A stretch of DNA of 64,000 nt, from assembly GCA_026874595.1 (NCBI GenBank), contig CM049317.1:16787382-16851381 (forward strand), given 5' to 3'. The translations under genes were made by a program, and so were the position numbers. Below are positions 1 through 64,000 of this stretch, in pieces. The DNA is from Sipunculus nudus. Its lineage: Eukaryota; Annelida; Sipuncula; Golfingiida; Sipunculidae. Position 1 is the first letter of the stretch, and each line of letters begins with the position of its first letter. The notes beneath the pieces were generated by a model, which did not search any database, was not told the DNA's origin, and saw only the letters and a program-made list of their open reading frames with translations.

Positions 1-3000
1 AACAGGCAGAGGAGAGTAACGAGAGGGAGAGTTAATAGGCAGAGGAGAGAGTAACGAGAGGGAGGGTTAACAGGCAGAGGGGAGTAACGAGAGGGAGAGT
101 TAATAGGCAGAGGAGAGAGTAACGAGAGGGAGGGTTAACAGGCAGAGGGGAGTAACGAGAGTCAGTATTAACAGGCAGAGGAGAGTAACGAGAGGAAGGG
201 TTAACAGGTAGAGGAGAGTACCGAAAGGGAGGGTTAACAGGCAGAAAAGAGTAACGAGGGGGGGAGTGTAAATAGGCAGAGGAAAGTAACGAGAGGCAAA
301 GTTAACAGGCAGAGGAGAGTAACGAGGGGGGGGGGGGGGGGAATTAACAGGCAGAGGAGATTAACGGGAGGGAGCGTTAACAGTCGGAGGAGACTATCAT
401 GAAGGAGGGTTAAGAACCAGAGGAGATTAACCAGAAGCGTGTTATCAGTCAGGAGAGAGCAGCTAGAAGAAATGTAAACAATCGGACGAGAGTAACGACA
501 GGAGTTGTCACTCAGAGGAGAGTATAGAGGTGGAAGGTTATCAAGCAGAGAGAGTAACAAGAGGGATTGAAAACAGGCAGAGGAGAGTAACGAGAGGGAA
601 AGTTAACAGGCAGAGGAGAGTAACGAGAGGGAGAGTTAATAGGCAGAGGAGAGAGTAACGAGAGGGAGGGTTAACAGGCAGAGGGGAGTAACGAGAGGGA
701 GAGTTAATAGGCAGAGGAGAGAGTAACGAGAGGGAGGGTTAACAGGCAGAGGGGAGTAACGAGAGTCAGTATTAACAGGCAGAGGAGAGTAACGAGAGGA
801 AGGGTTAACAGTCGGAGGAAAGTAACGATAGGGAGTGTTAACAGTCGGAGGAGAGTAAGAGGGATTAATAACAGTCAGAGGAGAGTAACGAGAGGGAGGG
901 TTAACAGTTGGAGGAGAGTAACGAGAGGGAGTGATAACTGTCAGAGGAGAGTAGCGAGAGGGAGTGATAACTGTCAGAGGAGAGTAGCGAGAGGGAGGGT
1001 CAATAGTGGAGGAGAGTAACGAGAGGGAGTGATAACTGTTGGAGGAGAGGGACGAGAGGGAGAGATAACTAGCAGAGGAGAGTAGCGTGAGGGAGTGATA
1101 ACAGTCAGAGGAGAGTAGCGAGATGGAGTGTTGACAGTTGGAGGAGAGTAACGGGAGGAAGGGTTAACAGGCACAGGAGAGTAACGAAAGGGAGGTGTTA
1201 AAAGTCGGAAGAGAGTAAAGAGAGGGAGTGTTAGCAGGCAGAGGAGAGTATAGAGGTGGAAGGTTATCAAGCAGAGAGACTAACAAGAGTGATTGATAAC
1301 AGCCAGAGGAGAGTAACAAGAGGGATTGATAACATTCAGAGGAGAGTAACGAGAGGAAGTGACAACAGTCAAAGGAGAGTAACGGGATTTAGTGTAAACA
1401 GTCGGAGGAGTGTAACGAGAGGGAGTGATAACAATGGGAGGAGAGTAACGAAAGGGAGTGTAAACAGTCGGAGGAGGATACCGGGAAGGAGGATTAACAG
1501 GCAGAGGAGAGTATCGTGCAGGAGTGGTAACAGTCAGAGGAGAGTAACGAGAGGGATTCTTAAAATTCAGAGGAGAGTAACGAAAGGGGTATTAACAATC
1601 GGAGGAGAGTACCGAGAGGGAGTGCAAACAGGCAGAGGAAAGTAATGAGAGGAAGTGTAAACAGGCAGAGGAGAGCAACGAGTGGGTATGATAATAGTCG
1701 GTTGAGGAGTGTTAACAGTAAGAGGACAGTAAAGAGAGGGAGTGATAACAGTCAGAGGAGAGTAACGAGAGGGAGTGTTAACAGTCAGAACAGAGTAACG
1801 AGAGGGAGTTTTAACAGTCAGAGGAGAGTAACGAGAGGAAGTCTAAACAGTCAGAGCAGTGTAACGAGGGGGAGTGATAACAGTATGAGGACAGTACCGA
1901 GAAGGAGGATAAATAGGTAGAGTAGAGTAACGAGAGGGATTGTTAACAGTCGGAGGAGAGTAAGAGGGATTAATAACAGTCAGAGGAGAGGAACGAGTGG
2001 GAGGGTTAACAGTTGGAGGAGAGTAACGAGAGGGAGTGATAACTGTCAGAGGAGAGTAACGAGAGGGAGTGTTAACAGTCAGAGGAGAGTAACGATGGAG
2101 AGTGATAACAGTAAGAGGAGAGTTAAGAGAGGGGGTGATAACCGATATAGAAGAGTAACGAGAGGGAGTGTTTACAGTCAGAGGAGAGTCACGAGAGGGA
2201 GTGTTAACAGTCAGAGGAGAGTAAGGAGAATGAGGATAAACAGGTAAAGGAGAGTAACTAGAGGGAGTGTTAACAGTCAGAGGAGAGTAACGAGAGGGAT
2301 TGTTAACAGTCAGAGGAGAGAAAGGAGAGGGATTAATAACAGTCAGAGGAGAGTAACGAGAGGGAAGGTTAACAGTTGGAGGAGAGTAACGAGAGGGAGT
2401 GATAACTGTCAGAGGAGAGTAACGAGAGAGGCCTTATTGTTGGAGGAGAGTAACGAGAGGGAGTGATAACTGTTGGAGGAGAGGAACGAGAGGGAGAGAT
2501 AACTGTCAGAGGAGAGTAGCGAGATGGAGTGTTAACAGTTGGAGGAGAATAACGGGAAGAAGGTTTAACAGGCACAGGAGAGTAACGAAAGGGGGGTGTT
2601 AAAAGTCGGAATATAACAGTCTGAGGAGAGTACCGTGAAGGAAGATAAACAGGTAGCGGAGAATAACGAGAGGGAGTGTTAACAGTCAGAGGAGAGTAAA
2701 AAGAGGAAGTGTAAACAGTCAGAGGAGATTAACGAGAGGGAGTGATAACTGTTGGAGGAGAGGAACGAGAGGGAGAGATAACTGTCAGAGGAGAGTAGCG
2801 AGATGGAGTGGTAACAGTTGGAGGAGAGTAATGAGAGGGAGTGTTAACAGTCAATGGAGAGTAACGAGAGGAATTGTTAACAGTCAGAGGAGAATAACGA
2901 GAGGAAGTCTAAACAGTCAGAGCAGTGTAACGAGGGGGAGTGATAACAGTATGAGGACAGTACCGAGAAGGAGGATAAATAGGTAGAGGAGAGTAACGAG

Positions 3001-6000
3001 AGGGATTCTTAACAGTCGGAGGAGAGTAAGAGGGATTAATAACAGTCAGAGGAGAAGAACGAGTGGGAGGGTTAACAGTTGGAGGAGAGTAACGAGAGGG
3101 AGTGATAACTGTCAGAGGAGAGTAACGAGAGGGAGTGTTAACAGTCAGAGGACAGTAAAGAGAGGGAGTGATAACAGTCAGAGGAGAGTAACGAGAGGGA
3201 GTGTTAACAGTCAGAACAGAGTAACGAAAGGGAGTTTTAACAGTCAGAGGAGAGTAACGAGAGGAAGTCTAAACAGTCAGAGCAGTGTAACGAGGGGGAG
3301 TGATAACAGTATGAGGACAGTACCGAGAAGGAGGATAAATAGGTAGAGTAGAGTAACGAGAGGGATTGTTAACAGTCGGAGGAGAGTAAGAGGGATTAAT
3401 AACAGTCAGAGGAGAGGAACGAGTGGGAGGGTTAACAGTTGGAGGAGAGTAACGAGAGGGAGTGATAACTGTCAGAGGAGAGTAACGAGAGGGAGTGTTA
3501 ACAGTCAGAGGAGAGTAACGATGGAGAGTGATAACAGTAAGAGGAGAGTTAAGAGAGGGGGTGATAACCGATATAGAAGAGTAACGAGAGGGAGTGTTTA
3601 CAGTCAGAGGAGAGTCACGAGAGGGAGTGTTAACAGTCAGAGGAGAGTAAGGAGAATGAGGATAAACAGGTAAAGGAGAGTAACTAGAGGGAGTGTTAAC
3701 AGTCAGAGGAGAGTAACGAGAGGGATTGTTAACAGTCAGAGGAGAGAAAGGAGAGGGATTAATAACAGTCAGAGGAGAGTAACGAGAGGGAAGGTTAACA
3801 GTTGGAGGAGAGTAACGAGAGGGAGTGATAACTGTCAGAGGAGAGTAACGAGAGAGGCCTTATTGTTGGAGGAGAGTAACGAGAGGGAGTGATAACTGTT
3901 GGAGGAGAGGAACGAGAGGGAGAGATAACTGTCAGGGGAGAGTAGCGAGATGGAGTGTTAACAGTTGGAGGAGAATAACGGGAAGAAGGTTTAACAGGCA
4001 CAGGAGAGTAACGAAAGGGGGGTGTTAAAAGTCGGAATATAACAGTCAGAGGAGAGTACCGTGAAGGAAGATAAACAGGTAGCGGAGAATAACGAGAGGG
4101 AGTGTTAACAGTCAGAGGAGAGTAAAAAGAGGAAGTGTAAACAGTCAGAGGAGATTAACGAGAGGGAGTGATAACTGTTGGAGGAGAGGAACGAGAGGGA
4201 GAGATAACTGTCAGAGGAGAGTAGCGAGATGGAGTGGTAACAGTTGGAGGAGAGTAATGAGAGGGAGTGTTAACAGTCAATGGAGAGTAACGAGAGGAAT
4301 TGTTAACAGTCAGAGGAGAATAACGAGAGGAAGTCTAAACAGTCAGAGCAGTGTAACGAGGGGGAGTGATAACAGTATGAGGACAGTACCGAGAAGGAGG
4401 ATAAATAGGTAGAGGAGAGTAACGAGAGGGATTCTTAACAGTCGGAGGAGAGTAAGAGGGATTAATAACAGTCAGAGGAGAAGAACGAGTGGGAGGGTTA
4501 ACAGTTGGAGGAGAGTAACGAGAGGGAGTGATAACTGTCAGAGGAGAGTAACGAGAGGGAGTGTTAACAGTCAGAGGAGAGTAACGATGGAGAGTGATAA
4601 CAGTAAGAGGAGAGTAAAGAGAGGGGGTGATAACCGATATAGAAGAGTAACGAGAGGGAGTGTTTACAGTCAGAGGAGAGTCACGAGAGGGAGTGTTAAC
4701 AGTCAGAGGAGAGTAAGGAGAATGAGGATAAACAGGTAAAGGAGAGTAACAAGAGGGAGTGTTAACAGTCAGAGGAGAGTAACGAGAGGGATTGTTAACA
4801 GTCAGAGGAGAGAAAGGAGAGGGATTAATAACAGTCAGAGGAGAGTAACGAGAGGGAAGGTTAACATTTGGAGGAGAGTAACGAGAGGGAGTGATAACTG
4901 TCAGAGGAGAGTAACGAGAGAGGCCTTATTGTTGGAGGAGAGTAACGAGAGGGAGTGATAACTGTTGGAGGAGAGGAACGAGAGGGAGAGATAACTGTCA
5001 GAGGAGAGTAGCGAGATGGAGTGTTAACAGTTGGAGAAGAGTAATGAGAGGGAGTGTTAACAGTCAATGGAGAGTAACGAGAGGAATTGTTAACAGTCAG
5101 AGGAGAATAACGAGAGGAAGTCTAAACTGTCAGAGGAGTGTAACGAGGGGGAGTGATAACAGTAAGAGGACAGTACCGAGAAGGAGGATAAATAGGTAGA
5201 GGAGAGTAACGAGAGGGATTGTTAACAGTCGGAGGAGAGTAAGAGGGATTAATAACAGTCAGAGGAGAAGAACGAGTGGGAGTGTTAACAGTTGGAGGAG
5301 AGTAAAGAGAGGGAGTGATAACAGTCAGAGGAGAGTTACGAGAAGGAGCATTAACAATCAGAGGAGAGTAACGAGAGGGAGTGTAAACATTCAGAGGAGA
5401 GTAACGAGAGGGGGTGTTAACAGTAAGAGGAGAGTAACGAGAGGGAGTGTAAAAAGTCAGAGGAGTGTAATGAGAGGCAGTATTAACAGTCAGGGGAGAG
5501 TAAGGAGAGGGAGTGTTAACAGTCGGAGGAGATTTAAGAGAAGGAGTATTAACAGTCAGAGGAGAGTAACGAGAGGGAGAGATAACAGTAAGAGGAGAAT
5601 AAAGAGAGGCAGTGTTAACAGTCAGAGGAGAGTAACGAGAGGGAGTGTTAACAGTCAGAGGAGAGTTACGAGGAGTATTAACAGTCAGAGGAGAGTAACG
5701 AGAGGGAATGTTAACAGTCGGAGGAGAGTACCGAGAAGGAGGATAAACAGGTAGAGGAGGGTAACGAGAGCGATTGTTAACAGTCGGAGGAGAGTAACGA
5801 GAGGGAGTGATAACAGTAAGAGGAGAGTAACGAGAGGGAGTGATAACAGTCCGAGGAGAGTAACGAGAGGGAGTGTTAACAGTCGGAGGAGAGTACCGAG
5901 AAGGAGGATAAACAGGCAGAGGAGTGTGTATCTGGAGGGGGTGTTACCTGTCAGCGGAGGGTAACGCGACGGAGTATAAACAGTCAGAGGACAATAACGC

Positions 6001-6003
6001 GGG
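1..6003. repeat. 33-bp minisatellite array, continues beyond left edge
   Basis: The region is a head-to-tail array of degenerate 33-bp units. A typical unit contains GTTAACAGTCAGAGGAG and then AACGAGAGGGAGT. Near the left edge the unit variant carries GGCAGAGG instead of GTCAGAGG. Because 33 is 11 codons, open frames arise on both strands: the plus strand reads as Arg/Ser/Asn/Gln-rich 11-residue repeats and the minus strand as Leu/Pro/Ser-rich repeats. Units of other lengths (about 34-36 bp) and many stops break these frames, so I do not call a gene. The plus strand is about three quarters purine with strong G-over-C skew. A 16-base G run lies at 326-341. The array ends where a short GT-rich stretch begins. 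Confidence 0.96.
1710..4561. repeat. Higher-order tandem duplication (1426-bp period) inside the minisatellite
   Basis: Segments 1710-3135 and 3136-4561 are near-identical copies 1426 bp apart. Markers show this: GCCTTATTGTTGG at 2431 and 3857, and CAGTATGAGGACAG at 1881 and 3307 and again at 2947 and 4373. A third partial copy follows at an offset of 1066 bp (GCCTTATTGTTGG at 4923). The difference between 1426 and 1066 is 360 bp, about 11 units. Separately, 1-210 recurs at 605-815, an offset of 604 bp. These show recent segmental duplication within the array, over and above single-unit slippage. Confidence 0.9.
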
Positions 6004-6339
6004 AGCGTGTGTGTGTTTTTGTGTGTTTTAATATTCAGCGGCCATTAAAAGAAGAAAATAACACAATCAGAATAAGTGTATTTAGCAAGTGTTAATTGCT
6101 GTAAAAGTTGAGTGAATAATTACACTCAAAGAATAATGGAGCAGAGCAATATATCCGTAACCATATGAATGTACATTGATATTTAGAGAAAATAGAGCTA
6201 ATACGCTGAAAAACGCACCTTGACGCGCACACACCTACACACACGCATATGCAAACCGAGATATATTCATTTATATTTAGCGGACAAGAAAACCCAGGAA
6301 GATGGGCAGTGGATTGTCTTCGATCAGTTGAAAACACCG

Positions 6340-6523
6340 CATGACGCCTGTTGCATTATAATGACAGTGGTTTCGTTCAGAGGTCATTAGGATCTTTGCT
6401 TCATAAGAAGCCTGGCGGCGGCAGAGCCGCAGACAGACAGAAGACAGACGTCGGGAGACACGAAAGACGCCGCAAGTCCAATCACAAGTCTTAAAGCGAA
6501 GAGTTTGAGAAGGACATCAAGGC
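6340..6523 (+). promoter_or_regulatory. Possible promoter and 5' UTR upstream of a candidate first exon
   Basis: A TATAAT-like stretch at 6357-6362 is followed by a locally GC-rich segment (about 6405-6480, with GGCGGCGGCAGAGCCGCAG) just upstream of an ATG at 6524. This is weak, composition-based evidence. It is listed because the following ATG is joined to a strong splice donor. Confidence 0.22.
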
Positions 6524-6555
6524 ATGACTGAAGCAAACCATTCAACCGTAGACAT
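6524..6555 (+). CDS. Candidate first coding exon, possibly of the 7TM receptor at 20396
   Basis: An ATG at 6524 opens ten codons (MTEANHSTVD) plus two bases, then meets a consensus donor, AT|GTAAGT. The peptide holds an N-glycosylation sequon (NHS), which would suit a receptor N-terminus. The exon ends in phase 2. The receptor exon begins at 20395 with a single G before its own ATG, so AT plus G would restore a codon and keep the frame open. Phase agreement alone has a one-in-three chance, and the intron would be about 13.8 kb, so the link is inference. The exon could equally belong to another transcript or be chance. Confidence 0.3.
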
Positions 6556-6599
6556 GTAAGTTATAAATTTGTAACCCTGTAAACCGGGATCTTGTTGTA

Positions 6600-7190
6600 A
6601 TATGTTATGTTGTAACTCACGTTGAAATGTTACTCTGAATGGTATATATTATTTTTTTAAATGTTACAGTGCTAAGATTTCTAAAGAGATGAAGCATGAC
6701 TTTGGTGGAAACGTAATCATTGTTGAAATGTTACTTTATGTATTGTTTATTGATTAAATGTTATTTTGTTGTTTACGTTATTTCAGTGTACAGTGTAACG
6801 ATGCAATGTTACTCTGTTGTTAATGTTATTTTACAAAAAAAAAAATTAATGGTTAAGTGTTAATTTTTTGTTAATATTATTTTACTGAAATGATGAAATT
6901 TCACTATGTTGTGAATGGTGATATAAAATGGTGAAATTTCATTTTGTAAAATTTATTCACTGTGATATATAATGATAGATTGTGATCTCTTATGTGATAT
7001 TTAATTATGAAATTTATGTTTATGTAACATGTAAAGATGAAATGTTACTTTTATGTTAAATGTTATGTTGAAATGTTACTTCTATGGCATTTGTGATGTT
7101 CAGATATTACTGTTATGTTAACTTAACAATGATATGTTATTTCCTTGTGATGCTTAATGATGAAATGTTACTTTTTTGTAAAATTATTCC
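6600..7190. repeat. Degenerate, irregular repeat of a GAAATGTTACTTT motif
   Basis: Variants of TTGAAATGTTACTTTATG recur near 6622, 6723, 6800, 6895, 6931, 7038, 7070 and 7155 at irregular spacing in AT-rich sequence. It looks like an old, decayed short tandem repeat. No coding potential is visible. Confidence 0.55.
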
Positions 7191-7926
7191 TTACTTGTGA
7201 TACATTTAATTCAATGTCTGTCTGCTAATAGAACATCAGTCAACCGTCTTTTTAAATCAATATAATTAAAGTTAATTTGCAACACTTGCGGTCTAATTTA
7301 AGAACACAAATGTATCATTATTAAGAGTATACGTGGGTAGCGACAAGGGAAATAAGAATGTCTGTTGGACAAATTGATTTCATAGGTATATATGTACACA
7401 TAGTAGACTTCTTGTACGAACTAAGCCATATTGTTTATACATAATTAATATTATAGTATAGTGTGCACTATACAGCAATGAAACCATTCATTTTGGCTTA
7501 TCATAAAGTATCATAAATAGGTACGGTTTAGCCCGAACTGGCCAAATTTAAACTGCTGCCACAGCCTTAATATGTGACTGTCATGTGACAGCAGCAAAAA
7601 AAAAATAATAATCAGCCATACAGTAGTGGGTAGGTATACCTGAGATATTTGCTTACACAAATTATAGTATGTTTACTTTCACGTAAACTATCAGACGATA
7701 TTTTGAAAACAGTTCAACATAGTATAGACTTATAGAGTCTTCTGTTTTTATCAATGAAAAAAGCCAAAGAGTTAATCGTTTCTGACTGGTAACGAGAAAA
7801 ATAATATTTAGGCTCACAGAAAGATCAACATAACTGCCCAATCTAAAGATAATATTGATGTACAACTCACATAATAATTGGCCAATTGAACTTTTGCAGT
7901 ATTTTCTTGAACTGACAGATCAGTGA
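7191..7926. other. AT-rich stretch without recognised features
   Basis: I see no gene, splice-bounded exon or recognisable repeat here. The open frame at 7662-7865 on the minus strand has no family features. Confidence 0.5.
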
Positions 7927-8990
7927 TCAGGTCTTGTCCACACCGTCGAGTTCCAAGTCCGAGTTCTCGAGTTTCGAGTCCAAGTCAACCTTCGTCGACT
8001 CCGAGTCAACTAGAATCCAGTCCGCGTAAAAAAAAAATCTCTTTGAATATAAAAAGAAATTTAAAGTGAAATCATAGAATGTCCCGTTTCAATTCAATCT
8101 AGTATGTGCTACGATAAATTTCTTCATATTATGAATGCAAACGGTGAATAATTTTGACTGAAACCTTTATGCGCTGAAAATACCATGTCACCTCAAAGAA
8201 TAGGCCGCGGTCGGTTGGCGCCATCTGCTTAAAAAATAAATAAACAGCATGCACATGATCAATATGTCGATAACAATTAGTAATAATTGGTGCATTGATT
8301 GAAAGCTTCAAGGTAAAATTGTAATCTGTAGCATTACAGATATCTGTCAGTCCCTTGGCGTTACATCAGTTGAATAAAGACATTGATATCTGAGTCGCAT
8401 CCTTATCTTTAAATGTCTGAATAATTTAAGTCAATCTTGTATGACGGACCGGTACACTTTTGTTCACTAAGTTCACCATTATGATGCACGCAATGGCTAT
8501 TCCAATAAATTATATGTACCCAAACATAGACTCATTTTAGAAATCATTTTATACCAAGGTCCCATTTTGTGGTCCTATTTCCTGTTTGATCATTTGTACC
8601 CGGACTCAGAGACCAAGATCGTTATATACATGGGCGAATGCTAACAGGATCTTACAAAACAGGCTGTATATGCCAAGATACAGGTCTGCATCATGTGCTA
8701 AATGCAATTACCCCATAAAGTATAAACCCTGTGAATGGTAGCATAGAAATACTTTATCTCAAAGTTACATTTTAAATTTCGTTTTATAAAAAAGAATATG
8801 GTTACCTCCAAGTTCCATTTAAAGTTTCTTTTTAAAAAGAGAAGTTTTTTTTACTCGGACTGGGTACCAGATGAGTTGGTCTCGAAAAAGCTGTACATTG
8901 ACTCGAACCTCAATGACTCGACTTGAATACGGAGTTGTAGGGACTTGACTCGGACTCAGATAATGTTCACTCGACTAGATCACTGCCAGT
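7927..8990. repeat. Dispersed element with GAGTCC/GACTCG-rich ends, copy 1
   Basis: Both ends are built from variants of GAGTCC and GACTCG. The left end reads GTCCACACCGTCGAGTTCC and the right end carries ACTTGACTCGGACTC before TCGACTAGATCACTGCC. A second, shorter copy lies at 48200-48723 with the same opening (GTCCACACCGTCCGAGTCC) and the same closing ATCACTGC. The interior of copy 1 is about 800 bp of AT-rich sequence without an ORF. The inverted hexamer clusters suggest a foldback or MITE-like element. Confidence 0.6.
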
Positions 8991-9068
8991 TGTGTGAGAG
9001 ATTTGGTTGGTAGCCTTTTACACATGAGAACTATGAGAATTTGGCATTAATTCAGATTATCTCTACCG

Positions 9069-9140
9069 ATGGACGATGTTACATCAGTAAGCCCTACAGA
9101 GCTTAGGAATTTTGAAGAGATATATCACAGACTCGTTCAG
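9069..9140 (+). CDS. Candidate short coding exon, unidentified gene
   Basis: An ATG in good context (CCGATGG) opens 24 codons ending exactly at a donor, CAG|GTCAGT, in phase 0. The peptide begins MDDVTSVSPTELRNF and ends EIYHRLVQ, with ordinary protein-like composition. An in-frame TAA lies upstream, and an acceptor-like TTAATTCAG is present about 20 bp before the ATG. I do not recognise the family and find no partner exon. It does not fit the receptor exon at 20395, because a phase-0 join would run quickly into a stop. This may be chance. Confidence 0.25.
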
Positions 9141-9550
9141 GTCAGTTAAAACTATTTATTTTTTTTTTATTTAAGGGATAAAAAGTCTAAACAATGTAGA
9201 AAAAAAAACAAATGATATATTTCCCACGCACACAAGAGCTCTTGGCCGGTTCACTTTTTTTGAGCCATTGGCTCACACTGCCACAATTAAGAGATTCAGA
9301 CTTATATGAGACTTATATCGACAGTGCGTACGTTTTGTTGTGTAGGCAATACATTCTGGCACTTTCCTTGTAATATGAATTGTATCGTATGTTTTGTAAA
9401 TTTAAAGACTGACTGATATTCTAATTTTACTTTCTTAAGATTTACTTTTAAGAAGGTTTAATACTTTTAAATCTTTTCCCCGTTGGATTGATGCCAATTG
9501 GATAAAATCCCAGACAAAAACCAAATATTATAATAATAATGATGATAATT

Positions 9551-9597
<47 letters not shown>

Positions 9598-10610
9598 TAA
9601 TATAATAAAGATTATATATATTAGAGTTATACATATATGTATAAAATATAATAAATCATTAAATATCTCTAACGTTCAATTCTGTTGTTCAAGATTTTCA
9701 AATTCACGGGATTCCCAAATTGGAAATATTTTCGTAAAAAAAAACCTTCATGGAAAAGAGACCCCGTCGTCGAAAAATGCAATTGATTGATATTCGTACG
9801 AAAAGACCTTGTATTTAATCCGTAATCAAAGATAGCCTTTTTAAATGATATCTGATCTATCATCTGAAGTATCAGTGGTACGTGTAACAGCCAGTAAAAA
9901 AATTGTTTCTACTCGTTCGGTGTTCACTTGAGTGCCCGTCCAATCGTAACGGATATGCGTATTATTTTATATAATTAGTACATTTAATAATGTGTTGGTA
10001 TTTTGTTTGTTTTCGTCACTGCTGTGTTTATTAACAGCTTGTAGATAAGCTCATACATCCGTCACAGAGGCGTCATAAGTTTTTTTGTGAAAAAGAATGT
10101 TTCTAGATTTAATTAACATTTACGGAGAGTAATCCGGAAACTGCATAAATTATATAGAAAGAGAAAACGAATACCTTGCTGTAAGACATGGAGATTGGTG
10201 TTCGCAGGAATATTCAGAATATAAAGTGTATTTTTTTTTTTTACTTTGCAATACATGGATCACTCATATGATGCTCGATAAATCAGCTATTCATCAATTA
10301 CTGTGTATATAAATATGCTCTTAGTTGTATACTGATCTTATTGAATCAGCATCAGGGATATGACCTTTCTGACCTGAATATTTTTATTTTTGACCAATCA
10401 TCATGTAAAATAAGGTTGTAAAGCAGAAGCGGATCCCCTGGACCCCCCCCCCCCCTTTTTCAACCAGAGCATCCTTTTCTAAATGCTTTATATTAAATAT
10501 ATAAGGCTTTTATAATGTTACCGGTCTAGAATACGTAACGGGTGAAGGAATCCACTAATCTGAATGATTTTGATGTCAACTGAACAGTGGCCAAAAGAAA
10601 ACCACTCCCT
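9141..10610. other. Non-coding AT-rich stretch
   Basis: It holds a (TAA)n microsatellite, a GCGGATCCCC-type repeat fragment next to a C13 run (10443-10455), and otherwise unrecognised sequence. The open frames at 9539-9863 come from the microsatellite and its flank. Confidence 0.5.
9553..9592. repeat. (TAA)n microsatellite
   Basis: Perfect trinucleotide run, continuing imperfectly to about 9608. Confidence 0.95.
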
Positions 10611-11975
10611 AACAAGGTCACAAGCCTAATGCAAACCTGTGCAAAGTTTGGGAGTATGAATGGAGGTTAATTTTTAAAATTTAATATTGATCCTTTTATG
10701 TCCTGCATATCATCCTTAGTCCTTATGATTTCAGCAAAATGGACGTTATGGGGTTTCGGACTAGGACATTTTAAAGCTAGAATGTATTAGTCAGGATTTT
10801 TCGGATATAATCTTTTTGTCAGGGGGGATTGTTGGGACAGATGAATGGACAATTTGGCAGCATGGTTTCGGAGAAGAACATTTTTAAAACTTTTTTAGCT
10901 TCTTCCCTATAAAATCTAAGAGGATGCAGTTAGCCAAGAAATAAGCAAAATCCGATAGAATTTTTTTAGATGACAAACTTTTTCCCAAAATTTTGGTGAT
11001 GCTAGCTCCTGCCTGTTTTGAGATAGCTATGACGCACGAAGGAAAACGGTGGACGGACGACGCCACACCATAGCATAAGCTCACAGATTCGCTAAAAATG
11101 CAAACCAAGTTTTTTTTCAAACAGTTGAAAGATATAGTTCAAACAGTTCTAATCTGGGCATTCTGCGTCTAGATGTGTCGAGACGTCTAGACGCTGTGTC
11201 TAGACGTCTAGACACATTGTCTAGACACCAGAAAAAGCTAGGTCAGTTGCCATGGTGATGTCTGGACCCCACCTGGTTGTACTGAGTGACCTCTTGACTT
11301 GGCTGCTGAAACTCAGCATGTTGTCAAATCTGTTTTTAAACACAGAAAGCCTTTTTCAATTGCAGCAACTGGCAGAACCCTAACATAGAATAATTCTTGT
11401 AAAGTTTAAACCAATCAGCTTAACAGTTTCATCATAAAACAGTGTATAAGCTAGAAGAGTCTAATATTACATTTTCACTTGTAAAAAACAGATCAATGTT
11501 GGCGGCGCCACCAAGACCTCAATTTCCGATATGACATATGTGAGCACATTGACATTAAATCTGATGATAGCTCTAGCCATTTCTGAGATTGAAATTTTAG
11601 TGTGCTTTTTTGGACCGATGACTAAGTTCAACCTCCTGTAACTAGGCCGAAAATCTGGAACCATTCGAACAAATTCAAGAGATTGTTCCAGGGATCATTT
11701 CCGTGAAATATGGGACAATTTGGCTGGCAGGTTCGGAGAAGAAGATTTTTAAAACTTTTTTAGCTTTTCCCTATAAAATCTAAGAAATGCAGTTAGAAAA
11801 AAATAAACAAAATCCGATTTTCAGGTGACTGATTATTTGCAAAAAAAATTTGTGATGCTAGCTACCGCCGTTTTTGAGTTAGCTATGGTTAATTTACAGA
11901 CAACGTACGACGCACGACGGAACGACGGACGACGCCGCACCATCGCATAAGCTCACAGGTTCGCTAAAAATTCAG
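10611..11975 (+). mobile_element. Repeat family C, copy 1 (uninterrupted)
   Basis: The segment matches 51606-55558 over its length, for example CTGTGCAAAGTTTGGGAGTA near 10635 and near 51629. It contains two related sub-units about 860 bp apart (about 10850-11100 and 11705-11973). Each ends in an ACGACGG-rich microsatellite followed by CATAAGCTCACAGRTTCGCT. Between them lies a cluster of TCTAGA palindromes, including the perfect 20-mer GTGTCTAGACGTCTAGACAC at 11196-11215. A GGCGGCGCCACC near 11501 is a one-base variant of the palindrome found in families A and B. No protein is encoded, so the element is non-autonomous. This copy lacks the two insertions seen in copy 2 and serves as their empty site. 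Confidence 0.8.
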
Positions 11976-12960
11976 GTGACCGTTTTTTATTTGTTTCATT
12001 CAACCGACTACAGTTCTTAGGTTGTATATGTATATATTAATAACACAAATAACCTCAAACTGAGTTAACTGATTTTTTTTAAAATTTGTTAGTACTGGTG
12101 TACATTTTATCAGCCAACCTTACTAATAAACCCGATGTCATGTATATTATGCATATTTGGGTAGAATTTCAAGATTATATGGGTTTTTAGACAATGTGAT
12201 GATGTAAGGATGATGTAAAAACGGTATCTTTGATATATAAAAAAAAAATCACGTACTTGTTGGCCGGTCTGACCTTGACCTTACTTAAGATGTCATCATA
12301 TATATGCTGCAGCTTATTTATAGTGTTTATGAAACTTAAATTGATAGCTTGAACATAACTATTCACTCAAGAAGGCTAGTAAAAGGAAACAAAATTATTA
12401 AAGAAAATTAAGTTATATGCACTTGTCTACCCCTGTGACTTTGACCTCTCACATAATATCATAAAGCATGATCTGAGGTTTAAAAAAAATATATAGGGCA
12501 ATTTGCCGCAATATACTAACAACTTAAGAAGGTATAAAGATTTCATTACCGCTATCTTATGATCGAGATTTTCAGGTTTTCATAGCCAGGGTGGTGTATC
12601 AACAAATGCTGTCACAAAATATCGCACCACTTTTCCACTTGAATCTGCCCTCACATTAATCCAGGGAATTGTAACTGATACCAATAATATGTAAATGAAT
12701 CTTAAATGGACAGCTTGAGTCAAACGTTTCACTCAAGAAAGGTAATAATGAAGCAACATTTTATAAGAAAACAAGTGACACGTGGGTCATGACGCTCAGC
12801 CGACTGACATGTTGACAATATGTCCGTGCACAGGAAACTAATTAAGTTAATATAGGTGGCATCATCATTCATGCATATTAGCTTAATTTCACCAAGACCC
12901 ATTAGCACACCAAATTTGATGAGAATCCAACCAGCCTTTCCTGAGGAACCTGGCAATTTG
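11976..12960. other. Decayed repeat-derived sequence
   Basis: Fragments such as GGTCTGACCTTGACCTTAC and AAGCATGATCTGAGGT recur elsewhere (the latter at about 15405). A copy of a dispersed motif, ACAAGTGACACGTGGGTCAT followed by GACGCTCAGC, lies at 12772-12800. I see no gene. Confidence 0.5.
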
Positions 12961-14255
12961 TGTGTATTTTTCATTACTTCTGGGATGCTTATACATACCC
13001 CTAAACTCTAAGATTATAGGTCACAGTGACCCAATTTTAGGTTTTGAGGAGAGAACTTTTGAGGAATTCTCAGGATGCATAGTGAGAAGATCCTTGGTTA
13101 TCATTTGGGCTCTTCTTTTGGTATCAAATTTTCAAATATTCTGGGGTGTGCTTATAAGCCCCATTGCTCGAAGATTATGGGTAACAGAGACCTAATTTCA
13201 TGCTTCAAAGGAAACATTTCATGGATCTCCCTGGATTTTAAGATTCTGGGTCCAATGTTTATAATTTGTGCCCTGCTTTGGTATCAAATTTTCAATTATG
13301 CTAGGGGTGCTTATAAGCCCCATAATTTCAGGTTTCATACGATATTTTTCATTGACCTCTCTGCCCTGATAACAGATGGCCGCATCTTTAAAGGTCTCAA
13401 AAATAGAGAGAAAACGCATACAAATTGGAAAAAATCCAGGTGACCCCACCAGTCTGCAAGAACTAATGAAACACTCCATTGTGAAGATGCATGCAAAGAA
13501 TCATGGCAATCAATCCACAATTTGTTGAGATACTAGAGCTTCTGTATAAAATTTTAAGTCATTCTTTGGGGTCTAAAGAGCCCCGTAGCTCAGAAATATG
13601 GGTAACAAAGATCTAATTTCAGGTTTCAAGGGATTTTAGTATTGAACTCCCAGCATGTCAAGATAGAAGATTCTGGGTCCAGTGGTTACGATTTGTGCCC
13701 TGTTAACAATGACCGCATCTTTTAAGGCCTCAAAAATAGAGAGAAAAAAATCATGAAAAATCGAAAAAATACAGGTGGCGCCACCAGTCATTAGGAATTG
13801 ATTGAACACACCATGATGAATATGCATGCAAAGAATCATGGCAAGCAATGAACTATTTGTTGAGATACTAGAGCTTTTGTATCAAATTTTTTAGTTGTTC
13901 TTGGGTGAACTTCAAAGCCCTATAGCTCAGAGGTTATGGGTAACAGAGACCTTCGTTTCCACGTTTCCAAGGAGTCTTTTAATGGGCCTCCCTGCATGTC
14001 AGGATAGACGATTCTAGGTCCAGTGGTCACGATTTGAGCCCTGTTATCAAATGACCGAATCTTTTATGGTCTCAAAAATTGAGAAAAATATTGTAAAATC
14101 AAAAAAAAAAAATACAGTTGGCGACACCTGTCCGCTTAAACCGATGAATCATTCCATGATCCATATCCATGCAAAGAATCATGGTTATCAATGCAATGGA
14201 TGACGGACAAAGGGTGATCGTTATAGCTCAGATAACTTACAGTCAGTTGAGCTTA
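12960..14255 (+). mobile_element. Repeat family B, copy 1: about 340-bp tandem units ending in a hairpin
   Basis: Tandem units of about 340 bp are marked by ATGCAAAGAATCATGG at 13491, 13827 and 14169, and by GGTAACAGAGACC at several points. One unit carries GGTGGCGCCACC at 13774-13785. The right end is a hairpin, TAGCTCA...TGAGCTT (14224-14255), preceded by a short GACGGACAAAG stretch. The same end occurs at 33674, 43006 (reverse), 46710 and 56916. Open frames inside (for example 13075-13443) are repeat-derived and show no protein family. Confidence 0.75.
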
Positions 14256-14301
14256 TTAGGTTTCATGTACTTTTAAACCCCTCTGACCATGACCTTTCAA
14301 A

Positions 14302-15394
14302 ACTAGAATACGGGTATTCGACAAGCGACTATGTGTATCCGCCAAAATCAGGGTGGAACGGGTTAAGTGAGGCATGGTTTGAGTGGCAAGGGGAAATAGA
14401 GTGAGGTGTGTTGCATATTAGCATGGATGTCTGCAGCCGAAATGTGTATATAGGTGGCGCCACCTGCCAAAAAAATCGAAATAGCTAAAAAGATGTATAA
14501 ACACGCAAAATTTTAGGCAGATAAGTAAAACCACTTCTGAGATATGAGTGATTTTAGGCCAAGGCAGACAAACAGACGGACGCTGTGCATAATGTTGGCC
14601 CAATCGTTCAAACGGTTCCCGAGATATAAGCTTGGATGTCTGCAGCGTAAACTAGAATGTAGGTGGCGCCACCTGCCAAAAAAAATCGAAATAGCTAAAA
14701 AAAGAACTATAAACCTGCCAAATGTTAGGCAGATATGTGAAACCACTGCCGAGATATGAGTGATTTTATCCAACGGCAGACAAACGGACGCTGTGCAAAA
14801 ATTGCATATGATAACGAGCTATGTGAGATCTATACACATGCAAATTTTCAGGAGGATACGTCAAACCAGTCCGGAGATATAAGCATGGATGTCTGTAGCG
14901 TGAACATGAATGTAGGTGGCGCCACCTGTCATAAAATCAAGAAAGCTATCCAGGATGTATACGCATGCCAAATTTCAGGTGAATTAGTCAAACCACTGCG
15001 GGGATATGACTGATTTTAACCCAAGGCCGACGAACAGATGGCCACTGTGCAAACATGGTTGCAGGTGGCGCCACCATTTTTTGTGTATGTTATAAAACTA
15101 TCCAAGGGCTACATTTGTAAAAAAATTATTCCTGATCGGTCAAACGCATCCTGAGATATGTGGGTTTATGTGTGGAAACAGACGCACAAATGGACGCTGG
15201 GCAGAGAGGAAAGGTCGAAGGTCAACGCAAATTGGTTAGGCACCAGTTCACATGTGACCCGATAATTGGTGTAAGTTTCGGAAAAAAATTAGTCCAGTAG
15301 TCGCAGAGGAGTTCTCCGGAAACGAATGCGGCGGCGGCGGAGGCGGAACCCGGTCAGAAACATAGTATCCGCAAAACTTCGTTTTGGCTCATAC
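14302..15394 (+). mobile_element. Repeat family A, copy 1
   Basis: It begins ACTAGAATACGGGT like the copies at 40749 and 51778 and ends with GTATCCGCAAAACTTCGTTT just after a GGC microsatellite. GGTGGCGCCACC occurs at 14453, 14662, 14915 and 15064. The 3' hairpin is partly decayed (GGCTCATAC in place of GGCGGATAC). The element starts only about 45 bp after the terminal hairpin of the family B copy, so two families sit end to end. No ORF belongs to it. Confidence 0.8.
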
Positions 15395-15904
15395 AAATAT
15401 CTTCAAGCATGATCTGAGGTCGAAGCAAAATTTCTCTTTCAACTGAGGGGCAATTTTTTTTCAATATATAAGATCCCTAAGAAGTTGCAGAGATTTTTAA
15501 TACCCCCAACCTGTGGTTGGGAACACTAATTTACACATTTTCACCGCCGGAATAGTGCATAAATACATACTCCCAGGAAAAATTACATCACTTGCAGTTG
15601 CTTCGACCCTGACAATATACTAGAGAAGGTTAGATGAAACCTTGTACCTTTGGAAATATTTAGGCGATGGGGAAAACAACAAACTTTAAATAAGTCACTT
15701 TTTCTCACTTAGCTCCTAGACTAATAGGCCTATTCGTACATCTTGGTATTCCTGGGTATATTAATATTTTTGTAGACCCTGCTTTGACCCGGCGTCTAAG
15801 CATTGCATGCTTCTTTATCAGGCCGGCGTTTAATAAAAAATACATTGTGAGGCTATGGAAGAAAAAAGCACAAAACAACACGTTGAAATAATAAAGAGAG
15901 AGCA
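15395..15904. other. Repeat-derived sequence, no gene
   Basis: It includes a second copy of AAGCATGATCTGAGGT and otherwise AT-rich sequence without recognised features. Confidence 0.45.
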
Positions 15905-16320
15905 GAGGCGGATACAGCTATTTAGAATGGGGGGGGGGGGGGGGGGGGCTCACATTGCAAGGCCGCGAAGCAGGTGGGCCGACGCTCGAAACGCTGAAAC
16001 TCTGAAGCCGTGCATACTTAGCTTAAGGATTATATAAATAAGCATTAAAAATTGGAGGTGGTTACCTCCACCAAAAAGTTTGAAAAAAAAGAAAAGTACC
16101 AATGTAAAGATTTGAAAAAGATTGGGATTGTTATATAAAAAATGGGGGGGGGGGGGTCCAGATTCCATGGACCCTCCCCCCCCCCCCCCCCCCCATCTTG
16201 ATCTGCTTGCCACTTACATAGTTATCGAGTATGAGGACTTTGGACATTGAAGAAAGTACTCGAGTGCTAGAACTGAGTACTCGATATAGAACTCGTGAGT
16301 ATGAGTACTACCATTGCAAA
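15905..16320. repeat. Poly-G/poly-C repeat with a G13/C19 inverted pair, plus GAGTACTCGAG-type repeat
   Basis: AGGCGGATACAG precedes a G20 run at 15929-15948. Further right, G13 (16144-16156) is followed by TCCAGATTCCATGGACCC and then C19 (16176-16194). TCCA pairs with TGGA and the G run with the C run, giving a long GC hairpin. Similar GCGGATC plus homopolymer fragments occur near 10430 and 38220. A GAGTACTCGAG-type repeat follows at 16216-16310. The ORFs spanning the homopolymers are artefacts of composition. Confidence 0.7.
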
Positions 16321-16374
16321 TATTTTTTATCCAACTCTGCCAAATTGCTTATTTGTGTGTGTTTTAATATGCTA

Positions 16375-16817
16375 TAATGTGCTGTGGTTGCCATTTCTTT
16401 CGCGAGGATTTCAAATTTGTGATATTCGCGAAGGGGAGAATATCAAGAAAAATTAAAACTTTGTGAAGAAGACGCCATACCTTCACTAAAGACGATTAAC
16501 TTATTCTATAGCCACGAAGGCATTTCATTTGAGCTGTTCATATCAATATTAGCATACTTTTTATGTTTCCCGTCATTCAAAGAGTGTTAATTTAAATAAT
16601 ATGAGTTCTTTTACCTGTTCAATTTTTCCTTTATCTCCTCATACAATTGATTCGACGTTGCGTGCGTATAAGGTATTTGATATTATAAAGGTTGATAAAT
16701 GTACATTCCGTAAGTTAATGTTTGGTAAAACGCGAAAGGAAATCCTCACAAAAGACCCAGGAAGTGAAACTCACGAATATTTATCCTCGCGAATATGAAG
16801 GCAACCACAGCATATTA
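16375..16817. mobile_element. MITE-like element with terminal inverted repeats
   Basis: The left end, TAATGTGCTGTGGTTGCC, is matched by the inverted right end, GGCAACCACAGCATATTA. Just inside both ends lies TCGCGAGGAT or its complement. The element is 443 bp and has no transposase. Both ends begin with TA, so a TA target duplication of the Tc1/mariner type is possible but not shown. The 65-codon ORF inside is not protein-like. Confidence 0.75.
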
Positions 16818-17329
16818 GAGCAGATTTCCACGGAAGATTTACTGTTATATTATTGCCTCTAATATATTAAATTATATGAAAGTTCTTAAATATAAGTAAG
16901 TTTATTATAGGTTATATATTATGTTAATAAAACTTAAAGAAAGAGCTGTAAGAACTACAATACTGATAGGTCATGAAGGATCCCTAAAAAGGCCCATAGA
17001 CTTCCAGTGTGGGCTGAGTGATGCTTGAAAAAAAATAAGAAGGACCTGACTAAATGCAGGAACAGAGGAAACTGACCCAAAACAGTATCACACATCTGAA
17101 CCAAGATGTCAAGGTTTGATTCAGTAACAGTCGTATATGCACGTGTAGGAATGCATCTTTCGAATCAACAGAGACATAATTACATCTGATGCATTAAACT
17201 GTAAGCCTGGTGAGCATATAAATCAGTGGGATGGTCTTGTGACCTTGAAACTTGGGATGTCGAATTAATATGGTTCTTCGCTATTGTTAGGCAACCCAAA
17301 AGTGAAAAATGTTTGACTTTACATTTACA
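16818..17329. other. Non-coding stretch
   Basis: AT-rich with fragments such as GTGACCTTGAAACTTGGGAT near 17240 that hint at the tandem repeat to the right. No gene is seen. Confidence 0.4.
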
Positions 17330-18260
17330 ATACTTTAACAATTTTTTTAGGGATTTGGGTCAAGTGCCTTTCACCTATAACCTCCTGACCCTGAAATCCA
17401 AAGGGTTAGTATATTAGTGAGTAGCCATTAATAAAAACAGTTTGAAATTCATATGTCATTTCAAACTGGAGGTATCATATGGAAACAAGTTTGAGAACAG
17501 ATGGCTCCTGTGACCTTTGACTTTGTTACCCCAAGATCGATATGAATCTTCCTTTATTGGCAGGTGAGCTGTGTAAGATGAAAGGTTAACTTTGGAAAAG
17601 TGAAAATTTATATTAAAATTTACATTGCCTCAACGATCTGTGTAAAAAGTTGGGCCCTCTGGCCGTTACCTTTGAAATCAGACACCAAATTTAAGAGAGT
17701 TCTTCCTTTAGTGGTGGCTAAATTTAAGTGAAATTTGAAAGCATATGTTAGGCCAAACTTAACTTATCATCCGGAAATTAATTTGTGGATAGATGGCTCC
17801 TGTGACCTTGACCTTTGACATTGTGAATCCAATCGATATGGATCTTTTCCTATAAGGAGGTGAGCTATATGTGCAAGATGGAAGGTCTGGGATGGAAAGT
17901 AAGGCTTTGAACGCATCCAAAATCTTTTTAAAGATTTGGTCCTTTGGAACTTTGAACCTCATGACCCCAAAACCGGTTCTAGCGTTAGTGGCTGGCTATA
18001 TACAAGTTTATTGTAAGTTTGAAATCCAAACGTCAGCCAAACTGGAATTATCCTCTGGAAACTAATTTGTGGACAGATGGCCTATGTGATCTTGGCCTTC
18101 TTTTAACCTTGTTAATCCAATATCGATAGAGATCTTCCTCTATTAGCAGATGAGCTATATTTACAAGACGGAATGTCTAGGATAAAAAGTTGGGCTTAAC
18201 TGATCCATAATCTTTTACAGATTTGGGTCCTGTGACCTTGACCTTTGTCATTTATTTCAA
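17330..18260 (+). repeat. About 288-bp tandem repeat with GTGACCTTGACCTTTGAC motifs
   Basis: Units start with GATGGCTCCTGTGACCTTTG or variants at about 17500, 17792 and 18076 (spacing 292 and 284 bp), with a further partial unit at about 18236. Each carries TGACCTTGACC-type runs and GGTGAGCTATATG-type segments. The same sequence type occurs in the family B copies at 45775 and 55860. Confidence 0.75.
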
Positions 18261-20394
18261 GTAAATACTAATGTTTTTAACAGATAATGTAAAAAATGTA
18301 TATAGACCTGTCTGCACAAGTTCAGAAATGTATAGAACTATCCGTTATAAAGGTGTTAATTTATTGACCACTTACAAATCAGCATTTGACAACACCACGT
18401 CTACGCTCTTTACACAGCGTTTTAACTATAGGCCTACTTCCTATATCGTAAGCGCTGTTTGTTTTGACCTCGTATCCTGAATTGCAATACCAGAGGGGAG
18501 CACTGTATTTTTGTCTAATCAAATGAGACCTTGTGCTGGAAGACAGAGCCAAGCGAGGAATACACAGAGCAAATTATGTTCATTTCGTTTTGAGTGACAG
18601 CTCATCTCCCTGGTAACTGTCTGAACATGCCACAGGCTCAGAGAGAATTGCCCCAGTCGTGGTTTGCTTGGGATGCCCGGCCGGTGAGCTGTAATTCAAA
18701 CGAAACATAACAACAAAGGCTGCGTGCACACCTAGCTTGCTGGTTTCAGTTCTGCAGACAACAGATACATGTCTACGCTAACACAGTCATAATGTCATAA
18801 TCGAATCGGTCGATGATGCGAGAATACAGAGGGAGCAATTAAAATTCGACCGTAAACTGATATAAAGCGGCGCTTGAAGCGCAGCTATGGGCGGAGCCAG
18901 GATGCCTGTCGAGTGTTTGTTTATTGGCATCTGGTTGGCTGCTTGTCACATCATACGCACGTTTCTTTCAGCGGACAAGGAACTGCCATCTGGTGTCTAA
19001 ATATATCATAAACGGTCATCGCTGGCAGCGTGAAAATAAGTTGCTTCTTTAGAAGCGCAAGATTTCCGCTGCCTCGGGAGCGTTCACCGCGTCTATCTAC
19101 GTGTTTGAGAAAGAGTGTTAAGCAGTTTTTAATGTATCAAAGTATATTCAATACAACACATTGCTATTAACTATTCATGCGTATTTTCTCTTTACTGCAA
19201 ACTTTTTCCTGTTTGCTCTGAATAATTTATGCAGTGTAAATAATGTTAGGGCTTATACATCTTTAAGGTCAACACCCCTTTGATAATGGGATAAAATGTA
19301 TACGTCCTCTTTGTAACATATCAGAATGTTTCGAAGCAGTTTCTATTTGTATTAGGCCTTGGTCAATAAAGTTCATGTTCAAGTTCAAATTGCATAATGT
19401 GTTGGAGGCCCCTACATCTACTGAAACAAACCAAGCAACATGTTGGTATCCAAAGTACAAACCTTTCAAAGTCCTTTTATAAATTGAGAATCCACAGCAG
19501 TGCGGACCAAATATAATCCATCACTCAGAAACATAGAACGCCTATAGACCACCACTCGCTTCGGACATTACTTAGTTAAACGAAAGTAATGTTTGCTCAA
19601 TGTACAACCCTCATTATAAGCTTGACGACGCATTCCATGTGCAACCATATGTTGCCCCTCCCCCCCCCCCCCCCAAAAAAAAAATAAATAAATAAAAAGT
19701 AAAAGTAAACCAACAGTACTTTTATACAAGTTATAACATGTGAGGGGGACATTCCCTCGTAAAACAAGGCTCGTAATACTTTAAGCTCATTTTTGTCAAC
19801 ACATGTAAAAGGAGTTTTGTTGATGCTATTTTACGTGGCTCTTGTGTGTTTTAGTGTGAATAGGATTGTCCTGTGCCATTTTTTTATAATTAGCCCCTCA
19901 GTTGCCATATTAAACTAGACGACTTGGGCCATTCTTGATTTTTTAGTTGTTTTTTTTTATGTGGGTGTTCTTTGTGTGGCCTTGTGTGGGTGCAGCTATG
20001 AAAGTGCAGTTCGTCACTAGGAGAACATTCAGTCAATTGGCCAGGGGCGTGAATAGAGGGGAGATACGGATATATATCCAACCACTTTAAAGCAAGTGGG
20101 GGTGGTCAATGTTGAGAGAATAATATTTCTACACTGAAAATGAAATATATATATAATGTCCATTTAGGACTTAGATTCCATTTCTGAGTTTAATATGAAT
20201 GTACAACTAAACTTGGTTTAGAAATAACATATACATATACTTAGCCATGCGGATGTCTTATATATGATGATTCTCAAATTAATGTTAAGTATATTTTTCC
20301 TTGATCTCTTCATTCAAACAGCAAAGGAATTTATATCTTTCATGCTTAATAGTTATACAATATACTATATAAATTATCTTTATCTTTCTTGTAG
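18261..20394. other. Upstream region of the receptor exon
   Basis: No coding exon is clear. Around 18860-18900 the sequence is less AT-rich, with a GATATAAAGCGG stretch and a GGGCGGAGCC box, so an alternative promoter or non-coding exon is possible. A C15 run lies at 19660-19674. The 3' end (about 20370-20394) is a pyrimidine-rich tract ending TTTCTTGTAG, the acceptor for the receptor exon. Confidence 0.4.
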
Positions 20395-20395
20395 G

Positions 20396-21478
20396 ATGAA
20401 CGTGCTACTGTCAACGGTGGCTAATAGTATTGTTAATGAAGCACTTAATGATTCCTACCAGTCCGTGCTGCCGACAAAGCTACCTTACACCATGAATACG
20501 GAAGACCCAGAGTATGCTGATGCGAACAAAAGCGCAACCAACGAACCTCCGCTTCCTTATTGGACGACTCAGGCTCTGACGTCATTGGATGATATCACGG
20601 CATCCGGTTGGGTCTTTTTCAACAATGCCAAAATAGCCCTAAAAGCAAGCAGCGTGCTGTTCAACTTAATTGCCATAGCACTGATTCTGCGAAAGAATAT
20701 CCGAAGCTTTGTCATTTCGTGGTACTTGGGTTGTTTATGTGTGGCACATATCATCCACTATATAGTAGATTTTACAATATATTTTAATAACACCACTTTA
20801 TACAACCTCAAAGGTTACAGATGCTTTGGGGCGGCAGTTATTATGACAACCGCTTGCTCTGTATCTGCGGCAAACACGGTTGCAATATGTGTAATGCAAA
20901 TGGGGGCTGTGGTGTTTCCCTTTAAGGCCAAAACCTTATGGGCGCACAAAAGAGTTGCATTGGGAGTACTTTGCACAGTTATTATCTTCAGTGCTCTCAA
21001 TTCAATTCTTTTACTTTTTGCAGGATCTGGAAATATAACATGTACCAATCATGGTGTTGGCATCACTGCCCTTGTTGTTTACCAGACAATAGCAGTTGTT
21101 TGTTTGATAATCTTAAGCATCATCACTCTGAGATATTTGATCATAAACAAACGACGGGGCCGAAGTCTAAACGCAAACACCCAGGACCACTTCAATGATG
21201 CTATCATCAAATTTAAGGTCACATCGTTCACAATATGTCTGGTCTTTTGCATTTGCAAATGTCCATTTATTTTAACATTTCTAACCCAGTTCTTCATGGA
21301 TAGTCAGTTGACCTTTGCCCGGACACTCACCAGTGTGTTCCCAGATATATTCCGAGCCAGTCCCTTCTTTGTCTACATTTGCACAAGTGCTTACATGAGA
21401 TCAGAACTGAAGCGGTGTTTTCTGAGACGATCCGTACTGACCGCCCAAAAAACCAATACCAAAATGTCGGCGAAATAA
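20396..21478 (+). CDS. Divergent rhodopsin-like (class A) GPCR, single coding exon
   Basis: The 360-residue product has an outside N-tail (about residues 1-78) with NDS (18) and NKS (44) glycosylation sequons, then seven hydrophobic helices: about 80-98, 104-130, 143-174, 186-208, 222-250, 272-300 and 307-332. C143 at the start of TM3 and C216 in loop 2 would form the conserved disulfide. TM1 keeps the Asn (N90). Three activation motifs are altered: DRY is MQM (167-169, in MQMGAVVFP), the TM6 CWxP is CKCP (287-290), and NPxxY is SPFFV (322-326). A basic helix-8-like tail, RSELKRCFLRR, follows. I start at 20396 because TTTCTTGTAG|G is a strong acceptor immediately upstream. The frame stays open back to 20264, but that part is intronic in character. 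A poly(A) signal follows at 21636. The ligand is unknown; a lineage-specific orphan receptor is likely. Confidence 0.85.
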   Translation: MNVLLSTVANSIVNEALNDSYQSVLPTKLPYTMNTEDPEYADANKSATNEPPLPYWTTQALTSLDDITASGWVFFNNAKIALKASSVLFNLIAIALILRKNIRSFVISWYLGCLCVAHIIHYIVDFTIYFNNTTLYNLKGYRCFGAAVIMTTACSVSAANTVAICVMQMGAVVFPFKAKTLWAHKRVALGVLCTVIIFSALNSILLLFAGSGNITCTNHGVGITALVVYQTIAVVCLIILSIITLRYLIINKRRGRSLNANTQDHFNDAIIKFKVTSFTICLVFCICKCPFILTFLTQFFMDSQLTFARTLTSVFPDIFRASPFFVYICTSAYMRSELKRCFLRRSVLTAQKTNTKMSAK

Positions 21479-21543
21479 ATCGATCAGTTATCCTGAAAAA
21501 AAGCAATCGGAGAGATACACAAATGTTCTGTCAATATTTTAAA

Positions 21544-21546
<3 letters not shown>

Positions 21547-21597
<51 letters not shown>

Positions 21598-21599
21598 TT
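21547..21599. repeat. (TA)n array in the receptor 3' UTR
   Basis: Dinucleotide run between the receptor stop codon and its poly(A) signal, so it would be transcribed. Confidence 0.95.
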
Positions 21600-21635
21600 A
21601 AATCTATATCTAAACATGTAAAAATATCTTTGAAC

Positions 21636-21641
21636 AATAAA
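21636..21641 (+). terminator. Poly(A) signal AATAAA of the receptor gene
   Basis: AATAAA lies 158 bp after the stop codon, the first canonical hexamer downstream on the plus strand. Confidence 0.6.
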
Positions 21642-21904
21642 GTAATCGGTATATAAAGTTTTCTATAAAAGCTATTATATATGACTTTCAAACATTTAAT
21701 GAATAGTCAAGTAAACAAGATTTTCTATGACTAATTTATCTGCAAACTGATATAATCAATCTGTTTACTGCTGTGATGTCGTGATTTTATCTTTTCCGGC
21801 GAAATCGGCGGTAGTTACTCAGATCTATCGCATACCTTAATATTATTTTGCAATGTTTCTAAAAATAGAACACTGTATGACCGCGGGGGAAAGACTGCAT
21901 TCTC

Positions 21905-21907
<3 letters not shown>

Positions 21908-21986
<79 letters not shown>
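21908..21986. repeat. (TA)n array
   Basis: About 39 TA units, the longest pure array in this part of the window, directly followed by the TCAGGC-type repeat. Confidence 0.97.
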
Positions 21987-21989
<3 letters not shown>

Positions 21990-22110
21990 AGTTACTGTGA
22001 AAAATCAGTCAATTTGTAAATTGCCTGAAATTATCAGTCAATTTACAAATTGCCTGATTCACTCAGGCATTCTACAAAATGACTTAATTTTTCAGGCACT
22101 TACAAGTTGT
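21987..22110. repeat. Inverted-repeat module with AATTGCCTGA motifs
   Basis: TCAGTCAATTTGTAAATTGC and TCAGTCAATTTACAAATTGC follow each other, and GCCTGATTCACTCAGGC forms a hairpin. It is the reverse complement of the module found between (TA)n arrays at 24178-24403. Confidence 0.65.
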
Positions 22111-23167
22111 CTGAAAAATCTGCGCTATTATTTGACAGATTTCGACAGATCTGAAACTTTGAATTTGAGTCAAACCAGTCATTTATTTAAAATAAATTAT
22201 AATTATGACATATATGTATTCTGATATGACAAACCTTGCTAATTTTGTGTAAACTTTATATTTTTTTCATCTTCTTTCTTAAACTACGTGTACTTATATG
22301 GAGTGATATATTTGATAAAGAGCATCGAGGATATTCACAGTTAAACTTATTAAAGTAAAAACGAAAACAATTCAAGTAATATTTCATTTGTTCCATATAC
22401 CTCACCTTTTCATAATATTTATGTATTGTGATATATTTCACATCATATTCTTTAGTTGTAATGTTTCACATACCGGTAACAAAAATGTATTGATTCCGAT
22501 TCTAGCAGAAGATCTTTATCATGTATTGTAAAATATTAACCTTTCTCAATAAAAGGTAACTTTGTCTCCACAATGGCTAACTAATTAACTCTACCAACCA
22601 TCACGTGGGGCTCTATTCAATGAAAGAAGATTGTACATGTATTTGACATGAACAATTTCATGATATTGGCAATTTTACTAAAACATATAACCCAAAGAGT
22701 CCATTTGGTTTCTTGTTCTTAGATAAGAAAACATAAGGTAATTACACATTACCAGTTTCAGTATTTATAAGGGCATGTCAAACTTCCTAACCTACTGTTA
22801 CATTTCAGTCCAGCCTTGAAACAATAACATTTTTCTGTCCACAGTCACACTTGGAATACCCTTGTCCACCACACTTGGACTCTTCTTGTACTTGTGTTAG
22901 ACTTAGAGCTGAGTACTAAATGAGCACCTGAGTCAGTTATGCACATGCCTTGATTAGAGCCAAACAAGGAGTGTTGTTAAAGTTTAGTAGATTAAGAAAG
23001 AAGAAGAAGAAAAAAATAAAGTTTACTCAAAATTAGCAAGTTATACCATATTACAATACATATAATACTTCATATCATATTATTACATATGTAGCTTAAT
23101 AAAGAGGAAGAAAAAATAAAAAGTTTACTAAAATAGGTAAGGTATACTATATTAAAATACATATATG
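22111..23167. other. Non-coding AT-rich stretch
   Basis: No exon or known repeat is recognised. AAGAAGAAGAAAAA and GAGGAAGAAAAAAT segments at about 22998 and 23104 lie in a short direct repeat of about 110 bp. Confidence 0.45.
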
Positions 23168-23951
23168 TGTTACATCTGTCTGTTGACATTCTGGTTCGTG
23201 CTAGGCAGGCCCTGTTTTGTTGTGCTTAGGGGAATTGCATGCGTCTGTTAGGCAAGCATAGTCCGTTGCCATGGGAGACGTGCGATCCGGGCCGCCCTGG
23301 CCCGCTTGTGGGGTCTACAGTGTAAAAGACACAGCGTTCGTGCTAATCTGGAATTTTCTGGGCTGTTCGCGGTCTTGTTGTGTTCTTTGGACTGTTAGTG
23401 AAATGGAAAGTTGGGGGAAAGGTATAAATAGGGGCTGTGTTTAAAGCAAAGGGGAGAGATAGAAAAAAAAAATTCCAGTGGACACGGAAGAGTGTGAGTC
23501 AGTTTGTGGACCTATCCAAAAATTGCAGAATTTAAAGATATTCTTCGAAATTTTGAAACGGATTTTATATAGTCTTCAGTTTGCCTTTGGGATTATTGCC
23601 AGAACTTCACTTTTGTATTACAAAAGATTGATTTCGGGATTACATTGGACCATTATTCTCTGAGAAGAGTTACGTGAACTGTTCATCAGGATTATATGTT
23701 TTAAAGGACTTGTTGAGCTGTGACAGTAGTGGCATCCAGAAAAGCCTAGGATACGGACACTCTGGTACTGTAAACTTTATTTATTATACTGTGTAATTGT
23801 ATTGATTTACTGTTATACTGTTGTTTTATTGTGTAATTGTAATGATTTAGTGTGAGGGTTGTTTTAAGAATAAATTATTAGTTAACCAAAAAAAAAAACT
23901 ATTGACTTCTTAATTCATTCGCCTAGACATTTAACGCTGCCTAGTGTTACA
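23168..23951 (+). mobile_element. LTR-like promoter/poly(A) unit (solo LTR candidate)
   Basis: The unit opens TGTTACATCTG and closes CTAGTGTTACA, fitting the TGT...ACA form of LTRs. TATAAATAGGGG (TATA box, 23423-23430) and AATAAA (23869-23874) lie in LTR order. A related unit in reverse orientation lies at 54074-54937, sharing GGGTTGTTTTAAGAATAAAT and TTCACGCTGCCTAGTGT-like sequence. I find no clear 5-bp target duplication (flanks ATATG and GAATC). Similarity between the two units runs about ten bases past the putative end, so the 3' boundary is uncertain. There is no adjacent gag or pol. Confidence 0.6.
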
Positions 23952-24057
23952 GAATCTGATTCCATTTATCTCCGAATCAAAATTTATGCTCGTCACGACC
24001 ACGTGATCTGTTGTTACTAGATTCCATAACAATATGTCATAACAACTTATATAGTTA

Positions 24058-24112
24058 TACGGCTCTGGCCTAGTCTGTAGACCATGGAGCACTTTTCAAC
24101 GGAGGGTAACTC

Positions 24113-24175
<63 letters not shown>

Positions 24176-24257
24176 TCATTCATTAAAAGATTTTATAAAA
24201 ATATAATGTAGACATTTTGTAAAACGCCTGAGTGAATCAGGCAATTTGTAAATTTAC

Positions 24258-24323
<66 letters not shown>

Positions 24324-24398
24324 TTAAAAGATTTTATAAAAATATAATGTAGACATTTTGTAAAACGCCTGAGTGAATCAGGCAATTTGTAAATTTAC

Positions 24399-24442
<44 letters not shown>

Positions 24443-24537
24443 CTTATATAGTTATACGGCTCTGGCCTATACTGTAGGCCATAGAGCACTTTACAACGGA
24501 GGTTAACTCTACCTTTTATATATATATATATATATAA

Positions 24538-24574
<37 letters not shown>

Positions 24575-24612
24575 CATTCATTAAAAGATTTTATAAAAAT
24601 ATAATGTAGACA
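24058..24612. repeat. Composite tandem module with (TA)n arrays
   Basis: GTTATACGGCTCTGGCCTA starts modules at 24056 and 24446. TAAAAGATTTTATAAAAATA starts three copies (about 24183, 24325, 24582), two of which run on through CGCCTGAGTGAATCAGGC. Each module is bounded by (TA)n arrays (about 24118-24174, 24262-24320, 24403-24436, 24518-24570). The array probably grew by duplication between TA runs. Confidence 0.8.
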
Positions 24613-24934
24613 ATAGATAGATAAATATATGGATAGATAGATACACACCTTATTACAGAGTCAAATAAATTTTAGGGTTTTGATTCACAGTGTATGTCGC
24701 AAAATGGTTCAATGAAGTTTTTAAAATTGTAATGATTATAATTGGCGCTAGTGCAGGCACAGGTGTTTACATGATGAGAGCTGTACAAAATATATTGTAC
24801 AATAAATGAAATGTTATGGTCTTGAATTAAAGCATGCATACGTCTGAAAATATAGTAAGGATATTTTCAACATGCATATCGTAAATATGTCAAAATTTAC
24901 TTTTTGTGTAGTAACCTATATAGATCGATGATTC

Positions 24935-25275
24935 AACATCTCTTGTCTAGAGGAGAACACAGGGCTCAAAGCCTGGATATCTTGTGAGTTCGAATCTAAA
25001 CCGAGACGGCAGGATTTTTCACGGTCGGTCCCCACCCAGGTTGAGCGCTCTGTATGCTTTAAGGGAATACTGTGCCAGACAATCCTGTTTCACTCACAAA
25101 CAAGTTCGCCTTTAGGGGGCTCCTTGGTGTTATGCCAAAAGTTGATAACACACACCCAGGCTCCGCAGGAGCGGTACACGGATCCAAATTGACACCAGAA
25201 TTATCGTGTGTAATCCCCTGTCTTGTAGTCCGTCACCGTAATGTTATCCTACAGATGTACATAGCACCCATTTAA
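24935..25275 (+). mobile_element. Possible tRNA-derived SINE
   Basis: TCTAGAGGAGAACACAGGGC resembles an A-box region and TGAGTTCGAATCTAAACC about 35 bp later resembles a B box (GGTTCGANNCC). A GC-richer body of about 250 bp follows. The tail is not clear. The ORF at 25072-25275 shows no family. Confidence 0.35.
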
Positions 25276-25329
25276 GCAAGCATTTAAATGAAAGCGGGTA
25301 CCTTCACCAAAAAAAATTTTTTTTAAATC

Positions 25330-26160
25330 TGTCAATAAATATTTTCAACATATTATGTCAATGAAGATTTTCACCATTTATGTCGCACAATATGACACTT
25401 AGGACTGTCAACATGTATGTCTCAAATTATATGAATGAACATTATAAACATGTATGTCTAAATGTTCACCATATATGGCGCAAAATATATCAATGAAGAT
25501 GTTCACCATGTATATCACAAAATATATCAGTAAAGATGTTCAACATGTATGTCACAAAATATATCAGTGAGAATTTTAACCATGTATGTCGCAAAATTTA
25601 TCAATGAGGCAGTTGACAATGTATGTCGCAAGATATATAAAATCCTCTTGTCCCTTATTATGTCTTTGATGCACCTAATGTTTTTATGGCGCAAAATATA
25701 TCAATGAAGATGTTCACCATGTATATCACAAAATATATCAGTAAAGATGTTCAATATGTATGTCTCAAAATTTATCAATGAAGATATTCACCATGTATTT
25801 CGCAAAAATTATAAATGAAGATGTTCACCATGTATGTCGCAAATTATGTCAATGATTATTTTCAAAATTTATCAATGAAGATATTCACCATGTATGTCGC
25901 AAAATTAATAAATAAAGATGTTCACCATGTATGTCGCAAATTATGTCAATGATTATTTTCACTTTTTTATGTCGCAAGATATATCAATGAATATTTTCAC
26001 CATGTATGCCGCAAAATATATCAGTGAAGATGTTCTTCATGTATGTAAAACATATATCAATGAAGAAGTTCACCATGTATGTCACAAAATATATCAATGA
26101 GAATTTTAACCATGTATGTCGCAAAATTTATCAATGAGGCAGTTAACAATGTGTATCGCA

Positions 26161-26206
<46 letters not shown>

Positions 26207-26770
26207 TTCCTCTGGTCACTTATTATGTCTTTGATGCACCTAATGTTTTTAATTGTCATATTATATTGGACAAACCTGATACAAAAAAATTATGTATGAC
26301 GCAAAATATATCAGTGAGGATATTTACCATGTATGTCGCAAAATTTATCAATTAAGATGTTCACCATGCATGTCGCAAAATATGTCAGTGAAGACATTCA
26401 CCATACATGTCGCAAAACTGATCAATGAAGATATTTACTATGTATGTCGCAAAATTTATAAATGAAGATGTTCACCATGTATGTCGCAAATTATGTCAAT
26501 GATTATGTTCACTTTTTTTTTTGTCGCAAGATATATATCAATGAATATTTTCACCATGTATGTCGCAAAATATATGTCAATGAGGCTTTTCAATACAGTT
26601 AAGATTAGAGGTGTAATCTGTTTAAAGAATTTTAATGTCTATAATTACAAAAATATAATCCAATTTTCCTCTTTTCATCTGTTATGTCTTTGAAGCACTT
26701 GATAATTTTGCAGTTTTTTAATTGTCATATATAAATCTCATAAACCTGATACAAAGAAAATATGTATGTT
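25330..26770 (+). repeat. 37-bp minisatellite with interspersed longer units
   Basis: Units of 37 bp contain ATATCAATGAAGATGTTCAC and CATGTATGTCGCAAA. Spacing is 37 bp where units are intact (for example 25511 to 25548). The array is interrupted three times by a related segment containing TTATGTCTTTGATGCACCTA (about 25657, 26222, 26680), so there is a higher-order structure. A (TA)n run lies at 26164-26203. The unit is not a multiple of three, and the short M-Y-V-A-K-type frames are by-products. Confidence 0.9.
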
Positions 26771-27951
26771 TGGATCATGTGATTACGAGGACAGCTCTTC
26801 AGCAATTTGTTTTTCTGTATTTTCTATAAAACCCCGCAATTCTTACCTGGTTAAAAATTGACATTCATATCTCAATTATATGTTAATGTCTGGTAGGGGT
26901 ATTGAGAGCGAGAGCAAAGGCGTTTATTATAGCTTCAAGTGTAGATTTTGAATGAAATATTATTGTCTCCGCCAGGACGGTATGCGTGTAATCCCGTTTC
27001 CGTGTGTGTGTTTGTCTGGGTGTATTTGTGTGATGTTGGGCGCTTGTTCACAACATAACTCACGCTATCATGGGCGGAATCTCATGAAAGTCTCACACAA
27101 TATGTGACTTGTAACGAGGCTAAGACAGGCAGAGGGCTTAGAACACCAGCATGAATACATGTGCCTAAGGGTCTTGTAATGCATGGACGTAAATAAGCCT
27201 GACTAAGTCTGTTATTACTTGCTAGCCAGCAGTGGTTTCGGATCCATCTTCATGTTAATTATCTCTCTGCCGCCAACAACCCGAACCACCATACAACACC
27301 CATGCTGAGTTTTCAGCATTAATTGGGATGTGCCTTTTATAATACACATCAGACGAAGACTCACAATACACATAGCACATCCATTTTAGTCTTTTGTTCC
27401 ACCCCTCAGCTTTGAATGGGTTAGTCCATCTGCTGCTGTTTGCAAAGTGGCAATGCTACGTGCGTGAAATTATTGATGATTTTCATTTCAATGCTAACAA
27501 TAGCGAGAACATACCTTCCGATGTCTTAAAGGTTCTGTTGGCAGCACCAGTCACGTATTTTTGGACCCAACTGTGATCATGAGAGAGTAAATTGCGCCTG
27601 AAGACCACCCAGTATTGTGAGTGCGAGTATTATTCTTGGTCAAGAGCAAGCCCTCCTTTTAAAATGATTTATTTATAGTATATAGTTTATAGTATTGTGC
27701 TGAGCAATATTAAATGTTGTTATTTTTAATGATTCAGGTGGTAGAATATAAGCACCTATTTGTTTAAAGTATATAAGCACGAATTGATTTATATAATATA
27801 AGAACGTATTTATTTATAGAATATGAGCACGTATCAGAGGAGGAGTGCCATGTATAGTGTGCACGAAACCTGCGGGTAGTGACAGTAATGCATTGATGAA
27901 TTTTATGAACTTATAGCAGCTCTACTTTTATGTATCGAGCACTTTGGAATG

Positions 27952-27952
<1 letters not shown>
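26771..27952. other. Non-coding stretch with one dispersed repeat
   Basis: About 26970-27120 (GGTATGCGTGTAATCCCGTT, then CAACATAACTCACGC) resembles 39686-39780. Nothing else is recognised. The 60-codon ORF at 27394 is unsupported. Confidence 0.45.
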
Positions 27953-27998
<46 letters not shown>

Positions 27999-28005
27999 CA
28001 AGGCG

Positions 28006-28046
<41 letters not shown>
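27953..28046. repeat. Two (TA)n arrays separated by a short GGCGAA-containing segment
   Basis: TA runs at about 27955-27992 and 28010-28045. Each is followed by a related AGGCGAA/GGGCGAA tag, so this is a small tandem duplication. Confidence 0.9.
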
Positions 28047-28049
<3 letters not shown>

Positions 28050-28226
28050 GGCGAAAGTATGAAGATGTGAATAACATGAAAGTGATACATTTATAATGAT
28101 TCATTTTTTTATTCTTATAATTCTTTTTATATCATATATAAATATTTACACACATTTATTTTAATTAACTTTTGCTCTTGGCTTTGTAAAAGTAGGGATA
28201 TAAAAATTAAATATATTTTCATTATA

Positions 28227-28242
28227 AATATATATATATATC

Positions 28243-28299
<57 letters not shown>
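28227..28299. repeat. (TA)n array
   Basis: Interrupted TA run that directly abuts a truncated SINE. Confidence 0.95.
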
Positions 28300-28302
<3 letters not shown>

Positions 28303-28394
28303 AATTCCACTACCGAACGCCATCATCTGAGCCAGAGGAGTGCCCTGATTAGTTATAATAAGTATATGTACAATCCATGTAAAATAAATAGATT
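28303..28394 (+). mobile_element. SINE 3' fragment, truncated at a (TA)n array
   Basis: TACCGAACGCCATCATCTGA through TACAATCCATGTAAAATAAA matches the 3' part of the SINE at 30558-30792. The tRNA-like head is missing, and the break falls at the end of the TA run. Confidence 0.75.
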
Positions 28395-29357
28395 ATATTT
28401 ACATCTCAGTGTGTTTCCGTGGAGCTATGGCCGAATATATGAGACGTCCTAGCAACTTTGTATAACGGATGTAGTTGGAAGTCATGTAAACCTAAAAGAC
28501 GTTAGTATGTAATACTATTGTAATAAATTTATTTGTTGTGAATTCATTGTTTGATTTTCCTTTAAATGTTGTGTGTAAAGGATGGATGGACCATGGGTTA
28601 ATTTCATTAATATTTGATAACGGTTAACTTTTTCATCACTTCAGCCCCTCACCATTCCTTGCAACAGAGAACAAAATAGAAAATGGTATAATCTTATTGA
28701 ACCTCAAGACGGAGGACATGTGTACGCAGTCATGAAACTCCTATTTTGGACCAGTGTGGTTGGTTTCAAATTTCGCAATTTTCACTTTTCAATGTTTAAC
28801 GAACTCAGATCTCATAATTTGAGAGACCTAAAGGCATTTTTATATGAATTGAACGTACAAGGTCTATTATCATTCATAACATAATGTCAATCGTTTACCT
28901 TTCATCTTGCCTTCGACGATGGAACTATTATATACGGTTTAATTTTCGCGATAATTCCCTTTCGCAAATTTCGTGAATTTGAAAACTAGAAAAAAAAAAC
29001 TATACTGTCACTATACCATTCCCTTTCTATAGCATATAAACACCAGATTGGCAGCTTACCTCCCCCCCCCCCCCCCCCTTCCCCACCCCCCACACCCAGG
29101 CCAACTAACCATCCCCCCCCCCCCGCAGGTTAGCGTAAATGGTAATAGGTTATAGTCCACTTCCTTGCAAAAATTAAATCAAAGGTCAAATCACAAACAT
29201 AAGGTTTAATCTTTTACCTATGACTAATTAATGTACAAAGATCAGCTTTTGAATATAAGACATGTATTGGAATTAAAGCGCAAATATGGGCAAAAGAAAG
29301 ATTAAAAGGGGAAAAAGTTGGTTTTCATTGTTTTTCACCTTGGGATCCACCGGCCTG
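28395..29357. other. Non-coding stretch with C runs
   Basis: C17 at 29062-29078 and C12 at 29113-29124 lie in pyrimidine-rich sequence. No gene is seen. Confidence 0.45.
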
Positions 29358-29603
29358 TCAGGGGCCTGGACAGTCGAGGAGTAAAACGCTTACCTCTCTA
29401 AGCTGGAGACCCGGGTTCTATACCCGGCGTGGCTATATGAGAGTGGCCCGCCGAGGCCGGTGGTTTTCTCCGGACCTTCCGCCTTCCTTCACCACTAGAC
29501 ATAGTCACGGCTACATTAGACAGTGACGCTATCTGCCAAATGTGCCAAGGAGAGGGCCTCGTTATAGTTACTATTTGTACAATCCATGTAAAATAAATAA
29601 AGC
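29358..29603 (+). mobile_element. tRNA-derived SINE, copy
   Basis: A head with GGACAGTCGAGGAGTAAAAC (A-box region) and GGGTTCTATACCC (B box) is followed by GGCCGGTGGTTTTCTCCGG and a tail TACAATCCATGTAAAATAAA. It parallels 30558-30792. The central TTTTCTCCGG...TTCC segment recalls the conserved domain of MetaSINE-type elements, from memory. Confidence 0.8.
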
Positions 29604-29954
29604 TTAAACTACTAAAACATTGCATAAATATTGATGTAGATACAAACTTATCCATCCCTTCAAACGGTCAAATCATGACCGCAGTAAATGATATAATCCT
29701 GTAAATATTGACTACATATCATTTATAAAATACCCCAGTTAAAATAATGCATTACAACTTCGATGACAAAATTAACACATGCGAATTAAGCTTGATAACC
29801 GCTCGTCATGTTTGCAGTAAGAACTCAACAGAAAATGGGGACCTAATCGATGACCACACCATGTACGTTGTAGTGATAAATGTCTCCACTCCAGTGACCT
29901 CCACTAAATAAACTGTATGGCCCTTTTGTTCTCTCTTGATCATTGATCAACTGA

Positions 29955-30015
<61 letters not shown>

Positions 30016-30557
30016 TGTTTCTCATGAAATGCAGGTTAACAGGTTAAGGAGTGTGTCCATGTGCGCGTAAAAAAATCGCTCATGTGAGTGTTGCTATGTG
30101 TCCGCAAGCGTGTATACGTATGTATGATATTTTCTCGCACATTGACTGTATAAACTCGGGGATTCGTGGTAAAATGACGTCACTTCACCATTTTTTTTTT
30201 TTTTTTGTGGAAGGCCTGCTCGATCAACTGCATAAATATGATAGTCGGCAGATTCCCGCATATACGCACACAATGAAACACACCTTATAGATGTTACTCA
30301 TGGAACAGTCCATCTAAAATTGCAGTTATTCTGGATCACCGTGTTGCTTTTTACACTGGATTCTTTACCATATAGAGGCCGCCTTTTTATCTGGCAGGTA
30401 GAAATTAGCTCTACCATGTCTTTTCTAACTTTAAAATTATTTTTTTTATTCAATAGAAAATTGAACTTATTTTTATTTAATTTCCATTACCTTCATGACC
30501 TCCACGCCAAATGCCCCATTTGAAAGATAGCCTGTCCCTTTTTCCTTGTTGATTCCA
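29604..30557. other. Non-coding stretch
   Basis: Holds a (TA)n array at 29958-30009 and a poly-T run. No gene or further repeat is recognised. Confidence 0.45.
29958..30009. repeat. (TA)n array
   Basis: Pure dinucleotide run of about 26 units. Confidence 0.95.
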
Positions 30558-30792
30558 TTACGGGCTGGACAGCTGAGTGGCAAAACGGTTGGCTTTTGCT
30601 GGCGACCCGGGTTCGATCCCCGGCGTGGCTATGAGAGTGGGTTGTAGTTGCCCATCCAAGGCCGGTGGTTTTCTCTGGGTACTCTTGTTTCCTCCACCCC
30701 TGCAGAGTACCGAACGCCATCACCGGAGCCATGGAGAGTGCCTCGATTAGTTATAATAACTATTTTTACAATCCATGTAAAATAAATAAGTT
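30558..30792 (+). mobile_element. tRNA-derived SINE, best-preserved copy
   Basis: GGGCTGGACAGCTGAGTGGC (A-box region) and GGGTTCGATCCC (intact B box) form a tRNA-like head. GGCCGGTGGTTTTCTCTGGG and TTTCCTCCACC form a central domain. The element ends TACAATCCATGTAAAATAAA. Three related copies lie within 2.5 kb. A true tRNA gene is excluded because no cloverleaf can be closed around the B box. Confidence 0.85.
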
Positions 30793-30922
30793 TATAGATT
30801 ATAGTTTATTGTTATAGTTACTGTCTTACATTCAAAAGTCATGTGCATAAAATGCCAGAGGTCAGTACTGGTAACCCGGCTAAACAATACAATTTGACAA
30901 TCATCATATTAATAGAATATAG

Positions 30923-30973
<51 letters not shown>

Positions 30974-32129
30974 ATAATAGATAGATAATGCTTCATTTCA
31001 GACTCACGGTCCATATCCATACATGTTTATAGGCCAGTATACACATAATACGCATACAACATGGGACCCATGGGTCACGGCGCTCAGCTGTTATATATGA
31101 TAAAAAATATGATTTGGGAAAGAGGCACATGCTTGTTTTGTGTGGTAATAAATAAAAGCTTTATTATGAGTTGTTGGTGTTTAGCTTATGTATGATTCTG
31201 ATAGTATCTTTGGAGACAGGGAAGAGGATTGATTTCATTTATCTTATTAACAAATGGAGTGCTATTGTCACACAGATTTTGACTTGGCCATATAACTTAT
31301 AAGCAGCACATATAATAAAAGAGTTTAACTATTTATTAAAATTTAATAACAAATATTGTGCCAATATAATTTTTATTTAAAAAATAATAAGAAAATCATA
31401 TGATTTTTTAAAATTAATATAACTGAAATGATTATTGAAATAATATTATAGAATATATTCATGAATGCATTCATGAAAACATTTTGAAAGTATCTGCACT
31501 GGTATTCAAATACTTTCATTTTTACCTGAATTCCCATTCTTATGCAATAAATTTTTTTAATGCAGTACATATTCATATTCGTATTCAAATACATTTGCAC
31601 AGCATTCGCACCATGTCTAGTATTTATTCAGTTTTAGCCAAACAATGATGTTGATGATCCGGAATATACAAAATTCACAAATTTAAATAATGATCATAAG
31701 TACCTGGTTTTATGGCTTTTATTTATGTTAAAAAAAATAAATGTAATATATTCACTTTGGACTACTTTTACATCAACTACACACTAGACACAGTAGGAAT
31801 CTAGATTAATATTATCAACTGCATCTTTGTCTATCATTAATTTCCTTCATATGATCCCTAATGATTAGTAATGAATAATATGATTTATTTTTTTATCATT
31901 AAAATTTCACTGAAAAATTCCATAGGTGACTGCATGGTGTTATTTGGAATAACATTGACATTGACATTCTATCCATCCATACAAGATTCTTACATCATCA
32001 GTAACAGCAAGTTAATTTTCTGTTACTCATCAACTAACAAATTCCTTTTCTATAAATTTTTCTTTAATTTGTTATAAAAAAAACAATACAAGATTATTAA
32101 TTTATTGTTTATTGCTATGTTGTTTTTCA
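30793..32129. other. Non-coding AT-rich stretch
   Basis: Includes a (TA)n run (30926-30970) and a dispersed motif, GGGACCCATGGGTCACGGC then GCTCAGCTG, at 31063-31090. No gene is recognised. Confidence 0.45.
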
Positions 32130-33704
32130 AAACAACTACTAGAGGAGTTGGGTTGGACACCTGGATCAACTGTGGCTGGGCATTAGCTGCCTGGCTGCCC
32201 CAGTGTATGCTTCGCTCAAGCATGCATAATCTGATGAAAGGTCAACAAGGTCAACATACAGGTGACTGAAGAGGGGCTGGATAAAGCCTGGGTCTGACAT
32301 GGTCTCATAAAATCATTAATAAAAGCTACAATATTTGGCCAATTTCTTTCAGCTTTCTAAACAACAAAGATGAAATCCTTATGTGTGCATAATATGAAAA
32401 TTATATAAACAGTGCTCTCAGGAAACAAACGTGCCATGGTCAAAGTTGGGCAAAATTTAAGGTACTAATTTTATATTGATACTAATAACTTATAAAATTT
32501 GAAAACTTCATAACTAATTTTTGGTATTCAATTGAATCTTGATTAAATGTTACATCCCTGACAAAAAATCTCTAGCTTTAGCAATCCTCTTGTTAAGGGA
32601 GTAAATATATTTCTTGATTTTTTAAAAAGTGCATTATGTTTGGGCCCATAAATTAAAACAATTACTGACATCATTTCTGGCATGTCCATAGTGAATGAAT
32701 AAAAAAATATGTATATTATATATGATCAAAGTCAGATCAGTGGTTTTGATATTAGGCAGTCTTACAGTGGAACAATGGGTTTTTAATGGAAAAATGAATT
32801 TTTTCATTAATATTTCGAAGGAATTAAGTCCTAGTGATAAAACTCTTGGCATGGTAGGGGATTTTGGAGACATCTAACTGTATGCTAAATTTAAGGAACT
32901 TAGAGCTGAAGCTTGGGAGCTGAGCTCTAGCAAACTGCATAACACTAGCTCGATGTAAACTTGATGTGACATGGTGCTTGAAAACTTGAATAAAATCTAC
33001 AGTTTTTGATCAACTGGTTTCAAATTTTTGGTGTTAACAGACAAAATGCTAACAAAAACATGCTGTGAAAATTAAATCCACAGTACTTACAGGAAAAAAA
33101 CTTGCCATGGTCAAACTTGGGCAAAATTTAAGGTACCAATTTTATATTTTTGCCAATATTTAAAAATATTTAACAGATTTTGATCTAATTATTAGTATAC
33201 AATTGAATTTTGATCAATTAAAGTTGTATTACTGAAAAAAAGTCCCTACCTTTACACTTTCGGTCTTAAGTGACCAAATATCTTTCCTGATCTTTTTACA
33301 AAGTGCATTATGTTTGGGCCCATAACTTTTTTAAATTAAATAATACTGACCTAATTTCTCGCATGTACATAGGAACTATATAGAGGAATATGTATGGTAA
33401 ATATGAAGAAAACCAGATGAGTGGTTTTGATATTAGGCAGTCCTGAAGTGTGAAAATAGATTTCTAATAAAAAATTGAGGTTTTTCCTTAATATCTCAAA
33501 GGAACGAAGTCCTATTGAGCCAATTTTCGGCATGGTAGGAGATTTTGGGATCATCTAACTGTATAGCGAATTTCAGATTTGTAGGTCCAATGGTGTCGAA
33601 ACGTGCCTGTCTTACGGACGGACAGACGGACAGACGGACGGACGGACGGACGACGAGCAATGGACCACGACTATAGCTCAAATGACTTATAGTCAGCTGA
33701 GCTA
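32130..33704 (+). mobile_element. Repeat family B, copy 2, with 671-bp direct repeats
   Basis: Two internal units start at CAGGAAACAAACGTGCCATGG (about 32420) and ACAGGAAAAAAACTTGCCATG (about 33090), 671 bp apart. They share GTGCATTATGTTTGGGCCCA and CATCTAACTGTAT. A GACGGACG microsatellite (33613-33655) precedes the terminal hairpin TAGCTCA...TGAGCTA (33674-33704). The left boundary is approximate. No protein is encoded. Confidence 0.75.
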
Positions 33705-34380
33705 AAAATGAATTAACCCTCTACTGATTATATTTATTTCGGACAAATTGTGAAACTAATTAAATTTACACAAAAGGGCATATGTTGTTCAGATTTTGTC
33801 GTATCCTCACCAATATTTCAATAGCTCCTACGGACAGGTATTAATTAGGATAACTGAACTCTGTGGAACTAAAAATAAATATGCAATATATTTGACCCTA
33901 GAGATTCTATAGTCATACGAGGGCTTCCTGCTTCCATTACTGAGTGATCTTGCTTATTCTGTGAACAGTGTAAAGGAAGTGTGACTGTCAATAACATTTC
34001 CGTGAACAGATGTGAAATAACTTTCCCGCAGGGCTAATTAGTAATTAGAGTGTCTCACAACGGATTTTCCATCCATTACTAAGCTCAAGATGCGAAAATC
34101 ATCGACCCTGAGACAAAATAACCAGCTTAAAGCCGAAATGGACAATGCTCATATTTGTACATGTGTGATATGCCCTCGAGCCCTGCTGACCCCGGAATGA
34201 CGTAACGATTGTACTGAGATAAGGAGAGCGGGCGGTGATAAGCATGTGTATGTAAGCGTACTTAGGTTTAACGTGTTGAAAATAACGACATGCATTACTT
34301 TTATATAGACCACCTTGCTTATTAGTCTATCTAAAAGGGTTCAGTCATTCTCTTTATTTATACTTCTACTAATGACTTAC

Positions 34381-34384
<4 letters not shown>

Positions 34385-34434
<50 letters not shown>
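34385..34434. repeat. (TA)n array
   Basis: Dinucleotide run of about 25 units. Confidence 0.95.
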
Positions 34435-34436
<2 letters not shown>

Positions 34437-35312
34437 ATAGCGCAAAACATAAACAAAGCGGGCACGTAGGCCTATACCGTACAATGATTTTCTAAGCTCC
34501 CAAACGCGTGTTTCTTCTTTCATGTTTCGTCTGAGTTGTCGGGCATGCGCATTATCGGACCTCTGGTCACTCAGTGACACACATGACTTATGTTTAATCA
34601 CAAACAGCTCAAAAGCAATCTCCAAAACAGGTTATTGGTTTACACTGCTGAGAAAATTTTTTATTGAGCAAAAAAGAATTAATAGCACGAGATAATACTC
34701 TTATATTTGCAATTGTTTATTTACCTTTAAACTGACAAGGCATCAATTTCTAGCAATTTTGAGCCGTCTTCCTTTAATGTGCATGAAGGACAATATTCTG
34801 GTTACCAATAAGATTAAGCCAATCCTAAAATAGCTTTCTGTAAAAAAAAATCACAAAAGCTCGATTAAACACACACTTAAAAATAATTAACTGAAAAGTA
34901 ATTTTATTGTACTCCGTTCCACGAACCATGCTACACGTGTTTATCGAGAGTGAGAAAAAGTAAAGTTAGGTATCATAACACATCTTATAAAATGGGGTAG
35001 AAGAAACATCTGCCTAATTTTCCATTAAACATATGGAACTGACCTTGCATATTGTTTTCGCATTCGATTTTTTTCTGAAATGTGAGAATTAGTCTACAAA
35101 CTTAGCTACAGTTTCTCCGGGAGGCGCTTGTGAACGGGTTAAGGACGATGCCCTGGATTGGCTGGAAGACCAGATTTACCAGAAGAGGTGAAATGGTTTA
35201 TGTCGTTCCTGTGCTGTGGGGCATATATCGTGTTGTTGACCGTGATGATCGTTAATGAGAATATCTACACATGTATAAATCCAATTTATAATGTAAATTT
35301 TATAAGAAACGG

Positions 35313-35315
<3 letters not shown>

Positions 35316-35371
<56 letters not shown>
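35316..35371. repeat. (TA)n array
   Basis: Dinucleotide run. It creates long Tyr-Ile frames on both strands that are not genes. Confidence 0.95.
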
Positions 35372-35373
<2 letters not shown>

Positions 35374-36002
35374 TGAATTTTTCATGAACTTTATCACATT
35401 TATTTTTGTTTAAATGAGATGCATTTTTAAAACTATAGGATTATATATTCTGTATTTATTGAACATCATGGAGATCACCTGGAACCATTTCCAATAATCC
35501 TATATCATATACATGTGTACATGTGTACTTATAATAAATTTAAATTTGTTATATTATTTATTTTATATTTATTCATATCAAATATATAATATAAATTTAT
35601 AATATATTTTCATTTTATCATATTATTCACTATATAATTAAAATTTATGATATATATATATATAAGGTATGTTCTTCTGACTGATGAAGGAATACAGAGT
35701 AGATGTAAAATTTTAAGTATAGAAATATGGGTCATACAGGGGCGTATGAAAAATCAAACAGCCGGGCATATTTTCCGGCATTTTATAATAATAAATTATC
35801 TCTGCGTTATGTATTAGCGTTCGGGTTCCTTAATAATTTTGGAAAAGAAAACTTCTGAAATTCACATCATCTCAAAAGTAAACAGATTGTCGCCAACTGT
35901 CTACTTAAAATATGGCATGTGTTAGGACTAAAACTGGTGCACAAGGACAATTTTCCACCATAAAATCGCATGAAGCAAACTAAAAGTGCGCAGGACTTAG
36001 AG

Positions 36003-36051
36003 TATATATATATATATATATATATATATACTCTATATATATATATATATA
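36003..36051. repeat. (TA)n array split by a CTC, flanked by AGAGTATA/TATACTCT
   Basis: AGAGTATA...TATACTCTATATA forms an extended inverted repeat around the first TA run. Confidence 0.9.
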
Positions 36052-37969
36052 TTTAGATATATAGCGTGTCTTTGATTGGCCCTCTTTATATGGCCACCAA
36101 TTGACAGGGTATAGCTTTCCACATAACAGTTAAACTGTCAATCAATTTCTCCCAAAATGAAAACGATAAGAACACCAGTGGGCTACCCTATATAATTGAA
36201 AATTGTCAAGTATAGGCCCCTACCGCTAATAAGACTAACAACAAATAATAAAACTTACAGGCCTTTTACACTATCTTTTAAGATAGTGACGATCGAGAAT
36301 ATATATAATTTCACCAATGCTTCTTGGGATAATTTATAGAAAGCTTAAAGCTCGAATAAAATACTCTCTTTCCATCGAATATAGGCCTATGCGGGAAGAT
36401 GCCATGCAGAGAATTTAACAATGACCCGGGCGGACAGAAGAATCAAGATCGACACCCTATTATTGACATTAAGGCATCAATGCAAGGTTTACTTGATATA
36501 CAAACATTGCCCTTGTTATAAAAAAATATTATCGATTAACAATGGATTAACATTTGTTCTTTAAAAATAATAAGCTAACTGACGTTGAGTAACAGGCGTG
36601 TATTGATCACTGCACAAGGTCTGCCGTACACGGGAGTTATTTTGTCTTAGATTTTTTTTGTTACACCTGATCCATAACAGCCTCTTTGCTGGATTTATCG
36701 GTATTTGATATTACCTGCTTACTGGTATCACTAGCAAGTATATGAAGTATTTTGGGATTTACAAAAGACGGCATTTTCTATTCACAGATATTACACAAAT
36801 CGGGCTTGACTGTAACTCAAATATGGAGCACACCCTCTCATTAAATCTATGGTGCTGTAGCCTATAAAGTTAGCCACATCTGACATCCTAGAGGCAAAGG
36901 CAAAATATTTTAACAATCCTGACCAAAGAGGTCGCAGCGCACCCTTCAGGTACCATGAGCAAGGACCTGACACCCCACCCAAGTTGTCGTTTGGCACAGT
37001 CGATCCTCTATGACGTGATACCTCCCCTCCCGCTATGGTTGCCGCATGGCAAGATTCAGATTTAGTATTATATACTTATACACGAACACAGGAGACTGGG
37101 TGCTCCATGAATGACAACTTCCTTGAATTTATATTCAACAGAGAAAGAAGCGTCAAAGGAATGACATGTACATGAGAATTGGCAAGTAAAATAGCACTAC
37201 AGCAGGCATTAATTTCCCGTCAGTCACTAGGCTGAAAACCAATTAGCGGACCCTATTATAAAAGACTGTTCAATTTACTTAACACGTAAGATAAATCAAC
37301 TTTAAAGTGACACGATAAAATAAGGGTCCCTCATTATTACGTCATACACAGAACAGCGGACCCTTACATATCTAGATTTATCAGACTATATACCCATGGG
37401 TAATTGATATTGATTTCAATATAAAGTAATTTTAACATCCATATGTCATTAGCACCCCTGTGTATCTATGATTATATTATCATGGTAATATTAACAGAGT
37501 TTAGTATCAAATGCGGGGACCAGGTAACTTGGAGGTTTGAAGAAGGTAAACAGAAGATACGTATGAAGTATCCTCATGTCTTCAGTGCAATATAAATTCA
37601 TTTATGCCTTATGGTTCATAAATATTAGTGCCACAAAGTCTGGCAAAATTCATTCTGATGTTGCATTTGTTATTATAAGGGTTAGGCCAAGAAAAGGTAT
37701 GGTTCTGGGGCATTTTTTTCAGAAATAAGTGCGGGCGGGCGATCTTTTTTTTTTTTTACCTTTTTTGTATGTTTCGATAAAAATGTCATATGATCAGGGA
37801 ACAGCATGATGATAACATATTTTTTGCTAAGCAGGTAAAAGGTCTCCATAACAAAGGAAATCTTATCAAAACTGAATTATTTTATCTTTTTGAAAGAAAT
37901 TTACGAGCGGCTGGTGCAAAAAAATTGATAAGTTTCTATTGAAAATCAAAATTTTTAAAACATTGATGC

Positions 37970-38400
37970 GGGGGGGGGGGGGGGGGGGGTTAAATTAATT
38001 CGCGCGGTGCCTGAGAATCATACCTTTTATTTATTTGTTCGGTCTAAATATATTATTTTTAATGAATGGGGAAAGCCAGTTGATGCTTCGTCGTTTCTTC
38101 AACACTGGCCTCCCATCTACCGATTTTTTTTGCCGGCCGATTTTTTTAAGCGGTCAGAAAAATTTACAAGTCTCGCCGACCGGCAAGTGCCCAAACAAGA
38201 CGATATTGAGTGCACATGCGGATCAAGGGGAGGGGTCCAGGGGGTCCGGGCCATCCTTTTCCAATCGCAGCAATTTTTACAAGGGTTTCAAATCAATTTT
38301 TTGCGGCCTGACCCCCCCCCCGCATCAATTTTTAAAAAAACTGGGAACCGGGTTTTTACGTTTTGTCATTATTCCCCTTGGGATGGACCCCTCCATTTCC
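37970..38400. repeat. G20 run and GCGGATC-type dispersed repeat
   Basis: G20 at 37970-37989 and a ATGCGGATCAAGGGGAGGGG segment at about 38216 with C9 at 38313 belong to the same homopolymer-bearing repeat type as 10430 and 15910. The two overlapping ORFs (138 and 122 codons) are repeat-derived and resemble no protein family. Confidence 0.55.
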
Positions 38401-38680
38401 TAAATCCTGGAATCCCTATATAAATGTAGGCCTATCATATTATCATATTATATAACAAAACATAAGCACTGTCATGCCTCTTCCAACTGACCGCTACTTT
38501 GAATTATTAACTTTTTTATATTAAAAAAAATAATCAGGCCAAGGGTTCAACCAGGAAAAAAACATGAAATAGTAATGGATTTATGCACAATTTTAAATCG
38601 CAGTTCATAAAGAATTTCGGGTTTTTTTATTAACAGCAGTTGTTTGTACTTTCTTTTATGGTGTCAACACCATTAAGGTG

Positions 38681-38688
38681 TATAAGAG
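38681..38688 (+). promoter_or_regulatory. Possible TATA box of the lectin-type gene
   Basis: TATAAGAG lies about 43 bp upstream of the ATG at 38731, which would leave a short 5' UTR. The evidence is position and sequence only. Confidence 0.3.
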
Positions 38689-38730
38689 ATACAATGTAAG
38701 CTGTCATAATGCGTTACGAAAGCCAACACG

Positions 38731-38815
38731 ATGACGTCAACGCTGGGATGTGTAGGTTTCCTGGTGACCTTTTTCCTTGTCAAAGATGCAACAAATCTTC
38801 AAATAAGAAATACAG
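38731..38815 (+). CDS. Exon 1: signal peptide
   Basis: MTSTLGCVGFLVTFFLVKDA shows a hydrophobic core (residues 5-17) and fits a cleavable signal peptide. The exon ends in phase 1 at ACAG|GTTCGT, a weak but possible donor. Phase agrees with the next exon. Confidence 0.6.
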
Positions 38816-41800
38816 GTTCGTCGCACACCTTCTCATCTCAGACTAAATTAGATACTGTTGACTAATATGTATTGTAATTAATGCAAATTCTACTCCGATG
38901 TTAAGCATTGAATATAATTCCTTTTTATATGATAAGCTTGGCGTTTCTCTTAAACTGACATTGAAACATGTAAGGGAGTCCTTTAATATAAATTTTCGCA
39001 ATTTCCTTAAATTTGTGGAGAGGAACTTGACTCCCGCCCAATAGTTTATTTGGATACTATATCAACTATTCACAATTGTTAAAATTACAAAAGAAGTTGT
39101 CTGTTCATAAAAAAATATTTCGTATCACATCTATAGTAGTGATATACAGCAATAAAAATACAAAGACTATTAAATTTCTGTAATAAACATGGCTAAGTTC
39201 TCCGGAACGCTGATATTTAAAAACATTTCAACACTTTGACACATTTTTGTCTATAAGTGATTTATTTTTTGGATTCAAGGCGAAATAAGATTCTCATTAT
39301 TGGCTAAAAAAACAAACAAATATGCAGGTGGCTCCTTATTCGGGATATGATTTTTAAAACAGGTCAAATTTCTTTTTAGGGGCCCCTGCATTGACATTAA
39401 GCATCTGGTCACCGTGGGGTCCATGTATTCAAGGTTGGAAAAACAAGTATCGTGACGCTAGGTACGGCGTGAAACTGCATCACTCAAATCTTGGAAAGCA
39501 AATCGAGAATATAAAATGCAATAGTCAAAAGAAACATGAAGATCAAGATTTCATGTATCACGGTACTTCATATACAAACATGTCAGCAACCGGGCGAACT
39601 CGACAGTATGAACAGTATGAAACACATGCAGAATCACCGGGTAGGAACACCAAAGGAACAACAAGTACGCTACTAGAACGAAAGGGTAAGGTATGCGTTC
39701 ATTCCCGTTCGTGTGTGTGTGTGTGTTTGTTTACAACATACCTCACGCAAACATAAACTGAATCTCACTCGATTTTCAGGGCATTTCGTCAAGGGCATGG
39801 GGCATGGAAGAAGCGGTAGAGCTTTTGGTATGTTGAAAAAAAGTGATTGCGTTCACACGGCAAAAAGTATAATTCGGCTAATTTGACCTCGAAGATCCTG
39901 GTTAAGGTCACTGGGTTTTATTTGGTGTACCAAATTTTAGGACAAAATGATAAATACTTCAAAAGTAGCGAGGTTAACAAAAAAATCAAATTTCGGTAGA
40001 TTGGACCTGGAAGATGAAGGTCAAGGTCAACGGCTTTCGAACTCCCCCCTAATTTTGGGATGAACAATGATTGTTAAATGTTTGGAGGAAATTAAGCAGC
40101 CCTTAAAAAATTATCGCGCTCATAACATTTCCTGAAAACGACGACGACTGACGACGAAGATGATGGCACTGAAAACAACTTCTCCCATGGGGAGAGAGGA
40201 GGGAGGGGGCGCGGGGAGAGGTATTATTAACACATCTGTTACAAGAATATTGTAATTAGTAAATTATTTAATTAATTGGTTGTAGTTTAAGGCTGGCATA
40301 CACGTTGCATACTGACTCTACTCAACAGGTAAAAACAAAGTTGTTAAGTCGCATCGCAGTTCTAATGCTTGAAAACGACGCGATTTAACCAAAGTCGCCA
40401 CCTGTCGGCGTCAGACCTGTGTGGGTGTGTGGCAGTGTCAGAAAAAAAGTGTCTTTTGAAGTCGTGTCGCTTAGGAGCACATTTCACAACCGATCACACC
40501 TAAGTCTCTGACAACATGAGTACCTAGGCCATGAACTCGCCTGGGCCACACATCTCATGGTATAGAGAGAGGCAATATTACAAAGGCACTGTGTCATTGT
40601 ATATTATTAGATTTGTACAGCCAGTATCCCCAATGCAATGGCAACATAATATCACATATAGAATATGTATTACAGGAAATCGACTATTATATTTTTTAAA
40701 CTTACATTATATTAAACTAATTTTTTTTCAGCTACAGGGTGGATAAAAACTAGAATACGGGTAGTCGACAAGCGACTACGTGTATCCGCCAAAATCAGAG
40801 AAGGACGGGTGAAGTGAGGCATGGATTGAGTGGCAAGGGGATATAGAGTTACATATGTAAAATATTAGTATTGAATCTCTGCCACATAAACATGATTGTA
40901 GGTGGCGCCACCTGTTATTTGAACGAGAAACTATCCAAGATATATACACATGCAAAATTTCAAGTGGAAAAGTCAAACCACTGCAGAGATATGAGTGATT
41001 TTATCCCACAGCAGACAAACAGATGGACGCTGTGCAAACATGGTTGCAGGTGGCGCCACCTTTTGTTGTGTATGTTATAAAGCTATCCCAGGGCTACATT
41101 TGTGTAAAATTTTTTTCCGGATCGGTCAAACGGTTCCCGAGATATGAGCTTGGATGTCTGCAGCGTTAACATGAATGTAGGTGGCGCCACCTGTCATAAA
41201 ATCAAGGAAGCTATCTAGGATGTATACGCATGCCGAATTTTAGGTGAATTAGTCAAACCATTGCAGAGATATGAGTGATTTTAACCCCAGGCAGATGAAC
41301 AAATGGACACTGTGCAAACATGGTTGCAGGTGGCGCCATCTTTTGTTGTGTATGTTATAAAGCTATCCCAGGGCTACATTTGTGTAAAATTTTTTTCCGG
41401 ATCGGTCAAACGGTTCCCGAGATATATGGGTTTATGTGTGGAGCGTTAACGTGAATGTAGGTGGCGCCACCTGTCATAAAATCAAGAAAGCTATCTAGGA
41501 TGTATATGTATTCCAAATTTTAGGTGAATTAGTCAAACCACTGCAGAGATATGAGTGATTTTAACCCCAGGCAGATGAACAAATGGACACCGTGCAAACA
41601 TGGTTGCAGGTGGCGCCACCTTTTGTTGTGTATGTTATAAAGCTATCCCAGGGCTACATTTGTGTAAAATTTTTTTCTGGATCGGTCAAACGGTTCCCGA
41701 GATATATGGGTTTATGTGTGGAGCGTTAACGTGAATGTAGGTGGCGCCACCTGTCATAAAATTGAGAAAGCTATCTAGGATGTATATGCATGCCAAATTT

Positions 41801-43843
41801 TAGGTGAATTAGTCAAACCACTGCAGAGATATGAGTGATTTTAACCCCAGGCAGATGAACAGATGGACACTGTGCAAACATGGTTGCAGGTGGCGCCACC
41901 TTTTGTTGTGTATGTAATAAAGCTATCCCAGGGCTACATTTGTGTAAAAAAAATTTCCGGATCGGTCAAACGGTTCCCGAGATATATGGGTTTATGTGTG
42001 TAAACAGACGCACAAACGGACGCTGGGCAGAGACGAAAGGTCAGAGGTCAAGGTCACTTGGTTAGGCACCAGTTCACATGTGACCCGATAATTTGTGTAA
42101 GTTTCAGAAAAATCTGTCCAGTAGTCTCAGAGGAGTTCTCCGGAAACGAACGCGGCGGCGGCGGCGGCGGCGGCGGAACCCGGTCAAAAACATAGTATCC
42201 GCAAAACTTCGTTTTGGCGGATACAATGATTGAACGAGAATATAATGATTGATATATAAAATGACAAATGTAACAATGATTTTGCGTTCATGGCACTGAA
42301 TTATCTGAATTATCATTTATGTTAAATTGAACATGCTGCATCTGCTGTCGATCAAGTTACGTTTAGTGGTTAGGTGTATGCACCAATTGATTGCCAGTGA
42401 GCAGATTCAAAAACTTGGGTGGGGGGGGGGGGGGCGGGGGACTGTACAAACTGGAGGATACTTGCTCAGTCGGGACGATGAATCGGTTGGCGTCGCGACG
42501 CACGTGTTTTCTGGTTTTTTTTTATTTGAGAAACTCTCATTAATGACACAGCCTTCGGTCTTTTTTACAGCAGTCATGAAAAGTATGATGTAATCTCATT
42601 GTTTCTCTTCATAATGCAATAATCCACTGTGTCGATTGTCCCAAAGGGTTTTCAAATGGCTTCAGATATGGACATAAAGTAATAAACGGTACATGGATCC
42701 CCAGTTGCTATGCTCTTCAGTTCACCTTAGCAAATTGGGCCCAGGCTAGAAATGGATGTAGCAGACTGAAAGGTTCCCTTCTTAGCATAGAAACAGAGAG
42801 TGAGCAACGTCACATAGAGAAGTTGCTTACAAAGAAGAGAGAAGGTATGTCCCTACAAGCAGTTCCTGTCCCAACTCTGTTGAGCCAGTAGGCTTTTTAT
42901 CTACTATCTACCAACGTATAGTATAACTTTTCCTAGCGGGCGCCTTCATAAAGCGGGCACCTATGTCTAGTGGGCAGTTATTGGCAGTCCCGTTTTTAGC
43001 TCAGCTTACTGAAAGTTAAGCTTTAGCGATCACTATTTGTTCGTCGTCCGTCTGTCCCTCCGTCTGTCGTACCGTCCGTCCGTTATTAGGGCACAAATCG
43101 TAACCGCTGGGCCTAGAAACTTCAAACTGAAAAATCATGGAGGTTAAAAAAATTCAACTTGGAAAACCTTTATCCTCCGAGCAATGGGGTTTTTGCAAGT
43201 AACCCGCAGAATAATAAAAAGAATGACACAAAGATGCAGTATCTGAATAACTAATGCATAGATTGCCATGCTTCTTTTCATACATATTGATCATGGAGTG
43301 TTGCACCAGTTCCTAAAGACTGGTGGCGCCATGTGAAATTATATTACATTTTCTCTATTTCTGAGCCCTTCAAATGAAGAAGTCTGGCCCTCAATAGGAC
43401 TCAAATCGCAACCGTTATACCTTGAAACTTTTAACTTTACATGAAGGGAGGTCCCAGGCAAATACCCTTTGAAACCTGAAATAGGTCATAGTGACCTATA
43501 TTTCAAATTCATCTGAGCGTCATGAACTTTGGGCCATCAATTTCTCCTCATTATCTATATCAATATAGAGGTTTAACCATATATATTTTTTTAATATATA
43601 CTTACGTAACAAAAAAAAGAGAAGAAAAAAACACTGTGCATTTGATATATCTTGGTTATTCTTTTAGAAGGCAAAACTAGATTATGGTGGACATCGGGAA
43701 AAAATGTCGAGGGAAAATGGATATGGCGATCAACTGGCGAACCCTTTGCTTTCAGCAACTGGGAAACAAGTCAAGCAGGCATCCAAGGGTGGCCAGAGTC
43801 TTCTCTTGTCCTGATGGCCAATAGAAAATGGTGTGGACTCTAA
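38731..43843 (+). CDS. Split gene for a small secreted C-type-lectin-domain protein, probably frameshifted at its end
   Basis: Four exons join in frame (38731-38815, 39380-39685, 42647-42844, 43668-43843), all through phase-1 introns, giving about 254 residues. The order is a signal peptide, a linker with a WSPWGPC motif that recalls the start of a thrombospondin type-1 repeat, and a C-type lectin domain. Lectin landmarks are SCYALQFTLANWAQARNGC, then SLLSIETESEQ, then KWIWRSTGEPFAFSNW. The domain ends early at LMANRKWCGL-stop. One frame over, immediately downstream, the expected closing sequence reads NGVDSNAYYICE, so the reading frame appears broken near 43825-43832. The family's C2 and C3 cysteines are both absent in this tail. 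A role as a secreted sugar- or pathogen-binding protein is likely from the family. The gene holds repeats in introns 2 and 3. It may be a pseudogene, a variant allele or a sequence error. Confidence 0.7.
39380..39685 (+). CDS. Exon 2: linker with WSPWGPC motif
   Basis: The acceptor is TTTCTTTTTAG|GG and the donor AAAGG|GTAAGG. The exon has 101 full codons, beginning APALTLSIWSPWGPC and rich in Lys, His, Ser and Thr afterwards. Only one further cysteine (IENIKCN) follows, so a full thrombospondin repeat is not present. Both ends are phase 1. Confidence 0.6.
40749..42224 (+). mobile_element. Repeat family A, copy 2 (in intron 2 of the lectin gene)
   Basis: It opens ACTAGAATACGGGTAGTCG, with a hairpin of GTAGTCG and CGACTAC (40761-40779). 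It closes with GTATCCGC...GCGGATAC (42195-42224) after a (GGC)n microsatellite (about 42151-42176). The body is a tandem array of 280 bp with GGTGGCGCCACC at 40901, 41049, 41180, 41460, 41609, 41740 and 41889 and a one-base variant at 41329. Alternate spacings are 149 and 131 bp. There is no ORF, so it is non-autonomous. Flanking bases on both sides are AA. Confidence 0.88.
42647..42844 (+). CDS. Exon 3: first half of the C-type lectin domain
   Basis: The exon has 65 codons, with SCYALQF, WAQARNGC and LLSIETESEQRHIEKLL matching the first strand, helix 1 and helix 2 of the fold. The donor is GAAG|GTATGT. The acceptor CCCAAAG|GG is chosen for phase. The frame stays open upstream as VDCPKGF, which resembles the usual CPxGW start of lectin domains, so the true exon may begin earlier, but no better acceptor is seen. 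Confidence 0.7.
43004..43560 (-). mobile_element. Repeat family B, copy 3 (reverse, in intron 3 of the lectin gene)
   Basis: The hairpin end TAGCTCA...TTAAGCTTTA at 43006-43034 and a CGTCCGTCTGTCC microsatellite (43043-43083) lie on the left, so the element is inverted. TGGTGGCGCCATG near 43320 is a variant of the shared palindrome. Confidence 0.65.
43668..43843 (+). CDS. Exon 4: second half of the C-type lectin domain, premature stop
   Basis: The acceptor is TTATTCTTTTAG|AA. KWIWRSTGEPFAFSNW is the hallmark segment around the long loop. The carbohydrate-contacting EPN/QPD position reads EPF, so classical calcium-dependent sugar binding is doubtful. After LMANRKW the frame ends CGL-stop, while an adjacent frame carries YYICE. 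Loss of one AATGG from a tandem pair would explain the shift. Confidence 0.7.
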
Positions 43844-45774
43844 TGCTTACTATATTTGTGAATGTAGTGCTATCTGCACTTGAGTACATGTTGAACAAAA
43901 TATTTAAAAGGGCCTAAACCAACGTCTGTTACCTAAAGACAATCCCTTGAACCTTTCTTAAATATAGGCCAGAAAATGCTGATCCCACGATACACAGATT
44001 GTTCGTTCTGTTTATACCCACATACTTATAACATTAATGGGACCGACATAATAATTCAAGCAATTTCAACAAGAATAACTGGCGGTTATCGCAACACTCT
44101 GAAGGAATAACCTACAATAGAAGCACCGTCATAGGTAGAACGTTCGGCAATCGTTGGGCCGTCGTAGGAAAGTTCTACGATTCGTTGGGCCTCAGATAAC
44201 CAAAATAATCGTACGAAAGTCGGAGGTTTATCGTACAACAGACCTACTGATCGATCGGACATAAAGAATATCATACGACGCTGAATAAACATTAGAACAT
44301 GTTCAAAATTCTACAACAAGGATCTACGGGAGCTTTTTCTGTCGCAGAACACCTGAATTTACGACTGTCCTAGGAATTCCCCAATTTTCTGTCGTAGACC
44401 TGTCGTTTTGTGTTGTGCGATGTATGTAACGTAGGCTTTAGGCTCTGGTGACCTTTAAACTTAGCACTTGTGCGACCAACCAACCTCAGTTACATGGTTT
44501 TTACGTTTGTCAACACGGGCGTATATGTCGTAGTTACTACCAGCACGTGGATAAGGTAAGGCATCCGTAACTGAGGCAATGTAAGAACATTTATTAGCAT
44601 GTCGAGCCAACAAGTCATTTATATGTATACAGAGTAAACTAGAAATGACATAACTTACAAACATGGCTGTTGAACAGTTTGCTTTTCATTGGATACAAGG
44701 CTCCCCAATATTAATATTTTTTTCCGTGGCTTACATTTTTTTTAAACTAGTCGCATCATGAAATAAAGTCGATATAGATGTCTGTTTATATGCGCATTAT
44801 GCTATTGGATTGCGAATTCAGAAAATGTCTTGAACTGGTGTGGTGATTATTGTGTATAGTTACAGCATAACATATTGTCATGTTCCTTCAAAGCGTAATG
44901 TTCTCTATGTCTGTGTCTATAGACTTGCAAAGGAATTAAGTGTACTGCAAAAAAAAATGTATCAAAAGTATCATTTGTCTTGTTTTTATTTTTGTATAGC
45001 TTCCGCCGAGTGAGGTCAATGTGTCATAAAATGATTAAAATGATATTTTACAATGTTTACTTTTATAATATAGTTATATAAATAATCAATGTCGCAAAGG
45101 CAACGTGTACGATGTCAACATTCAAACAATGTTAAGTTGGACCAACATAAAGTATACTTTCCATAACGAAGAAATCAAAACCCTATCACACTGTTTATAT
45201 ACAAATATATAATGACATGTTAAGTGTGTGATAGCAGGTATATTTGCCACGTGTCATGTTCAAATGTTTTTCCTAATTTCTTCTTTTTTTATTTAAATCA
45301 TAAATGTTATTACGGGTATAAAAATTCTTGCAATGAGCAAGTACAAGGAAAAATCCGAATATGTGCTTCCTGGGATCGGTTATAAAGTCTTAGTTTATGG
45401 GGCCTATCTCGATCCCTGGCGTCTATTAAGTAAAAAGAATTCGTTTTACATTTTATAAAATAGAACAGAAAACAGTATTTTGATTTGAATACCGGCTACT
45501 TTCATGTTTCGCAATTCCCGACGTTAATCGTTAGTAATTATGTAGTAGATAAATCATGTTATGATAGAATGGTTTAACATACCAACACCTAAAACCACTA
45601 GCGAAGCGTTTCTTGCTCTTAATTCTGCTTCCCCAGAGCCAGGACAAACTAGGGACCCATGGGTCTCGACGCTCAACAGAATTTGTCTATAAGTTTATAG
45701 TGATAGATATGTTTATTTGCCTTTTCAAAAAGTGTGATCATGTTTGAAGCTAATCTGTTAACCATACTAGATTA
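43844..45774. other. Non-coding stretch
   Basis: A repeat with TCGTAGGAAAGTTCTACGA and CGTACGA motifs occupies about 44100-44420. AATAAA at 44284 is the first poly(A) hexamer seen after the lectin gene. A dispersed motif, GGGACCCATGGGTCTCGACG, lies at 45653. No other gene is seen. Confidence 0.45.
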
Positions 45775-46746
45775 ATGATCGATAAACCAATTTGTGAATG
45801 AAGGGACTCTTTGACCTTCGCCTTTGACATTGTGTTCCCAAAATCAAACAGAATTGTTCCCAATTGGCAGGAGCACCACATGTGGAAGATGAAAGATTTG
45901 AGATAAAAAGTTAAGCTTAAAATGCATCCATACTCTTTTTAAAGGAAAAGGTTCTGTGACCTTGACCGCTATCCTCTACACCAAAAAATCAACAGAATCC
46001 TGCTTTCGAGGTGGGCCACAAATATATGAAGTTTGAAATCCATATATCATTCAAAACTGGAATTATCTTTTGGAAACAAATTTGACGGACGTACTGAAAG
46101 ATGCACAGTCTGACAGACGGCCGGATAATAATAAACATAGTTTCAGGACACCAGATGTCACCACAGATGCGAATCTGATAGTATCAATATAATTTGGCAA
46201 TTTTGAAATAAAGGAAAAATGCAACAATAAAGAAAAAAAAACATGTGGCGTCACCAGTCTTCAGGTATTGAAGAAAAAAGTCAAAATCAATAAACACAGC
46301 AGGTTTAGGGACTCTATATGAAACCATCGACGAGAACTGTCATAACTGCCATTTGACAGTCTATAAAACACCAAAAAATCGTAAAAATTAAAAAAACATG
46401 GATGGCGCCACCAGTTTTCCTGAACTTGCAACACTGGTCATGGTCAATATTCAAGGCAAGATTCATGGCATTCCAAGCATTAATTATCAAGATACTAGAT
46501 GTTTTGATTCAATTTTTAATTAATCTGGGGGTACTTACCAGCCTTATGGTCGCAATGACCTAATTTAAGGTCTCAAAGGAGATTGTTTAGTGACCTCTTT
46601 ACATATTTACTTAAAAGTTTCTGGGGTTAGTGGTTATGATATGTGCCTTGCTAACGGATGGACAGACGGCGGGATGGCGAGGCGGCCGACGGACAAAGCG
46701 CCATTGCTATACCTCAGTATAATGACTTTCATTCAGCCGAGCTTAA
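45775..46746 (+). mobile_element. Repeat family B, copy 4
   Basis: It starts with the TTTGACCTTCGCCTTTGACA repeat type, contains GATGGCGCCACCAG (about 46404), and ends with a GACGGACAAAG tract and a decayed hairpin (about 46710-46745). Confidence 0.65.
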
Positions 46747-47213
46747 AACCGTTCACGTACGATTCACCAGGGTAGCTCCCGGAGTTTCATGGTTTCTTGT
46801 ACGGCTCAGTGGTTTGGTCATGGCTTCTCTCGGGTCGAATAAGCCTCGGTGAACCACTAATGCCGGTCTCAGCATCCTTCTCTTTAATTCTTGAAGCCTG
46901 CGTTACATATCCAACGGCCTCCGGCCGAATTCGAGGACCGCCAGAAAGTCGCCGACTTCCATGCCCGCCAGGAAGTTGGGCGTAATTTACGCTTAAAATC
47001 TTACCTGTCACATATTCGATCGGGATCGGGCGGTGTCCATTGAACAATGATGGTAAAAAAAATCGCCCGGCAGCCGTCGGTAGTCGGGCGAAGGCCGCCC
47101 GGCATAATGGCAGGCGCCGTCAGAGTTGCGGTCGATGTTCATTTGGTCTGTCGCTGCCCGCCAGACATCCGGGCAACGCCCGGGCAGGTTCCGCCTGACG
47201 TCCGCGCCTCGAG

Positions 47214-47221
47214 TATATATA
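47214..47221 (+). promoter_or_regulatory. Possible TATA box in the CpG-rich block
   Basis: TATATATA sits 90 bp upstream of an ATG within GC-rich sequence, where such a run is unlikely by composition. Confidence 0.4.
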
Positions 47222-47311
47222 TGGCATGTTTAATGTTGGTCACATCATATTTCTGAAGTCTGCCAGAGTGAAGAGCACTGCACGCCTACTGCGCGATAGT
47301 GGCAAGCTAAG

Positions 47312-47359
47312 ATGCCGCCAAAGAAGACCAAGGGAGCAAAGAAACCAGTATCTAAGAAG
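47312..47359 (+). CDS. Candidate first exon encoding a basic, histone-tail-like peptide
   Basis: The ATG opens 16 codons, MPPKKTKGAKKPVSKK, ending at a possible donor, AAG|GTGACA, in phase 0. Without splicing, a stop follows after eight more codons. The Lys/Pro/Ala-rich start resembles the N-terminal tail of H2B-type histones and many other basic proteins, so identity is open. No downstream exon or histone fold is present. It may be a gene start, a truncated gene copy or chance. Confidence 0.3.
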
Positions 47360-47730
47360 GTGACACGTGAGCCTTTATCCACCTAACGAAGCATGAACTG
47401 GGAGCTGAGTTGACAGGAGGAGTCCGGCCGGGAGCCGAAGTAATCGCGCGACGGCGGCCCGACACCAGCAAGGATCGCGCTCGCAGCACGTTCGACTTTG
47501 TACAAGTCGGGCGGGATACGGGAGGGCGTCGTTCGAGTATCGTGAGGAGCCCATGCGGAGGCTGCGTAGCTCCGTTGACCTCCGTCCGATTTTTAAGCAA
47601 AACTCGTCGGATTGCTGCACGATTGTCGATCGCATGTATTCCTGCCGATAAGCCCTGTTCAGCTTGCAGAGAAGTCGGACGGGCTCCGGTGGGATGAGTG
47701 TCGGCCCCTTGATCAACCAATCGTCCGACC

Positions 47731-48199
47731 ATTTACCTTATAAATGGTGTCATGAGACCTTTTTTCATGTTTGTCTCTTTCTGCACCACTGGTTCCTGGT
47801 CACTGGCTGTTACTCTTGATCAGAATCGTAGCGGGAAACTTCCCCCTCTTGCTCCGTAATTTATAGGTGAAGCAAGGTCCCTGCACGTACATTGCATGAG
47901 TTTTATGTACATTCAATACCATGGCATAATGAAGACTAACGTTTATGAGGATTCAGGGAGGAAACTAACATTGTTGTCAATAGTCATTATGAGATGAATA
48001 ACTGAAAGATCATGTGTAACATAAAAGAAAGTTCGATGATGGAATCATCTTGCAATCCAGGAATACATTTTATTCCTATGAAAAGGTGATCCCAAAAGTT
48101 ACTCTGTCAACTTTCCTGAAAGAGGCCAATGTATAAATACGTAGTTATTTTGCCGATGCCTCGGCAGCACGTAACACAAGCTTATCCATGTTGAGATTA
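47731..48199. other. Non-coding stretch
   Basis: No feature is recognised. Confidence 0.4.
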
Positions 48200-48723
48200 T
48201 AGAACAATGACGTCGTGTCCACACCGTCCGAGTCCGAGTGCAAGTCAGAGTCAAGGCCACTCGAGTCCGAGTCTAATTCCGAGTCATTGGGTTTCGAGTC
48301 CAGAACCATCTTCTTCGAGTCCGATTCATTTGGAAGCCGAGTCCAAGTGCGAGTGCGATACAAATATCCCAAAAAAAGGAATTCAACATGGAAATTTCAG
48401 TAATTTTCATATTAGTTTACACATGCTTTTATTTTAATGATTAATTACGTCGAGCTCACGATGCAGAACTAAATTTTGGTATGTTTATGGTGTTATTTTT
48501 GACAATATTTATTGTGTCGATAGTTTGCAATTGCGTAAGTGTTTATAATACGTGACAGAGTATTCAGTACTGGACTCAAGATGGACTCGGTCTGATGTCT
48601 CGAATCATTTTATCTCGGATTCAGAGTATAAGTCCTAGTACGTAATCTTCGAGTCCAAGTCCCTTAAAAGTGAACTCGAATCCGGACTCGAGTGAAATTC
48701 CGAACTCTAGTCCTTCATCACTG
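48200..48723. repeat. Dispersed element with GAGTCC-rich ends, copy 2
   Basis: GTCCACACCGTCCGAGTCC at the left and GAACTCTAGTCCTTCATCAC at the right match the ends of the 7927-8990 element. The interior is shorter here. ORFs over the hexamer tracts are by-products. Confidence 0.65.
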
Positions 48724-49189
48724 CAAAGGAAACCAGAATTTGAATGCATAAGTTTTCTTTATTAAATTCTAGGATCAGACTAAAGTTGGATGAGTATCCT
48801 TCTATAAAGGTAATGTCTTTTTTTGTTTAATTTTGTACAACGAATTAACCACCAAGAACCCCTGACAATAATCAAGCAATATCAGATCCTTTAGACCGCA
48901 CTGCAACGTTTAGGCTGCATTTGTATGTTCAAACAGTCGACTGCACGATTTCGGTCATGTCCAGGATGAATTGAAGGACCACGTTTAGAGCATAGGTCTT
49001 TCTAAAAGTCTTGGTGTATAAACAAAAAAAACTAAACCCATGTTCCTATAAAGAAAACAACTTATATCTGCCAGACCTTACTGAACCATTTATTCTAATT
49101 TAACCAGTATTAATTTCATCACAGTATGAAAGGACAGTCTCTACTTCACAAGCGACATCTGTTAGCGACAACTTAGTTTTTCGGTCTGC

Positions 49190-49450
49190 TATCCAACAAC
49201 ATAATTTGAGGATTTGGGGCGTGGTCCAAAATAAACCTGTATCCGATCTTATCCCGCCGATGCAAGTCCCCTTGCTGTATCAATCTCTATCAACGGATAG
49301 ATTCTCACCTGGACACTGTCCATACAGTACTTTTGTTTCGCATCTCTTTGCCATTATTGAACCCTAAAGGTTTTTTACTCCCAAATTTCTCAAATCCGCT
49401 CATCGGGGTTGCCACTTTACATACAGCCTAAAACCCGGATGTCACAAGCC
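49190..49450. repeat. Ancient dispersed repeat, copy 1
   Basis: AATTTGAGGATTTGGGGCGT, CATCTCTTTGCC and AAACCCGGATGTCACAAGC match 61190-61430 in order. Confidence 0.55.
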
Positions 49451-49700
49451 GCCTCGCGAGATTAAGTGTATATCTCTTCTATTGACAAAAAGATATTGTA
49501 TTTGTCGTATCTCATATAAGTATAGTTAGAAATATATTATATTCAATAAATTAAAGAGTCTGAAAGCCAGGCATGTATCGTGTCTTATTTAACAAACAAG
49601 CGATGCTGGGTCTATGGACAAGAACACAGCGGAGGACATTCAGGGGCGTAGTCAGGATTGAGGGAGGGGAGGGGCCGAAATAGTTGGCTAAGACAATTGA

Positions 49701-49705
<5 letters not shown>

Positions 49706-49742
<37 letters not shown>
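49706..49742. repeat. (TA)n array
   Basis: Dinucleotide run just upstream of a LINE relic, with a second short TA tract at about 49750-49770. Confidence 0.95.
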
Positions 49743-49745
<3 letters not shown>

Positions 49746-49793
49746 TTATATATAAATATATATATATATTTACAAACTAGTTTCTAGTTTGAA

Positions 49794-50040
49794 GAGCTAG
49801 ATCAGCTGCGACAATGTTCTAGGGAAAATTCTGCTCGAACTACAAACACATGGACAGAACAGAGAGGCCAGGACACAGAAAGCATGGTTGTAAAAATGGC
49901 CAGAGATCACATGGACCTGGAACTTTCTCAACGGGACATTGAAAGCTCTCACAGAGTTGGGTGACAGGATTACATGGTAAACCCAGAGAAGTCCTGGTCA
50001 CATTTACTTCTCCAAAACAAAGGAATTAGCGACGAAGGCC
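49794..50040 (+). pseudogene. LINE ORF1 relic (L1-type ORF1 / Transposase_22-like)
   Basis: A frame from 49794 reads ELDQLRQCSRENS and then MDLELSQRDIESSHRVG before a stop. In a shifted frame KPREVLVTFTSPKQRN follows. The order matches the coiled-coil end and RNA-binding core of ORF1 proteins, with their IERSHRVG and KPRPIIVKF signatures. A stop and a frameshift show decay. The relic begins about 25 bp after a (TA)n tract, and no ORF2 follows. Confidence 0.7.
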
Positions 50041-51605
50041 AAATCAAAGCTTAAAATGTCAGGTGAGACAGCGAAAGGGATAACTTAATCAATAAATCCG
50101 AACACGACTGGCCAAGTTGCAGGCAGGATTACACCTCTAGCGTTATAATCTTATTAAAGACTGTTAGATCATCGACGGAGTCCTGTAAATGAGAAATCAG
50201 GCACCAAAGACACTTCGTTTTGCGATCCCACGCAGACTCGAGCATGGTCGGTGCACCTGAAACAAAATCCCCCAGCTACATACAGTAAGGCCATCTGTAA
50301 TTAGGGCTGGGTATCCCCTTCAAATTTCATATCGCACTATATTACGATATTTGGTAGCGCAACGCCATATGTATTGTGAGATTTACATTATATGTCATTG
50401 ATGTGAAATAAATATATATGTATACATTATTTTTTAAAATCCTTGTAATCATCATTATAATCATTATTGTAATTACTATTATTGACAATATTTATACATC
50501 GCTAAATCCAGAATACAATCCTAAAGCACTTTACAATAAAAAGCGTAAAAGTTACAGGAAAAGTATAATACTTTGAAAAGTCAGATAGATAAAAAACAAG
50601 TGACCCATGGGTCATGACGCTCAGCTGCCAAGCACGACCTGCGACATCATGGGCTGAGATTAACAACTTCCAGTCAAATTTTGAAGAACCAATTTGCTAA
50701 TTTGTTGAAATTTTCTATGACAACAGAAATATATATCACCTATGTCTGGTTAAAACATAGTGAATTGATGGTGTGAGGAAAAATGAATGATTGTTAAGCT
50801 ATCAGGAACTATTCCCACAGCTTGCATGATACCTGTCAGTCTCAAAAAGAACACCACAAAGGGCAAATATAAGATCAAAATATATAGCAAAATCAAGGAA
50901 ATCCATGCAAGAATTATCGAGAAACGGGTGATTCTGTATGAATTTTTATTCAAAACAAGCCAACTACTGCACTTTTATAAATGATGGTAATATTTATTAA
51001 GAAATATTTGACCCAATCCTTTACAAGATTACATAAATATACATCCGACTGCATTCACTTAAACAGTTCTTGAGATAATATTATCAAAAGGAATTAAAAG
51101 ATGGTTGCCTGGTGGCCATATTGGACTTCTGACAGGTGTGAAATTAGACAACAAACATTCTCTTAATCGGACCAAACATTGAAGAAAAATCACTGAAACT
51201 GCACTGAAAAAAAGGATTTCTAAGGTGAGTAACTGGCAGACATAATGGATTTCTGACAAGTCAGACATTTGATATCACACACCCTCCAATAAGAGACCAA
51301 ACTTGGGGCAAATTCTCCAAATGATGTTACAGTAATGAATGTCCAAAAAAATTCAAAAGGCATGTTCAGGCCCTCATATAAGATTTATAGATATGCAATT
51401 GTAAAAAGTGTAAGTCCAATATTTTTTTGTTATCACTCTGCTTTTCAATGGGGTCAGCAGGGTAGGTAAACTGCCAAACCCGAAAGAAAAGAAATGCAGA
51501 AGCATGACTAAGAGACTTGAAATAAAAGAAAAGCTATTCTAAATCCAGGTACACATCCACATATTATGAGAACAAACACTTGCTTTTATATGTGGTGATA
51601 TATAT
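50041..51605. other. Repeat-rich non-coding stretch
   Basis: CTAAATCCAGAATACAATCC and AAAGCACTTTACAATAAA near 50510 recall a widespread invertebrate SINE tail. GTGACCCATGGGTCATGACG (50600) is a copy of a dispersed motif. The rest is AT-rich without a gene. Confidence 0.45.
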
Positions 51606-51777
51606 AACAAGGCCTACAGGCCTAATGCGAACCTGTGCAAAGTTTGGGAGTATGAATAGAGGATTATTTTTAAAATTTCTTATTGATCCTCTTATGTCCT
51701 GCATATCTACCTTGGTATTATGATTTCAGCAAAATGGACGTTTCGGACCTGCAAATTTCGGAATAGGACATTTTTAA

Positions 51778-53498
51778 ACTAGAATATAGGTAGTCGACAA
51801 GCGACTACATGTATCCCACCGAAATCAGAGTGGGATGGGTGAAGTGAGGCAGGGATTGAGTGACAAGGAGAAATAGAGTGAGGTGAGTTGCATATTAGCA
51901 TGGATGTCTGCAGCTGAAATGTGTATGTAGATTGCGCCACCAACCACAAAATCCAGAAAGCTGTCCAGGCTATATACTTATGCAAAATTTTAAGCAGATA
52001 AGTCAAACCACTACTTGTATATTAGTGATTGTATCCAACAGCAGAAAAACAGAAAGATGCTGTGCAAAAAATGATTACAGGTGGCGCCACCAAGTTTGCG
52101 AATGATAAAGAGCCATGTGAGATCAATACATATGCAAAGTTTTAGCCCAATCGGTCAAAAGTATCCCGAGATATGAGCTTGGATGTCTGCAGCGTAAACA
52201 TGAATGTAGGTGGCGCCACCTGTCATAAAATCAAGAAAGCTGTCCAGCATGTATAAACCTGCAAAATTTTAGGCAGATATGTCGAACCACTGCCAAGATA
52301 CGAGTGATTTATCCTACGGAAGAAAACAGACGGACCCTGCGAAAAATTTTTGCAGGTGGCGCCACCAGTTTTGCGTATGATAAAGAGCCATGGGAGATCT
52401 ATACACATGCAAAATTTTGGCCAAATCGGTCAAATGGTTCCCGAGATATGAGCTTGGATGTCTGCAGCGTAAACGTGAATGAAGGTGGCGCCATCTGTCA
52501 TAAAATCAAGAAAGCTGTCTAGGATGTAAAAACCTGCAGAATTTCAGGTGGATAAGTCAAACCACTGCCGAGATATGAGTGATTTTATCCCACAGCAGAC
52601 AAACAGGAGGATGCTGTGCAAAAATGGTGGCAGATGGCACCACCAATTTTGTATATGATTAAGAGCGATATGATTTCTATACATATGCAAAATTCAGGGG
52701 GATATGTCAAACCAGTCCTGAGATATAAGCCTGAATGTCTGCAGCGTAAACATAAAAGTAGGTGATGCCACCTGCCACAAAATCGAGAAAGCTAGCCAAG
52801 AAGTATAAACATGCAAAATTTTAGGCAGATATGTCAAACCACTGCCGAGATATGAGTGATTTTATCCCAAGGCAGACAAACAGACGGACACTGTGCAAAA
52901 ATGATTACAGGTGGCGCCACCAAGTTTTCGAATGATAAAGAGCCATGTGAGATCTATACATATGCAAAATTTTAGCCCAATCGGTCAAAGGTTTCCCGAG
53001 ATATGAGCTTGGATGTCTGCAGCGTAAACATGAATGTAGGTGGCGCCACCTGTCATAAAATCAAGAAAGCTGTCCAGCATGTATAAACCTCCAAAATTTC
53101 AGGTGGATAAGTCAAACCACTGCCGAGAAATGAGTGATTTTATCCCAAGGCAGATGAACAGATGGACGCTGTGCAAAATGGTTGCAGGTGGTGCCACCAT
53201 TTTTAGTGCATGTTATAAAGCTATCCAAGGGCTACATGTTTAGCCTGCTCGGTCAAACGGTTCCCGAGATATGTGGGTTTATGAGTGGAGACAGACGCAC
53301 AAAGGGACGCTGGGCAGAGAGGAAAGTACAGAGGTCAACCAAAAATGAGGGCGCAGCTCCTCACATGTGACCCAATCATAATTCCGAATTTAAAAAAATA
53401 CTGCCAAATGGTTCCGGAGGGGTTCTCCGGAACCTAAACGGTGGCGGCAGCGTCCGACTGAAAACAAAGTATCCGCAAAACTCTGTTTTGGCAGATAC
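51778..53498 (+). mobile_element. Repeat family A, copy 3, inside family C copy 2
   Basis: It opens ACTAGAATATAGGTAGTCG with the GTAGTCG/CGACTAC hairpin and closes with the GTATCCGC-like hairpin ending GCAGATAC. Exact GGTGGCGCCACC copies lie at 52080, 52209, 52355, 52910 and 53039, with variants near 52484, 52633, 52761 and 53187. Spacings alternate near 129 and 148 bp. Flanks are AA on both sides. Compared with the empty site at about 10773, no host sequence is lost beyond one or two bases. Confidence 0.88.
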
Positions 53499-54073
53499 AA
53501 CGAGGATGTATCAGTCAGAATATTTTGGATATGTTCTTTTTACCAGGGAGGATTAATGGAACAGATGAACGGAAAATTTGGCAGCATGGTATCGGAGAAG
53601 AACATTTTTTTAATGTTTTTTAGCTTCTTCTAAATCCAGTTAGCCAAGAAATAAGCAAAATCCGATAGAATTTTTTAGATGACAAATTTTTGCAAAAAAT
53701 AGGTGATGCTAGCTCCTGTCCTTTTTGAGATAGCTATGACGCACGACGGACGAACGAAGACGAACGAAGCCACACCATTGCATAAGCTCACAGATTCAAT
53801 AAAAAATGCTAATCAAGTTTTTTCAAACAGTTGAAAGATATAGTTCCAATAATTCTAATCTGGGCATTCTGCATCTAGACGATAAGTCTGTAGACGTCTA
53901 GACGCTATGTCTAGACGTCTAGACACATTGTCTAGACACCAGAAAGAGCCAGGTCAGTTGCCATGGTGATGTCTGGACCCCACCTAGTTGTACTGAGTTA
54001 CCTCTTGATTTGGCTGCTGAAACTGGGCATGTTGTCAAATCTGTTTTCAAACACAGAAAGCCTTTTTCAATTG

Positions 54074-54937
54074 GCTACGCTGTTTTTACAGCTGCATTTA
54101 CCCAATCTATTCTTATAAAACTGTGTTACGGAACCTAATATAAACAGATCAAGTATGCATGATGAACACAAATTCTGTAACAAAGATGAAAAAAATCAGA
54201 TTCGGTGACACTAGGCAGCGTGAAATGTGTAGGGGAATGAAAAAGAAGTCAGTGGTTTTTTTGTTAACAAATAACTATAATTTATTCTTAAAACAACCCT
54301 TACAATACAATACACTAAATCAATACAATTATAAAATAAAACAGCGGTATAGCAACAAGTCAATACAATCACATAGAAAAATAACGTGCACAGTACCTGG
54401 ATACCAACACCGTCACCACGATAAGTCCTTTAAACGTAAACACTCGGAGAATGACAGTCCAGTGGAAAGTTCTTGCGACAACCCAGAAAGTAAACTGAAG
54501 TCCAAATGTATAAAATCCAGGAGAAAGTTTTTGAAAATCTATAATTGCCGCATTAGTCGGATAAGGTCCTAGAATCTGACACACGTTTCTGCGTCCGCCG
54601 GAATCTTCTCTGCTCTCTGCCCTTCCGTTCTAAAACACACCCCTTTATATATCTTCACACCTCAAACCGAGAATTTTCCACTTCTCGAATAGTCTATAAG
54701 ATCTTGCACAACACAGTCTACACGCATTTCAGGAATTCTCCAGAAAAAACAGCGCTGTGTATCTCCACATACCAGGCTCATCACGTGATCAACGACCAAG
54801 CGTGGAAACAAAAGGTTAAACATGACAACTAGAGTTCAACCAGTACGGATTAAACATAGAATGTAATACGCGGCCAGACACGAGCGCCACAACAGGAGCT
54901 TCGCCCGTCTCACACAATAAAAAGAGCACCTGTAACA
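54074..54937 (-). mobile_element. LTR-like insertion in family C copy 2
   Basis: Read on the minus strand it opens TGTTACAGGTGC, has a TATATAAAGG box (about 54643-54652), then AATAAA (54281-54286) and GCTGCCTAGTGT, the same order as the unit at 23168-23951. About 95 bp beyond a further TGTTACA (to 54074) are absent from the family C paralogue and may be internal retrotransposon sequence. The 137-codon plus-strand ORF at 54159-54572 lies antisense to it and is spurious. Confidence 0.6.
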
Positions 54938-55558
54938 ACTGGCGGAATCCTACCATAGAATAATTCTTGTAAAGTTTAAACCAATCAGCTTAACAGTTTC
55001 TTAAAATAAGTGTATAATCTAGAAAAGTCTAAACTTACATTTTTTGCTTGTAAAAACATATCAATGTAGGTGGCGCCACCAACACCTCAATTTCAGATAT
55101 GACTCATGTGACAAACATTGGCATAAAATTTGGTGATGACAGCTCCAGCTGTTTCTGAGATTTCAAGTTCAGTATGCTTTTTTTTTGCACAGATGACTAA
55201 GTTCAACTTCCTGTAACTCGGTAAAATTTCAACAAACTTGAAAGAGATTGTTCCAAGGAACATTTCTTTGAAATATTGGACAATTTGGCTGGACAGTTTA
55301 AAAAAAAAAAGATTTTTAAAGGTTTTTAAGCTTTTTCTCTATAAAATCTAAATTAATGCAGATAACCAATAATAAGCTCCAGGGCACCAAGTTTCACACG
55401 TGACTAATTCTTACATGTAATTTGGAGCTGCTACCTCCGACGGTTTTTGACATACAGCCATGGACGGCGGAAAGCCAGCCCTGGACGGCGGACGGCGTAC
55501 GGCTGACGGACGACGCTGCGCCATCGCATAAGCTCACAGGTTCGCTAAAAATATACAG

Positions 55559-55859
55559 ATATCTAGGAAACTAAGTTTATTGCTATAATTCCATAAAATA
55601 AATTGCAAAATGTTCCTCATCTTATAAATCAGTAGCTAAACCTAAATACTATACTCTCATAGTCTAAATGCCTGGCTGAAGTATTCCGACAGCTGTGTTT
55701 TTTTGTGCAGTAACGAGGTACTTATCACTCAGCCTTATCACTTAACAGGCTGATACAAAAGGTAGTCTCATGTCACCCGTGTCACTCACAATAACAGCCA
55801 CACAGGGAGATGTACCAGCTGGAGTGAAATGGTTATATATACAAGAAAAAAGGAGATGG
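55559..55859. other. Short unique stretch
   Basis: AT-rich between two repeats, with no recognised feature. Confidence 0.4.
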
Positions 55860-56947
55860 TCTACAAAATAAGTAGTTGTGAACATCCCTGACCTATGACC
55901 TTGGCCTTTTGCCCACATATCAACTGGATTCTTTCTAAATGATGGGTAACTACAAACCACTTAAATCTGGTGTGATTACTTGGCAGCCAATGAGTGAATA
56001 AATTTGACCTGCAACCTTTAACTTCCTGACCAGCCGATCCAAAAATCAATAAGTTATTTATTCAAGCAAAAAGACCCATAAATATGAAGTTTGAGTCAAA
56101 TTGAGTGATGCATAGATGAAGCATATGTGAAAGACTGAAGGTTTGGATTGAACAGTTACACTTGAAATATGTTCACAGACATTTAGAACAATTTACTATT
56201 GTGACCTTAGCCTTTGACCTTTTGACCTCAACATCAATAGGCTTCTTCGCCTATTGGAAGGTAAGCCATATATGATAGATGGAAGGTATAGATTGAAAAG
56301 TTTGCCTGAAAATGACTCCACGCAAAAAAGGGTGAGCTGTGAACTTGACCTTTGACCTCAAAATCAACAGCTCTTTTCCCCTGTTGGCAGAGAAGCGATA
56401 TCAGTGCTGGAAGGTTTGGAATAAAAAGTCTAGCTTGAAATGTGTGCCCAACCTTTTCAAAGAAGTGGATCTGGTGACCCTGACCTTTGACCTTGTGACC
56501 TCAAAATCTATAGGATTCTTCTCCCACTTAGTAGGTGAGTTATATGTGAAAGATCAAAGAATTGGGATGAAAGGTTTGGGTTAAAATGCATCCACAGGCT
56601 TTTCAAAGAAGTGGCTCCTGTGACTTTGACCTCAAAATAATTATTGTTCTTCCCTGTTGGTAGGTGAGCTGTATGTGAAAGATGGAAGGTTTGGGATGAA
56701 AATTTTGGCTAAAGAATTATTTCTGGGGGGGGGGGGGATGCAAACACTCTGCAACTTCGAGAATATAGGTCACAGTGGCCTAATTTAAGGTTTGCAAGAT
56801 CTTTTTAGAACCTCTAAGACTACATAGGGTTCATGACCCTAGCCCCTACGGTTACGATTTGTGCCCTGCTAACAGACGGACAGACGGAAGGACGATGGAC
56901 AAAGACCCATTGCTATAGCCCAGCATGACTTAAAGTCAGCTGAGCTA
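55860..56947 (+). mobile_element. Repeat family B, copy 5, with about 140-bp GTGACC units
   Basis: Units with TGACCTTTGACCT-like runs start near 56196, 56340, 56476 and 56620. Perfect TGACCTTTGACCT lies at 56346-56358 and 56481-56493. A G13 run is at 56725-56737. The end is a GACGGACAGACGG microsatellite (56874-56900) and the hairpin TAGCCCA...TGAGCTA (56916-56947). Confidence 0.75.
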
Positions 56948-57182
56948 ATTAGTGCATATAAGAGTTTGATTAGTATGATTTAAATATGTAGTGTCTTAGG
57001 CAGGTGGAACTCAACAAGACAAGATGTTGTCATAATCTCTTTATTGTTTTACACAGACTGCAACATGCAGCTCGTTACTGTAAAACTGGTCTAAAATAAG
57101 AACTCATAGCTCATACCGGTAGATAGCGCTACCCCATCAACTTCACTATGATGCATTTATCACTCTCCTCCCTCCTTTATAA

Positions 57183-57254
<72 letters not shown>

Positions 57255-57293
57255 CACACATATATATAACAGAATAGTAATCATAATACAATT
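56948..57293. other. Unique flank with a (TA)n array
   Basis: No PPT or LTR is visible where the 3' end of the gypsy element would be expected. A (TA)n plus (CA)n array fills 57186-57262. Confidence 0.5.
57186..57242. repeat. (TA)n array at the 3' side of the gypsy relic
   Basis: Dinucleotide run continuing into ACACACACACACA. Confidence 0.95.
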
Positions 57294-57749
57294 TTAAATC
57301 TGCTCAATCAGTCTCTCTGGTGCTTTACGATTACGAGATGGATTGCGGCGAATAGGAAATGAGTCCATAGAAGATAGTGAAGTGTCCACAGAGTTCGGTT
57401 CTGCAGCTATCTCAGGTGTTGACTCACGAGCAACTATATCAGAATTATGACCCGACGTTGCGACAACCTCTTGGGTGTGGTCATCATGCAAGTCAGAGGT
57501 TGAATCTTCCCGAGTATCAGGCATCGGCTCTCGTGTACGTGACACATCAATCATTTGATATATGTGACGCTTCCAGAACATATTCTCGACTTGCACTCTG
57601 TATGTAACAGGGCCAAGTTTCGCAATAACCACTGCCCCAATCCCCTTTGTACTACCAGTGCGGTAGTCTCTGACCAACACTACATCACCGACGCACAATG
57701 ACTTTGAGACAACAACTGCTGGGGACGCCTTTCGCATTATGTCGTCCAC
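57294..57749 (-). pseudogene. Ty3/gypsy integrase C-terminal region
   Basis: This reads VGDVVLVRDYRTGSTKG and KLGPVTYRVQVEN, the GPY/F-type module of gypsy integrases, then an acidic Ser/Thr tail and a basic end, RRNPSRNRKAPERLIEQI. It is in frame with the preceding catalytic part but separated by an in-frame TAA at about 57750. The final stop is followed by AT-rich sequence instead of a purine tract and LTR. Confidence 0.85.
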
Positions 57750-58462
57750 TTAATTTGGACGAACAAAATCTAGCTTGGTTCTTAAGCAACGTCCCAAGAA
57801 AAGTTCAGCTGGGGTAGATTTTGTGGTACAATGTGGGTTAGACCTGTAAGTCAACAGAAAACAACCAAGTTTCTGACTTAAAGTTCCCGTGTCTCCCTTC
57901 ATAGACTTCATTGAAGTTTTGAATATTCTGATCATATGCTCTGCTGTACCATTTGAGCTCGGGTGGTTGGGCGCCGACAAAATATGTCGTATTCCATTTT
58001 TAGTAAGAAATTCCTCGAATTCCTGGGAAGTAAATGTAGGGCCATCATCCGAGACCAGCTTTTCAGGTATCTCATACGCGCTGAAAATTCTCTCAAAACT
58101 TCAATGGTTTTGGTGGATTTAATACTAGATATTGGTTTAATTTCAGGCCACTTTGAACAAGAATCTATCAATATCAGAAACTGATGTCCCAGAAACAGGC
58201 CTGCAAAATCAATATGTACCTCTAGAAAGACCCTTGGGTGCCATATCCACGGATTGGTAGGTGTTACAGGTTTACACTGCTGTGTCTGACACATATTACA
58301 TGCACACACTGACTCTTCAATGTCACTTTCGGTATTAGGCCACCAAACATGCATCCGCACTAGTGATTTCATCCTGACTATTCCTGGATGAACATCATGA
58401 AGATACTCTACGATTTCTGATCTGAACTTCTCCGGAATTACTACATGGATGCCCCATAGCAA
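57750..58462 (-). pseudogene. Ty3/gypsy integrase, zinc finger and catalytic core, frameshifted
   Basis: The HHCC finger shows YLHDVHPGIVRMKS and CACNMCQ. Core motifs HIDFAGLF (first Asp), SDDGPTF (second Asp) and HPSSNGTAEHM (Glu) are all present. The second Asp and Glu are read in a different frame from the first, with the shift near 58078. Such an element would cut and join DNA at integration, but this copy cannot make an intact enzyme. Confidence 0.88.
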
Positions 58463-59187
58463 TACTCCTTTCTCAACAGTGAACTCATCCTAGCGTTGAA
58501 ATATGGCATATTCTCTGGTGTAATGTTATTTCCAGGCCTACCATGAGTAATGTAGTATATGACTCTGGACAATGCACAGTCTTTAGCTTTAGCCATCCTG
58601 ATTTTGTTTGCATCAATTGGTATTTTGTCATTTTGGTTGATATTTAACAACGTAGCTTCTTTAGTCCATAGATTTTCACTGGGTTGAGCATCATTACGCA
58701 TTTTCTCAGCCAAAGGAACTCTGGAAGGTCCATCAGTAATAGCATTGTTTGCTGAAGTCACATACTGAATATCATACTGATATGCGGACAATTGAACTGC
58801 CCACCGTTGTAACCTTGATGCAACCATTACTGTAATCCCAGCTTTAGGTCCAAGAATCAATGATGACTTGTGATCCGCAAGTAATGTAAAATTGCAACCG
58901 TACAAGTAATAAAGAAATTTCTGTAATCAAAACACTATAGCCAGGACCTCTTTCTCAATCGGGCTGTAAGCTATCTCTGCCTTCGTCAAGGAACGCGATG
59001 CATAAGCAATTGGTTTCTCTCCAGCTTCATCAGTGTGTGATAAGATGGCTTCTAAATCGTATAGAGAGGCATCTACATCCATGGTCACATGCTTTGAAGG
59101 GTGATAATGAGCAAGAGCATCTTCAGACGTCAATGCATCCTTTAACTGCTGATACATGTTCACATTCTTTGGTCCAAACGAATTCAA
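58441..59187 (-). pseudogene. Ty3/gypsy RNase H domain and connection to integrase, with nonsense codon
   Basis: DVDASLYDLEAILSH, KPIAYASRSLTKAE and IEKEVLAIVF are the family's RNase H landmarks, followed by FTLLADHKSS and SRLQRWAVQLSAYQYDI. An in-frame TGA replaces the usual Trp after AIVF (about 58924). A frameshift near 58460 separates this part from the integrase. Confidence 0.87.
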
Positions 59188-59269
59188 TATCTTTCTGTAA
59201 TAATCTCTTCAATGGACTGGCCAGCATTGACAAATTCTTGATGAACTTTCTGTAGTTGTTCACTAAGCC

Positions 59270-59863
59270 TTAGAAACTCTGTAACTCAGCTACTGATTCA
59301 GGTCTCCTGGCATCTTTTATTGCTTTCACTTTGTCCGGCTGTGGATGTATGCCATCTAAATAAATGAATCCTATCAACTCGACAGATTTCTGACAGAACA
59401 AACATTTGGCTTTATTGAGCTTAATTCCGTGAGCCTCCAACCTAACTAGCACAGCAGTAAGGTTGTTCCAGTGCTCTTCATCACTATCTCCCTTTAAAAT
59501 CAAATCATCAAACATACACTTGATTCCTCTGAGCCCTTGTAGGACTGTGTCCGTCACTTTCTGGAATACCGCGGGAGAAGAAGCAAGTCCGTAGGGTAAC
59601 CTGGTCTCATCCAGAATACCCTGCTGGAATGCACTGGGCAGGTCAATTTTGAGAAAACCCTTCCACCATTCAACTCCGCGAAAATGTCCTGTGATTGTCC
59701 TGGGATTGGATACTTTGGTACCTCTAGATCTGGGTTAATTGTAACCTTGAAGTCACCGCAGAGTCTAACATTTGAATCAGCCTTAATTACTGCAACGATA
59801 AGTGCAGCCCAGTCACTGTACTGTACACGTTCTAAAACACCCATACGTTCTAAGCACTGTTTG

Positions 59864-59868
<5 letters not shown>
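59270..59868 (-). pseudogene. Ty3/gypsy reverse transcriptase, truncated, with internal deletion
   Basis: NVRLCGDFKVTINPDLE and GRVFSKL are the early RT motifs, and LPYGLASSPAVFQK and KCMFDDLILKG (the catalytic xxDD box) follow in another frame. About 20 family residues between FSKL and LPYG are missing, with a frameshift near 59640. The start of RT, plus protease and gag, is cut away at a (TA)n array. The sequence type matches the K02A2.6-like gypsy proteins common in invertebrates. Confidence 0.87.

Positions 59869-59922
<54 letters not shown>
59869..59922. repeat. (TA)n array at the 5' break of the gypsy relic
   Basis: Dinucleotide run exactly where RT homology stops. Confidence 0.95.
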
Positions 59923-59926
<4 letters not shown>

Positions 59927-60842
59927 AATACATAGCATGTGTGGTGGGATTGGTGGATTTTCGTCTAGTTTTATCAAAGATTTATCTTAAGTTAACAGAT
60001 GACATATATTGGAATAGCCCCCTTTAAGCAACACGGGACTTAGGAAAAATATATAATATTATAAAAATAAATAAAAAAAAACAGATTTATACAGAGAGGT
60101 ACGTAGCTTAAAGTCTCTGCCTGCACAAATTATTATTATTTTTTTAAATTCTTTATAACCAGAAAACTGTCATATATATGCCATGTTGGCAGGTCTTTAT
60201 ACAGGGTGTCAGTGGCAGGCACTACAGTGATAAAAGACGGACCTCATATAACAGCTCCGATCATTAACAGAACCAGTATCCCTGTCACATTATGCGGCAG
60301 AGCTGGAGTACAACCAAAGCTCAATTTTTCAAAATTGGTCTTCACTGGTTGATGCCATGCTTGTGTACGTGTTTTTCTCAATCCATTTCTACTCACGTTT
60401 TATTTGGAGTACGCCATTGGGGTTTCGATTTTGTAAAAATAATTCAGGATCAGAGTTATTTTGTAATTGTAAATCTATATGATCTGCTGGGTTAATAAAT
60501 ATTATTGACTACACTGGGGCTTAGAGTGACTATAATTTCCGTGTGTATGTGTGTTTGAGTTCGCAGGTGTAGCTAGAACTAGGTCTATCGATACTCTATT
60601 GAACCGAGCATTGCCAATCCTGACTTTCAGTAATGTCCTATATACCTGCATATAGTACATCAGCCAGAGGGTTCACTGGTACCAAACAGGTGACAATTGC
60701 TATCAATGTTTTTTTGAAAGGTGTATGTGTGTAGATAATAACAATGCTTGATAGCAGTCTGAAAGTGGTAGCTTTCTGTAAAATATCAGCCTGTTTTTGA
60801 AATGTACTTGTACCGAACTTGCAAATTTGCGGTACATACTGT

Positions 60843-60846
<4 letters not shown>

Positions 60847-60890
<44 letters not shown>
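60847..60890. repeat. (TA)n array
   Basis: Dinucleotide run of about 22 units. Confidence 0.95.
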
Positions 60891-60894
<4 letters not shown>

Positions 60895-61189
60895 TAGTTA
60901 TACATCTTAAATAATGCCTGTTTTAAAACAAGTTGGATGTAAGTTGATAGTAGACATTAATAGCTTTTATCTGGTGTGTTATTCATGTATATAGTTTTCC
61001 AAATTCTAAAGATGTAAATACTTTTCCTCACCCTGAATCATAGCAAATTTGTATAATTTTAGCTAATTTGTTAAAAAATACATGATGTATTTCTGATTAG
61101 ACCAACCGTGACCAGTTTTTTTTTTTTTTATGAAGTGACCAATGAAGACTGTAGTCTTCTAGTTTAAAAAAAAAACATGTTTTGCTCCT

Positions 61190-61430
61190 AACTACAATTT
61201 GTGGATTTAGGCGTGGTCACAGAAATTTGTTATTCCGTTCTAAAGTTAGCCGATACATGTTCCATTACCACCAATGTCCGCAAAAACAATTAATGCCTGG
61301 TTGATGTTTTTGAGTACTTTTTTGTCGCATACCCATGCACTTATCGAACCCTGATTGGTTAATATATAGACTGAAACCCGGATGCCGCAAGCTGAATGTC
61401 ACTCATGACATATATGCAGACACGGGTACT
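61190..61430. repeat. Ancient dispersed repeat, copy 2
   Basis: AATTTGTGGATTTAGGCGTG, TTTTTTGTCGCATACC and GAAACCCGGATGCCGCAAGC match 49190-49450 in the same order. Confidence 0.55.
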
Positions 61431-64000
61431 CGGCTAGTTGTTTAAATATATGTTTTTGCATGTCTCCGGTTGAAAAAAGGGAAAGGGCGACAAGTCATTT
61501 TGAGTAGTATATTTTTATTTGTAAGTTTGTGTTATATTGGTGCCTAAGTCACTTGTGATATGGTACAAACTAGGCCGCCGTATCTGCACTTCTGGCCAAA
61601 TTCGCTTTCATACACGAAATATAAAAGAACCGAGAGAGGGCTATGTTTTCTGCTGAAATATTTCCATGCAAATATTTCCTACAAACTTAACATATAAAAT
61701 CAAGGCAAGAGCAGTAACTGTACCTACAACATTTTGCTTGGGTTGCACCATAAATAAATGATAGTAATTGCAGTTTGCCTTTGTGTCAGGACTAACTGTG
61801 AAGGGGAGCTGTAAGTTATTCATTCTGAGTTGCCTCTGATTATACTGTTGACCTTTTACTACAGGAGAGAGATTTCTTAATAAATACTTCTTTCTGTAAC
61901 GGAAACTAAATGTTTATTCGAACCGTGGGGCAAACAGAGTTTTAACATGAATATATACTAGTTTGCTACATTGCAAGCAAGTGCAATGACTCATCCTGTT
62001 CCGGTTTTATGTTAACACAAAGTTTAATAAACGCTAATAATAAGCCGAAATTAATAAAATCAGTTGTTGAACAAATCTAATTTAATTCTAACCTGCTTTG
62101 ACTCATGAGTTCAGGGATTATGTCTCACACAAAACCTTAGCAGTCCAGTGTCAGCTAACTTTAGAGAACTGGAAGACATACATGGTTCGCCTTGGGCTAT
62201 ATACTTGCACCACAGAGCGTCATTAAGATCCGTTGTTTAAATCTTTAAAATGCAATTTTTCAGCAGCTTGTGGCCCTGCCATTCCCCAGGTTTTAGGGAG
62301 ATAATGTTAATCACTGACTGTTGTACTGGCCTTACAATTATAACATCGATGGGGTTTATGGTTTTGCCCTTAACGGAATATCATCTCATGTTAATTAGAA
62401 TATAATTGTAACTGTTAGATTACAAAATAGGATATATATTCTAAATATTTTTCTTCATATTATTTTCTTTAATCTAAACATTTAAGTAGAAACACACATG
62501 ATAATAAACATGAAAATAACTGATTTGTCGTTCTTCTGGTGATTTCTGTTTTAATTCTTTGCAAGTGTTAACTTTCTTATGATTTAATTTGGCAAGGTAG
62601 CTAGGTTTGAAATAAATATAAGATATAATAGACTTATTAAAGCCCCAGTAATAATCCAAAATAAAAAAAAAATAAAATGATTTTCATATTCCATCGATGT
62701 TATCTTTCCAACCATGCAAAATAGAACTCATTAGATCTGATGTTTTTTTCTGTCAGAAAGCGATTGCATATATTTATATGATTATGAACATATAAACTGA
62801 TATTGCTTATTTTCCCTTTAAACCTAACATTAAATATTACTTAGATTATTACTTAATAATAAAATATTACTTAGTTTTATTTTAATATAATATTACTTGG
62901 TTTTATTTTGGAATATGTAAGTTCAAAATACACAAGGGCCTAATTGTGGAATAATCAATGTAACAATAAACAATTCTTTACGGAGTCTTTATCACACAGC
63001 GAACATTCACGCTGAATAGTGAAACTTTACGTAATTAAACAAATTCTATATCTTAAATATATCATAATTGTAATCTGTTACCTCTTCTGTTGATTTTAAA
63101 TGTTTAACTTTACTAAGTATCCCACTGGTCATAATGCTCAGCTGAATCTATATTGGTTAGTGATCTAATTTTATCTACTAAGGATAATTTAAGAGAACCT
63201 GCATACATGCACAAAGTCTGAACATCCCAGTTCTAGCGATTAGGAGTTGTTCCTTGCTATATACATCACACTGATAGTTGCAGTCTGTCATTCACAAAAA
63301 AAGAAACTTAAAAGTCTTACATTATCTTTTTGCATTGTTCATAATCGCGAATAATGATGGAACAATAGAGAGTGAAACAAAGAAATACCATTTCAGCTCT
63401 AGTCCATCATAATCGGTAAGCTACATATAGATTAAATTTTGTAACCATTCAGAAAAAAAAAACAGTTTTGCGCAATGGTTTTGTTTGCAGAAGAAAGTCA
63501 AACATAAATGGTGCCATCTGTAGTTTATATACTCGTAAAAGTCACATGGTCAATGTTTGGTAAAGCTCATTAGGAATTGTAGGTAATTCATTCTATATTC
63601 TATAACTATCCCTCACGTAAAATCTATTTTTTTTTTGTTTCCTGACTTGAATAGAAAGAACGGAAAAAGATCATTTTGACTCAAGTCAGCATACGTGGCG
63701 ATACTTGCAATTAAGTCATGGGATCAATACGCTGGGTACTGGTCATAAAATTATGAATACAAACACTTGTGATCAGCAATTTTAAAATAAAGTAAAGACA
63801 AATCTTATAATAATTCAGCAAACCTCACATTTATTTAGTCATCTGTAGATCATCTCAAACGAAAGGAGTTATATTTTTGGCTTGCACAAGTTAGGACAAC
63901 CTATAGCTTACAAACAAAATACCAGTCACATGATCAATATTACCACATAACTCGGAGCTGACAGTTGCGGCAGTTCCTGCTGTTTTCGGTTACCGACGTA

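Follow-up and report, generated by a model that had tools for sequence, protein, structure and literature searches.

The 12-nucleotide palindrome GGTGGCGCCACC is carried by the central repeats of HINE-type elements, which are non-autonomous Helentrons, and these carriers have 5′ ends of at least three different kinds. The carrier is a known kind of element; the scale on which the palindrome has been spread is unusual. We favour, with a probability of about 0.5, the reading that the palindrome is a putative protein-bound site, an old box of the central repeat unit that HINE elements use to propagate. Here, the window denotes the whole stretch of 64,000 nucleotides that was analysed. All 18 exact copies reported for it in a preliminary description were recovered, while none of 100 dinucleotide shuffles contained any. 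When up to two mismatches are allowed, the window holds 32 sites (18 exact, five with one mismatch and nine with two) against an expectation of 0.46. Genome-wide, 111,729 exact copies occur in 1,426,538,692 bases (1.43 Gb) and 218,178 sites at up to one mismatch, compared with 14 and 575 for a reversed-letter control, and the density in the window is about 3.6 times the genome mean. An Rfam scan over 10–58 kb returned nothing at gathering score. The pattern AGGTGGCGCCACC-60..90-GAGATAT was met outside the genome in two viral and six bacterial stretches, all eight of which were judged to be chance on GC content and flanks, and a hairpin formed by the palindrome itself was set aside by reasoning, as it would have no loop. 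In the accessible portions of the literature, the letters of the palindrome appear in a silkworm guide RNA.

Three copies of element B lie in the window, each on the minus strand in transposon sense. In copy 1 (14301..15396), the 3′ stem-loop and subTIR occupy 14301-14347, the four exact palindromes start at 14453, 14662, 14915 and 15064 (within 14453..15075), and the 5′ hairpin lies at 15365-15396. Copy 2 (40748..42226) is built of tandem dimers of about 280 nt, with seven exact palindromes within 40901..41900 (at 40901, 41049, 41180, 41460, 41609, 41740 and 41889), one further palindrome with one mismatch, a GCG/CCG microsatellite at 42152-42176 and a 5′ hairpin at 42195-42226. Copy 3 (51777..53500) is made of ~277-nt dimers and holds five exact palindromes within 52080..53050 (at 52080, 52209, 52355, 52910 and 53039), mutated ones at 51930, 52484, 52633, 52761 and 53187, and a 5′ hairpin at 53469-53500. 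The 5′ hairpin, a subTIR followed by its complementary IR, is thus present in three B copies and folds with z of -6.8 and -4.1 in two of them; an A-type end at 33655-33695 folds weakly (z -1.7). A microsatellite after the 5′ end is flagged in two of the three B copies, and GTCC-type repeats stand at many, though not all, A and C end matches. The 3′ features were assessed in B only: a subTIR is found in two of the three copies (14335 and 40782), with none within two mismatches in copy 3, and the stem GTAGTCG/CGACTAC is present in both folded copies. B elements contain central tandem repeats, enclose no ORF that reaches 150 aa and have ends that read T..T in transposon sense.

Families A and C are represented by shorter stretches. 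Family A units on the minus strand (13429..14253) have sites at 13439, 13774 and 14117, spaced by 335 and 343 nt, of which 13774..13785 is exact, and an A-type 5′ end at 14241-14253. An A-type HINE on the opposite, plus strand (42998..43340) has its 5′ end at 42998 and a diverged palindrome with two mismatches at 43322, and an A/G-type HINE on the minus strand (46244..46743) has its 5′ end at 46731-46743 and palindromes at 46401 (one mismatch) and 46244 (two). Two family C units lie on the minus strand: one (11476..11964) has a one-mismatch palindrome at 11501 and a 5′ end with a GTCCGTC microsatellite, and the other (55045..55545) has an exact palindrome at 55069..55080, about 440 nt from a 5′ end at ~55521-55545. 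Some C units (10928, 53645) are without the palindrome. Repeat spacings here are 129-149, ~280 and ~336 nt. A palindrome with up to two mismatches lies within 2 kb of 6/6 B, 5/6 C and 7/16 A 5′ end matches, compared with 457 of 4000 random 2-kb stretches; the match lists also include the second arm of some hairpins, as well as palindromes that belong to adjacent elements.

The repeat unit bearing the palindrome may resemble the Drosophila DINE-1 core. HINE/DINE-1-like elements, in the available part of their description (PMC4067079), likewise combine a 5′ subTIR and complementary IR, a microsatellite, central repeats and a 3′ subTIR with stem-loop, and are non-coding; they differ in that this part describes no internal palindrome common to families. 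By description only, and from excerpts of the sources, parallels extend to the Cg_HINE elements of Crassostrea gigas, whose central repeats are mostly 140-180 nt and which keep two conserved segments across otherwise dissimilar repeat clusters (PMC7492417), to the bivalve satellite repeats BIV160/Cg170 with two conserved motifs, and to the DTC84/pearl elements, in that DTC84 conserves a palindrome close to where its repeats join (PMC5139131). Autonomous Helentrons are also present in the genome, with at least 143 PF14214 matches (150 of 195 candidates scored). One that was fully read encodes Rep, PIF1, endonuclease and OTU domains within a frame of 2,208 aa; its 10 kb contain no palindrome within two mismatches and no A or C ends, and a search of the same 10 kb for B ends found only two B-like words, each with three mismatches and each lying within the coding frame. 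No palindrome within one mismatch was found around the Rep domains of 12 loci, in stretches of ~3.5 kb that most element ends lie beyond.

Ten repeat (sub)families were defined from 68 of 69 sites (the truncated unit L012_8561 was omitted, and duplicates and sites too near locus ends had already been dropped), and most of them share a common register, TRYA-GGTGGCGCCACC-WRT. The usual form AGGTGGCGCCACC is borne out, with A at -1 in 67/68 sites and C or T at -2 in all 68. The preliminary description held that families A, B and C share little else, which is too strong: many family pairs also have weakly similar flanks, a common register and a second, GAGATA-like box. This box was sought 60-95 nt past the palindrome and occurs at 50/68 sites, always at 73-78 nt; of random window positions, 0.6% have a stricter form of it at the same distance. 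The alternative named there as counting against a bound site, that these families align throughout, is partly borne out. As 22 of the 45 family pairs outscore every one of 200 shuffles, the sharing is mostly due to ancestry; the B1-C pair is among them (z 3.4), A-B1 (z 2.7) and A-C (z 1.9) are not, and A is linked via E and G. Flank identity between families averages ~46%, with 8 of 138 columns invariant across the ten consensuses, yet the 12 adjacent positions of the palindrome are intact in 10/10, an intactness that is ascertained, as the families were assembled via the exact palindrome. That contrast counts against the rival in which ancestry is the whole explanation, whereby a single founder repeat was inherited and a functionless palindrome survives by luck and recent bursts. 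The alignable family pairs speak for this rival, which we nevertheless consider unlikely.

Units recruited by their flanks alone bear on the same question. In these, the palindrome has 1.26 mismatches per 12 positions, whereas flank blocks have a median of 2.53 (best of 107, 1.57), and it is exact in 26 of 47 units; conservation of the second box comes close to that of the palindrome (1.57 versus 1.26). Twelve matches that did not span the palindrome slot were dropped and all 47 kept slots were realigned, among which 14806 and 10928 represent a deletion or doubtful alignment and 52634 is shifted by one base (truly two mismatches). Among 108 blocks the palindrome ranks first overall, which argues against ancestry alone, seventh in the middle and third in the youngest age class; in the oldest units (flank identity <0.75) it is exact in 0/8. 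Because register and second box are shared and the palindrome is less mutated than the flanks in these units, the sharing is best described as mainly ancestry plus constraint. The genome holds more than 110,000 sites because the palindrome is an old part of several non-autonomous Helentron families.

Landed copies point in another direction. Where a B1 flank 16-mer is exact, the palindrome is exact in 12/20 copies, and beside an exact C flank 22-mer in 5/11, both small samples without a matched control; the B1 16-mer is not a clean control, because only the youngest B1 copies are sampled. Such losses are what ancestry alone would lead one to expect. Ratios of exact to one-mismatch sites give an apparent divergence per site of 7.4% for the palindrome (all families) and 3.4% for the B1 flank 16-mer, a comparison that is no clean test because the sets differ in age and that does not favour the palindrome. 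The suggestion that conservation marks a bound site therefore stands in part: no other 12-nt block of the flank-recruited units is as well conserved, but landed copies show no clear protection, and in these small samples of single copies the palindrome appears to mutate like its flanks. Since landed copies lose it, the palindrome probably serves the mobile element more than the animal at each insertion.

On the favoured reading of an element-level binding site, the palindrome would be one of two old boxes in the unit that is repeated in the centre of elements from several HINE families, and active source elements would be selected to keep it. It may aid propagation by attracting a host protein, be it a DNA-binding, a chromatin or a replication factor; alternatively, it may be read in a replication intermediate. 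Both arms are similarly conserved (17 changes at positions 1-6 and 13 at positions 7-12, among units with up to three mismatches) and the extension is partly symmetric (RYW...WRT), which suggests a dyad-symmetric binder. That the palindrome is common to elements which differ in their ends makes a host factor more probable than a transposase specific to one type of end, and CTCF is one candidate. Against the favoured reading stand the Helentron stretches without a palindrome, the A-type ends and C units that lack one, the nearly equal conservation of the second box and the lower ranks of the palindrome in the middle and youngest age classes. HINE central repeats are usually seen as passive satellite cargo; that families with different ends keep the palindrome suggests that this cargo may act for the element. 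As one short sequence, the palindrome could serve as bait for factor hunting, and it illustrates how more than 110,000 identical sites can accumulate in an animal genome with no clear indication of one-by-one retention. Caenorhabditis Helitrons offer a likeness, in that rolling-circle elements there spread a short factor site; in the sections of that study available, HSF-1 binding was measured, whereas the present palindrome is known from its letters (PMC6927752).

A recombination or replication signal, by which the palindrome promotes breakage and joining, sits where arrays grow or shrink and is amplified with them, is distinctly unlikely. By eye, the irregular spacings of 209 and 253 nt in B copy 1 fit deletions across the palindrome, and the array of locus L012 stops just past one; few junctions are seen here, however, and several C copies have a single site ~430-455 nt from the end. 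Available parts of the mollusc satellite study are similarly divided, with 13 of 16 junctions of one satellite at a 12-bp palindrome but no statistical link for BIV160/Cg170 (PMC5139131).

A host-level function, in which selection on the animal maintains the palindromes as CTCF-like insulators or enhancers, is more doubtful still. The 68 sites follow the CTCF core YAGRKGGCRS, having Y in all 68 and A in 67 ahead of GGTGGCGC, and YAGGTGGCGCC matches it in one orientation. The match on both strands proposed earlier holds only where the 3′ flank is TR, at 9 of the 18 window sites; the core fits mostly on one strand, as A at +1 breaks the reverse-strand core in 47/68 sites. Position -4 is mostly T, whereas the vertebrate CTCF motif has A there, and both arms are conserved alike, although CTCF is not known to need the second. 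The oldest units, with no exact palindrome, and the modest retention beside perfect neighbouring words likewise tell against selection on the host. In mammals, CTCF sites have been spread by transposable elements; the YAGRKGGCRS core is alike, and the present site differs in being a perfect palindrome. The mouse element HS+44 is a CTCF site. In excerpts of the sources concerned, GTGGCGCCACCT falls within a guide RNA for HS+44 (PMC13083895), Helitrons harbour nearly two-thirds of the HSF-1 motifs of C. elegans (PMC6927752), and CTCF is present in molluscs (PMC10658182), the last being relevant only if the host is a mollusc.

It is very improbable that more than 110,000 directional CTCF-core-like palindromes, brought in by HINEs and lying in strand-coherent domains of ~0.1-1 Mb, form an oriented chromatin or replication code built by a mobile element, or else record which way the replication fork was moving when each element inserted.

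Among the first 100 matches listed for contig C1, HINE orientation is strand-coherent over ~100-400 kb, and the palindrome list at 120-941 kb of this contig includes 41/41 exact sites in the DNA examined there. With such domains, fork-direction insertion of eukaryotic rolling-circle elements would become testable.

The 12-nt palindrome GGTGGCGCCACC occurs as 18 exact copies in the window, and not one of 100 shuffles contains any; every coordinate listed for these copies in the preliminary description is correct. With up to two mismatches allowed, the window holds 32 such places against 0.46 expected. A genome-wide count had also been proposed there, and across the 1.4265 Gb searched (17 large contigs, the window starting at C12:16,787,382) it returned 111,729 exact copies, compared with 14 for a letter-reversed control; permitting one mismatch gave 218,178 and 575, respectively. 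The palindrome is a real and strongly over-represented box within a superfamily of central repeats of HINEs, or non-autonomous Helentrons.

The carrier is a known kind of element, with a layout common to DINE-1-like elements as far as these are set out in parts of PMC4067079; what is unusual is the extent of the box and its constancy across repeat families. Family B copies with HINE parts lie at 14301–15396, 40748–42226 and 51777–53500, sense on the minus strand. Their 5′ hairpin consists of the subTIR GTATCCGCCAAAAC and an inverted repeat of that subTIR, and two such hairpins fold far above shuffles (z −6.8 and −4.1). The central tandem repeats measure about 280 nt, with half-units of 129–131 and 148–149 nt; a 3′ subTIR is found within two mismatches in two of the three copies, a 3′ stem-loop in both copies folded, and a CCG-type microsatellite was flagged in two of three. 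Family A has a spacing of 335–343 nt. The 5′ ends of families A (AGCTCAGCTGACT...) and C (GCGAACCTGTGAGCTTATGCGATGG...) are unlike that of B, and many carry GTCC-type microsatellites, which are likewise described for oyster HINEs in sections of PMC7492417. The identification as HINEs is firm for B, where both ends were located, and probable for A and C, which were judged from their 5′ side; the one A-type 5′ end folded gave a weak structure (z −1.7). A- or C-type ends or units without the palindrome (33675–33691, 11068, 10928 and 53645) lie close to related palindrome-bearing ones, and 21-nt repeats rich in TCTAGACG are located inside or adjoining C-type elements (11175–11226 and 53874–53937).

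From the window and genome loci, 69 distinct exact sites were taken, of which 68 were sorted into ten families or subfamilies (A–I, with B split into B1 and B2). Mean flank identity among the ten consensuses is 46%, and 8 of 138 flank columns are invariant. Twenty-two of the 45 family pairs outscore all 200 shuffles, including B2–I (z 13.4), B1–I (12.2), A–G (9.0), B1–D (8.8), A–E (5.3), E–I (4.6) and B1–C (3.4); the other 23 do not, among them A–B1 (2.7), A–C (1.9), A–H (0.3), G–B1 (0.1) and C–H (−0.6). The earlier statement that A, B and C share little else agrees with the A–B1 and A–C scores, but not with B1–C. A second, GAGATA-like box is present at 50 of the 68 sites, always 73–78 nt past the palindrome in a scan of 60–95 nt, whereas the same scan did not find it at the other 18, among which are the four sites of D and H. 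The stricter GAGAT[AT] follows 0.6% of randomly chosen window positions at 72–77 nt. The extended site reads T-R-Y-A-GGTGGCGCCACC-W-R-T. The simplest reading is a single superfamily related by descent, in which A is tied to B and C indirectly, via E and G. Between 11499 and 55067, the unit at 43322 is the only one with the signature of palindrome and box on the minus strand alone; the plus strand carries all the others that were detected.

Conservation was measured in 254 kb, comprising the window (chosen by the finding itself) and 19 fixed-position loci, using family consensuses with the palindrome masked as queries. This gave 47 units that span the site, 31 of them in the window and 16 in the loci, which were realigned with each 12-nt block masked by turns, the consensuses being partly derived from the same copies. 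Mean mismatches per block are 1.26 for the palindrome, against a median of 2.53 and a best of 1.57 among 107 flank blocks; the best-conserved flank block, near +80, is the second box. The palindrome is exact in 26 units, compared with a flank median of 11 and a best flank block of 20. It ranks first of 108 blocks in the oldest units (flank identity <0.75, n = 8), yet is exact in none of them, and ranks seventh in the middle age class (n = 17) and third in the youngest (n = 22). The palindrome is conserved at the level of the source element, and is lost in landed copies. At C1:120–941 kb, it is exact in just 12 of 20 copies that have a perfect match to the B1 flank word TGTCATAAAATCAAGA, and in 5 of 11 bearing the exact C flank 22-mer, so single copies call for more caution. 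By a hand estimate from these small numbers, about 4% (B1) and 6% (C) change per palindrome site has accrued beside 16 or 22 perfect bases. When estimated from the numbers of exact and one-mismatch copies, apparent divergence comes to 7.4% for the palindrome, taken over every family and age, and to 3.4% for the 16-mer, which samples the youngest B1 copies. Neither the flank-word tests nor the divergence estimates give any sign that landed palindromes are protected. Flank divergence between units combines source-element changes with later decay, and that of the palindrome seems to reflect later decay only, which points to selection acting on the element lineage and not on the host site by site.

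The pattern suggests that the palindrome is bound by protein. A dimeric binder would suit it: changes fall similarly on the two arms (17 on one, 13 on the other), and the extension shows partial symmetry. CTCF is a candidate: its core is matched by the YAGGTGGCGCC half when the unit is read forward, and the YA flank occurs at 143,725 of 223,458 site sides genome-wide, but 47 of 68 sites carry an A at +1 that disrupts the opposite-strand core, contrary to the match on both strands originally claimed. CTCF would also leave the second palindrome arm unexplained. Precedents for factor sites in rolling-circle elements appear in parts of PMC6927752. The next rival to a bound site is a junction or recombination role, as raised in portions of PMC5139131. 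For HINEs and satellites of bivalves, passages in published work describe repeat units with conserved segments and with a palindrome that is conserved, a likeness of description that may extend to this exact box.

The genome encodes Helentron proteins, with at least 143 PF14214 matches (150 of 195 candidates scored). One autonomous Helentron examined in full (L068:1807–8433, at C11:50.38 Mb, minus strand) has Rep (Helitron_like_N), PIF1 helicase, endonuclease (Exo_endo_phos) and OTU domains, together with DUF6570, within a single open frame of 2,208 aa; a 251-aa STPR frame adjoins it. This copy has no palindrome within two mismatches across 10 kb, and 12 loci around Rep domains have none within one mismatch.

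Genome-wide, the two strands are nearly equally represented; at C1:120–941 kb, all 41 exact sites (27 elements, families A–I) share one strand. Strand runs were analysed on contig C1 among the first 100 matches listed for each family, which extend to 5.0 Mb for B1 and to 21.6 Mb for C. Among these matches, 56 B1 elements form 13 runs against 25.4 when shuffled (a number this low arose in 8 of 100,000 shuffles, or in 192 after merging elements within 20 kb), and 96 C elements form 28 against 46.0 (0 of 100,000; 113 after merging). C pairs less than 50 kb apart share a strand in 27 of 29 cases among matches listed, falling to about half beyond 0.4 Mb. Among matches listed, 23 of 24 C elements lie on the same strand as the B element closest to them (12 of 20,000 shuffles); with neighbours under 3 kb skipped, the 21 of 24 is not significant (1,181 of 20,000). 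Among matches listed at C1:120–21,645 kb of the genome as searched (G000; in part L001–L008 and L028–L047), mixed-family HINEs are one-stranded over about 100–400 kb (maximum about 0.9 Mb) and then switch. Such domains could be an effect of replication fork direction, which bacterial IS200/IS605 elements track according to parts of PMC5371812, or of intron strand; of the two, the simpler is the rival explanation that selection disfavours one orientation within introns.

Elsewhere in the window, a single 404-aa frame (20264–21478) resembles a membrane protein and has no Pfam match. Tandem repeats of 37 nt with longer-range duplications occupy 25313–26575, and retroelement pieces lie at 57294–58905, where one frame encodes an integrase zinc-binding domain (PF17921). 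Positions 1–5999 form a G+A-rich minisatellite array of 33-nt units with 66- and 99-nt higher-order periods and very strong GC skew.
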